Positions 1 through 64,000 of a stretch of DNA of 64,000 nucleotides are shown in pieces. The stretch is from contig JABSSW010000021.1 in assembly GCA_018902385.1 (NCBI GenBank), positions 124,001 to 188,000 on the forward strand, in the 5' to 3' direction. This DNA is from Physcia stellaris (lineage: Eukaryota; Ascomycota; Lecanoromycetes; Caliciales; Physciaceae). The notes under the pieces are model-generated. The model saw nothing but the letters and a program-made list of their open reading frames with translations, was not told the origin of the DNA and made no database searches. Each line of letters begins with the position of its first letter. Position 1 is the stretch's first letter. The translations under genes and the position numbers were made by a program.

Positions 1-870
1 AAGATCTTAGCTAACGTGGATAGGTTATCCCCGGGAGGCAGGCTCTCTCCCAGGAGACCTGACATCTTTCAATACTCATCAGAAGGATTGGAGCTTTGAC
101 CCCAATAAGCGCCACCGTTGGCCAAAGGTCTTGTTCCAATTCCACAAAAATCTAACCAAACAATGGCTACCACGCAATCTTACCGAGTCTCCAGATGAAT
201 GGAAATGGAATAATCGCCTCGTCGTCGATAGGGACAATAAGTAAACCCCTCCCTTAACCCCCCGGTCTGAGGTTCTATTTCACTAACGCTCTATTACAGA
301 CCATTGAAGAAATGGCCCCTCCTCAACGACACCTGCTCCTCCAAAATCGAAGGGGGCTGCCTGGAAGCCCTCTTCCGCCTGTGTCCCGGAATGAGGGCGC
401 GCGACATCTTCGGCCGCACGCCCGACGTCCCCTCCGTTCCCAAAGGCGACAGCGGCTTCAACGCCCGCCGCAACCGTTTCCGTGAGCAAAACGGTCTGGT
501 CTCTTGGACCTTCCGCACGGGCAGCGAGCCGATGTGGAAAGCCGTCGAGAAGAAGATTGGGCGTTGGGGCTTGCTGAATAACAGCACGGAGAAGTTCACT
601 GGGTTCACGGAAGAGGAGCTGGCGGAGGTGAAGGAGGTTAATAAGACCAGTGCTAAGACTGTCAAAATGACCGAGACGCATCACAAGCGGATGCAGGAGA
701 CGTGGACGAAGCAGCAGCAGAAGAAGGAGCTGGAGCGGCAGCGGGAGCAGCAGAGCGAGAGCGAGAGCGAGGACGATGAGGATGATGAAGAAGAAACAGC
801 AGAAGAAGATGATGATTGTGAGGACAGTGAGGACTACATTGAAGAGGTGGAAGGGGAGGAGGAGGAGTAA
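1..870 (+). CDS. Family-1 protein, copy A (3' part, cut by window edge)
   Basis: Two exons are visible. The first is open from about base 24 to 240, after a possible acceptor (branch CTAAC, then AG at 22-23). The intron is 241-299 (GTAAAC...TTACAG), and the last exon runs 300-870. The protein carries the family-1 core seen four more times in this window: a WKWNNRLVVDRDNKP segment, then IEGGCLEALFR, then RFREQNGLVSW with FRTGS, followed by a tail of almost pure Glu/Asp. I do not recognise the family. The acidic tail suggests a nuclear or chromatin-associated protein, which is inference. The 5' exons lie outside the window, so the start is unknown. Downstream, 871-1,750 holds only 3' flank and short open frames that I cannot support. 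Confidence 0.7.
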
Positions 871-1758
871 AAAGCAAGACGCAAACAGTAGGAGCTCGAG
901 CACGGCCAGGAGAAGGAGGAAAGAAGAAAAAAGGAAGAATAAGAGAATAACTCTCAACCCAAGAGAGATTTGGTGGCAGCGAAGTCATCACATGAGAAAA
1001 GAGCTTATGATTCCGCTCTACATGCTTTGCATTTTACTACTATCACGGCCTTAGCACTAGAGCAATGACTCGAGGATATCCATACTCTCCTCATCGTAGC
1101 TAGTATCAAAAAGTCATAAACATCAGACCTCGCTGTCGCTTACTGAAAATATGTGATGTCCTGATTGTTAGGTGTTGCGGCTCGGAAGTGGTAGAATAAC
1201 TAAGACTCATAGTTTCAGAAGCTCTCGAAGATGGATTAAAGCAGACATGATATCGTAGCTAGCATGATAGCAGAATCACAACTCCTATCATACTTGAGGG
1301 TGTTTCGGATCACATTGTGAAAGGAGGCGAATCACTAAGACATTGAAGCCATCAGCAACCCAGTGTGATCTACTTACCATCATCTTCGTGCTTCGCCAGC
1401 ATCACATTACACAGCATATGTGACTTTCAACATCTCCGCAGTTGTTCACCGACAAAGTCACCGATTCTACGATATTTAGTGAGAGATATGTGATCTTTCC
1501 ATAAGTTTATGTATTCCTTTTCTACCTGTATATAAATCCCGTAGTCCCCCAATTCTCTAGCTCCACATCCTAAGCACTCTTCTCTCATGCTCAGTACGCT
1601 GTTAGGGTCCCATGGCCTTCTACATCGCCGCGCCACCATCCAACTCTCGAACAACTTCCAGTCCCTTTGCACCAAGTCAGTTCTGGCTCAGATGGTAGGA
1701 TCTTGAGGGCTCACCTCGTAATTGGGATTGTGCTTGGAGAGTGGGTGAAGAGATCTTC

Positions 1759-2955
1759 TTAGAGAGATGCAACTTGTGAAGCAAGCAGGTTCATGTACTG
1801 TGCAGCTGAAACGCCGATAACGTGCTGGGGGAGGTAAACGGCAGCAACGTTCTGAGACCAGTGGTTGAACATTGGTGTCATCATGCCGGGAATGTTATGT
1901 GAGGTGATAATCCCAACACGCTGTCCCTTGGTTTGACTTGCTCTTTGATGCACGATGGTCGTAATCTTCCAGATTTTCTCGACTAATGTGAGTCAGCGGA
2001 TGATGTGAAGAGATGATAGAATAGCGAACTTTGGGGCTTACATTCTTTCTGCGTGCGCCCGTTGTGTCTGACCGTGAATTGATTCTTCTTCAGCTTACGC
2101 ATCGCAACCATTGCCGCAGAGTGCTGGAATTGAGCAATGAGCATTGAAATTAGGGCGGACTGGCTATGGTTTGTTGGCCAAGTCAGCAGGAGACTCAGTC
2201 CCGGTCAATTCACGAGCGGGGGACTGTTCGTTCCAGAAGACAGCGTTGCCACCATGTGTTTTCCCTGAAAATAGTGTGATTAGTCTATGAAAGAAAGATC
2301 AAGATTCCGGCTTGAAATCACCTATGCAGGACGCCTTGACTGGTAAACTCCTTTCATAGCCTTTGTACGGGTAACGCTGTCCTTTGGTAAGGAAGTAGAG
2401 CTCCATAGGATAAAAGACGTCCTTCGTTGTCGTCTTCACCAATGGAAGGTTAGGGTCCTGACGACGAACATTGTACTTCTCCAGATAGTACTGCTCGATG
2501 GTGACCTCCTTGATCGGCTCCCCGGGTACAGGTAACGTTGTTCTTTGGTAAGAAACCAGAGCTCCATAGGGTAAAAGAGGTCCTTCTTAGTCGTTTCAAC
2601 CAATGGAAGGTTAGGGTCCTGAAGACGAGCATTGTACTTCTCCAGATAGTATTGCTCGATGGTGACCTCCTTGATCGGCTCTTTTGTAACGCGATCCCTT
2701 ATCTGGAATTTCTTGGTTCTTGGAGTAAGATTAACAATGGCCTTGCTCTTCCAGGTTGTTTCCACCAACGGAGGTGACCAAGAGGTGACCGGTCGGGCCC
2801 GAGACAGTCAAAATAGGAGCGCCGAATGTTGACGGCATTGCGGCTCGGCATCCCACGCACAAGATGATCTAAGAATGTGATGGCCGATATCACGGTTTCA
2901 TCCATCTGGATCTGACCATCAAGGCAGGCTTGAAGTTGATTGAGTTGGATATATA
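1759..2955 (-). pseudogene. Argonaute-like relic, scrambled
   Basis: Read on the minus strand, separate pieces resemble an RNAi Argonaute. Near 2,800-2,890 there is an N-domain-like segment (AITFLDHLVRGMPSRNAVN, then IRRSYF). At 2,366-2,700 there are two tandem copies of a PAZ-like segment (VTIEQYYLEKYNARLQDPN, then FYPMEL). Near 2,200-2,260 there is an L1-like GGNAVFWNEQS, and at about 1,900-2,120 LKKNQFTVRHNGR and HQRASQTK. In a normal Argonaute the L1 pieces precede PAZ; here they follow it, so the order is rearranged. No single frame spans the locus and no MID or PIWI domain is visible. Family assignment rests on remembered motif shape; an Argonaute relic is likely but unproven. Confidence 0.55.
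2366..2685 (-). repeat. Tandem duplication of the PAZ-like segment (2 copies, period about 161 bp)
   Basis: Two near-identical blocks start at about 2,366 and 2,527. Both contain the string ACCAATGGAAGGTTAGGG, followed by a matching stretch around TCGATGGTGACCTCCTTGA. The copies differ by scattered substitutions and small indels. The duplication lies within the Argonaute-like relic and repeats a PAZ-type coding piece. Confidence 0.85.
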
Positions 2956-2965
2956 TGCTAGACGC

Positions 2966-4480
<1,515 letters not shown>

Positions 4481-4740
4481 AACATGGTGTTTCTATGTCT
4501 TTTTGGAAGATGGCAGACAAGTATTGGAAGGATGGTCCGCCCAGCATCTGCCACAAGCTCTCCTAGCTTTGGTTACTGGAGGGAAGCTAGGGAATCCTAG
4601 GTGGCTGCCAATCCACTGGTGAGACTGAATGAAGTAGGCAGCTATTCGCTTCAGGATCCAGGAGTAGCACTGGGCGGAATCGGACAACCGGCGCGGCGAG
4701 GAATGATTGACCGACCGAATGTGACACAGACAGATAGCGG

Positions 4741-6080
4741 GTGCCACACGAGTATGAACATCAAGGACCGGGAGAAGAGGATGACAAAGGAAACGAGGTC
4801 GTGATAAAGAAAGTTGTTCCGGTCTGCGAGGAAGTCAGCAATACATTGGCCCAATCTTTGTCCGACACTGACCAAGCTAGCGGCAAGACTCCAAACCGTA
4901 TAAGGCCTCCTTCTAATGGTTGACCTATCAGACACCGAGAGCGATGAAGCGGACTCCTCAACTTCGACGCAGACGCAGCCATCAGTGGAGAAGAGGAATA
5001 GGAGCTCGGGACGTGTATCCAAGAGTAATGTCAAAGCGGCCAAGGAAAAGATGGCCAAGAGGCGTCCTTGCGGATTATCAACCAGGATGATGCTGGCAAC
5101 CTTTGGATTTGCATTGATGGGATAGCTCAGCTAGGTGGGTCCTGATCCTTGCTGCGCTTGTGGTTATCGCTGATACGGTAGCAGAGCTAATTGTACGCCA
5201 CGAGGATGTCCGAGAAGCCATGCTTGCTCATGCGGTGTCGAAGAGGCAGGGCAATACAGTAAGGCGTGTTTTCTGCAGGCACATGTGGTGGCGCTGATCC
5301 ATTAAGGCGTCGAACCTGACGAAGAAGAACTTGCTAAAGACCGGATATCGTACCTTTACAGCCAGCATGTCTGGCGCCGTGATGAAGATCTCCATAGCTG
5401 ATATTCAACCCAGGATGCTGATCTCTGTAGGTTTCAGCGCGGTGAATGGGATCCTCGGTTGGATCGTGTGGGGACTTCAAGATGGTACGGTCGGGTGGTT
5501 TTAAATAGAGAGGATAAGTAAGCGCTCCCTCTTAGGCATAATGATGGCTGTTATGCGGAAGCTAATGAGTCCACTGTAGACCCATTACCGACTATCCTAT
5601 TATGCCATTGACTATATCCCCGGCAGTTACAAGTCACTGCTGGGGTGTCTCCTCCCTCTCGTATTGGTACTTGACAAGTTCAGAGCTATGCCTCCGTGTA
5701 GTAGCTTGCTGTAAGAATAGTTGCTGACTCATTGTTCCAATAGGAGAGTTGGCGGATGGAGAATATCCAGCGAGTCGATGATCATATCACGAGCCAGGAC
5801 TTCCTGGATCGAATGCCTTCCAAAGCTGTTGGTGGTCTTCCAGTGATAAGACTTCTGCCTTCAACGGCTCGTGGTGTATGAGTACTGGTTTTGACTAGAC
5901 TCTTGCGGTACTGAGTACTAGACGTCAACGTTTTCGTGAGGGGTATGGTCGTGCTCGATGGACCGGTCGTGAAGGAACCCATACTAAGGCCATCCGCGAG
6001 CGCTTGACGCAGGAATAGAGGGACAGAGACACTGCAAATGTTTGTCACCCCGCCTGTTCTCGTCTTTTTGGGAGCCTGTC
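4741..6080 (+). pseudogene. Family-1 relic, copy E
   Basis: The family-1 modules appear in the usual order but are spread over several frames with stops. They are an acidic/basic linker at 4,916-5,060, then NQDDAGNLWICIDG near 5,080, then ELIVRHEDVREAMLAHA near 5,190-5,240. Next come RFQRGEWDPRLDR and WYGRVVLNREDK near 5,430-5,517, then ESWRMENIQRVDDHITSQDF near 5,755-5,810, and finally a weak match to the RFR..NGL..W module near 5,935. Each module matches copies B and C, and an intron-like GTAAGC...TAG at about 5,518-5,579 sits where copy B has one. In-frame stops and frameshifts mean it cannot make the full protein. The stretch 6,080-6,870 shows nothing I can assign. Confidence 0.65.
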
Positions 6081-6955
6081 GTGGCTCAGTAATGTGATCA
6101 ACAGGAAACCCTGTGGGAAGCACTGGATCAGGCCCCTCTCGATGCAATGCGAGTAGTTTGGGAATCAGGTAGGTCAAAAAAGAATATAGAGGACCGTATT
6201 GACTGCACAGACGATGCCGTTGCTCCTTGCGTTGGAGAGAGTCACTGGGCAGCCGCAGCAGGCTCCTGAGCCCCCACAAGATCCACGATCACAACAGTGT
6301 ACCAATCGATCTTTACAGAACGAGCAGAATCACCCTCTCCGAGACTTCGATGAGCTTAATGGCCTCTAAATAACGATGTAGAGTGCTGGAAGCCAGCAGA
6401 TCCATGAGAGCTCGCTGATGGAGTTTGAGGTATCCAGAGTGACGACGAAGTCGATGGCCGAAAAGAAGGTATTGAAAATCAGGAAATAGAAGTAGGTGGC
6501 AGCTAGAATATTCACAAGAATGACAGGTGGCGGCTCGGGTATTCACAAGAATGACGGTATGGATGGTGATCGTCTGGTCGACGGCTCAAGCGCGGCTCTA
6601 GAACGATCAGTCAGTTTGATCACGATTGAGGATTCCTAATTGCTTGCATCATCATAGATCAACGCACTCAGCTTGTTTGTATTTGACGGTTGCATCTTCT
6701 TCTGTCTCGTTTTCCCTCTGTTGTCTCTTTTTTTAGCCATTGAATAGGCCTTTGGTTCACAAAGGAGCTGTACACGGGCTGGCTCTTCCGGACAGGTTGT
6801 TGTCGATCAACGACTAACCACCTCTTTCGTCCTTGGGGATGAGTTGGGTTATGATCTTGATGTGTAGCAGTAGAGGTGTATATATATATACAGATCTTCG
6901 TGTTGGAAAAGTATTCAGAGTTTGTCTCCATTTCTTGGAGGAGAAGAAACAAATC

Positions 6956-9900
6956 ATGCCGGAGCCGCCCCCTTTAGTCCCAGTGTCAAACGATACTAGT
7001 GGCTTCATGCACCTCTTCACTCACCGGGAAGATATTTCATCCCAGAAGCGGGGTATCTCTACCTTTAGTCCCTGGCTCAAACACTTGTGTACTTCACACT
7101 CCGATATTGAACCCCCTTCAATCACAGATCACCTTTTAAATCGGGCATTGGCTCCTTGTGTAGATCATGGCTTTACAGAGACTCAAGCAAGTGATGAACT
7201 CTGGAACTTTTCATGGAACATCATGTTAGAAAGACCACCTACCTCTAATCCTACTGTTGAACAAATCTTTCCACAGAGCCAAGCCAGTAGAAGTTACCCT
7301 GCTGATATCTACTTCATAAACGCACCATCTACCTTCGCCTATACTACACCTATCTCTTCTAGCACGACAAAAGATCCAGCACATCGGCGTAAAAGTAAAT
7401 TTCAACCCCTTTCTTCAGGAGGTATCAGCTAATTTAGCTCAGATCCCAAAATTCAACCTCTCAACGACGAGTACTACCGAGAGTTTTACGACCCGAGTCT
7501 CGACGCTATGTATCGGCGCCAGGCTCGTAACCATGGCACTCGGAGTCCCGATAGTTTTCCACCACCTGAGCATTCGAGGAGCAATAACAATGAGGTCAGT
7601 ATTACTGACGCGAGACCCACTCAGCGGACTTCCATCGAGCTTGGAGCTTCGCAACAAGCTTCACCAAGGCGTACAGATCGGCAGTCGACGCGTACTGGTA
7701 CCTCCGGCCATAGGTCAGAGCTGAACCGCATAAGGCCTCACGCCAACACGACTTATTCCGCCCGAACACACGGTACGGTCCCTAGTGTGACACCTCGCCG
7801 TACTGAAATGCTTCCTTCCACTGTCCGGGACACACCACCACGTAGTCTACAAAGCATTACTCGGCGAACAACCTCAAGAGAGCCGTCCTCGATTCGCACT
7901 GACGAGGCTACGGCAGACGCAGGGCGTCTTGCACCGCAAGGCGAGAGAGACCGTGATCTTCAACGACGTCCTGAGCGGACTCCTCGTACACGTCCAGGGC
8001 TTTATCAGTCCTCTCGTCTTGAGCTTGGACTGGGCAGCACAAGGATTCCAGCTCCTAGGCTTAGTTCTCAGGGCCGAGGTCGCGGCCAAATGGTTACTAG
8101 CATCGTTCCTCCAGGCGACTACATGCACGCAATGAGAAGCGGTGCAAGTCCTTTCCCGCTAGCATCACGGACTCCAAATTCCCAAGTTCCCTCACTCGTG
8201 CGGACAACTCCAGGTCCATTACCTCTTCCCCGCGTGAACCCCTTCTTAGCTGTCGATGACAACTTTCGACTTCCTCCCATTGTCCACAGCGCGTTTCAGG
8301 AGAGCAACGAGAGGTCAACGGCACCAGTCAAGGAGTCCAGATCACGAGGCAACGTACCTTCTTCACAACCCAATAGATCTGCGGGCTCTTTCGCGCGCTC
8401 AAATGCAACAGAGAAGCCAATGCCTAGCGACCGGAAGCGTCCGCTTCCCGTCGGAAATGGCGAGGACGACAGTGACAGCGAGGAAGACAACGACGACTCA
8501 CTCCCTACAGAAGGACAAGGAGACCCGACGGATGATGATGAGGATGAGAAAGAGACGGAAGATAGCGGTAGGCCCAGCCCATGTAGCTTTCTACGCAAGG
8601 TTTTCCAGCTAATTTGAATAGACACCGACGAGAGTGAGGACAAAGACTCCTCCTCAGCGCCGTCGGCGCCGTCTTCGGACAAAGAGCCGCCGCAAAAGAA
8701 GACCAAGATTGAAACTAAAAAGTCTAGGAAGAGGAAACCCAACCCAAGGAAGCGAAGGACCAAAGCTCGCATTAACCACGGCGAGCTTGAAGAACGTGAT
8801 GATGGCAGTATTTGGTTCCGTGCAGATGAGGACGCATCCTGGGGTGAGTCAAAGAGTCTGTTGTGCTGCGCAACGTCAGTGCTGACGAGTCAACAGAACC
8901 AACCGTCCGCCATGAACCTAACCGCGCAGCCATGATAGCGGATGCTCGAAAAGATCCTCATGATGCGACTCGGGAGAGGAGTTATGGTAAGTGCAAGAAT
9001 GTCTGCACAGCGCAATTCTGAATACTGATTGGACATGACAGATGTAACACCGGCTGGAGACCTCACGGACGCGAATCGTACCTCATACCTCCATTCGCAT
9101 CGTCATTGGTTTTGTCGTCAACCACATGACTGGCACCATCCGACGCTAGATCCAATCTTCTATCGCTTCGAGCGTGGAGACCGACCTTTCCGACAGGACG
9201 CCATTGGGCCACTTCGCTGGCGGGGAAATATTGTCTTGAACAACAACAAACTGTGCGTAGATCAGCACATATTATTCGCAATATGTGGTACACTGACAGT
9301 CATTATTATAGAGTCATCTCAGACTACCCTGATATGCCGCTCACCCTATCATCCAAGATCGTACGTGGACTTCGGATTCTTTCATTTCCATTTTCTACTC
9401 CCAAAATCTGTCTCAATCAATGCAAAACATACGATACTGACACCGAATGGAAACAGGAAGGATGGCGGATGGAAGCCATCATGCGGCTTGATGATCGCAT
9501 CTCCGCTGAAGATTTCCGGGACCGTATGCCGAGTCGGAAGAACGGACAGCCACCTCGTAAGTACCTTCTTGGGTCTTTTATTCTTCTTCCCCGCGGCTGT
9601 CACGTTTCCCGAGTCACGAGGATGAGCCACAAGAGTACTTAGCTACTGGCATGTGTCTGACGATATGATCGAAGCTTCTGAATAAGATCAAGCTAACCGC
9701 GATATCCCTACAGAGGTCGCCTCTGCATTGGGCAACCATCGAAGCCGCTTCCGAGAATCCAATGGTCTTGCTTCTTGGGATGCTAGAGATGGCAGTAAAG
9801 GCTACACAGAAGCCATCCGAGGCAAATTATCTCAAGAACAGAGGGACAAAAACACGACGGAGGTCAGCACCACCCGAACCGACCTTGATGAGCTGTCACT

Positions 9901-10248
9901 GACCACTGTCACATGTAGGGTTTCGATCGGTTGAGTCCGAAGACCCTCAAAGCTATCCGCGAGGCAAACAGGGAGAAGGCCAAAGGCGCCTATTTTAAGC
10001 GTGCCGGATTGAAACTGTTGACTGATGAAGAGCGTCGAAAAAGGGCCGAAGGCAAGAAGCCGACGAGAAGCAAGATTACCTTATCCAAAAAGACTGCAGA
10101 AGCTTCCAAAGCTCAAGCTTCCACAGCAACACAATCCCAAGCTTCCCAAACACGGCAAACCCCGGAGAATCCTTCAGAGGATAACGAGACAGAGGAAGAG
10201 CAGGACGAGACAGAATACGATGGTGATGAGGATGATAGTGCCCTTTGA
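6956..10248 (+). CDS. Family-1 protein, copy B (nine exons, about 904 aa)
   Basis: I model nine exons: 6,956-7,394, 7,443-8,567, 8,622-8,843, 8,897-8,986, 9,042-9,252, 9,312-9,360, 9,457-9,556, 9,714-9,862 and 9,919-10,248. Every junction is GT-AG and the sum is in frame. The chosen ATG follows ACAAATC and lies 70 bp after a TATATATATA tract. The first half is disordered (S/T/R/P-rich) and ends in acidic and lysine-rich runs. The family core follows: GELEERDDGSIWFRADED..SWGEPTVRHE, then YRFERGD..LRWRGNIVLNNNK, then EGWRMEAIMRLDDRISAEDF, RFRESNGLASWDARDGSK and QRDKNTT. The end is again acidic. I do not recognise the family. It is the cleanest copy in the window and probably functional; the basic/acidic composition suggests a nuclear protein (inference). 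The first exon and start are less certain than the rest. Confidence 0.75.
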
Positions 10249-10581
10249 AGCACTCATTACGGCTTGGTCGAGCTCTGAGGTCATATGCGAGGCCCAGCAC
10301 TTCCAGATTCTGAAGGACTGAGGCTTTGTCTTTCTCTTAATTGCCCTAAAGGGTTATGTAGTACTTGATGATCCGTTCATTAGCATGCGATCGAAGGCTT
10401 GTGTGTGCAGCGCATAACTACAGCTGATCATATTCTTCATCCCTCATGGTCTGTGTGAGCAACAATGGTTGTGAAACCTTCCGCCTCTAAGCATTGTCCA
10501 CCAGATTTGACTTGGCTGTTCTACAATTGCTAATAAAGTTGAAGCTTTGTTGCCCTTGATGCCTACATTCCTCTGAGCTAA
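10249..10581. other. Intergenic, convergent 3' ends
   Basis: This is the shared 3' flank of copy B (plus strand) and the methyltransferase-like gene (minus strand). I see no gene and no clear element. Confidence 0.6.
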
Positions 10582-11490
10582 TCAGACAGCCGTGTTTCGA
10601 TGGGGTCGGTGATTGTCCTTGCCAGTATCGTAAGGCTTCTTGGCCGTCACAGCGACATATCTTTCAAGGCCGCTCTTTAGTGCGCGATAACCTTCTACCC
10701 CTGCCTGAGTATTCGCAAACCAGGCCTGAAGTCCCAAGAAACAGATGATAAGCCAGGGAATGTATCCCACCAGGAAGAACAGCCGCGCCATAGGCCTGAC
10801 ATTCTCTGAAAGATCTCGAACCACAACTTCCTGAAAGCCTTTTTCCTCGAGCATCCGCTGTAAAGTCCCCTGTGTGAACATCTCGTTTGCTGGCATTGAG
10901 GCTTTCTTGTTGATCTGTCGCAATGACTCTGCCATGTCTTCAGAGATGGGTTTAGAGTCGCGGTCGGGATGATCATACTCGTAGAGAGCAATTGACCCTC
11001 CAGGCTTGAGTACGCGATAGAACTCTCCCAATGCTCTTTCTGGGTCTGTCGCATGTACCAGTGTTTCCATGGTGTAGACGCCTTCGAAGGACTCGTTGTC
11101 CAAACGGTCCAGGTGGTGATAGTCCATCAATTGAACGCTGACTGCCTTCTCTAAGCCCTGAGCCCTAATCTGCTGCATTGCCCACCGTATATGGTTACTG
11201 ACAACATCGATGCCGGTTACCTGCAGCCCTTTGCGAGCCAAGTGTATCGCGACATGGCCGACCCCACACCCAGCATCTAGCACTCTTGTACCTGATTGAA
11301 GCTTCAACGAATCGTATAGATGGTCTTCCATCCGTCGCAATGCACCATTTATGGGGAAAGGCCATTTGGTACCGGGTTCGTAGTATCCGAAATGCCTTGT
11401 GCCTCCCAAAATCAACCGATAGCCAATCCTAGACTCAAGTGCTGCATAGTATTGCTGGAGCGAGGGATTGACATGAATGGGCAAATCCAT
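10582..11490 (-). CDS. SAM-dependent methyltransferase, sterol 24-C-methyltransferase-like
   Basis: A single exon encodes 302 aa. Class-I methyltransferase motif I is clear at residues 70-79 (VLDAGCGVGH), followed by the acidic post-I strand (VTGIDVV). Further along are METLVHATDPERAL and LKPGGSIALYEYD (post-II/III). The ERG6/SMT-like start HFGYYEPGT..WPF is present, and a hydrophobic stretch near residues 235-258 (FFLVGYIPWLIICFLGLQAW) could anchor the protein to the ER or lipid droplets. The family methylates sterol or terpenoid side chains. At 302 aa it is shorter than ERG6 (about 375 aa) and lacks much of its sterol-binding C-terminus, so it is more likely a secondary-metabolism relative than the housekeeping enzyme. 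It lies 15 kb from the squalene-hopene cyclase gene, with only repeats and remnants between, so a role on a cyclised triterpene is plausible but inferred. Confidence 0.85.
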   Translation of the reverse strand: MDLPIHVNPSLQQYYAALESRIGYRLILGGTRHFGYYEPGTKWPFPINGALRRMEDHLYDSLKLQSGTRVLDAGCGVGHVAIHLARKGLQVTGIDVVSNHIRWAMQQIRAQGLEKAVSVQLMDYHHLDRLDNESFEGVYTMETLVHATDPERALGEFYRVLKPGGSIALYEYDHPDRDSKPISEDMAESLRQINKKASMPANEMFTQGTLQRMLEEKGFQEVVVRDLSENVRPMARLFFLVGYIPWLIICFLGLQAWFANTQAGVEGYRALKSGLERYVAVTAKKPYDTGKDNHRPHRNTAV

Positions 11491-11831
11491 GATTTTTGAA
11501 CCACAGGTACTTCTACTACGAGAAGAGCTGGGTCAAAGTACAAGACGGTGCTGCTTAAAGCAAATAACCTGCTCTACCCTTGATTCGCTAGTCCGCTGTC
11601 AGCTTGGGAGTTGAGATCGAGTCCGTTGCTGGTGGTTTGAGAAGGCGAAAAGAGGATGGATTAAAAACCCCTACGCTATGAGTGAGAGACACTTACCTTA
11701 AGGTACTTTGATCAGTAGTGAGTTCATCCCAATTTTTGGGAATCTCCACACTCCCTGTCCCCCAACCCTAGGTAGCCCTGAGGCTGCTATGCCCAATCGG
11801 GCAGTAGTGCCGCCCTCCCGCAGGGCTTTGT
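11491..11831. promoter_or_regulatory. Upstream region of the methyltransferase gene
   Basis: This stretch precedes the minus-strand methyltransferase ATG. I see no convincing TATA box or operator. No coding content is evident. Confidence 0.35.
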
Positions 11832-12611
11832 TTACCAAATGCTCCAAATGTTATTGTTAAACGTCGCAGCAAATCGCGTAACAGTTCTGAGAAAGTCAAT
11901 AAGATCTTTCTCGTTTGTAATCGCAGTAATATCTACAATCCCAAGAGTTACAAACAAATGGCCTGCATCTCCTGTAATCAAATCAACTTTCAATGGATGT
12001 TGAATCGTTCGAATTCGAGGTCTTTGGAACATACCATGACGGCTTGGGGGTCTGCATACTTCCGAGTGCAGGATCCGGTGCAGCCTTAGGGTTACCCAGG
12101 GTTGGGTGACTGGGAGTGTGTTCACTGAATTCCTACCTTGAATGAGGGATTTCAATTCATGATTCTGGAAAAAGAAGTTCGGACGAAGGCAACTGGGAAC
12201 TTTACTTCCCACGTACATCCAGATTCTGGAAGCGTTGTAGCTCCAAGCGGGAGGACTCATCTCTCGACCTCCATATTTGGTTGGCTTCTTGGCAGCAATG
12301 GATGTATGAAGCAGATTTACGGGCGATCTTTGGTACAAGGAGGGAGAAAAGACCCCCGATGGGATTGGTACCCGCTCAGGCATTCGCAGGGGCTTCTACT
12401 GCCTGCATCTTGCAGGTATCTTCCATCGCGTCTTTGACTCGCTCTGCAATGGTTTGGCCAACAATGAGTGCTGAAAAGCGAGTGGATAATCGCGAGTACC
12501 CCGCTCCGGGTAATCGTGCTGCACTAATTGCGGGGCTCTTACCCTATGCGGGCAACATCACACCTACCAGCTCACCTCATTTGTCGAAATCTGGGAGGTT
12601 TTCTTTCACAG
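11832..12611 (-). pseudogene. Unrecognised minus-strand coding remnant
   Basis: A minus-strand frame of 183 codons (11,832-12,383) ends in a protein-like stretch (HPLKVDLITGDAGHLFVTL, then GIVDITAITNEKDLIDFLR). An open stretch further upstream in another frame (ALIVGQTIAERVKDAMEDTC, about 12,420-12,500) also looks protein-like. The two are not in one frame and no splice sites link them convincingly. I cannot name the family; it looks like a decayed enzyme gene or gene end. Confidence 0.3.
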
Positions 12612-13010
12612 TTCAACAACACCACTAATAAAACCTTCCTGTAACAAAATATCCTGTGTATTGGCTTCGCACGGGTGATCGACCGGGAAGAATTATGACC
12701 AATACGAGAGTCCCGTTTCTTAAAGCCGATGAATTCAACCAATACATAATTCACGTTCCCGAACAGGAAATCCAGAAATGAACTTCAAAATTGCTTTCGC
12801 ACTGTACAGTTGCTTCGAATCTTGCACACCAGCCAATAACCACATACAACTTTCAGTTATCTAGCCAAGACTGTAGAGCAGAATCAGTGCATTTCAATGT
12901 CGTCACAATGACAGAAATCGGCTCGCTATCGCAATAGTTTTGGGGTTTGAAAGATCATGCCGCTGCCGGATTTTCGAAGATAATGCCACTGGACTGGAGC
13001 GCTTTACCGG
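12612..13010 (-). repeat. Inverted counterpart of the repeat at 24.9-25.5 kb, not AT-mutated
   Basis: The reverse complement of this stretch aligns with 24,915-25,497. Shared landmarks include GTGAATTATGTATTG, AATTCTTCCCGGTCGATCAC and CTATCGCAATAGTTTTG. The distant copy is strongly AT-shifted while this one has ordinary base composition. It looks like the internal edge of an old mobile element in opposite orientation. No gene is visible in the remaining 13,011-13,132. Confidence 0.65.
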
Positions 13011-14168
13011 ATGACTCGAAGATCGTTGGCCCTGCGTTGACCCGGGCGCATCCGTGGTCGGATGCGGGTGGAAAATCAATGCACCATCATCATTGCACGC
13101 ATCTGTGACTGCATGCATTTGGCGTAACGCGCTGTGCCCGTTCATATGTACACATCAGTAAGTTTTGCGGGGGTTCCTTTGAAGTTCTCGGATTGAGGCG
13201 AGAAGTTCCGAGACCAATCTCACGCTGCTCGGTTATTGGATGTGTCCGGTTACCGGGTGGATCCTTCTAGCTGACCGCAGATCTCCCGCCGGTACTGTCC
13301 AGCGAAGCGCTTCTTCCGTCAATACTGTGCAGCGAAATCTCTTTCTCTGCAACGAAATTCTTGTAATGCTTATATCAGCTGAACAACACATGTTTCATGA
13401 CAAGTGATCGTCGAAACATGAAATCAATTGTTGATCAAAAAGTTTACGACGATCGATAATAAATTTTGCGTTTGATTTTTTAGAAATAATTTCGTGTGAA
13501 TTTGACAAAAACTTTATTTCAATTTTATAAATAAATGAAAATAAAATGAAATATAAAAATTGTGATAAAATTTTTGATTTTTTAAAAATAAATTAATAAA
13601 AATTATGTTTGCAAAATTTAAAACGATTTTTATTATAAATTGTTTTATTCGACATTATCGAAATGTATAATGTGAAAAAATCTTAACATCGAAATTTTTT
13701 TGTTTTTTTTTTTTCAACGAATATAAAGACTTTTCGATATTTTTAAAACGAACAATTTTGTTTTAAAAAATAAAACTATATATATTATATTGTTAATTTT
13801 ACAAAAATTAAATTTCATAAAATTTAAAATATTATTGAATATGTTTTAATCAATTTAAAAAATCTTTTAAAAAAATTGAATACAAAACGTGTTAATTAAT
13901 AACGTTCGACAACAATTATCATAATTATGTCAAAATTATTGTTATTAAATATTGAAATTGTCGAGAAAAAAATAAAAAAAATTCGACGTTAAGAATTTTT
14001 TAACGTTGTGTATTTCGATGATGCGAAATTTTTGCGAAATAAAAACAACAATAATCAACATTTTGATTTAACAATAAACGAAATAATTTGTCAATAAAAC
14101 ACAATTTATAAAAAAATGTCTTTGATTATTTTTATTTGACTTTTTTGTCGAATCAGAAAATCAATTTT

Positions 14169-14488
14169 TGTAAGACTCGTACTAGGAATAATATAATCTA
14201 ATGAATTATCGACACCAGAAATGTATAGTTTGAAATGTAGTATATTGATTTACTAATCGTTACAAAACAAATTACGTTCTGCAATTGCTTCTTATTCACA
14301 TTCTATCTATTCAATCGTACGAATCCGAGCGACTTCGACTGACAATATGAGTTTGTTGAGTTTATCGTTGATCGAGTTGTAAAATAATTGAGATTGATTC
14401 TTTTCGAAGTCATTCGAACTTCGATAATCGAATTGCTTGACGAAATGCGAATCGCACTTTCGAAAATTCTGAACTTTTATTTCTTACA
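14169..14488 (-). repeat. Gypsy element LTR, left (3' LTR in element orientation)
   Basis: This 320-bp terminal repeat matches 23,908-24,227 and is the less AT-shifted of the pair. The inverted tips are TGTAAGA/TCTTACA. ATTTT precedes it and recurs after the right LTR. Confidence 0.9.
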
Positions 14489-14637
14489 TACGTCTCTCTT
14501 TAAGCATCGAAGTCTCTTGAAATCAACACGCTAACAGAAATTTTGACGTATTTTGCTTGTCTTGACGTGTTTTGTTTGTCTTGACTTTGCATTGATTTGA
14601 AAAATCACTATGATCGTGATTTTTATTGAAAGAATCA

Positions 14638-14832
14638 TGGGTGACTACCATTCTATTGCTCTGAATCTCGTTTTTCTAGTAAGTTACATGCAGGTGGAAG
14701 CACAAGAAGTGTGCGGGTGCCAAGGCACTAGTCCCAACAAGGACGCACTAGTCCTGCTTTCGTCAGGTTATACCAACTGGATCCTGACTGCATCACCTGC
14801 ACAGCACATCTGCGGAGGCTGTATTTCCAACA
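14638..14832 (-). repeat. Nested element LTR, left copy
   Basis: This 195-bp direct repeat is nearly identical to 17,837-18,031. The purine tract of the element lies at 14,833-14,840. Confidence 0.9.
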
Positions 14833-16764
14833 CTCCCCACAGCAACCGCTTGTGCCACCTGCCCTGTATCCTAACGAGCCCAGCCTGGAGCTTCCGTGCA
14901 AGCTCCCCCAGCGATGGAGCTCCCCCAGCGATGTGGCTCCCCCAGCGATGTATTGCCTGGAGCTTCCGAGCAAGCTCCCCCAACGTGGTGAGGTCATGCA
15001 CCGATGCGAAGACTGCAGAAACGAACGAATCGAGGTCCTATTGGCTTCAGTATGACGTAAGGCCGAATTGTAAGGCGTGCGACCGAGCATCTGAAGGATT
15101 GCGACGTTCTGGGTTTCTCCATGAGGTAAAGCATCGATGTGGGATCCGGTACCTAGAATTGGATGGAAGGTACACCATGGAGCAAGTACCAATTGCCTGA
15201 GTAGTGCGTTATTGACGAGAGTGCGGGTCACACCATGATCTGGTAGCATCATTGTGTCTCAGGGTTCTCAGGTACTTCTTGCGGCATCAATGGTCCAATC
15301 CCTATGCAATTTGGCTGTGGGAAGTCCATAAGGTATGCCAACGACGTGGGACAGATGTCGAGAAATCGATAAGGAAGGAAGTGCATCGAATGCGCGGCAT
15401 ACACCGATGCAAAGGGTGCAGATTCGAGCTTTTCTGACCTGACTAAGCCCTGCCAGAGAATCAGGTCGATTAGTATGCGAAAAGGTCAGATATCTCCAGT
15501 CCTTCTTGATCGAGTTCTTGTCCTTCGAGTTCTTGTCCTTCTTGACCGAGTTCCTGCTCTGCAAGGCCGAGGTGTAATGACTGCATAGTACGCTCCCCCG
15601 AAGCGATACTATGTGACTCCATGTCATACGAGACTGTATAGTACGCTCCCCCGAAGTCGTACTATCGAGTCTGCTCCTCCTCTTCTAACAACTGTACGTA
15701 CAGTACGTCAGTACGCTCCTTCGAGACTGCACTGACAGGCTGTACTCTCACTCTCTCCCCCTCGTATTTATCGGGCGACTAAGCCTCAAGGGTAGTAGGG
15801 AAAAGAGGCAATTGATTAGTCGTGTTAGATCAAGACGAAGCCACAACAGAGGTAAGTCCCTACCATATTCGTTAAACAATAAAACAAAGCATACAACAAC
15901 TTGTAAAGCTCCCCCAGGCCATAGGGCGGGAGGGGCGGGACATCGAATCCATTAAAACAACAACTTTTATGCTCCCCCAGGCCAAGGCCGATCAACGGTT
16001 AACAGGGAGGGCGGGCGGGCAAACAACAAACAAACAACATAATAACTCCCCCAAAGTAGTGACTCCCCCAAGGAGGGGTCAATACTCCCCCAGAGTAGGG
16101 TGGAGAGGAGCGAAACGCCAATAGCGCATCCCCATGGGTATCCCATTGTTCTCAACTCTGGAGGCATTTGGTTTGGCCCAACCGGTAGGCCAATACGTGG
16201 CGGAACGTCCTTGACAATGCCTGCAAACAGGAGCTGGGCGGGAGACCTTCGAGAATCGAAAAAGAAAGGAGGTGGGTGAGGCCGAGTGCTGCGAGACCGA
16301 AAATTGGCGCGGGACGGTTCCGCGGGCATGTGTTGGCCCAGATGCTTCGGATTTGGCCGATTTCGAAGCAGGTGAGGCCGCCGCATTGAAGTATGACGTA
16401 ATGCGGCTTTGTATGGGGCCAGAAGTTCTAGAACTGCTTCTGCCAAGGGCCTTCGGAGAAGAGGAGCGCATTTGGTGCCGCTGCAGGCCAAATGGACTCG
16501 GCTTCCCAGCGAACATGCGGAACAGGTCGTTCACAGTAAGATAGGGCCTCGATGGTGTAGGCGTTCGAGGCGGAGTAGGCGGGCAAGCAATGCTTGCATT
16601 CTCCAACGGTTTGCACACCGATTTGGGTGTCGCAATCGGGAGACGTGAGGGTTTCGGCGCAACAGGCCGTGAGGCAATTTCTGCCCAAGATATCGGCTTT
16701 CTTGGTGTTGCAGCCGACGAGGAATCTGACGGGGTTTCGGAAGGAGGTGTAGCTAGTGACTCGG

Positions 16765-17727
16765 CTACTGATTTCGATGATACGCTCTCTGAACGCTCGC
16801 GTACGATTTCTGGTGTAGGCATCGAGAGAGGTAAGAGTTTCGGTGACGAGGGAGGTGACGAGGTGACCGATTGAGGTGACGAAGCAGGAGGTGAGGAGGT
16901 TTCGATTCGGAAGCAGGTGAAACAACAGACTGCTGAGCAGGCTTCGGCTTCTTCGCGTGCCGAGTGCGGATATGCTCGTGTAGCTTGGTGTTGCTGTCAA
17001 ATTTGGCCGTCTTGCAACGCCTGCACGTATATCCTTCAGCCCGTTTCTTGGCCAGGCGGGCTTCTTCCTGTTGTTTCAATAACTCCTTCGCTTCCTGCTT
17101 GACCTTGCTCTTCATTTGCAACTCGTGCTTACGCAAATGATAAGTCTCTTGTGCCTTCTTGGCCTGCACGTACCAACTGCATCTTAAAGCCTTGACGTCC
17201 CCATTCAAATGCATGCTGTAAAGCGTCTTGAGATCTTGCGTCATGGGGTGGCCTTCAGGAACGTGATCGCAAAGGGCAGGCGAAAAAGGCAAGAGGTCGG
17301 ATGCCGTGGCGAATTCGGACGTGATCGCAGGAGTAGGAGGTGAGGTCACATGCTCAACAGACTGCTGAGCGGGCGTCGATTTCGACGTGGCCGCGGGAGT
17401 AGGAGTAGATGCGAGTGCGGGACTCGCATAAGCAGGAGTAAAGGCAGCCATTCTGACTGCGCTATAGGATTCGCGTAGATATTTCGACATCGTAAGGTAT
17501 TCGTAAGGGGTCTCGGTAGGTAGGCGAATTCGCGAGGTAGGTAGATGCGCGAGTTCGTAAGGTGAGGTCGGTGGATAGGTAGGTGTTACTACTGAAGTAA
17601 CTGAGGGTACTGAATGTACTGATCGTTTGTACCAAGGTACTGAATATTGCTCGATTGCAATTGGGCCGTTCTGGTCTGGCCTGACTGGATACTCCCAATG
17701 GAGTTGGTTACTGCTGGAGTACTGCAA
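16765..17727 (-). CDS. C2H2 zinc-finger ORF carried by the nested LTR element
   Basis: A minus-strand open frame of 320 codons has ordinary codon use. A Pro/Thr/Ser-rich first part is followed by a Lys/Glu-rich, probably helical stretch (about residues 170-235). A single C2H2 finger then follows (YTCRRCKTAKFDSNTKLHEH, then IRTRH). It lies 0.1 kb inside the right LTR, where a gag gene would be expected. It could be a gag-like nucleic-acid binder or a captured host finger protein; I cannot tell which. No polymerase gene accompanies it. Confidence 0.55.
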   Translation of the reverse strand: MQYSSSNQLHWEYPVRPDQNGPIAIEQYSVPWYKRSVHSVPSVTSVVTPTYPPTSPYELAHLPTSRIRLPTETPYEYLTMSKYLRESYSAVRMAAFTPAYASPALASTPTPAATSKSTPAQQSVEHVTSPPTPAITSEFATASDLLPFSPALCDHVPEGHPMTQDLKTLYSMHLNGDVKALRCSWYVQAKKAQETYHLRKHELQMKSKVKQEAKELLKQQEEARLAKKRAEGYTCRRCKTAKFDSNTKLHEHIRTRHAKKPKPAQQSVVSPASESKPPHLLLRHLNRSPRHLPRHRNSYLSRCLHQKSYASVQRAYHRNQ

Positions 17728-17836
17728 ACCGATTGCTGTACTGCCCGACGGCTAGGTACTACGTGCTCATGCTGTAGCTGGTACTAGATGTAGCGAAAGC
17801 TGCTAACCCGGTTCTCATAACCTATTAAAAGATGTA

Positions 17837-18031
17837 TGGGTGACTACCATTCTATTGCTCTGAATCTCGTTATTCTAGTAAGTTACATGCAGGTGGGAGC
17901 ACAAGAAGTGTGCGGGTGCCAAGGCACTAGTCCCAACAAGGACGCACTAGTCCTGCTTTCGTCAGGTTATACCAACTGGATCCTGACTGCATCACCTGCA
18001 CAGCACATCTGCGGAGGCTGTATTTCCAACA
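17837..18031 (-). repeat. Nested element LTR, right copy
   Basis: This 195-bp direct repeat is the partner of 14,638-14,832 and is the 5' LTR in the minus-strand orientation. Confidence 0.9.
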
Positions 18032-21000
18032 ATTTTCGCATTTCGAAATATTTTTGTCCGAATTCAATAGTCAGTTTGCGTTAAAAATCTGAGAAAACAT
18101 CTTCTTGAATGACTCAGAAAAAACATAATTTGATGAATCAATTGTTTTCTTGCTTTTCGTGATCGAATGTTTGATTTCGTATCATTCACAATTTTCGATA
18201 TGATGATTGACAGCTAATTTGTTGACAGAAAATTTTGAATTCGAACATTTTTTCATCTTTTCATTTCTTTATTTCGAATATCAACATCGATATCATGAGA
18301 AAATGTGTAACGCGATAGACGCTCACTAGTCGCGATCGCATTGATATTCAAATTTTCGAAATTTTTTTTATTTCATTTCACATCTTTTATTCAACGACTC
18401 ATCGTTCGATCAAATCGAACAACAATCTTTGAAAATGTTTTTGACACAATTCAGTCTTTAAATGCGTCGTAAATTCTAAACAATAAATAACACACAAAAT
18501 CTTTGAAAACGAAAATGTGTTAACATGCAATAAATATTTCAATTCATTTTCTTTTTGACTTTCGATGATTTGTTTTCTTATTGACATCAAATTTTTCGAA
18601 TTCTCGTTATGAAATTGTCGCAAAGTTTTTCGAAAATGCTTGACAAACGATGCAAACTTTCAAATCGCGTTTTCATAATTTTTTCACTTCACGAGATAAT
18701 AAAGATCGAATTCGTTGTAAAACTTGTTTGAAATCTCATTTGTCTTGAAAATTTTGTTGTTTTTGATGATTTCGATTTCATAAAACTTTTTCGTGATTTT
18801 CATTTTCATGTTCTCGTCGAATTCAATATCTTCAACTTGATAAAAAAATTCAGAAAAATGTGACGTATGCGCGTTTTCTTTTTTTTTTTTTAAAATTAAA
18901 TTTTTCAGAAAAAGACGTGAAAGACGTCGTGAATGCGTCAGCGTTTGAATAAATTTAAACGATAAGCTTGATTTTCTATAGTTTCGAAAATCTGAAATGA
19001 TTCAAAAAATTTTCATTTCAACTTTTTGTTTCGCTTAATCTTGATGTTCTTATCGTTCAAATTCACGTAATTTTCGACGTTGTATGACATTGATTTCGTG
19101 CGCTCGTTTTTATACATCGTTTGTTGTTGTTGTGTCACGAGTAAATTGTTTTTCAGTACTCGAAATAATTCAACTAAATGTTCAGCGTGTTTCTTTGCGA
19201 ATTTGAATTTAGTTTTCTTGTTTCATGTTTTCTCGAAAAACATGCGAAATGAATATTCAAGCATAATTTCGAACGAAAAAATGTTTGTAAATGCATGTTT
19301 GTTGTTGTTGTAAACGAATTCGATCATGAACAACAACTTTATTCAATCATTTTGCTCGAAATTGACGAAAACACGAAAAAATTGTTTCATGACGTTGTTC
19401 ATTCGCTCGATTTGTTCATCAATTTGAAAATGAAAAACGATTGACAATTTACGTTTGATTTTCAAGACGTAACACAGTGCATCGTTGTATTTGAACGTGA
19501 AAATGTTTCTTCTGTCGATGACGATTGACGAAAAAAATCGTGAAATCGAATGACTTCGCGAAATAGAATTTCGATCAGATTTTTTGCGAAAATCGTCTTA
19601 ATTATTGATATGTAATGAATCATTTTCGTTAAACGATTCACAATCATTAAAATCGAATCGTAAATCGCTTCATTTCATGCTTTATTTGAAGAAAGTTTTG
19701 TCACGAAATTCATGAAAAGATCAATTCACTTAAATTCAGAAATCGAAAGAAAAAAGAACTCGTCGTATGATTTGTGTCGTGCAATCTTGTTTCGTTTGCA
19801 GACGACGCATGTTTCACAATGCTTCTTGATTTGCTGTCGCATTTCAAAAACTTCGATAGAGTTTTGATTCGATCAATAATATTTTCGACGTATCAGTTTC
19901 AGCGTTCGTTCGATGTCGAAATGATCAACGAGCGAGTTATCGTGATGTGCACGAATAACGTTTTCACGCAAGTTTTCTGAAATGTAAACGACATCGTCGT
20001 AATACAAAAGTTCATTTTTGTGTTGTCAACTGTTTGTTTTTGCTTTCGAAATAGCTAATTCTCGACATACTTCAGAAACGAATTGATCTTTAACGATCAA
20101 GTCACGAACGAAATTCAACAATGAAAATGTTGACTCGTCGTTATATGTCGTTTTCTCTCGTAAAACAGTTTGTATTCGAATTTTATGCATTGCGCACTCA
20201 AATACAATCGTTGATTTTAACACAAAAATTTTTCACTTTATGAATGTCACGTCTGACTTTTGTTCAATCGAGTGTTTCGAATTTTTTGAATTCTTTGAAT
20301 CGAATGTTTCCGAAGCAACGCTGATTGAAATTCGATTTCGCTTTGAATTTTTGAATCAAATGTCTTCGAAACAACGCTGATTGATTCGATTGTTGAGTCA
20401 TTTAAATGCGATCGACGTTTCATGTTATGCATCGCACTCATGAATCGTTTCATGACATGCATCGCATTCATAACTTTGATCGCATTTATTCGCATTTTTT
20501 CGAAATGTTTCGAGTTTGCGATCAATGATTTCTGCAATTGTTTCAAGATTTGACGATTGTTTTCGACGTCTCTCTCAGTAATCATCATGTGATCAAATCG
20601 TTTTGAGAATTCGTCAACAAAATTCTTGTTATCGAAACGATAATCGATTAAAAAATTATATCGACTCAACTTTTGAATTCATCGAATCTGACGTGACGAC
20701 AATTTAATTGTGATCATAAATTGTTTCAAATTGCGATGATCAATAAAAACAAAAATTTGTTTCTTTGCGTTTTCGAAATAATGTTTTCATTGTTTGAACG
20801 AAATCACAATAGTCAGCAACTTTTTGTCATGAATTTCGTAATGACATTCGGTCGAAATCAATTTGCGCGAAAAATACGCAACAAAATGTCAATGATTCTC
20901 GTCGTTTTGTTGACATAGAATGATTTCAAAAGTCTTGTCGAATGCGTCGATTTCGACTCGAATAACACGCTCGAGATCGAAATGACGTAAAATTGATGCT

Positions 21001-23907
21001 TCGATAAATGCTTTGCGAAATTGTTTGAAGACTTTCAATGTCTCGCTGATCAAAAAAATGTGAATATTCGATAATTTGTTGCGATTTCGACTCTGATTTC
21101 GTTTGCGTTTACGAATATTCTTTCGAAATTTTTGTGATTTTTTTAGCATAACGATCAAAGATTCAACAATTTTATTGAAATGTTTAATGAATCGTCGATA
21201 AAAGTTAGCGATGTCGAGAAATTGCATGATGTCGAAAACGTTGCGAAATATTAATCACTGTTGAATAACTTCGATTTTCTTGTTTTGCATTTTCATCTTT
21301 TGAAAAGAAACGACGAACTCAAAAAAATTTATTTCGTCAGCGAATCATTTGCATTTCTCAAAAACAATGTATAACTTATTTTTTTAAAACGATCAAAAAT
21401 TCATTTGACATCGTCTACATGAATTTCGACGTTTATCGAGTAAATTACTATATCATTCAAATATACAATAACGTTAATATCGAGACGAGTCGTTAGAATT
21501 CTATTGATGAAATTTTGAAACGTCGTCGAAACGTTAATGAAATCGAAAAGAAATACGTTATATTCGAAATGATCATATCGAGTACGAAAAATCGTCTTTC
21601 ATTCGTTTTCATACTTGATACGCAATCGATGATAAGCAACAATCAAATCAATGCTGATATACTTGACAGCTTTGTTGAGTTTATCTAAACTCTCATCGAT
21701 TAACGATAAGAAATATCTATTCTTTATCGTGAGAACATTAAGATCTTTGTAATTCACGCATAATCGTAAATTATCGTTTTTTTTTGACGAACAAAATGAA
21801 CGCCTCTGCAAAAAATTGTGAAAATCGAATGAAATCGTTAACTAGATGTTTCTCGATGTAAACACGTAATATTCGAAATTCATTTTCGAATAAAAAGTAA
21901 ATTGATTCATGCGACGATTTCTTGTTCTTTTAAATCAATAGCATGATCGTCTGAATCATGATTCGATAATTCGTAAATCTTATTTTCGCTATCGAATTCT
22001 TCATACGTCTTCAAGATATCGAGAAAAGTGATTTTGACATCAAATTTTTCTTTCATCTCAGTCAAGACAAATTCTATTTGAACTCGTCTTGAAATATGTA
22101 TTTCATGCATGTCGAACTGTTTGTCAATATATACTCGTACGAACATGAAATACGTTTCGACTTCGTTATCGATGACGTTTTCGATCAATTGTTTTGATTC
22201 GATGTTTTCGATACGACATGTGATGAAAATGAAATGCTTTTTTTTGCAACGTCAAATTTTGATACTGTCGTCGTCTCAATTCATTTTGATTTTCGAAAGT
22301 TGTATTCAGAACATGTTTAACGTTAAATTTCAATTCAAATTCACGGTCAGAAACGATTTCTCGAAAAAGCGACTAATTCTTTTGACGTTCGACATTTCGA
22401 ATTGTACGAAATAAACGTCATACGTTTTCAAGCGATGATTGTCAATTGTTATTGCATCACAATCTAAAGTTTCAAAACGACGAAAATTCAGTTTTTCGCA
22501 TAAACATGACTTATCAAATTAATTTTCGTTTCTGTATCGAGTATTGTTCTCGATTCGTTTCAAATCTTGTTCTCGCTTTGTATGTTAATCTTGATCTTGA
22601 CGCATTTACGAATCACGAATTCTTTAAATTTTTTGCGTCGTTTTCTTTTCTTGTTAACATGATTTTTGCTCATGTCTGAGAAGAACGACGTATCGAAGTC
22701 GAAATTCGAAAATTTCTTTTTCTTAGCGACTTGAGCGAAAATCATCAAATCGATTAGTTTTTTGATTGTTCAAAAACCTGATCAGCGGAAATGATTTTGT
22801 TTTTCTTGTTTGTGCAGATTTCGATTTGATGATCTGATTTGTCACAATTTATACAATTATTTTTGTTTTGAATTTTCTTGAATTCGTTGACGAATCAACG
22901 ATACATTCGAGTATTTTTCGACTTGACTGACTCGTGATTCGAATTGATTTTGTTAATATTTTTGATTTTTTTATTTTTGAATTTCGCAGTTTTGAATTTT
23001 TCGTTTTCGCTTTCAAAGTTGTCAGTATCGGACGAGATTTTACGCTTCTTGAAATTCTTGAATTCTTTTTTCAGAATTTGAACGTCTTTCATACGTTTGA
23101 GTCGTTCAAGCAATTTCGTTTTTGTGAGAATTTTCTTTTTCTTAAGAAGCATGCAGCGAAATTTCAAACGTAATTCGTCACGAAAATCGTTGAGTTTCAC
23201 TGTTTTCGTGAATTTGAACTCGAATTTCAATTCAGCAAACATATTTATTCGTTCGACATTGTAATTTTTAATCGATTGATTGTGATTTTGTTTGTGCTTG
23301 CGATATTTTCTCAAGAAATTTTGTTGCAACGTGATTGCTCGTTCGATGTCGTTTTTCAAAAAAGTCTTGAATTCGTTTCAGATGTATTGTTTGTTTGAAT
23401 AAAAATCGATTTTTGCGTCTCAAAACTTGTTCGCATTGCTATTTGACTTAAAATAAATATCAACGTATGCGATCTTGACTAAATTCGAAAATTGAATCAT
23501 GTGATTCACGTTGTTTTGCGTGAATTGACTCTTCATTTGTTTGCAATATTTCTTTCACTTTTTGTAGTTTTTTTCTTCATATTGATTCGATGTCGCTTCG
23601 ATAATTTTCATGACGAAAAGCTTTCAAACAAAATCAAAAGCAGAAGTAAATAAAATAAAAACAAATGAAATAGAAATTACAGATTTCGAACGCTCAATAT
23701 TTCGAACTTGCAATTTGATTTTCTTTCTTATGATTTTTTTCGATTTGTTGTTTGTAATAAATCAATCAAAAAAATACGTCAGCATTTTCGACAAATTCAA
23801 AGAGCAAATCATTATCAAAACTCGACATGATGTATGCGAGACAACAGAACTGTATTCTGTTAAATATACACGAATGACATCATTTTGAAATATGATAACG
23901 ATTAAAA

Positions 23908-24227
23908 TGTAAAACTCGTATTAAAAATAGTATAGTTTAATGAATTATTGACATCAGAAATGTATAATTTGAAATGTAATATATTGATTTATTAATCGTT
24001 ACAAAACAAATTACGTTTTGCAACTGCTTTTTATTCACATTTTATTTATTCAATCGTACGAATTCGATCGACTTCGATTGACAATATGAACTTGTTGAAT
24101 TTATCGTTGATCGAATTGTAAAATGATTGAGATTGATTTTTTTCGAAATCATTCGAACTTCGATAATCGAATTGCTTGACGAAATGCGAATCGCACTTTC
24201 GGAAATTTTGAATTCTTATTTCTTACA
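23908..24227 (-). repeat. Gypsy element LTR, right (5' LTR in element orientation)
   Basis: This 320-bp terminal repeat is the partner of 14,169-14,488 and is more strongly AT-shifted. The target duplication ATTTT follows it directly. Confidence 0.9.
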
Positions 24228-25497
24228 ATTTTTCGAAATAAAAATATTAATTTTTATCGCATTTTTATTTATAATAATTTTGTAAAAACATAAATTCATA
24301 AAATAATTAAATTGTAAAAATAATCGAACGCATTTCAATTATACAAAAATCAAACGAAAATGAACAATATTGACGAAAATATTTGTTTTGAAAATAATGA
24401 AATTTTTGAATTGTCAAAATTCAAAAATTTTTTAGTTAAATTCGATAATTTTTATCAATTGAAAATTCAAGTTTTCAATTAAAACATATGTCAAGATCAT
24501 TTCGAAACAACATTCAATTAAAAATTTTTTTAAAAAAAATTCAAAGTTTGTTTGTAATTTGACTATAAATTATGCAACGTTTTTTTTTATATTATGACAA
24601 CACAAGTTTGTTCGTGAATTTTTCAAAAAAATTTCGTGCAGAACTTCAGAATTAGATTTGAATCTGATAAAATTGCGAAGATCGATATTTCGCAATTGCT
24701 TTGCGATCTCAACGATTTCGCATTTTAATAACATTTGCACTCGACAAATAAAACATACAAACGAAAACTCGTTTTGAAACTCGAAATGAATTCTATTCAA
24801 ATAATCAACAATATCGAAAATCGATCGAGTGCGCATTGAATTATGATCGAAATCGCATGAAAACGTTGCAAACATTTGAAAAAATTGAGTTTTCAAAAAG
24901 CGAAACGTTCGACGATGTAATTTTGAAAACTTCAAAACTATTGCGATAACGAATCGATTTTAATGATTTTTAAAACGTTGAAATGCGCTCATTTAACTTT
25001 ACATTTTTGAATAATTAAGTGAAAATCATATGTGATTGTTGATCGAGATGCAAAATGCGAAGCAACTGTACAAACAAGAAAGAATTGAACGAAATTTTTT
25101 CGCAAACATCTCAATTGACGATTTGACACAGATTTGACAGCGACGAAATCTTGAAAGTCTCAGAACTATTGCGATAATGAATCGATTTTTGTTATTTTTG
25201 CAGCTTTGAATTGCGCTTTTTCTGCTTTACAATTTTGACTGTATACATGACAAAAGACGCGATTGACATGTACGATGCAAAAGATGAAATAACTGTACGA
25301 GCGCGAACGATTTTGATGATTGATCGAAAAAAATTAGTTTTTTTTCTATTTGGAAACGTGAATTATGTATTGATTGAATTTATCGAATTTAACGAATACG
25401 AAGTCAAAATTGATTCAAATTCTTCCCGGTCGATCACTCGCGTCAAGCGAATTTACAGGATATTTTATTATAGGAAGAGTTTATTAACATTGTGATT
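24228..25497. repeat. AT-rich remnant of element X right of the gypsy insertion
   Basis: This sequence continues the host repeat after the gypsy element: 24,228-24,545 aligns closely with 31,316-31,640, where the gypsy is absent. Further right, two tandem copies of one segment (about 24,915-25,110 and 25,130-25,340) match the inverted copy at 12.6-13.0 kb. Strongly AT-shifted, no usable coding content. Confidence 0.65.
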
Positions 25498-26456
25498 TGT
25501 GTTTGTTCATACATCAATAATTTTATTAATTAATCAACGTACGTTCATTTGTCAATCAAAGTTTTGTTGACGAATGATTTAATGTATTGCTCAACGCACG
25601 AAAATGTTGCTATTTCAACGCATGCTGCTTTTGTGATCTGACGTATCAGCTGGAAATCAACTTCCTCGCAGACCTTCTGCCGATACTGTGCAACGAAACC
25701 TCTTTTCGCAAATCCCCTGCCGATATCCTCGCATATCTCCCGCCGATACTGTGCTTTCCCCGCACGCCTCTCGCCGATACTGTGCAACGAAACCCGTTTT
25801 CGCAGATCTCCTGCCGATATCCTCGCAGACCTCCCGCCGATACTGTGCTTTCCCCGCACGCCTCTCGCCGGTACTGTGCCCTCTTCGCAGATCTCCTGCC
25901 GATATCCTCGCAGACCTCCCGCCGATACTGTGCTTTCCCCGCACGCCTCTCGCCGAAACTGTGCAGCGGAGTTTCTTCTTCTGCAACGAAGTCTCTGTCC
26001 TTGTCATGCCTATACAGCTGCACATCGCATGTTTCATCGCAAGTGACCGTCGGTGACCAGAAAGCTTACGGCGACACAAAATGGACTTTTCATTCGATTT
26101 CTAGCTATGAATGAGCTTGACAAGAAATCTGTTTCAGCTCTATAAATGAAATGAATGAGACTAAGACTAATTATGAGAATTGCGATAGAATTCTCGATGT
26201 TTGAAGTGAGCAGACAAGCGTCATGGCTGCAGAATTCGAAGCGACTTTCACTGCAGATTGTCTTCCTCGGCATGCGAGATTGCTGCAGAATAAAAGCAGC
26301 AATGCTAAAAACCTTGACTTGACAACGAACGAGATGGTCGGTTTGCCAATGATCTGAATATTGGTCGATGAACGCGTTTATTGGCCAACAGGCGTTCATT
26401 AGCGAACGAACGAAATTGATTGGCCAATGCTGGTCATTGGCCAATGAACGGGCACA
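25498..26456. repeat. LTR-like copy of element X next to the cyclase gene
   Basis: The copy is 959 bp, starting TGTGTTTGTTCAT (AT-shifted form of TGTGCCCGTTCAT) and ending ATGAACGGGCACA. It resembles 29,425-30,083 and, in part, 13,133-13,460. It contains an internal tandem array at 25,675-25,990. Broken or solo; no gene inside. Confidence 0.6.
25675..25990. repeat. Tandem array with CCGATACTGTGC core
   Basis: Six or more copies of CGCCGATACTGTGC alternate with CTGCCGATATCCTCGCAGA, in higher-order units of about 100 bp. It is open in several frames on both strands, an effect of repeat phase rather than of coding. Single copies of the core occur at about 13,290 and 29,570, so this array expanded only in this copy. 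Confidence 0.8.
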
Positions 26457-26697
26457 TGGCTTAAGTCACGCCTTACGCCGCCGAAGGTCCCACTATCGGA
26501 CTTACAATCAGCACGGTCACGAGTTCATTCGACGGAGCTGAGAGCTCAGTCTCCGCTCGGAACTCGTCGGTAGCAGGAACGCTTTCTGACCAATGCATCA
26601 TTTAAAAATTGTTGAAAAAGAATTCCCAAAATCATCAGACCAATATCTGGGGGTCTCTTGATCGTGTTACCGCAGTGATCAATGGAGTAAAATCGAC
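26457..26697. other. 3' flank of the cyclase gene
   Basis: This short normal-composition stretch lies between element X and the cyclase stop codon. No feature recognised. Confidence 0.5.
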
Positions 26698-29005
26698 TCA
26701 GCGGCGGGAATAATATCGTCCCAACGCCATCAAGGGAAAATAGTGAGGATACAAACCATAACCAATGTAGAAAAATCCAGGAAAGCCGGTCCCAGTATAC
26801 GCATTCTCCGGCCAGGTCGCCCCAACACGCTTCCCAACCGCATCCGGACCATCATCTGTCGTGCGTTGCATTCTCACCAGCCATTTTACTCCTCTCTCCA
26901 CGGCTGCATCGCTAGCTGGCAAGAAGGCTAAGAGCCCCATCACACCCCAGGCGGTTTGTGACGCAGTCGATGGTCCACAGCCTGCAAACGCCGGATATTC
27001 GTAGCTTTGCAAGATCTCACCAAACCCGCCGTCCGGGTTCTGAACCTTTCTGAGCCAAGCGACAGCAGGGTCAATCAAGTCTTGGAGATACCCTTCTGTA
27101 TAAAAGGGTAGGGCGTCGCTATGGTAACTGGACAAATGAGGGAGTAGCGTGATGAGCTGGGCAAGTGAGGCGAGGCCGCAGAGCACATTGCTAGTGCCGT
27201 AGACGTAGTTGCTGCCCCAGCGACCATACCAGGCGCCCGTGCTACGTTCTTGTGTGCTAGCGAGATAGGCAAGGGCGGGGGATAAGGATACGGTACTGCG
27301 ATCAACGAGAGCGTACGCGCGAGTCCATGTTTCGGTAGGTGTGGATTTGTTCATGCGTTTGACGATGACTGTGATAAAGAGCCCGAGAGCTTCAATGACG
27401 CGGCCGGTCACATCCGCTGAGGAAGGATCGCTCAAGGAATTCATGTCAGAGAAAGGGATCTTATTTAAGAAGAGTGCATCGTTATCGATGTCGAATGCGG
27501 CCTTGCATGGTTGGTTAGCTAAGTTCTCTTTTTTTTCGCTCTCAAAGCCTCCCTAGGAAAAGCATTTTGCTTACCCAGCCGCCGTCTTTGTTCTGCATGC
27601 CCAAGACCCATTCCACAGCGTCGAGGACGCACGAAGAGCCTGCACGGTTCACGTCTTCTTTTAGGAATGCCAAGATCACCGCAGCGGTATCGTCGACATC
27701 TGGATACCACGAATTGAAATACTCGAAGCTGAACCCGCCCGATCTTGTTGTCGGACTGTATACTCTCCAGTCTCCTTCGAAGCCCAGTAGTTGCTTCGAC
27801 TGTACCCACTCGATGGCCCTTGTTAGATCCCGAGAGTCTTTCACCAGGCCGCAGTCACTCAGTCCAATACTCATCAATGCCGTGTCCCACACTGGGGAGA
27901 CACAAGCCTGGACCCTTTTACCGCGGCTATCTTGCCATACAAAACGTTCAATGGCGCTCAAGCCCCGCTGTATGCAATCGTCTTTGACTTTGTATCCTTC
28001 CAGAGATAAAGCGAGCAAGCCCAAGTGCATTGGGGGGAATATTCCGGCCCAATCGCCGGATACCTCCTGATGTTCGAGGATCCAATTGAGGCACATTCGC
28101 CGGGCCTGTGTGCGGAACAGCGATGACCGCAATCCATTCATCATGATAAGGACCTTATCTATTACCGCAAAGGACAATGCGATGCGATCACTTCGCAATA
28201 GCTGGTAAAAGGACTTCGAGTATGGAACATTCTTCTGAGGGGCTATCCAGAGTTCGTCGAGATAGCTATTGGTGGCTGAAGTACCGTTGGGAAGGGCATA
28301 GACGGGCCGATGATGGCAAATGATGAGGAGAGGCATTATTGTGCTCCTTGCCCAGGAAGAAAATTTGTAAATGTTGATTGGTGCCCAGGACGGCATCTTG
28401 TACGACATCAGTGGGTGTACTCTTATTGAAGGGCAGAAAGAAATCCGATGGAGACTTACAAATACTAGCTCCGTAGGCATTTCCGGGACATCATTCCAAG
28501 AGAACAAGCCAAAAGTTGCCAGATATATTCGTGTAAATATTCTGACCTTGGCCACGCCGCCCACAGAAAGAACAAAAACCCGTGCTCGCTGCATAGCTGG
28601 GTGTTCAAGAGGAATATGTAGTAATTTCAAAGCAAAGTATGCTTCGACAGTAGTCGATATATCGCCTGGGTAATCTGGTGCAATTCCCCACGATCCATCG
28701 TCTTTTTGCTGCGAAAAGAACCATTGGCAGAGAGGTTGTCGACTGGCGCCCAACTCAAGACCAAGTGCTTGATATAAAAACACGTACTCGGACGTGATTG
28801 TCGGGTTGGAACGAAGCTCGCCGCACCAGTGGCCATCTGTATGTTGTGTGTGTCGCGAATGTTGCACTGCGGACTCGAGGCATTCTCTTGTGAGGTCGAC
28901 AAGCGGTCTATCAAGGTCGCCATTTGTCGAATGAATAAGCGGCTTCTCGAGATGTGAGTTGTATTCAGTCTCCAATGCACCGTTGATCTCGGTCTCGATA
29001 GCCAT
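26698..29005 (-). CDS. Squalene-hopene cyclase-type triterpene cyclase (723 aa)
   Basis: Three exons on the minus strand are 29,005-28,460, 28,396-27,575 and 27,501-26,698. The introns at 28,397-28,459 and 27,502-27,574 are GT-AG with branch sites, and splicing restores the family pattern (NKDGGW then AAFDIDNDALF). The class-II cyclase acid motif DVDDTA lies at about residues 415-420. QW-type repeats are visible (QQKDDGSWG, QNKDGGW, QNPDGGFGE), as are the N-terminal GDLDRPL region and the conserved C-terminus (GFPGFFYIGYGLYPHYFP, MALGRYY). The length is normal for fungal members. The enzyme class protonates squalene, without oxygen, to make hopene/hopanol-type pentacyclic triterpenes at the ER membrane. 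It looks intact and has ordinary codon use despite fossil repeats on both sides. With the P450 (3.3 kb away, divergent) and the methyltransferase it suggests a triterpenoid cluster; hopane-type glycosides from such clusters are known in Aspergillus. Confidence 0.95.
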
Positions 29006-29424
29006 AATGAGATTGGTAGTCTAGGGAAGTGCCCTCTGGTATGATCCCAGCACAATACAGTATAACGAAAGAGAGAGAAAGAAATATTGCGAGAGACTCG
29101 GCTGAACAGAATAAGGCTTCCATACTACAAATGAAGCAATGCAGCGAGTCAGAGAAGGCACCTAGTCAGGTGCTAATGTCTTTAGTGTGAGCAATACGTG
29201 CAATACCGGGACAGCCACACCTTCATAGGAGCGTTCGGCTCAATTGTATGTCATCATAGATACATACCGGACTTCGTGCATTATCAACGGTCTAGAACTG
29301 TAAAGCTACCAGGACCAGCTGCAGAATCCGGACGCACTCATTTGTGGAGTATTCCAATGCGAGGATACGTGGGTATGTCCGAGCAAATGTTGTGCCCGCT
29401 GATTACTCAATGAACAGAGATTGG
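29006..29424. promoter_or_regulatory. Upstream region of the cyclase gene
   Basis: About 420 bp of normal composition separate the cyclase ATG from the next fossil repeat, so its promoter must be short or must include repeat sequence. No defined box can be supported. Confidence 0.4.
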
Positions 29425-30083
29425 TGTGCCCGTTCATACACCAAGAAGTTTATTGCCCAATAAACGTTCTGTTGATGGATGATCTGATGTATTGTTCAAC
29501 GCACGAAAATGTTGCTGTTTCAACGCTCGACGTATTAGCTGGGAGTCAGCTCCTCCGCAGGCATTCCATCCGTACTGTGCAGCGGAGTTCACTTCAAAAC
29601 ATCGAAATCCTATCAAAAGTCTTATATCTAGCCTCCTTCTCATTTATCTCATCTATAGAGTTGAGATAGAATTCTTGTCAAGTCCACCCAAAGTTAAGAA
29701 ATCGAATGTATAGCCTATTATCGATCGTCGTAAGCTTTCTGGCCATCGACTGGGTTCATGCTTCGACGGTCACTGGCGGTGAAACATGCGTTGTGCAGCT
29801 CGTATGTAGGGTGTGACAGAGACTTCACTGCAGAGGAATAAGCAGGCCTCAATGAGCTTGAGTGAGCATCAATGGGTTTGAATGGGGTTGTGTCATGGGG
29901 TTGTGTCGGCCGGGACGGCGGGGCGGCTTCGACTGCAGATTTGCAAGACCGTCATGTCCTCTTTGCCTTACTCCGCTGAGGTCCCTGTAGACTAAAAGCA
30001 GCAATGCTAAACACGTGGGTTTTCCAATGCACGAGGTGGTTTGCCAATGATCTGAATATTGGCCATGATTGGCGAACGAACGA
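29425..30083. repeat. Second LTR-like copy of element X, truncated and with an inverted middle
   Basis: It starts TGTGCCCGTTCAT and follows the copy at 25,498 for about 140 bp. A middle block of about 250 bp (29,590-29,838) then matches 25,990-26,210 in reverse orientation, after which the match resumes forward to 30,083. It lacks the right tip. Base composition is normal, unlike the left half of the 25.5-kb copy. Broken, non-coding. Confidence 0.65.
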
Positions 30084-30420
30084 CGTCGGACGATCCCCCG
30101 TGCCCGGAAGTGGCAATGATAAACCGACTTTCCGGAATCTGACATCGTATTCTGAGATGGTGTTGAACGCCGGCATCCTTTTGCGGAAATCTGGACAGGA
30201 TCTTGTTCCCCAATAAATGTGATACGATAAACACCACGTTCCAAGCTCTGACCACTCGGATGACACCGCTTATAGGAATGACACGCATCAATGCGGACCC
30301 CGACAGTGTTGTCTTGCGTGTGCAGCACAGGAATTGACTGTATCTCGGAAACCGTGAAACGAGATGTCATTATTGCACGAAAAAGACTGAATGTGTTTTC
30401 ATCAAACTTCAATAGAAATG
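30084..30420. other. Unassigned stretch
   Basis: This is normal-composition DNA between the truncated repeat and the AT-rich block. The short open frames have no recognisable content. Confidence 0.4.
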
Positions 30421-31900
30421 TCTTTAACATTTTCACATTTTAGAAAAGAAATTAATTAGCACATAAATCGTACGAAAACAAAATTCATAAAAATCAATTA
30501 TCAAAATCAATGATGCAAATATAAAATGATTTTAATTATGATTAAACAAATAAATATTACAAATAATTTTTTAAAAATCAAATATTAAACATAAACTATT
30601 CGTAATAAAAATTTTAATAATCAATTTAAAAATATGTTTAATATTATGTTTACAAACGATGTCAAATATTAAATAAAAAAACAATTTCAAAATATACAAA
30701 TTCAAATTCGAAATTTTTAACAACGAAAATTGCAACGTGTTGATCGAAATCTCGTCGTTATTTCAAATCGTATGCAATTGAAATTCGAAATAAAATATTT
30801 TTTATAAAAAAATGTCTTTGATTATTTGTATTTGACTTTTTTGTCGAATCAGAAAATCAATTTTTTCGAATCAAAAATATCAATTTTCATTGTATTTTCA
30901 TTTACAATTATTCAATAAACACACAAAATCATAAAACAATCAAATTGTAAAATTATTTAAACGTATTTCAACGCATCAATAATCACATCAATTCGAACAA
31001 TATTGAATTTGTTATGAAATTTGAAAATTTCGAAATTTTGAAATTTGTCAAATTTGTTTCGCAAATCAAAATCTTTTTCGTTAAATTCGATGTTTTTATC
31101 AATTGAAAATTCAAATTTTTAATCGAAACATCTGTCAAGATCATTTTCGAAAAAAAAATTTTTTTAAAAAATTTCGAACAAACTTATTCGATAATAATAA
31201 CATAACAAATTTCGTCGTTCGAAAAAATAAACAATCGATAACATAATAAAACACAATTTATAAAAAAATGTTTTTGATTATTTTTATTTGACTTTTTTGT
31301 CGAATCAAAAAATCAATTTTTTCGAAACAAAAACATCAATTTTTATCGCATTTTCATTTACATTCATTTTGTGAACACACAAATTCATGAAACAATTAAA
31401 TTGTAAATTTAATCAAATGCATTTTGATTATACAAAAATCAAACAAAAATGAACAATATTGACGATAATATTTGTTTTGAAAATATTGAAATTTTTAAAT
31501 TGTCATAATTCAAAAAATCTTTTGTTAAATTCGATAATTTTCATCAATTGAAAATTCAAATTTTCAATCGAAACATATGTTAAAATCATTTCGAAACAAC
31601 ATTCAACTAAGATTATTTTTTAAAAAAATTCAAAATTTGTTTGTTATCGTATAATAAAAAATTCGATTTTGTTGTTTTTCAAACATAAACGATGAACGAT
31701 TAACGACGATTTTTATTGTCAATCGTTTTTCGAAAATAAACATAACAAAAAAATAACACAAATATAAATCGTACAATAACAAAATTCAATAAAATCAATT
31801 ATCAAAATCAATAATGCAAATGTAAAATGATTTCAATTATGACTAAACAAATGAATGTTACAGATGATTTTGTAAAAGATCGAATGTCAAGCATATAAGG
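30421..31900. repeat. AT-rich fossil repeat remnants, two partial copies of the gypsy's host repeat
   Basis: The stretch is strongly AT-rich with no coding content. Two blocks (about 30,808-31,190 and 31,253-31,640) align with 14,100-14,168 plus 24,228-24,545, joined without the gypsy element, so they are empty sites for that insertion. Two further related blocks lie at about 30,445-30,600 and 31,740-31,890. Broken, old. Confidence 0.7.
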
Positions 31901-32328
31901 CTAGTCACGTGCAATCTGCCAGTTGGCTCAACTATCGATTTCGTTTAACTTTTCTCCAACAATTTTCGACTTTCAATACAGCTAGCTCGGCCCGGCTATC
32001 ACTATCGAGCCACGCGTTCTCAGATGACCTTCACCCTTTCGAAATATGTTCTCATCGTTGTTGGAGTGGCATTAGCCAAAATTGAGGGTTACGTCGCATC
32101 ACCAACCGAACGTCGATATCGATAGTACATCATGCAAATGTAATACCGGCATATGTTGGGGCAAACTCAGAAGGTGGTAATGGATCGACCTTGGTTTGGC
32201 CGAATCATCCGCGATCAGCTTGACGTATTGTAATTACATGAAGGTACGATATTCTCAAGACAAGATTCCTCACCTCCTGTTCCCTCGAAATACCATAGCT
32301 GATATTGATAGATCCAAGAATCTCAAAC

Positions 32329-34131
32329 ATGCTCCTGGAGAGCTTGTTCATCGCTGCAGCAGTCTTGAGCGTTCTTCGCAATCTGATATTGACATGGGCC
32401 AACCTCAATCGCCTCCCCAGATCATTGCCATGGATGGGACGCCGCGATGAATATTTTTCACGGATCAGAGCCTGTGGCCGAGAGTTGTTTAATGGTATAG
32501 AAACGATCATAGCAGGTTACAACGAGGTGAGCGTTTCTCCCTATGCGACTAGCATTTGTGATTGCTGAGCTTGTTCCAGTATTCCAAGCGCGGGAAATGC
32601 TTCGTGCTACCGGATCCTGGACTCCGTCCCCAGGTGATGGTACCTCCAGAATACACCAAATGGGTCACAGATCAGCCAGATAACATTCTCGCTGGCCACA
32701 AACCTTTAAGGGACATAGTCGCCATGCCGTATTTAATTCCGAACATGGACATTAAACACGACGCGTACATCATGGACGTTATCCGCAAAGAGGTGACGCG
32801 AAATCTTTCTATGATTCAGCCTGACATCATTCAAGATATGAGAGGTCGCATTGACGGGCTCTTCGGTACGGATACGGAGAGTCTGCGGGATATTCCCTTA
32901 TACACTATAGTCGAGGATATCCTGTTCAAATCCAGCAATCGTATGTTCGTAGGAGAACCTCTGTGTCACAACAAGACCTTTTTGCGATCGCTGGCTCTAT
33001 TCGCCAACGTCTTAGGCGCTGGTGCTGTCTTCGTCGGAGAATATCTACCTCTGGTACTAAAACCCATATTTGGATACACACTCGCAGTACCAATCTACCT
33101 TGTTCAAGCTATCATTTTTCGACAATTGGTTCCGGTAGTCAAACAGCGAATGATCGACGTGCGACGGAAGAAAACGGATCCTAATTTCGATTGGGACCAA
33201 CCAAAGGACATGCTGATGTGGGTTGTTATTGCAGCGATGAATCGTGGAGATGCAAAGGCAGATCGAGCGGAGAACATCGCCCAGTGTATGCTTTTCATGG
33301 TGAGTCTAGATAAACTAGGCCTTGTCTCGAGTCACTTCTAATTACGGTCAACATGTCCAGATATTAGGCGGAATCCAGAGCTCCAATATGACCGCCACCA
33401 ATGTGTTGCTCGATCTCCTCGGCTCACCACCTAGCTCGAACTATTACCTGCGCCTCCGCGAGGAGATTGATTCTGTGCTAACATCCGATCGAGAGTGGGA
33501 AAGCTTGGCCTCCCTCGCAAAATTGCATCGTACCGATAGCGCCATCCGGGAGTCCTTGCGCAGAAGCCCTATCATCACCAGAACCGGAATGCGGGAAGTT
33601 CTCAAGAAAGATGGAATACAGTTCCCCAATGGTGAAGTCGTTCCTCAGGGCGCTTGGCTTGCAATCCCGGCCGTGGCGATCCACTACGACGAGCGATTCT
33701 ATCCTAGCCCCGAAACATACGATCCTTTTCGATTCGCTCCAGCTACCGCGAAAAATACAGAAACGGTTGACCCGGCTACCAGCATGTTACAAGCAGCCGA
33801 GAGCGATACTGCCCGTCTCCAGGAGCCGAAGCAGGGTTTGACGACAAGTCTGTCGTCGGCAAGTCCCACGTTTCTAGGATTCGGCTACGGTCGCCATTCG
33901 TGGTATGGTCCGTCGTCCAGTCCTTGCACCCCCAAAAACTGCAGTGAGCTGATTATCGTTAGCCCCGGTCGCTGGTTTGTGTCTCTGCAGCTCAAGTTGC
34001 TGATTGCGTACATTATTTCCCATTATGACATCGAGCCTCTTGCGACACGACCGCTTCATCGAATCATCGGTTCCCATTTCGTCCCGCCGTCGATCACCAT
34101 CAAGGTAAGGAGGCGAAAAGTGTCCTTGTAG
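32329..34131 (+). CDS. Cytochrome P450 monooxygenase (542 aa)
   Basis: Four exons are modelled: 32,329-32,526, 32,580-33,299, 33,361-33,902 and 33,963-34,131. All introns are GT-AG and the sum is in frame. The N-terminal membrane anchor is MLLESLFIAAAVLSVL. The I-helix region is GGIQSSNMTA, the K-helix ExxR is ESLR, and the PERF-like region is YDPFRF. The heme loop reads FGYGRHS-CPGRWF only after removal of the 60-bp last intron; unspliced, the frame stays open but lacks the ligand Cys. The sequence fits the fungal microsomal P450s of secondary metabolism that oxidise terpenes. The I-helix lacks the usual acidic-Thr pair, as in some of these families. It is divergent from the cyclase gene, 3.3 kb away, and is a candidate for hydroxylating the hopane skeleton (inference). 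Confidence 0.9.
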
Positions 34132-34830
34132 GAAGTGATGGCCAAGCACAACTACTAGATAAATTGGATGATATGATGATATGATTATGCGTCATGTGCG
34201 TGGAATTTTGGATTGACATGAAAGGCTATAGGAAAGTATCTGCATTCAACACTCATGTTACACATCCCTGTTGGAGAGATTCTAGTTTTCAGATGAATGT
34301 TTTGGCGGGCTTGGGCTCCTGGGATCAGTCACAATGTGTTAATGTCAATCATGTGGTAGAAGTCTTAATGTTTTGTCCCATTCTATCCGTATAACCATTT
34401 ATTCTGCATCTGGATCTCAATCTTCGACCGTTGCGGAGAGATTTTCCATGACTATACGTGTCAATCTTATATAGGCATCTCCCAAGCACTCCGTATGATA
34501 GCCCAGAATGTCCTCAATCCTACGGAATAGAGAGCACTGATCGGTTTCAACTCCCCACATCACATCTACGGCATGTCTTATTCTGGTGAAACGTTGCGGA
34601 CCCATCCCTGAATAATGGACGATATTAGGACCTAGAGTCAGCCCAAGATTTCATCGAGCATTAGGCTGGTTAGCAGAATATCGCATGCTGTCACGAGTAC
34701 CTGAGTATGGACACATGCCGCTTGTCTAACATCCACTGTAGCGGATTGATTGATTGATTAATTCATTAAGCACTCGAACCTACACTCCGCTGATCAATCG
34801 CCACTGAAGAGGCCAACCAGACTCGGTCAC
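34132..34830. other. Intergenic, nothing recognised
   Basis: Only short unsupported frames are present. Normal base composition. Confidence 0.5.
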
Positions 34831-35061
34831 ATGGCGAAAAGAGTGGGTGATGCGCTCAATCGGGTCCGTAACAACTCAGTAGATGAAGACCCAGAGCTCT
34901 ACGATCCGTTGAAAATCATAGTACCTATCTACGCCATTGGTGGCTTGTACCTTCTTGCTCGCATGTACATCCTTATTGCAGATGTCATCGAGCCGAGACT
35001 CCTGCCTGCTAGCGCTTATTCGACAGTAGAATGGCAGAATTACTGGCCTCGTCTGGGGTGA
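34831..35061 (+). pseudogene. C-terminal piece of a multi-pass membrane protein
   Basis: The 76-codon frame contains a hydrophobic segment (IIVPIYAIGGLYLLARMYI), then LIADVIEPRLLPASAYSTVE and WQNYWPRLG before the stop. This ending resembles that of uncharacterised fungal multi-pass membrane proteins, in which only the last helix is followed by a short W..Y.P tail. No upstream exons with further helices are visible, so it is probably a gene end left behind. A genuine small protein cannot be excluded. Confidence 0.45.
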
Positions 35062-36343
35062 TCATGTCTGAAGAAGATTGAAATGTTGGCTTCTGCAGGG
35101 ATGAGGAAGTGAAATGGGTTTGAAAGGGTAGATCTTTTAACTAAGTAGCAGGCCAATGCCGCATCTTTTCTATTCCCTATATGTCGGCTCTGCTTTTGCT
35201 TCTCCCACTCAATTCTGACCTCTTCAGCGTTTTCTCCTCCTTGGGAGGCTTTGTTTTCTTTCGTAAAAGAACCCAGTGGCAGAAGCAGAGAAAGTAGCCA
35301 CTAGCCAGGCTCTGAAAGATGCCCTGCTGGGCGCTTTGCACTCACTGAGAGGCCTATGGGCTGGGCAGGCCCGGAATATCAAGTTCTTTGTACATAGCAA
35401 CGAAGGAAAAATGCTTGTTGCATCTGAATATACCATGAGAGACTAGGGATACTTTACCCTGAATTACAATGCTGTTTATGAGCTTTGACATACGCTGTTG
35501 GTCCTCGAGGTTATAGAGCATGGTGTGTATTGAGCATGACTCTGATACTCCCTCTATCATCTCTACCACTACTTTGATGGCAGGTAAGTTGACTGATACA
35601 GCTTTTGACCTAGCTCCTGTATCAGACAGCGTCTTACATAAAGAATCTGTTGATAACATTCCTATTGAGTTCTGACGTGAGCAGTGGTGGCCGACGGTGC
35701 CAGGGTTAGATCCATCAAGCCTCGACTTGCCGTCGCTTCGAGCTGAATATCTTGTATTCTGTATCTCTAGCGATCGCGCCGAAGTCGCGTCAGCGGCTTC
35801 CTCCCATCCAATAATCCCATATCTTGTATCTCCAACGCCTAATTCGCACTATAAGTTAGCTTGGCCCACAATGAAAATCCAACAACGCGGCGCGCTTTTG
35901 CTCTGGCTCCTACCACTTGGTCAGACTTTCCTAGACTCAACACCATGATCAACTTTCAACTTCACATATTTTGCCAATCCACACATCTCTCCTTTTCCCA
36001 AGCAACGCGTTAACCATAACACGAGCATCACACAGACACATACGCGCCCATGTCTCAACCCACTTCACACATCACTTCGTCCTAACCGAAGACACAAAAG
36101 AGGGAGCCCATCACTCGTTGGCACAGGAACCCAATCTCTTGCCTTTGTTCAGCATACTTAAATCTTGCTCCCTGAACTCCCATCAACTCTCATCAAAGTT
36201 CTCAACCCAGTTCTTAATCTCTGCGACGAACACAAAGCCTCTGTCCTAGACACATTTAGGAGTTCAAATACTCTTGAAAGCCTAGACATAACCCAGCCGG
36301 TTCCAAAGTTAGCTACCCGTCATTGGTATCCAACACGGACACC
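35062..36343. other. Intergenic, upstream of family-1 copy C
   Basis: No open frame shows recognisable protein. From 35,950 the plus strand is CA-rich and pyrimidine-rich, as is common in fungal 5' leaders. I see no element. Confidence 0.4.
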
Positions 36344-38421
36344 ATGACTAGCGACGAAGCCCAACGTTCCACCCATGAATGGCATTCTTCTCTAGATGAC
36401 AACATGAGGAGGACTATGTTGCCATCGATCGATGACAACGATGGATTCAATGATGCCTATTTACTTGACAATGCCCTGGTCCTCCTGCAGCGTGGGACTG
36501 AGGATCCTACACTAAGCATTGGCCAAGATCCTTACCTTCAGTCATTCGTAATGGAGCAGGCTTATTCTTCCAATGCTGGCTACCACGATGTTGAGAACTC
36601 TTACCACTCCGGGTTTGGGCGGACAGACGAGGCTCCGAACGATTACTCTGGACAGCTATCAGATCATGGGATGCCAAACCATGCTTTTGTACTAGATGCC
36701 GCTCAGAGTATGGCCTCGCACATCGGGGGCGCTCAAAAAAAGCGCAGCCACGAAGACCTAGATGGAGATCGATCCAGCAGCGCCAGCCCTTCTACGAGGC
36801 TTGGCGACCACCGCCTCGTGCGGAATCAGCAACTTGCCATACCTGAATTAGCCAGTACCTCTCAAGGGTATGTATCCCGACGCTCTCAGGCACTGCCATG
36901 GGATGACGTGGATGATAGGAAGCAGTTGAAGGGTAAAAAACGCCGTCTCGACAGTGGTGACGCTTTCGCGGTGAGCACTACTGCACCTGAGGAATATCCT
37001 TCAGCACAGCATATACCAGATGGTCCGGAAACATCCATAGGTTTGTACCCCCGTCATCGAAGTCTTGGTATCCGCTGATGTTGTCAGACCCTGCTGCCCG
37101 CGATCAAGCTGTCGGCAATTCAACAATTACCCGACCTAGAGCCATTGCATCAGCTCGATCCAAGAAGAAAACTTCAAAAGCACAAAAGAAAAACGCTAAG
37201 GGCAATAAAAAGCGGCGCCATCACGGTGAGCTCGCGGAACAATCCGACAACAGTTTGATCTTCCGAGAGAATGGTAAAAATGAATGGGGTAAGCCGCCAG
37301 CTCCGAATTAGGGTTGTCAGGTTTGTCTGAGCTGACTGGTCACTAGAGCCAACCGCCTACCACGAAGATATGCGTCGTGAAATGATCAAAGAGATGGCCG
37401 AGTTTGGGGAATATCGTTAGTTCCTCCCTCGCAAGAATGAGATTCACGCTGACGGATGTAGGCGAAACCCCTGCAGCTGGCCCCATGAAGTACGATGTGA
37501 CTGCTTTCAATCCTCCACAACAGGATTGGCGGTTTAAAGGACATCAGGGATGGGACAGCAGCCAAGACCGGCTGATGTACCGCTTTGAGCGGAGACATCG
37601 TACGGATCCCGCTTATGAGCCGGGACCGCTGCGCTTCCACGATCATGTTATCTTGAACAATTATGGCGAGTAGGTTTTAAATACCTCATCTTTTACAGAC
37701 TCCACGGCTGACCTGAGAAAGCGTAATAACAGCCTGGCGTGACATACCGTTAACGGTGAGTTACATCGCGAGTCTTCATACCGTTCTCGTATACCCGCCA
37801 ATTCTTGGGTCTAGTGCGCGCCAGAGCGTTGGAACTTGGAAATTATTTCAGATCATCAACCCCTCTTAAGAAGTAATACTGACATCAATTTTTACTTAGA
37901 TCTCATCTTCGATTGAAGGCGGCAGGTTGGAAAACATCCAACGTACCGATAGCCGAATTACGGTGCAGGACTTTCAGGACCGCATGCCAAGCATGGTGAC
38001 AGCAACGCAGAAACTCCAGCTGCGGTCTGCTTTCACCAACCGTATGCTCCGTTTTCGGCTCGCCAACGGTCTGGCTTCGTGGCATCCGCGTGAAGGATCG
38101 CAATTTATCAAAGATCTTATGCTCAGACATCTGACAAAGGAGCAGGTCAGAGAGAACACCACCAAGGGCTTTCCCGGCCTGAGCTCCAAGGAAAGAAAGG
38201 AGATAGAAGAGGAGAACGAGAGAACGCAGAAGTACAAGAATCGGGCCGGGGGAAGATCGAAGCAGGCAAAAACATCTGCCCAGGAAAGCCGAACTCGGAA
38301 CGATGACGCAGACGACTCAGCCGTCTCTGCCAATGATGACGAGATCGAGGTCCCCGAAGCTTACGCTGAGGATGAAGAGGCCGACTTCGAGAACGACTTT
38401 GGCAACGATGGTCCCGAGTGA
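36344..38421 (+). CDS. Family-1 protein, copy C (about 571 aa)
   Basis: Exons: 36,344-37,040, 37,088-37,288, 37,347-37,415, 37,462-37,665, 37,733-37,755 and 37,900-38,421. The ATG sits in ACACCATGAC. The N-terminal half is acidic and disordered, with a basic KGKKRR patch. The family core follows: HGELAEQSDNSLIFRENG..EWGEPTAYHEDMR, then YRFERRH..LRFHDHVILNN, then SIEGGRLENIQRTDSRITVQ and DFQDRMPS, RFRLANGLASWHPREGS, EQVRENTTKGF and an acidic end. Introns 2 and 3 fall at the same positions and phases as in copy B. The fourth intron works only with a GC donor (37,666); with GT donors the frame breaks. Either a GC-AG intron or a small defect is present. Unnamed family, probably nuclear. Confidence 0.7.
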
Positions 38422-39738
38422 GAGATACACGTCTCAAGACGCCCGGGTTATCCTTATTCAACCGCCATGCTCGGTAGAAGAGAAATAGTCCTCCGTCGAC
38501 AAGTGCTCAAGATTGTCCCGGCTCTGCGTCTTGCATACGCATGTTCCTGTGTCTCTTTTGCTTCCGGTCTCCTGCACACGGAAGGATTCGCCCTGCTGGG
38601 AAGGACCACCAACGAGGTGTTGGCGCAGTTGTGGGATGGTTCTGTTTGTCTTTCCTATTGATTCTTTCATGAGATCTGTACAGTTTAAAGTGGGATCCAT
38701 ACATCCGTCTTTGTCCCTAGTACCCCATGTTGTTGCTTCTGCTGCCTGAGCGTGCGCTACATGGATCTGAGCTGTACACTGCTTGCCTAGCATCAATGGC
38801 TCAACCTACAGTCGGAAAGATAGAATTAGTATTTCGAAAAGGCGGCGAGGGTGGAAAGCCACAGAAAATTAGATCAACGAAGATTCTTCTCCCCACTACC
38901 TTCTCGCCCGTGAAATTTTCTTTCCCCACACTACGACGCGGTCTCCCGCAATGTCTTAAAACAGCGACAGAAGCTTAACTCGACGACAACCCTTGGAAGA
39001 ATGATACAATCGATGTAGAAAAGCCCGTGCTGTGCGGGAGGAAGATTCAAAATCAAGAGGGGTTTGTGAGCTTCGAGCCTAGACAGTTGCGGTCGGCGCA
39101 GGACTATGAATCCCAGCAGCCTTCTGATCTCTCCTGCCTTTCTCACTTCTTCTCGAGGCATGGATTCAGTCCACCTGTCATGTGCAATGGAGCTACGATC
39201 CTCTCCATCTGTTGTCTGCATCTCGGTCGCAGCGCTCAACAAAAAGTTCCAGAGAAATCCGCCCGAAACCCTAAGGGTACACTCCTGCCCACGTGAAGGT
39301 TGAGCACGCGCTACATCACCTTTCACAATGCAACTAACAACAGAGCGTTGAGAAGTCGTTGATGACATTCACCACATTGTGTTGAGAAAGAGTGTAAATG
39401 AGAGTTCGACGTTGACAATAGGACCTCTACACATGAGCATGTCAAGAGAATGTCACCACGAAAGAGGAGAAGAACGTGTCATTACGAAAGCTGGTGTGCT
39501 TTTGTGATGGCGCGGAATGTTTATCGTATCTCACGTCACTTGAAAAACGTGAATAGTGATGTGCTGGTCATGATTGGTTCCTACATCTCTTGGTTCCCCG
39601 GATGTTGCTAGCTATTTTCCCCGACTTTCGGTTTTTGGACGCACTTCAACTTGAACTATATGTTCACGGCTGCTCATATACCTTCTAAAGCTTCTATGCT
39701 GCCAACATAAACTTAAGTTCAAGAAGTAGTTCTGGTAA
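38422..39738. other. Intergenic between copy C and the first family-2 gene
   Basis: Several open frames on both strands overlap one another and none looks like protein. The last 300 bp are the probable promoter of the next gene. No repeats recognised. Confidence 0.4.
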
Positions 39739-42700
39739 ATGTCTGATTCCAAGTACCCAACACCATTTCAACATGAGACAGACTCCGATAACGTAAGTCC
39801 TGCATCACTATTAACTGGTTGGGAGTCTTCTGTTGAGTCTTGGTATTAGGGCCCTTGCGGATCTATGCGAAGTCGACGTGTTAGTCATGCCACCAGTACA
39901 CAGCAGCAAGCAACGAAAAAAACTCTAAAGAACCGAATCCAATCCCAGTCAGGTCACTCAAATACCGGTGCTTCAGGCAGGCAAGACAGGACACCAACTC
40001 ATAGCCCTAGGGGTAAAGTTTCGCATGTCCCCTCTAAAGAAACAGATGAGGGCGACTTTGTCCCGTATCCTCGCCAGCAGTCAAATATTCAAACGAGTTA
40101 TAATTCTAACCTAGCACCCCGGCAAGATGAACATTTACGAAAGGATGGGGTTGTGAGAGTGTGGCCAGAGTATGACGTGAATGGACTCCCTTTTCTTCGG
40201 GCTATTGGAGACATGAAGCGCACGCGTATCTTCCCCGAGTTCAAAGAACATGGCAATGCATATATTAGACTGAGTGAGATAGATGGTCTTGACATGTACA
40301 CGGACTACCAGTCGGAGGGAACACCGTCAGAAAGGTCGCAGAAGATCCTACTGTCTTCTCGAGGGCAACAACTAGACAGACCTTCTCCACCAAAACAGCA
40401 TAGCCGTCATCCAGAAGTAGCCGAGAATCGAGAGGGTCTTGGAATGTTTGCATCTGTAGTGCCATCGAATAGCGGTTCCACCGATAAAATGAGTCGTACT
40501 AAGAGTCCAACGAGTCGGGCAATAGACCAAGGGCAAATAATTCAAAGGCCGAGATCTAATCTCAACCAAAGACCACAAGCAGCCCATCAGCAAGCAACCA
40601 GAAATTTTCTAGAGTACCCTTCTATTAACACGCGCAATGATTTGATACAGCATCCTAGCCAGCCAGTAACACCGCAACGTAGCACAATAGCACATTCAAG
40701 CCCGGCGCCTAGTGGCAAAGTGAATCGGTCCGGCATCCAAGCTACAGGTAATTCGCTTAACTCTACAACCCGAGCCACGTACCAAAGCCCAAAGTCAACG
40801 AATGTTGCGGTATCCAGGGAAGGGCCGTGTTCTGCAGCTGGTCCAAAGATGTCCCAACAAGACGGCCGGTATCAGCAAACCAGGGTATCGAACTCGAGCA
40901 CGCCGCAGCTGAATCATTCTACAATACCACAGTCCCAACCACGGGATAGAAACCCAATGACAAGCGGTGAGATTCGACCTGTGAATCAACCATACCAATC
41001 ATACTTACAGCCAATAGACAGTAGGCAGACAATGAGCGCTTCTCCTTCACCTTATCAGATTCAGGGTAACCAGGCCGAATTATCCAGAAACCCGTACATG
41101 GACAATGAAACGTTGGCCAGGCCGTACCTGCCTTCTCAAGATAATCAGCAAATGCCGGCGCCCCAGCTTTATGGCGCGACCCCACAGATGTGTTGGCCCT
41201 CTCAAGAACTGGACTTGGACCAAATGCCGCCCCAATTCGTCCATCCAACTCTCTATCAGCAATTCTATGAACAGTCCATGCCTCAGCCTGGGACAGATGA
41301 CCTGGATTTGCTAAATTGGTCAAAGCGAGCTCGTGGGCCCTTAGGGCAGACTCAGAGTCCTTTACCTACTTTTTACACACCGCCAGTACCACAGATAAGA
41401 CCGCAGATGATGTCCAACCTAGCCCCTCCTGTTTCTGAACGTGTGCATCGGAGCCCACTCGACTACGTGGCTACGCCAAACTCTCACAATCCCAACTCTA
41501 GCTACAGATCACCATACATCCTTGGCAGCACTCCTGAGGCAGCAAATGTCTCTCGCAACAGATCACCATATATCCTCGGCAGTACGCCTGAGACAGCAAG
41601 ATCACCATATATCCTCGGCAGCACGCCTGAGACAGAAAGATCACCATACATCCTTGGCAGCAGTCCTGAGACAGCAAAGGTGCAGCAAACACCGAACAAC
41701 AACGTGTCAAAACCTTATGGTAGGGCACAAGGCCATTTGTTGGGGGTAGCAAACACCACTAATAATGCATATACACCTTCGTATTCTCTATATGGTCCGC
41801 AGTATTCCCATCAGGTACCTAACCCATCTTCAAGCGTTCAAGAGCCAGGTGTACGGCCTGTTACAATCATGTCGCAGAAAATAGCGGTTAACGATGAGGG
41901 TGGACAGCAGTATCTCGCTGAAGGCAGCTCGTATCAACGACCTTATATTCTTGACGACGAAGATGGTCTCCAATCAGAGACTCCGCCTCCGGTAGTGAGC
42001 AGTCAAAAAGACCAGTCACCTACGACCAAGGAACAACTACAACCCCTACCTCGGCCTCCGACATATTATGAACATACAGGGGGCACGCTTACCAACCAAC
42101 CCCCATGGAGGACTGGAGTAACCGCCAATATGGACTTCAAGACGAAGACCTTCATCGATGCGCACGGTGCAACATTCGCAACCAATAAGTGCGGACCATA
42201 CCGCTTTGTCAAGCCGAAGAACCGAGATCAAGAGCTGGCGATCATCAAAGCAACCTATCAAACAATCGTCGACTTTGAATTGTACCTTGGCTATTCACCT
42301 CAAGGAAAGATTCAAACCTGGAATAGTAGTTACGATGAACAGTACGTTCAGCTGCAGCGTGAGCTAATACAACAATGGTACGTAGATTTCCGGCCGTTTT
42401 TCATCTGTCCCATCTCGCAAGGTCATACTGACTTCCCTATTTTACTCAGGACGGGGCCATGGGAGCTGATTCCTAAACTGCGGTACGTGGAGGGATGGTA
42501 TACAAGCCTCGCTGATCACTCAGCGCCTACACCACCTGAGCCGGATAGTACAGGAAACAAATTTGCTTGGTGTAAGCCCGGAAGCACTGAAGGAAAGCCC
42601 TGTTTTCATCACAATTATCAATTCTGGCAAGAAAGGGGTTGTGTCCGAGGCTTGGAAGAGCAGTACTGGCAAGATCATGGCAATGCGTTCTTCGCAAGAG

Positions 42701-42801
42701 TTGAAGCTACAAGCACGCACGTATCTGCGGGCAATTACGCTGAGGAAGACTGGAAGGAGCGTCGGGCGAGAATGGAAAGAGCCGGACGACAACAGCGGTG
42801 A
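39739..42801 (+). CDS. Family-2 protein G1, Q/N/P-rich with conserved C-terminal domain (1,001 aa)
   Basis: Exon 1 is 39,739-39,792, the intron 39,793-39,849 (GTAAGT...TTAG), and exon 2 39,850-42,801. About 740 residues are disordered and rich in Q, N, P and S, including four copies of RSPYILGSTPE at 41,505-41,680. The C-terminal domain (about residues 770-900) starts near TKTFIDAHGATF. It contains CGPYRFVKPKNRDQELAI, YVQLQRELIQQWYVDF and a VGPW-like TGPWELIPK. The same pattern recurs in the next two genes, so I call it family 2; I do not know its function. The low-complexity part could drive condensate or prion-like behaviour (inference). The reading frame is long and unbroken, so the gene is probably active. 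Confidence 0.8.
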
Positions 42802-43177
42802 AGAAATCGCGACTGACGAGCACTAGACGATTGCTATTAGATGGTGACAACCGTTGTGCATAGGAAGGGGCGACACTTTCAAAAAGTATGATTTACCACA
42901 CTTCTTTAGCGGCACACCCTCATTGTAAACGCTTTCTTCTCACGTTTTCTATCATCTTTCCCTAAACCATAGGAAGTCAGGCTATTGTACTGGCACAGTC
43001 TTCCACTTGATGCTTTGATTAACTCAACAGACGTCGAATTCCCATCATCCACACCCTCACCATCCATACTCTCTCACTGAAAAAGGGTCTCCGGATGCTC
43101 ATCATCCCAGTACGGCCTCGAATTGTGTATCTCGTTCCATGCCCGGCTGATATTCGCGGCATTAGCTGTACGTCTCA

Positions 43178-43906
43178 CTACCCCTCTCTGATTTCGCTCC
43201 CCTTGCTCTCGATCTCCATTTCCATTCCTTCTCTCCTCTTCCTCATCCTGCTCCCGACGTCCATTCTCATTGCCATCGCGTTCCCCGTCATCAAAAACCG
43301 CCACTGCTCATACTCCTCCCAATTCGTCCCATCATATCCCCACAAAAGCGCCTCCACCTCCCACTTCGGCTCCACAAAATCCCAAAGCCCTCTCCTCCAA
43401 GGCCCCACGCTCACCAACCTAGGCGCCAGGTTCTTGGGTCCTTTCCACCACTCAACCAACGCGTTTTGAATAAATTCCCACTGCTCGTTGTAGCTCTTCA
43501 TCCGATCCCCGGTCCACCGCGGCACTTTCCAACCGACCCACCCGTCAAAGTCTTTCCACGTGTAGCTCAATGCTTCTTGAAGCATGTTCGCTTCGGGAAT
43601 GTCGGTGGGGGGTTTGAAGCGGTAGATTTCGGGGACCGGATCGTGGAAGATGTTGCCGTTGCTGGAGACGTAGTAATTTGGAACACGGGTTGCGTTGGGC
43701 CAGATCCCGGTCTCGAGGGGGCTTCCAGGAGGGAGAGGAATGTCGGCATAGCTGTGGTAGTTGTAGTAAGTGAGGGGGTCGGGGGCTTTCGGGGCTTCGG
43801 GGGCTTCGGGGGCTTCGGGGGGGTCTGGGGTCACGGAAAAGACGTGTTGGAATTGGGCCATGTTTTGTTGTTCTGCACTGGGAGTGGCAGGGGGTCTTGG
43901 TGCCAT
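43178..43906 (-). CDS. Family-2 protein G2 (about 242 aa)
   Basis: The minus-strand ATG at 43,906 starts MAPRPPATPSAEQQN, followed by a Pro/Glu/Ala repeat (PEAPEAPEAPKAPDP). The family-2 domain is then YYVSSNGNIFHDPVPEIYRF, MLQEALSYTWKDFDGW, YNEQWEFIQNALVEWW and LAPRLVSVGPWRRG, closely parallel to G1 and G3. Downstream of QW (near 43,308) a second frame reads a more protein-like, acidic tail (NISRAWNEIHNSRPYWDDEH) ending at 43,074. Either the gene has a one-base shift there or the short basic tail in the first frame is the real end. A possible acceptor (ATTACAG at about 43,975) hints at an upstream exon. Convergent with G1. Confidence 0.65.
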   Translation of the reverse strand: MAPRPPATPSAEQQNMAQFQHVFSVTPDPPEAPEAPEAPKAPDPLTYYNYHSYADIPLPPGSPLETGIWPNATRVPNYYVSSNGNIFHDPVPEIYRFKPPTDIPEANMLQEALSYTWKDFDGWVGWKVPRWTGDRMKSYNEQWEFIQNALVEWWKGPKNLAPRLVSVGPWRRGLWDFVEPKWEVEALLWGYDGTNWEEYEQWRFLMTGNAMAMRMDVGSRMRKRREGMEMEIESKGSEIREG

Positions 43907-44257
43907 GCCGATGCGACAAGGTCTGCCTCTTTTTTTCCTGTTTTGGTTACGCGGTTCTCCATTGGTGAGAGAGCTGTAATCGGGTAATATCAAGTCAAAG
44001 TATTAGACCAGAGCTTTTCGTCTTTCTGAAGGTGTAACAGATCGTAGGTAATCATGATGTGTGTGAAATATGTTCCTGAATCATCAATCAGTGTCAACAT
44101 ACACGTGACTGAAGATAGGAAATTTCTCTAGCCGGTTTCCTATTACCACCACAAATCTGGTTTCTGTATTAATTCCAACAGGACTTTGACTTCTACTGAC
44201 TGTTGCATCGTAGTATTAGCGAATTTTCCTTGCCTATTCTGATCTAATTCAACCAGT

Positions 44258-45821
44258 ATGCAATACTATCACGACGACGAACAGCAAGGCATCGCTGATT
44301 TGGAGCACGACAACCTTTCAGTGGATCCTCAATTCTATGATCATTCTCAGCAGGCTCATTCTATGCAATCTTCCTCTTCCACCCAATGCAATGAGCCAGA
44401 ACCCGCTTGGACGACTCTGGAAGAAGTTCGTCCTTTGCAAACCAATCCTGGCCAAGCGTTGACTCCTCTAATTTACCAGCAGCAAACCTGTACCTACGAG
44501 CAGCCGTCAACCCCATTCACACGGCAGAGTATGTAACCCTCGAAGTAGTTCAACGCTTGGCCGTCATGGGAAAACAGAACGATAACTGACTGAGATATCA
44601 GACTATTCGTATCCAGCACGGCCAAGTCAAACTTACTTGTACGGGCATTCAATTCAAGGTGAGTGACTCTGGCCTGGAGGCGTTCAACGCTTGGCCGTGT
44701 ATGGAAAAAGAAACGATAGCTGACCAAGGCTATAATCAGATTCCTCATATTCAGGACATCCAAGTCAAAATGACCCATACGAACACGCCACCCCACGTGA
44801 GTCTTTTTAGAACAGTTCAACGCTTGGCCGAGTATGGAATCACTGACGGATTCTTTACATCCAGCTGAGAACTCTGTGTTTCATCCACAGCAAACGCTCC
44901 AAGAACGGGCAGACGGTGATTCATTGTATTATCCAACTTACAGCAGTCCAAATTCTCAACCTGTCAGCCCACCATACGAGTACCCAGACCCCAGTTGTGG
45001 GGCCGCATTCAGAACGGTTGGCCATGTCAACGAGTACTCAGCGCCCTATTTCAAATACGATAGGACTCCTCTGTATCATTCGCCTGCAGTAGCCACTGAA
45101 CAAGGTACCCACTTGGTAATATTTTTACGGCCAAATCTGGGGTACTGACGAGCTCTTAGACCCTTATCCACATTCCCCGAAAGGTCACGAAAGTATTAGC
45201 CCTTGTTCCATTTTCAAGTTCTACATCACGCTAATCGAGTATTTAGCTCAAAGCATGGGATCCAATACGATCCAAGAAGAGGATCACCTCACAGCCCCCC
45301 CGATTCCTCGTCTCTCTGATGAGGAGGTAACTGAGCTTTATGACCAGGCGAAGAAGAACTTAGCGCTTTCTAAGGTGCCAGACATAAAGGATAGATCTGT
45401 TTACGGGCTCCAGGTAAAAGGATACAGGTGGTTGTATCGTAATAAGATCCGAAAGAACAGGTTCTTGGGCCGCATGTTCCGCGGATCATCAGGAGAGCTA
45501 TTTAGTGGTGAAGACGGTGGAGGATATCGATACTTGATTCCAAGTACGGCAGAGGATAGGGCGTCAATTTCCAGAGCTTTAGAGCTCACTCGGCGAGACT
45601 TCGTTACAATCACGGGCAAGGAGGCTCCCCTGACTCCACCCGAGACGAGCTATGAAATTCAGTACCACTCGTTGCAGTTGGAGGTGGTGAAGATGATGGT
45701 TTGGGAGCAAGGCCGTATAAGAATACCCAAGTTGGTCTGCGTAGGACCTTTCGAGATCGGGTTTGAAGATTGGACGCCCCCTGACCCTTCGCTGCGGGTC
45801 ATAGAAGCGGAGACTATTTAG
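44258..45821 (+). CDS. Family-2 protein G3 (six exons, about 407 aa)
   Basis: Exons: 44,258-44,528, 44,602-44,658, 44,740-44,796, 44,865-45,104, 45,160-45,183 and 45,247-45,821. All are GT-AG and the sum is in frame. Exons 2 and 3 are both 57 bp in the same phase and encode related peptides (YSYPARPSQTYLYGH and SSYSGHPSQNDPYEH). The three introns around them share GTTCAACGCTTGGCCG, so an exon-intron unit has been tandemly duplicated. The N-terminus is Q/S/P-rich. The C-terminal exon holds the family-2 domain: YRYLIPSTAEDRASISRALE, LTRRDFVTI, YHSLQLEVVKMMVWEQGR and PKLVCVGPFEIGF. Function unknown. Confidence 0.75.
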
Positions 45822-48800
45822 GGCAGAAGAGTTGGGAATGTGTAGAAACAAGCGCGGCATATAATCGGAGCTCATCGTTAAGATTTTATATGTTAGCTTA
45901 TGGTGTAGCTTCGCACATTCTATAGCTTTGATTATCCAGCTTTGCTTCTGCGTCGAGCATCTTTGCAAAACTCTGCGTCTTGTCCGTCCCTGTTCTATTG
46001 AATAATTCGTCCTGTTGAGTGTCTTTGAAGGGTCAGAAGAAGTACTCCACTCGTTGAGACTTGGCCAAACAACAACAGGAAACCGGTTATGAACGACTGA
46101 ACGCCCGGTTGGGGAAATACAAGCAAGAAAGCTAGCCTACTGATCGACCGTTCCAGTTCTAAGTAAATTGAATTAATCTACAGACACCCGAACTCTGGTC
46201 CTAGCTGTTTCATCGATGATCATGCCGCTTTTCGCCTCGAAATACGGATAACCTGATTCCGAGCTTGAGCTATTTCGCGAGGAGACGTACTTAGTGGTTC
46301 TTTATCTTCGGTCTGAACTGAAGCATCTGAAGCGACCTGATTACAAGATACTCAACAGATAGGTACCCTGCATCTGCCCTTGGAATCAATTAAGCCGTTT
46401 TGCTACTCCCAGTGGTTATGAGCCCCACGTTTCTACTCGCCAATTCCGATGCTACGCCGTAACTAATGCAGCGACTTTCCCAGAACACAGCTACCTTGTA
46501 AGCGACGAATCCCATCTCTCCTACCGTCATCGCCGCCTCAAACGGGTACTCGGGTGGAGCGTCTCGGAACCGTACTATGGAGGCACAGTTCACGGAAATT
46601 CTGCATCGAGCAGGCGATCAGCTACCTACCCGTCGAAGCGAAGAAGAAGAAGATGATGAGGAGGAGGAGGAGGAAGAGGAAGAGAAAGTATGCAGTGTTT
46701 CACGAGATCATTAGGCTATACGATCATGCGGCCATGCGGCAAGTTTGTCGGGGAGCCAGACGGTCAGGCGGCCATCGGGGTCAGGCGGCCATTGTCAAGT
46801 CTCTGCATCCAGCAGACCAGTTCCTCAAAACCCATTACTTTCAGGCACTTCATTTCAGAAGCCTCGCGTTGAGCAAGCCGTCATTCCCTACAGCTCTGCA
46901 TCGAGCAGGCCGCCCATAGTACTCTTCCTGATCTTCCTACAGCTTACACGGTCGGAGATTTTTGGAATTACAGAGGGTACAAAGGAGGAAGTGCAATACA
47001 TTGGGGGACTCTCAAGCAAGCGCCGGAGGGAGCTATGCTTGAGGGGGAGCTATGTTTCAATGAGCTATTTTTCAGAGGAAGCGGGCAGGACGTCAGTCAA
47101 AGAAGGACACCATGAGACCGTACGAGACACAAGCTACTCAGCCTATTCAGCGAGACGGGGACTCAAAGCATTTTAAGGCCGCGGCATTCTGATTGCAAAG
47201 GATAAATAGCCTGCACCTCCCATAAAAATCAATCAAGTCTTTTTGCTATTTCAGGTGCCTACGAGACAGGGATGCCGATGCCGAGAAGGAGCGTGTGCCG
47301 GTGCAGGGAAGGCGCATATATGCCCAACCGTCGGGCCAAATGATCGGACCTTCTGCTAGTCACGTTGCAGACGTTCGCCCCTTCTTTTCCCTTTTTGTTC
47401 CTCATCCTCCAGAACTTTATGTACCCGCGCCCGCCCACTGCCTCTTGAGGGATCTGTTCATGTAGATATCAACTCCGTAGTCGGGTCGCTAGGTAGGAGC
47501 AGTCAGCCCTCGATGCTAGTGCCCAGCAGAGCTCTTTTGGGTGTCTTTCCTTCATAGGTGCTGCTCCCTGGGCAAGCCAACCACCAGAGTGCCTGAACAG
47601 AAGCCTTCAGCGCATTAGCTTATTGAAAATAGTAGAGAATTGGTATGGGAGACCTTGTACTCGATCTTAAGAGGAGGAGATTGAATTAGGTCGCCTGCAT
47701 GGAACAAAAATGTTCTGCTTCAGTAGGCCAGGAGTTGTTTGTTCTTCGATGGTCGTGTTTGAGCTATCTGGAAGGCAAATCTGCTTTGGAAATCTTGCAA
47801 TAAAGGGCACCATAGATTCGAAGTCTGTTGATGCAAAGCTTGGTAGAGTTCAGCCAGAACTGTCTCAAGTCTCGTAGGGCTTTTGGCTTGTTCACTGAAT
47901 TCTATTTCTTCTTCGTGGCGATAGAATCCTTGCATGTAGCTCCAGAAGTTTCTAGGGCGGACAAGGCGGGGGAGGTAGAAACGGTTAACAAAGAGCTTGC
48001 ATAATAGGAGAGGAATCTTCTGTCTTGTAAGGAGACCCACAAACTTCAGTCATAACTATCTCGTCGACTCTGTAATCTGGCCGTTGTCCTGTACGACGAG
48101 GAAATTGTTTATTTCCCGGAGACTTGCGATACCACATGCCCTTGAAGATGATAAGTCTAGCTTCAGCTCGAGAAGTTTGAACCGCAATGACAGCCAAACA
48201 ATCTATGCTCAAGGTCTTACAATGGTCTGTCATACTACAAATTATACGAAAACCAGTACAGAATTTACTGCGAGTAACCATATTGGAAGTCAAGACTTCG
48301 ACGAGAAATGCTACGACGGACGCGATAATTTCAAATTATGATTTCTATCCCGAGTAAAGAACGTCACATCCATCAGGTCTCGCTATTACTTCCACTCTCA
48401 GTATACTCTATAAATTTTCCTGGACAGATCGACCTTTCCCCCTCCCCGATCCAGCAACCCCGCTTATTTTCGCTTGAATCACGTGATAAGATGTACCCTA
48501 ATACTACAGAACAACGCTCCCTAGCGGCCCGTTCAACTTATACCTAAAAACGCTTACATATCTCACATTCAATCCAAGGTGCGACATTTAGTGACAAAAT
48601 GACATTTTATATTATGTCGCGCCAGTGTCCCATCTATCACGTTGTTCTATCTACTTACTATCTTAAGTTGCCGCGCCCTTGTTAGTGACACTTGAATTAG
48701 CCCAATGACTAAAGTTTATTCATTAACTCCGGGTCTGCAGGGTTTTCAGGGAGGCTTTTCTGCTCTGCTCTTCATCGGCTCAATCCGCTCTCGCATTTAG

Positions 48801-48872
48801 TTCAAGCCTCAGGAAACCTCGGTCTATTCCGTAAGCTAGGAGATTGGAAAAGCCTGGATACACCTAGACTCC
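45822..48872. other. Gene-poor stretch with unassigned open frames
   Basis: Three protein-like scraps occur, none of which I can name: minus 46,390-46,593 (RFRDAPPEYPFEAAMTVGEM, perhaps a family-2 scrap); plus 46,590-46,710, where an acidic run of GAA/GAG codons is followed by stops; and minus 47,720-48,293, where two overlapping frames carry VNRFYLPRLVRPRNFWSYM and RPDYRVDEIVMTEVCG. The string GCATC(G/C)AGCAG recurs three times at 46.6-46.9 kb. A small palindrome (GCGACAT...ATGTCGC) lies at about 48,582-48,625. None reaches the standard of a gene. Confidence 0.35.
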
Positions 48873-50763
48873 ATGACAAGTCCAGGTCGCGTACCACTTG
48901 CATCCCGTGTAGTCCACCCAGGTAACGCGTGCCCCGCCTTGCTGTTTCTCAAACACGGCTGACATGGACAAATAATTACTTAGATATACAGCCTTACGCC
49001 TCAATGGCCAACCAGCATATTGGTATGTCTTCTAATTCGATATCACCAGTAGTTCCAAAACAGGCTGACAAGCTATAGATGACGAAGAAGTCAACACGCT
49101 ACAGGACAACATTTTGGGAGAACCACTCGATCCACTTTCATTCCACGACAACAGCGTCATTTGGAACCATAATGGGAGAATTGTTCAAGGCCCACCAAAA
49201 GATCTAATCACGGTTTTGCAAGAACACGGAGACAGCGGTCCAGATGACGAAGGATATCGGAGGGCCTGGGCCCCCAACGATGATGATGTGCTTATCTATG
49301 GACAAACACTTAGGACTCTCGCGAAGTCTTCACCTGTTGCTAGATCAGGTGCAACAGTGCGAGGCCGATCGCCTGGGCTAACAAAGGCTCGGGAGTTGTA
49401 TCATGATGATGATAGCCATGCAGCCCCGTCTGGAGGGAGTTTTGTAAACCCTCAAACTCCAGGCGATCGCCGAACAATAGCTTCCGTCCCTTTTAGAATC
49501 CGTTCTCCTCGTACCCAAGATGAGGTTGAACTTTTGAGGGTCGTCGATGAAGTAAATCCTCGAGGGTATGCGGAGGTTACCCGTCGAGTGGATATTGCGC
49601 ACGAAATATCTATTCAGAGGAAAAATCAGTCACCTGGTTCAGCGGATGGGCTAGATCATCACGAGAACCGAATTTTGGATTCTACAGCACCTGTCACGCC
49701 GGGGGTCATGCCCGGAGACACCTACACTGCAATTCGCCCACAATCTCCTGATTTTACGCCCCGCTTTGGTTCATCCTTAGATTCTCAGCCTCATTGGGAT
49801 ATACTCCAGGGCTTTCTGTCTTCATTGCGAGAACGTCGAACTCGTGGAAATTCATTACAGGCAGAGACACCATCTTCTACTAGGTCGCCTGCTTCATCCG
49901 GGTCGGTGAATCGTTCTTCATCGGTCAGTACCATATCAAGTGAATACTCCCATGCCACAGCCAACAGCCGTCCTACTTCTTCAAACAACCGCAAGCGTAG
50001 TTTTTCAGCTTCAACAGAGAAAAATATCAACGCCGCACAGCGGGAATGGGATGAATTGAGTGACGACATCCAGGGCAACCCAGCAAAGAAACGTCGCATC
50101 AGCGCCCACCTCGCTCGAGAGTCGACACCTAATAAGCGGTCTCGTTCAGGCTCTTTTCAAGATAGTCCTTTACGCAGAAAGAGCACTTTCTCAGGCCTGA
50201 GGCTCAATACCCTGACAACGCCTCTGGTAACTGCTTCGCTGAGTAATCCAGAAATTGATGAAGTATCGTCACGAGACTATAAGGCCGGCAGCCAGATATC
50301 TAGTCGAGTATCAAGCTTTTCATCTAAATTAGAAATAGAAGGGATACCATCAATCTCCGATGATATGATGGAGATGCAAGCAAACAATGCTACATCTGCA
50401 GTGACAGTGGACTCTCCACTTATTGATAAACTGCCTTTGTCATCACCCGGGGAGCCCGCGGCATCTACTAGTCCGTTCCAGAAAACGCATTCCAGGACAA
50501 GACCATCAAGACGATCCAGTACTTCAAGTGTCACTCTATTGGTCCCGGGTCGTACCCGGGTTTCAAAGTCCTCAAGTAATTCGAGACAGAAGGCCACAAT
50601 TCAACTTCCTTCTCCCCTAGCACAGGAAATACTTGACAGCTCCAGCTCTCTTTCAATCGAAACTGATGTTCAGCCTAAGAAGACGCAAAAGGCAAAAGCA
50701 GTCGGTGCCTCCAAGGCTATTCGGCGGTCTAAGCGTATCAACGATCGGCTTTCAAGGCTCTAA
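48873..50763 (+). CDS. Uncharacterised serine-rich, disordered protein (590 aa)
   Basis: Exons are 48,873-48,921, 48,984-49,022 and 49,079-50,763, with GT-AG introns, both in phase 1; the joined frame starts MTSPGRVPLASRVVHPDIQP. The N-terminal 70 residues look partly ordered (LQDNILGEPLDPLSF, HDNSVIWNHNGRIVQGPP). The rest is Ser/Arg/Pro-rich with several basic clusters (NRKRSF, PAKKRR, PNKRSRS) and a basic C-terminus (KAIRRSKRINDRLSRL), as in nuclear proteins. I recognise no domain. The long single frame and clean splice sites support a real gene. Confidence 0.7.
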
Positions 50764-51282
50764 GCTCCTGAGTGTCAGTGCTGCCGCATACTAATTTGCC
50801 TCACAGTATACTATATCGTTTCTTTAGAGTCTATCTACATGTTCTCGTCCCACAGTCGAAGATTCTTTCAAATCAGAGTTCCGACTCACCAGCAAGCAGG
50901 AGACCCAGCAATGCCCAATTCTTTTTCGTACACATCCATCTGAAGGACTCCGACCTGATAACACACCCATATTATTGACGGCCGCATCATCTCGAGGCCC
51001 GCATTGAGCTTGAACGGCTGAGCTGGAGCTCACGTTTTGCGTTGTCCACGCTACACACAAGGAATCCAAGCTACAAAACCTGGGACTTCACGAAACATCA
51101 TCACTTTCAACACCAATGATAGTGATGCATATTATTACGTTACACACGATGTGACGAGTCAAAAGAATGAAAGCCCCACGACCAAAACTTCTGAGCCTGT
51201 ATGAGTAACGAATTTTGTCACCATAAAAAGCATCGAGAATTTCACCACGCATATACGCTATATCGGCTCGGGCAGCAAAACA

Positions 51283-52260
51283 ATGACAGAGCATAGCACG
51301 GAGTCTCCCAAAACAGTGCCAGGCATGGACGGCCTCCCCATACAAGATCGCCAAGATGGACATGGTCGGATCAGCGAAGATGCCATTCATCGCGCCGTCA
51401 CACAATCAATAGACATCACTCCCTCTCCCCCGAACGAAACTACCTCGGAGGATGACCTCTCACGACCTCTCTATTCAAGCGCCTTTGATAACCTACTGGC
51501 AATTACCCAAGATACGTTCAACTTCGACCCATCTGAGCACCCTCCTGACCTTACAAACTACACGGACGATCCCATGAAAGATGATTTAGCTGTTAGCTCC
51601 TGGAGAGGCTACAGAGACCCGATGGAACCACTGTTTACAGCGGTGGACGAGGAATTCGAGAGAGAGCTTAGAGGGGAGATCCATCAGGACCTGCCCGATT
51701 TCATAAGGTCGGAGCCTCTAACGCCTAGTCAAGAGGTATTGGAGCAAGAACTTTCTCATGCTAGTGTGGAGGCAACTGGACCAATTGGAGAGCATGGACC
51801 TGATCGACACCAATTATCCCCCAAGGAGGACAGATCACGGAAGAGAAGAGCGTCTTCTCAAGGGGCATTGGAGAAGCGGAGACATACCAAGAAAGACAGT
51901 GGAGTCTATATCGACCTGTCCGGCTCTGATGAGGATACTCGGCATGACGATACACCCCACCAAGAAGAAGCCTCAACGCCTTTCGACATCCCAGCGCCGA
52001 ATCACCGAGGCTATGTCACCCACAGTGAAGTCTGGATCGACCTCTTTGGCTCCGATAATGCCATACAGCACGACGATGCGCGCCAAGAAGAAAGATCCAC
52101 ACTTCCTGACAGTGAAACCCCTAACCCACGAGACTATTTGATGCATGGATTGGATGAGGATATCGAAGAGTGTGGCATTACCCTAGAGGAAATGAATGAA
52201 GTTGGTATCGAGGCTGGTCTACCGCCAATAGACTTTGGTGAATGGTTGGAGGGCTTGTAG
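51283..52260 (+). CDS. Uncharacterised acidic protein with repeated SUMO-interaction-like motifs (325 aa)
   Basis: A single-exon frame starts MTEHSTESPKTVPG; most of it is acidic and disordered. Residues about 200-285 contain an internal duplication: GVYIDLSGSDEDTRHDD and EVWIDLFGSDNAIQHDD, each followed by a QEE..ST segment and a proline-rich spacer. VYIDLSGSDED fits the hydrophobic core plus acidic flank of a SUMO-interaction motif. A basic stretch (RSRKRRASSQ, EKRRHTKKD) precedes the repeats and could be a nuclear signal. The end, ITLEEMNEVGIEAGLPPIDF, may be a short helix. Function unknown; a nuclear SUMO-binding adaptor is a guess. Confidence 0.65.
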   Translation: MTEHSTESPKTVPGMDGLPIQDRQDGHGRISEDAIHRAVTQSIDITPSPPNETTSEDDLSRPLYSSAFDNLLAITQDTFNFDPSEHPPDLTNYTDDPMKDDLAVSSWRGYRDPMEPLFTAVDEEFERELRGEIHQDLPDFIRSEPLTPSQEVLEQELSHASVEATGPIGEHGPDRHQLSPKEDRSRKRRASSQGALEKRRHTKKDSGVYIDLSGSDEDTRHDDTPHQEEASTPFDIPAPNHRGYVTHSEVWIDLFGSDNAIQHDDARQEERSTLPDSETPNPRDYLMHGLDEDIEECGITLEEMNEVGIEAGLPPIDFGEWLEGL

Positions 52261-55200
52261 TCATTGTCTATAAGTTGGCTCTGGAAGGTGCTGACGCTTT
52301 GGTGGTGGTCAGGCAGAGAACATAATTCATCATCGAGGGGCTTTATAGCTATTGTAAAAGGAGTATGCATTGCTGGAGCCTGCGGGTTTAAGGTTGTGGG
52401 GATGTAAAGGATATTAGTGTACTTGGAGAGACCTGTAAGGCTCAGAAGATCCAGGTAGTAGTGGTTTTCAAAGAAAGAGGAAGAACCAAAAAGACATGGA
52501 GAGTACCGGGGGGTCTCAGAAGATCCATGTCAAAGTAGTCAATGAATTGTCATAGCTTGCATTACTCATTTCATGCACCCCCTTATTCTGTGAAATAATT
52601 CATGATCATCGCCTCTCAATACGTTCTCACCTCATGAGAAGTCTCACGGAGAGTGCACCATTTACCAAAAGCTTGCACTCCTGAAAACTAACCCAGTCCT
52701 ACCCAGTTGAAGAACAAAGAACCTTTCTCGGAACTTTAGGAGGAACAGTCAAACCGCATCTAGAAAGTCATTCATGTTGCGTTCCATTTACTCGATCATA
52801 AAGAGAAACGAGTTCACTTTGAGAATGTGAAGGTTCCCGATGATCCAGGATTCATTGCTGCGATGAACTGCTCATCATTTTGCTATGACCAGGATATCAG
52901 TAAGGGACTTGATTGCTTTATGTCTTGTGGATCTCATCATGTGCTTTCTCCCCTTCAGCAATGATATGAGAGATGGAGTTTTGATCTTCTGATCCATGAG
53001 TATCTGCTCTCGTCACAATGTTATTGGTATGCTAGATCCCGATATTAAGAGTCTTTGGCGTGAGAACCTGGTTTCTTTTATTTATGAGCTGTGACTTAGA
53101 TCAAAAAGTCTTTCCATTATCATACTCAGTGTTCCAGAAGCAAGATCTTATTGTTAATCATCTCCTGGTGGCTTAATTAGTCCTTGAATTCTTTTTCCTC
53201 ATCTGAGAATTGTAGGTAAGACACCTTGAAGAGATAGCAGGTAATTGCAGCGTCTTCGACTCATGGCTGGAAGATGGACCGCTGCAATCAAAGCATATGG
53301 CTTCTTTTTTTGGATTGATTGGATTGAGAGAGTAAAAACCATGATGATTAGCATATTTGAGTGTGCCTTTAAGTTCACGGACTCTTCATACCTACTAGTC
53401 TGAAAAGCAAAATTTTCACAGCGACCATAGCCTAGACGCTCAGCCTGACTTTTATTGTAGGGGATGTGTCTTTTCAAAAGTCTTGCGGTGTTCAGACTTC
53501 TTTATCTGAATATCTTCTCAATGCACCAAGTTTGACACGTCCATGGGACTTTTCCCCTAAAGAAGAACCACAGCTCCATGTGCTGTCACCATCGTGACCG
53601 AGTGCCATAAGCAGCAGTCTCTTCGGTCCTTGATGATGCAAGAGAAAAAGACTGGACAAACATCCGTGAGGAAAAAGAAACACAGAAAGTCACCAGGTGA
53701 TATATGAAAGAAAGTAAGCTTCCACTGTTTCAATCCTCTGAGATGAGAGGTAACCACGGCGAAAAAAGTCACACTAAAACCTACACCATTTCTGTGGACT
53801 ATAAAAGCAGAAAAAGGCTCCCTTACTTTGCTTCGCCGGTCATAAATTGACTTCGTGAAGCACACTGTCTGGACAAGTGGAGCCAAAGAAAGGATACTAT
53901 CGTATATATTAAGCATTCGATTATTCTCTTTAAATGATGTCGAGGTCAAAGTTGATCAGGGAGCAGTTGTTGAAGTATTCTTCACATTAGATGCGATGTG
54001 GTCTCTTTGCTGTGGGGACCCTTCGGCGACCTTGGAGAACCACGAGGTCTGCGGCTCGATCCTTCCTACCAGACCATGCGCGAGAAGACGATCTATGACC
54101 AAATCATACTTCCACCCAGTCACATCAAGTATCAGTACTTTCATTCTGAAAGACCATGGTCAATTGGCATCTTCCTTGAACGGTGGGCATTGCTCAACTT
54201 ATGACAGGACCTCTCAGATGTTCCCTTGCACCGAGCAGTTGAGGATTGCCTAAAAAGCCAGAATAGTTCGTTTTCATAGTACTGCTGCAGCGACACTTTC
54301 GTCAAGTTGCAATCGTCACTGCAGCTATCAGCATCCCTCGCCGGAAGTCCCTAACATCGAGCATGGCGCTCATGTATCGACCATGAATCTTTTCATCTTT
54401 AAGGGAAGGAGACGGCTCGAGGTGCATCACTACTGCTGACCAGGATATTCACATGATGAGAGGCTCGAAGCCATCGCGTACTCTAGCCTAGCGGTAGGGT
54501 CCTATATCACCGTGGTCCTTCCAACAGAGATCCAGATCTGCTGTCTCTGTAGAACAATGGTGGAGCAGAGATGAACAAGCCGCCAAAAATCAGGAATTGA
54601 AAGCCAACTCATAAGTTCGGAGATGTCATATCCTACGAGGCCGGTGAAGGTCCGATCATAAGCAGGCAGCCTTCGATGTCGACAAGAGACTTTGTATGGC
54701 CGCCAATGGTCATGGCACTTGGTTCGAGGCCGGAGAATTACCCTCAATTGACAGCATCTCGGTGACCCAGCTATATCCACGTAGTATCGAAGGATCTCCG
54801 TGGAGCTGCTTGGCTTTTGCTTCTGCTGTAGCACTTCTTTCATCCAACTCAACTATGTTCAACAGGGCTTTTCTTCCTCTCAATGGTTGCGGCCAGCGGC
54901 GATGAAGATATTTTAGACCTATCAGCGGCTTTTATTTCAAGATTTAAGGGTGGATGGGTGCGATGTCCTCCCTATGGAAAAGGTCAGTTGAGAAAGGCAA
55001 TCCAGAGGTCTCATCTCGTTCAGTAAGAGCTCTCGCGCTTCGGCAAGGTCGACACAGCCCAGCAAAGAAGACATGCGTACCTCTGGAGTCCGTCCTGTGC
55101 TATGCAATAACATCAGTATACTATATCTATCGCGATGGTCCCAAAGTTGAACAAGTAAGTCCTCCGGAGTACCAGCAGCAATGAGCCGGCTTTGCTGACC

Positions 55201-55728
55201 AGTTATTAAGTCCGATTCTAAATAGCCTCATTCACTCCGTTCACAAGGGAGGGTCAAGACCAACAACACTAGTTGACCCACCAACTTAGTATAAAACTGG
55301 AATTCCATTTCTTTGACACGGGAGCTTGACGATTCACTTTCGTTCGAGGCCCCATCCGACCTTGAGTTGTGCAAAAGCTGTGCTATGAGCACTCGACACG
55401 CTTGATCGAGGGTTCACATCACTCCTCACTTTCGGCTGTCTGAGAAATTGTGATCGTGCGCTTCGCTGGTACTATATAAGTTCTTCCGGCGAGCCAAAAC
55501 CTTCTCTGCTCATCAATTCTTGTTTCACGGATCACAACGCGTTCTCACACTCAAGCATACCAAGTTCCCAACTTCAAAGAACTGTTTCACCTCTATTTTA
55601 TTCGTCTCTCTTTCAACCCTTAGTACAACAAGCTTATCAGTAAGTACCACTTTGAGCGTCTAGTGAGATGACACTCTGACTGATAAGCCACGCCGTAGCT
55701 TCCTCCGTCTCCATTGAAAGTGCCGAAA
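52261..55728. other. Long stretch without a supportable gene
   Basis: About 3.5 kb hold many short frames on both strands, none protein-like enough to annotate; those at 53.5-54.3 kb and 54.5-55.2 kb overlap on opposite strands. Composition is normal and there is no visible repeat array. The last 250 bp (from about 55,470, a TATATAAG at 55,473 and a pyrimidine-rich leader) are a probable promoter for copy D, with a GTAAGT...TAG leader intron at about 55,639-55,698. Confidence 0.45.
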
Positions 55729-58700
55729 ATGTCTGCTACTCACAACTTTTCCAGCAACACCGTGCAGAATGACAGCTTCGGTCCTGACGTTGCCTACGCA
55801 CAAGTTCCTTATGCTGCTGAGGAGCGACCTTTATCAGATTATGGCATGACAACCGCCAACGGATACAGTAAGTTGATGGTGCCACGGATGGCTAATCGCC
55901 CAGGTCGTACCCTATGTTGCAGCTGATCGCGTCTCAGATTATCCAGCTTCATTTTATGGCAACGGATACAGTAAGTTGATGATGGCACGAATAGCCAATC
56001 ACCCGATACACACTCTATGTTGCAGCTGATCGCATCTCAGATTATCCAGCTGCGTTTTATGGCAACGGGAACTTTGAAGTTCAGAACAGCTATCCAGACC
56101 CTTCCGCCTTCGACATGAACATTCCACAATTCAACAACGATCAGGGCAACGCACAGCCTAGACACTATGATGGCTTCGTTGATACTGGGTCATTCCCAGT
56201 GAGTGCACCAGGTCCTGCTCCAGTGGATGGGTATGGACAGGTCAACCAGCCAATGAACCTGCAACAGGATGCCGCAAGTGATCAGGACGAGAACCAACCT
56301 ACTGGAAGGACCTCGGGTCCCAAGAAGGGAAAAGTTCGCGACTCAGCAGCGGGCTTGTGGCTAGAGTACAAGGGCCCTAACTCTAATGAATGGCGTAAGT
56401 TTCCAGGTTGTAGCAGGTCTGATAGTCAAGTGCTGAGTTTTGTAGTTGCCGCTGTTCGTCACAGCGACATCCGAGACCAGCTGCTTCAGGAGTCAGATCA
56501 ATTAGCTGCCCAATATGGAGGCTACGGTATACATATTCCACCTGAGATTTTTGAAGGTTATTAATCGTCGATAGATATCCAGCCCGCAAAAGGTATCGAC
56601 GCGCATGATAGGACCGCTTTTGTCCCCGAACGTACGTTGATCTTTTGACACTCTCTTCTTCTTTCGCACAGCTGCACCGGAAAGTCCCATTTCATGAGAT
56701 GCAGTGCTTAGCGGGCGACCTGAAATTTGTTGTTTGATCCAAACTTCCTGATTGTGAAACGCTGACTTGAAAATTCTGACAGACAAGACTTGGGGCCTTG
56801 CTCGGGTGAATCGGCCTGCAATCAACTTCATCTTCTCCAAGCCAAAGCGAGCATTAGAGGCTCGCATACAGCCAAACTCCCAGCCAACGCCATGGGTTTG
56901 GAACGGATATATCGTCTTGGATCATGAAGACAACCCCATGAGGTTGTTCGACGACTGTCCAACCACGTTGGTAAGCCAGTCTCAGTCTAAATAAGCACCC
57001 TGAGCAGGTAGTTCTGACCTTTCAACGTACTTAGGCATCATGCTTGGAAGGCTTTAGGCTCGATGCAATCCAAAAGCGCAATCCCCAAATCCAGACAAAG
57101 GATCTGCTAGGACGGCTGCCGCGCGAGCACAGGGTCCGCAAAGCTTCAGACGATACCTTGACTGTAGTCCCGCGAACCTCTGGTCCGGGACTAACAAATG
57201 TCGCGATGAGATGGCGATGGCAGGCCGGAATCCTCTCTTGGTCACGGAGGGCAAATTCAGATGGCACCCGCAAGTTCCTGGAGCAATTTCTCACCGCCGA
57301 TCAATTGAGGCGGAACACTACGCGCGGTAGTAGAGATCTCACAAAGGCGGAACTCGCAGAGCTATACGAATATAAGAGGGAGTTCAATCGGGCCCAAGAA
57401 CAAAAAGCAAAAATTCCAGAGCCACCGCGGAGAACTCCACATATGGCAGCGGCCCCCAGAATTCCAAGGCATCGTAGGCCTAACACCGCTTCCACATCGC
57501 ATGCGGACTTCCAGACTGCTCAGAGCCAGCAGGTTGACCGGCAAAGCTTGAATCATAGAAGCTATGGAAACGGGCTCAGCTTGACTCACCCATTTGGACC
57601 CTCAGGCATTGTTTTACCATCCAACCAATGTCGTCCTATTCAGCCAAACAATGATCAGCTTGGTGGTACAGGAGGCCCCACCTTCCTTGACGATGGTAGT
57701 TTCCTTGATGATGGTAGCTTCCTTGATAATGGCAGCTCATCACCATTGGACATTGTGAATCTGGGGACAAATAATTTGCGAAAACGCCGTCACGCTGAGA
57801 TGATAACGCCGGACGATGACGAGTCAAGCCCTTTCCAGTTACAGGCGCCTAGTCCATATCATGAGGACGTTCACACTCGAGGCCCTGCCCCAAAGAAACC
57901 TCGACTCGACGCCGATCCTCTTCCGAAATCCTCGCCAGAGAAACCGCCTCGCCATTTTTCTGCACTTAAGTCAAATTCGAGAGAAGGGTCCAAACACGAA
58001 GGGATGAGAGCAGGCCCGGCTTTCTCGAGACTTAAAGAGTCACGCTCTAGACCTTCAGACAATGGAGTTTCCAGCAATCCTGCTAACAGAGCAGGTCACC
58101 ACAGCGGTCTCCACCAATTGCGACAAGAAGCTCAAACATCCGGATACCAGATCGAAGTGCCTGCGGGATTCGGGGCCGTGTTCTTCCCTGTCGGCGCAGG
58201 AATCACATTCTTCGCCACCACTGACACAGAAGCTTCCTTCGGATACGTTAGATCGAACAATGAGACTAAATGGGAATCAATGCCCCTGAGAGTCGTCATC
58301 CAGTACCTCCAAGACAAAGATCCACATCAGGACTATGAACCTGGAGTACTACACACCACTCAAGGGTTTCAAATTGGGCCCGACGAATCGCCTCTTGATG
58401 TACCTTACCGCATCAGCAGTCGCGAAGGATACGGGGTAAAGATGTTTCCGGTCGGAGCGCTCGTCTTCTATTACAGTACCAAAGACCGTACAGCATTTGC
58501 TGGTCGTATCTCGCCCCAGGATTCTACGGTCTGGAGCAAAATGTCGTGGGAAGTCACGATCCGTACCATGCAAAAGATGGAAAAGCGATGGCTGGGCTCG
58601 CTCCAGGATGGCTCGAATCCACAAGGATCAGAACGCCACTCGGAAGTTGCACTTATAGCGCCTTCGGAGGAGAAATTTGATAGTACACCACAAGATACTC

Positions 58701-59293
58701 CATCAACTTCATTCCACTATCCAGACTTTCATGCTCCGACTACAGAGACAACACCTCAGGAGCAAAACCCGCCCGTCCTAAGTAGGGATGAGCTGATGTT
58801 ACTCTGGGATAGAGTTGATGCGGCAGACAGCCAAGTCGTGCATACGACGCAGCCTGAAAGCGGCGGACATTTCCCTCCTTCGCCGAACCACGCTGAGGCA
58901 CACATACATCCACAGCCGAATCTAAGTGGCGGGATCTACGAGCATGGTGACAACTCTCAGGGACAAGCAGGCATGCATGGTGCTGAGATGCCCACCAACC
59001 TCGAAACTAGTCCGAGCATGGCACCTCATGAAATCGTGGAATACTCAGCCGAACAAATGGCACATATCAAGAGAGAGTATCTCGAAAATACTCGCGGTCT
59101 TGGCGCTCAAACCGCATATGAGGTTTTTGCGCCGCCGGTGCTCGATATCCCAGAGACACATATCCACGAAGTGGACCATGTTGAGTCTGCTGATTTCACA
59201 CACGGCAGTCAATTTTTAAGTCGACCAACATTGAAATTCGAAGACGTTGTCGCATACAACATGGCTAGGGGGCTGCCGCCACTTTCAATTTAG
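55729..59293 (+). CDS. Family-1 protein, copy D, with long C-terminal extension (about 1,040 aa)
   Basis: Seven exons: 55,729-55,867, 55,923-55,970, 56,026-56,394, 56,446-56,526, 56,593-56,631, 56,783-56,970 and 57,035-59,293. All are GT-AG and the sum is in frame. Exon 2 and the start of exon 3 are near copies (TDRVSDYPASFYGNGY), and the two introns beside them are both 55 bp and alike. The core is GLWLEYKGPNSNEW, then AVRHSDIRDQLL, WVWNGYIVLDHEDNPMRLF, LEGFRLDAIQ, RWRWQAGILSWSRR and QLRRNTTRG. The last exon adds about 550 residues: a disordered part with SFLDDG repeats and two tandem copies of a roughly 65-residue module (IEVPAGFGAVFFPVGAGITF and ISSREGYGVKMFPVGALVFY). Function unknown. Confidence 0.75.
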
Positions 59294-60990
59294 TACTGCG
59301 AGGCGGAGGTAGAGTCCCGACACAGCCACGAGAACCAATGATTTTCGAAAAGTTCGCAAGATATGTGTACGACAATCAAGATCTTGGCCGTAAAAAAGTT
59401 CTGTTCTCTTCTTCCTGCCTATCTCCTCGGGGTAAGAATCATGACCGATAGCTTCAAGGAGTGCATAGCCAACGCAATAAAGAATCATTTAACTGGCAAC
59501 CGTACTTTGAGTGTCGATGATGTTATGGATCTACGGAGACTGGTGTATATAAATGGAATTCAAACCATCTGTTTGGGCAAGTACATCACTGATCTTTCTG
59601 GAGTAAATGAAAGCCGTTTTGCTAGATCATAGACAGCGCGCTGGATTAGCACCGACTTTCGCCGCTCATTCACAACGGGTAGACAAACCCGGGTGCCGGA
59701 AGCAGTGGAAGCTCATCGTGGTGGACAAGAGGCACAGGATGGGAAAGAGGCTCCAGTGAAGTTGCCTGGCCTTCGATGAGCAGCGAGTGGGGAATGGGTG
59801 ATCTGGCTGTACACCTCTCAAGACAGGCCGCAACCCGTTTGCCGGGTCCGTCCATGACGCAGAGGGCGCAGCGGACGATTTAGTATTGTTTCACAGCGCA
59901 CATTTATTTCAATTGAGGCAAAAGGACAGATTTCTACAGATGAATCGAGCAAGCAAATTTTCTCTAATTCTCCGGTTGGTGCTTCTTGGATGCCAAGGCG
60001 GGGGAATGCCGGCCCGCTCTACCACTAAGAAGATGACCCTCTCCCGGCTAGCAGAATGATTCGGACACCTTCAAACCTACGCATACGTGCACGCTTGGTC
60101 AACTTGACAACGATAAGAAAAGACGTTATGATTTCTACGGGAATATTGTTAAATTAAGAAACTTTTACAATCTTGTAGTCAAAAGTTCTGTGCCCACGGC
60201 CGTCGTCAAGAAGTTGTAGCCGTTGTGGAAAAATAATAGGGTTGGAGGTGTCTAGCCACGAGACCCTCAAGGATTCATCTCGACAGTGGATGCTCGTCAC
60301 CAGGACACATGGCAATTGGATTACTCCATTGACATTATATCCCTGGACCATTTGGTTCAGCTACACCGATGGTCTTAGATATTATCTCGTCGTCTTGACT
60401 AGGTGACTTGCGAGAGCTAAGCCGGAACAATCCGGATTCGAGACTGATCTAAAGTAGGATCACCTTCTGGACTCTCCGATGAGCCTCCAAACCCTCACAT
60501 ATTTATTTCTCTATCATTACTCCAGCTTCATTGTACAGTAGCGATCGAGCAGAGTGAGATTCAATGTTCGTCCCTCACGAAGCTTCAAGTCGGTGGATAG
60601 ATCGTCTTGACAATTCGATTATGGCACAAGAGTAACGCGGGAGATAAGACAAAAACAAAGAAACCCTGTAATACTCGAACAGAAGTTACGTTACCCTATA
60701 CCTGTTCTCGCTTAATGGTACTAATACACACAAATACCCGCATGGTTCGTCCTAAATTCGAATTTTCTGCTATATATTTTGTCTCTGCCTCGTAGACACA
60801 AACAGCCTTTACTCTCTATCACTCTATCACAAGCCTTTAGTTTATATTCAACTTCAAGGCCCTTTGACTACGTTCACCTCGTCCCGACCAACCTTGACAC
60901 ATCGGTTGCACCTATACCTATTTCCCAATCCCAACTCCCGATAACTCGTCACCACTCCAGCATCCAAATAAAAATATACGATCACCCACC
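59294..60990. other. Intergenic, nothing supported
   Basis: The short frames do not look like protein. A tRNA-like box A occurs on the minus strand near 60,030 but no tRNA fold follows. From about 60,770 a pyrimidine-rich leader precedes the exonuclease ATG. Confidence 0.45.
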
Positions 60991-61906
60991 ATGAACTCCC
61001 ACAACATAAAGATCGTAGACACCACCTCCGCCATCGAAGCAATGCTCCACGACCTCCGCGGCCTCCCAACAAAATCCCCCTCCCTCTACCTCGACCTCGA
61101 AGGCATCGACCTCGGCCGCACCGGCACAATCTCCATCATCACCCTCTACGTCCCCCTGGTCAACAATCTACCTAATCGACATCTTCACCCTCTCCACCAA
61201 AGCCTTCGACACCCCCAGCCCCGGAGCACAAACCTTCCGCACAATCCTCGAATCGCCCTCCGTCCCCAAAGCCTTTTTCGGCTGCCGCGCCGACCTCGAG
61301 GCGCTCTACGCCCGCTTCCAGATCAAAGTGAGCGGGGTAATCGACATCCAGCTGCTGGAAGTCGCGCAGCGCGACGGCGAAAAGCGGGATAAATACGATC
61401 GCCTGCTGTCGCTGGTGGATTGCATCAACAAGGACTGCGATCTCGCTCCGAAGCAGAAGGAGGAGCTGAAGCAGATCAAGGAGGGCGGGAAGAGCCTTTA
61501 TTCCCCTGTTCATGGGGGCTCGTACGAGGTCTTTAATGAGCGCCCGATGAGGCGCGAGATCATCGAGTACTGTGCGCAGGATGTTACTTTCCTTCCGGGG
61601 ATGTGGCTCCGGTATAGTAAGAAGATTACGCCGGAGTGGGCGGCTAAGGTCGAGGTGGAGACGGAGAAGCTGGTTCGACAGAGTCAGGATAGGGACTTTG
61701 TGTTCAACGAGGAGGCGAAGAAGATGTCACCCTGGGCGCTGACGGAGGAGGAACGGGTGAAATTTAAGGCGGAGTCGAAGATGAAGAATGATTTGAGAGA
61801 GAGAAAGGATAGGCAGGCGAAGATAGAGAAATTGAAGCTGGAGTTGCAGAAGCTGGAGCTACTTGAGGAGAAGGCGGAGAGGAAGGAGAAAGAGGAGAGG
61901 AAGTAG
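60991..61906 (+). pseudogene. DEDD-type 3'-5' exonuclease gene with one frameshift
   Basis: The ATG lies in CACCATG and the coding sequence is GC-rich. Exo I is LYLDLEG (Asp35, Glu37), Exo II is CRADLEALYARF, and Exo III is EYCAQD, a Y-x3-D pattern, so the protein would belong to the DEDDy branch of the WRN/RNase D-like domain. A Lys/Glu-rich coiled coil ends the protein. The frame breaks once, at a run of five C (61,152-61,156): before it the frame reads SIITLYV, and after it the next frame reads STIYLIDIFTL and continues open to 61,906. One C fewer would keep a single frame. With everything else clean, either a sequencing slip in the C run or a very recent loss is likely; no intron fits. 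Confidence 0.75.
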
Positions 61907-62189
61907 CAAGCGCGTTAGAACGTTGGAATTTGGCATCTAGATTGCGCGCGAGACTTGAAATTTTATGTGTAGCTGCGTTGATCAGGGTACCTTTTTTTCA
62001 GCAACGCATCGTCCAGAGAAAATCATCATCATTCCCAGCTGGTAGGTTCGTCTATTTCGTCTGTTCCCATCGGAAACTCGATCAGATTGCCCCGCTGATC
62101 GCCACGGTTTGGGAGGCATTGTACCCCGGATCATATCTTGATCGTCCGCACTTTCAATAGTCTCTGGGTCTGATGGGTTTACTCACACG

Positions 62190-62625
62190 ATGTTACAACG
62201 TCAACATACTGGAGCGCGAGCACCCAGACTTTTAACGCATAGACCGTCCATAGCTGCTAGCCCCATCAAATTGTCAAGCAACCCTTCAAGGCTTTTCATG
62301 TGTTACATTCGTGGAGAGAGGAAGAAATTTCTCCAGCGCGGATACATTCTCCAGGCCAGACGCCGTGTCGCTACCTGGAACAGGCGTAAGTACCCTTGGG
62401 CTTTTCCATTTCTCTTCTTTTCAACGCATCCGTTCATAGTTCTGGTTTCGAGATACGGGTACGGATCCCCATCATCGCAATATCCTTATTGACCCTTTAG
62501 CTCCCTGGCAAGAGCCCCGAGAAGCTGCAGAAGCTGTGAGGCGACGTTGGGCAGGGGCAGGTGCGGAAGTATGGGCTGGGCTTCAGGAGCTGGTGACTCG
62601 ATCTGCCATTATCAGCGATCAATGA
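62190..62625 (+). CDS. Small uncharacterised protein (106 aa, two exons)
   Basis: Exon 1 is 62,190-62,385, the intron 62,386-62,500 (GTAAGT...CCTTTAG), and exon 2 62,501-62,625; the joined frame is exact. The N-terminus is rich in Arg/Ser and free of acidic residues (MLQRQHTGARAPRLLTHRPS), like a mitochondrial presequence. The C-terminus is PPWQEPREAAEAVRRRWAGA. No family recognised; it could be chance, though the clean splice sites are in its favour. Confidence 0.4.
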
Positions 62626-63367
62626 ATCATAGACTATTACTTGGAGATTTCTCTCAAGGCTAAAAACCCCAGGGAGGCAATAATCCCATTATCAGTCTCA
62701 GCCGCCGAAGGCAATCGCTTGTCCGTTCGCGTCAAGGAGTTATCCAAGTAGGTAGAACATGTTTCTTTCTAATTACTGACTTGAGATGTATGTGGCTGGG
62801 TAGTCGTCGGGTAGAGTAGGTTTAGAAGCCTGGAGATGTCCTAGGCGGACTTGATACACTGCGAGCTCCCTGCGCTAGTCTCCATTCGAAGAAGTTCTGG
62901 AACGAACCGCTGTCAAAGGCTTCGAACTCGATCTGGAAGGGCGAATAAAAACCAAACTATTGGCGGGCTTGATTCCTGTAGGCCCTCCCCTACCTCAGCC
63001 GTTACTGCTAACTCAGCCGGGGCAATTGTTGACACTTCAGTGTAGCTCCTCATCTTTCAATATGTCAAGCCAAAAGCGTACATCCCTCGAGTACACAAAA
63101 TGGGCGGCAACCATATGGTCTGAGCACTTGACAGTTGAAAGAGAAATACAGCGCAACGTTCTTCTATACCCACGAGTACATGATCTACAATTTATGCAAT
63201 CAAAAATGTCTATATCGTTACTTGGCAAGCCGTGAGAACGACTAAGAGGGGGTGATGTCAGCAATCCCCTGGCCTGACGCCTTAGCATAGGACAAATACC
63301 GAAGAACCTCCATACCCTAATTCATTAAATGCCAATATGTTGTGTGGTAGGACCAAAGCCACCTTCT
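62626..63367. other. Intergenic, nothing recognised
   Basis: Only short unsupported frames are present on either strand. Confidence 0.45.
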
Positions 63368-63997
63368 TCAATCAACGCACCACTTCTCGTTGCCTGGTGC
63401 AAACTCTTCGATATACAGATACATACCTCGATACACGCGCTCGATATACTCCGCGAGCCTAGCAATCTCCTGCTCATCAATGGGATTGCCCGTCGCAGCA
63501 AGTGCTTCTATGGCCAATGGGCTTCTCGAAAGCCGCTGTACTTCAAGATCAAGGTCTTTAAAAGCCTCCCGATGAACTGGATTGTCCGGGCTCAAGGGGC
63601 CGACGGCAAGGTCTTCGCAGCGGCGAGAGGCATCTGATACGGCCAATTCCTGAGCAAGACAGTATGCCGCTTCACAGATCTGAGTCAACTCTGGTGGTAT
63701 AGTGCAGAAGGAAACTTGGGACTTTATCTCTGCACACGTTGTCCCCTTGCTCTGCAGTTCTTGGTCGGTCGCTATCTCGACGAGGAGACCATGATAGCCT
63801 TTGTTGTCCGGAAAATGGGAGTCAGATCCACCGTATAAAATCCAAGGTTCAGAGAGTCTGGAGATGGTAGCGTGCATCTCCTCCAATGCCGGCGGACAAT
63901 CCGGTTCATTATGTAGACGATGCTTCAGATAGTACCAGTATCCCTTGTAACTTTTCAACAGCAACTGGTGCCGAGAAATGTCATTGGGGGTAAAGAG
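63368..63997 (-). CDS. Uncharacterised protein, start unclear near the window edge
   Basis: A minus-strand open frame of about 209 codons reads well as protein: YKGYWYYLKHRL, EPWILYGGSDSHFPDNKGYH, EAAYCLAQELAVSDASRRCE and a helical end (EQEIARLAEYIERVYRGMYL). An in-frame stop lies at 63,998-64,000 and the first ATG only at 63,877, so either translation starts there (about 169 aa) or the 5' part is lost. I do not recognise a domain. Confidence 0.45.
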   Translation of the reverse strand, partial: LFTPNDISRHQLLLKSYKGYWYYLKHRLHNEPDCPPALEEMHATISRLSEPWILYGGSDSHFPDNKGYHGLLVEIATDQELQSKGTTCAEIKSQVSFCTIPPELTQICEAAYCLAQELAVSDASRRCEDLAVGPLSPDNPVHREAFKDLDLEVQRLSRSPLAIEALAATGNPIDEQEIARLAEYIERVYRGMYLYIEEFAPGNEKWCVD

Positions 63998-64000
63998 TCA

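Follow-up and report, generated by a model that had tools for sequence, protein, structure and literature searches.

What are the proteins whose genes recur along this stretch of DNA, how far does their family extend, and what might they do in the cell? The window, by which we mean the whole 64,000-nucleotide stretch analyzed here (C21:124001-188000), lies in a 43.97-Mb genome assembly of 147 contigs, and a preliminary description had proposed that it holds five copies, A to E, of an unnamed multi-domain family. The short introns and the gene content are evidently those of a filamentous fungus. Splice models for the copies were built manually at first and later with a purpose-built profile aligner that takes splicing into account.

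The first question is whether the five copies are related at all. Scored against the full profile, A reaches 237 bits, B 276, C 307, D 290 and E 84, and the best non-family reading among the controls (n = 60; 30 stretches of 1.5 kb, both strands) is 19.9 bits. When each tested copy is left out of the profile, although the alignment columns were built with that copy included, A, B, C and D score 149, 153, 187 and 181 bits against a control maximum of 18.6 (16 stretches), and E scores 77 bits with a profile that never contained it. The shared homology of the five copies is thus borne out, and the matches persisted far above chance when aligned formally. Copies H, I, K, K2 and M were absent from the profile used to search selected stretches of the genome and yet were matched, their best stretches ranging from E 5e-16 (I) to 0.006 (K2). 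Two candidate rows were removed from the family: one on C40 (E 0.02), whose reading proved to be a different protein that we take to be kelch-like, and one on C14 (E 0.136).

Five is the right number for the window and not for the family, which has at least 16 core copies in the genome: 14 on C21, spanning 195 kb (95.7-290.8 kb), a partial copy P on C46, and an intronless copy J on C50 (Table 1). This count is a lower bound, obtained by searching the genome with core copies and by scanning selected stretches with a profile; of the 714 kb of C21, the stretches available were 64-208, 214-224 and 281-291 kb together with small loci, so further copies may exist. The first core exons of copy A lie just 5' of the window edge, at C21:123.8-124.0 kb; this copy is untruncated, and the window boundary simply cuts across the gene. 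The start codon of copy B is uncertain, as an open frame further 5' starts near 6.96 kb.

Table 1. Core copies (A to P) and dom2 genes, with contig positions in kb and coordinates within the window in bases.
Feature	Contig position (kb)	Window coordinates	Strand	Remarks
Copy F	C21, 96			
Copy G	C21, 120			
Copy A	C21, 124	exons 24-240, 300-870	+	core gene; splice-aware alignment
Copy E	C21, 129	4700-6015	+	decayed core copy; in-frame stops; one aligner run 5321-6015, another longer
Copy B	C21, 132-134	7508-10248; exons 7508-8567, 8622-8843, 8897-8986, 9042-9252, 9312-9360, 9457-9556, 9714-9862, 9919-10248	+	core gene; eight exons
Copy C	C21, 160-162	36344-38421; exons 36344-37040, 37088-37288, 37347-37415, 37462-37669, 37722-37755, 37900-38421	+	core gene; six exons
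Copy D	C21, 180-183	55700-59293; core exons to 56394, then 56446-56526, 56575-56631, 56783-56970, 57035-59293	+	core gene; 397-aa extra end
Copy H	C21, 215			
Copy I	C21, 220			
Copy O	C21, 277		-	
Copy N	C21, 279		-	
Copy K	C21, 282			
Copy K2	C21, 286			
Copy M	C21, 290			
Copy P	C46, 136			partial
Copy J	C50, 294			intronless
dom2 gene		39850-42801	+	983-aa open frame; dom2 residues 778-890; leave-one-out E 0.0047
dom2 gene		43178-44002	-	274-aa open frame; dom2 residues 114-227; leave-one-out E 1.8e-8
dom2 gene		45120-45821	+	233-aa open frame; dom2 residues 131-231; leave-one-out E 4.1e-12

What is it that these copies share? The preliminary description saw four separate modules with disordered stretches between them, but copy J carries the whole core in a single 490-aa frame, uninterrupted by introns, so the modules form one continuous core of ~220 residues. 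The very different stretches that had been noted do exist; they are long, unalike parts that lie outside the core rather than between modules. Similarly, the EWGEP block that was said to open the shared sequence is a splice artefact that arose from reading into a phase-1 intron; once spliced, the residues at this site are W-E-P in B and C, W-L-A in D and W-R-H in A. Eight core columns are identical in 14 copies (E and P omitted), namely T46, W55, D136, R140, R163, W173, N198 and T200. Copy E is partial, with the aligner covering core positions 13-193 of 221. Copy D is, as claimed, the extended copy of the window: a genome search with its 397-aa end at E<=1 returns copy D alone, and pairwise comparison with the end of copy I (E 0.025, 169 columns, 21% identity) is only suggestive of a relationship. 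The idea that the C-terminal repeats of D are extra copies of the first core module was also considered and rejected, with an hhalign probability of 0.2%, no better than 30 column shuffles. In the 5' part of the same gene (window 55857-56062), a 103-base unit, by eye an exon plus its intron, is repeated head to tail at 84% identity.

The gene structures tell the same homologies at the level of introns, which had been reported at common places and phases and are found there. Phase-1 introns fall at core positions 9 and 32 in A, B, C and D; over the wider family, the one at 32 is placed exactly in 11 of the 13 copies that span the site (the exceptions being J, without an intron here, and E, whose intron is at 36), and the one at 9 occurs in eight of nine, J again being the copy that lacks it. 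A phase-2 intron at position 100 is common to A, B, C and E. Ten copies (B, C, D, E, I, N, O, K, K2 and M) carry a phase-0 intron at 112-117, six of them at precisely 112; A, F, G and J lack it, and the intron that H and P carry at this place is in another phase. Some introns of copy E are unlike those of the other copies. Positions and phases are also common to copies absent from the first profile. Copy J could have arisen as a retrocopy or by loss of its introns.

How did the family come to be so concentrated? The proposed local expansion stands. Fourteen of the 16 copies lie within the 195 kb of C21, and a FastTree tree of the 16 cores pairs neighbours as sisters: A with G (124 and 120 kb; support 0.926), B with E (0.928), and H with I (215 and 220 kb; 0.993). 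F and J are also sisters, and K, K2, M, N, O and P are set apart with support 0.999. The decay that had been proposed for one copy is seen in the in-frame stops of E. Tandem-expanded birth-and-death gene families are a general kind in fungi, and the core family shares these features with them: clustered paralogs with sister neighbours, decayed members (E with its stops, P partial), and divergent ends around a conserved core. The core family differs from that general kind in its multi-intron conserved core, a linked second domain family, and the lack of a library name. Core identities to copy C of 26-41%, together with third codon positions that are mostly 59-79% different between copies, indicate that silent change is near saturation; the fast pace that had been suggested for birth and death stays a conjecture. 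The third codon position is the most divergent in 56 of 56 pairs (two sets of eight copies, 28 pairs apiece), an excess that is consistent with constraint at the protein level, although this test leans on an alignment guided by amino acids. Parts of the cluster have closer relatives elsewhere. Copies P and K share 90% identity across 280 bases, and 262 bases on C46 match the dom2 gene at 45120 with 80.5% DNA identity; close relatives of part of the cluster are therefore present on C46. There, at ~123-145 kb, sequences related to the 45120 gene and to core copy K are found together, with short stretches that are 80-90% identical in DNA. CpA-directed repeat mutation was considered as an engine of divergence and rejected, since these C46 relatives carry no excess of such changes.

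The surrounding DNA has features of its own. In an AT-rich repeat block at window 18001-24000, there are 11 CC/GG dinucleotides against ~284 expected, with CpG O/E at 2.67 and TpA O/E at 0.40, and a mutated rDNA copy at ~45.9 kb of contig C41 is similarly depleted of CC/GG. In the 5.8S portion of that copy, compared with a functional sequence, C-to-T changes affect 3 of 3 CpC, 7 of 10 CpT, 1 of 19 CpA and 0 of 16 CpG sites; in other words, the changes appear to target CpC and CpT instead of CpA. Repeat-induced mutation in most fungi prefers CpA (PMC2621366), so the CpC/CpT context is unusual. A second AT-rich stretch (window 30001-32000, GC 0.27) contains 52 CC/GG dinucleotides against 72 expected and, not being CC-free, points to an origin other than that of the 18-24 kb block. 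Squalene-hopene cyclase frames on the minus strand, a cytochrome P450 frame and, farther off, a methyltransferase, which together occupy window 26698-34131 and 10582-11532, make up a possible triterpene gene cluster within the core-family cluster. Window 2365-4108 holds tandem repeats of helicase C-terminal fragments in units of 161, 171, 213 and 84 bases.

Does the core belong to a family that already has a name? The preliminary description knew of none, and proposed a profile search of Pfam as a check. With membership taken as a score above the family cut-off or a clear E-value, the core has no qualifying match in Pfam, NCBIfam or PHROGs. The best core match in Pfam is DUF7188 (E 0.085, in one of 14 copies), the other weak ones being at E 0.18 or worse, and seven core copies searched against NCBIfam and PHROGs had no match. 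Against PDB sequences, the best values were E 0.36 and 0.074, which we treat as chance. Single-protein queries of viral and prokaryote collections, which could detect close relatives only, found none, and a search of the literature on such families found nothing about this one. An AlphaFold model of the core is helical with a pLDDT of 59.8, its input being window sequence only, about half of the core; a fold search with this low-confidence half-core model returned two matches (best E 8.9), none naming a fold. By eye, the helix, RM and R-R-W layout of the second half of the core resembles Clr5 (PF14420), a short, helical fungal domain that is thought to bind DNA. We rejected a Clr5-like core, however, as profile comparison gave a probability of 2.1% over 7 columns; a genome search for Clr5 had 13 matches, none of them at C21:94-291 kb.

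A second unnamed domain, which we call dom2 and which is new here, accompanies the core. Copies F and J end in it, and their ends align with three core-less window genes. The pairwise links are weak (E 0.004-0.84), so the case for dom2 rests on profile tests: leave-one-out profiles recover five of five carriers (F at E 6.2e-6, J at 5.1e-4), the best further frame every time is C50:292378-292578, just before J (E 0.0006-0.025), and all other frames in these searches are at E >=1.2. Dom2 is thus probably a real shared domain, least surely for the 39850 gene. Residues 151-232 of the 45120 gene have a 77%-identical relative on C46, and dom2-type sequence occurs on C21, C46 and C50, every one of which holds a core copy. 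Among PDB sequences the best dom2 match is UPF0736/YjbA (E 0.03), treated as chance, and the dom2 structure model has a pLDDT of 41.9.

What, then, might these proteins do? We looked for signs of a nuclear role in 13 proteins or last-exon frames (nine copies being represented by the last-exon frame only; G, E and P excluded). Import-like motifs follow the consensus K-K/R-x-K/R, and 16 are observed in the 13 copies against ~4.3 expected. At least one is present in 9 of 13 (absent in A, F, K2 and N) and in one of five control proteins, and the motif is individually significant in D, H, K and O. Acidic stretches beyond those of shuffles (p<=0.05) occur in 8 of 13 copies, the exceptions being D, F, H, I and N, versus none of five control proteins. 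F and N have neither sign, and nuclear signs are weak in the fused copies, J and F. The analysis shows the homology of the core, the gene structure, the expansion, the coding constraint, and the fusion and co-location of dom2, whereas we infer a nuclear location, contact with nucleic acid or chromatin, a core-dom2 partnership and a regulatory role. Our leading reading, to which we give a probability of roughly 40%, is that the family consists of regulators that act in the nucleus and were multiplied in tandem, their core being partly helical and their chains bearing acidic ends and basic signals that resemble import signals. The basic stretches would bring each protein into the nucleus, the conserved ~220-residue core would grip nucleic acid or a chromatin partner, and the acidic, probably disordered ends would carry out the action. 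Dom2, being fused in F and J and core-less in three window genes, probably works with the core, in the same chain or as a partner. The cluster would have grown by tandem duplication, with copies reaching other contigs as the C46 segment and the intronless C50 copy. Against this reading, neither the low-confidence core model nor the comparison with Clr5 revealed a DNA-binding fold.

Other explanations deserve to be weighed. An ordinary unnamed family spread through related fungi would fit all of these data. In a genetic-conflict locus, the copies would be genes for recognition, incompatibility or drive that turn over rapidly, and the dom2 proteins would serve as their partners or antidotes; diverged clustered paralogs, decayed copies and two linked families together on three contigs are what such a locus might leave, but in Pfam no domain known from incompatibility or drive is matched, and the fusion of dom2 to the core in two copies is unlike a separate antidote, so we consider this unlikely. 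A broader proposal, that the core and dom2 families, joined or close to each other on three contigs, make up an undescribed nuclear two-family system diversified by conflict, with a core fold new to structure databases, strikes us as improbable. Could the family instead be mobile-element cargo, or a domesticated protein spread by an element? Copies on three contigs, one of them intronless, and the window's AT-rich repeat blocks, which contain sequence of reverse-transcriptase type, speak for this idea, but introns common to most copies and neighbours that are sisters, as tandem duplication would leave them, make it quite unlikely. Finally, secreted effector-like proteins of a host-associated fungus seem highly improbable, for although fast-diverging clustered paralogs near AT-rich blocks are a known setting of effector genes, the long low-complexity ends are acidic and basic, and the N-terminus of copy C is, by eye, polar.

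Returning to the reading of nuclear regulators, should the core prove to be a new chromatin or nucleic-acid-binding domain, it would be a missing entry for fungal domain catalogues and would explain a gene cluster that is otherwise blank in annotation. Additionally, the occurrence of dom2 both in fused and in separate genes predicts a physical partnership with the core. And if this is merely an unnamed clade-wide family, it would still be a clear-cut example of local expansion, traceable through its introns.
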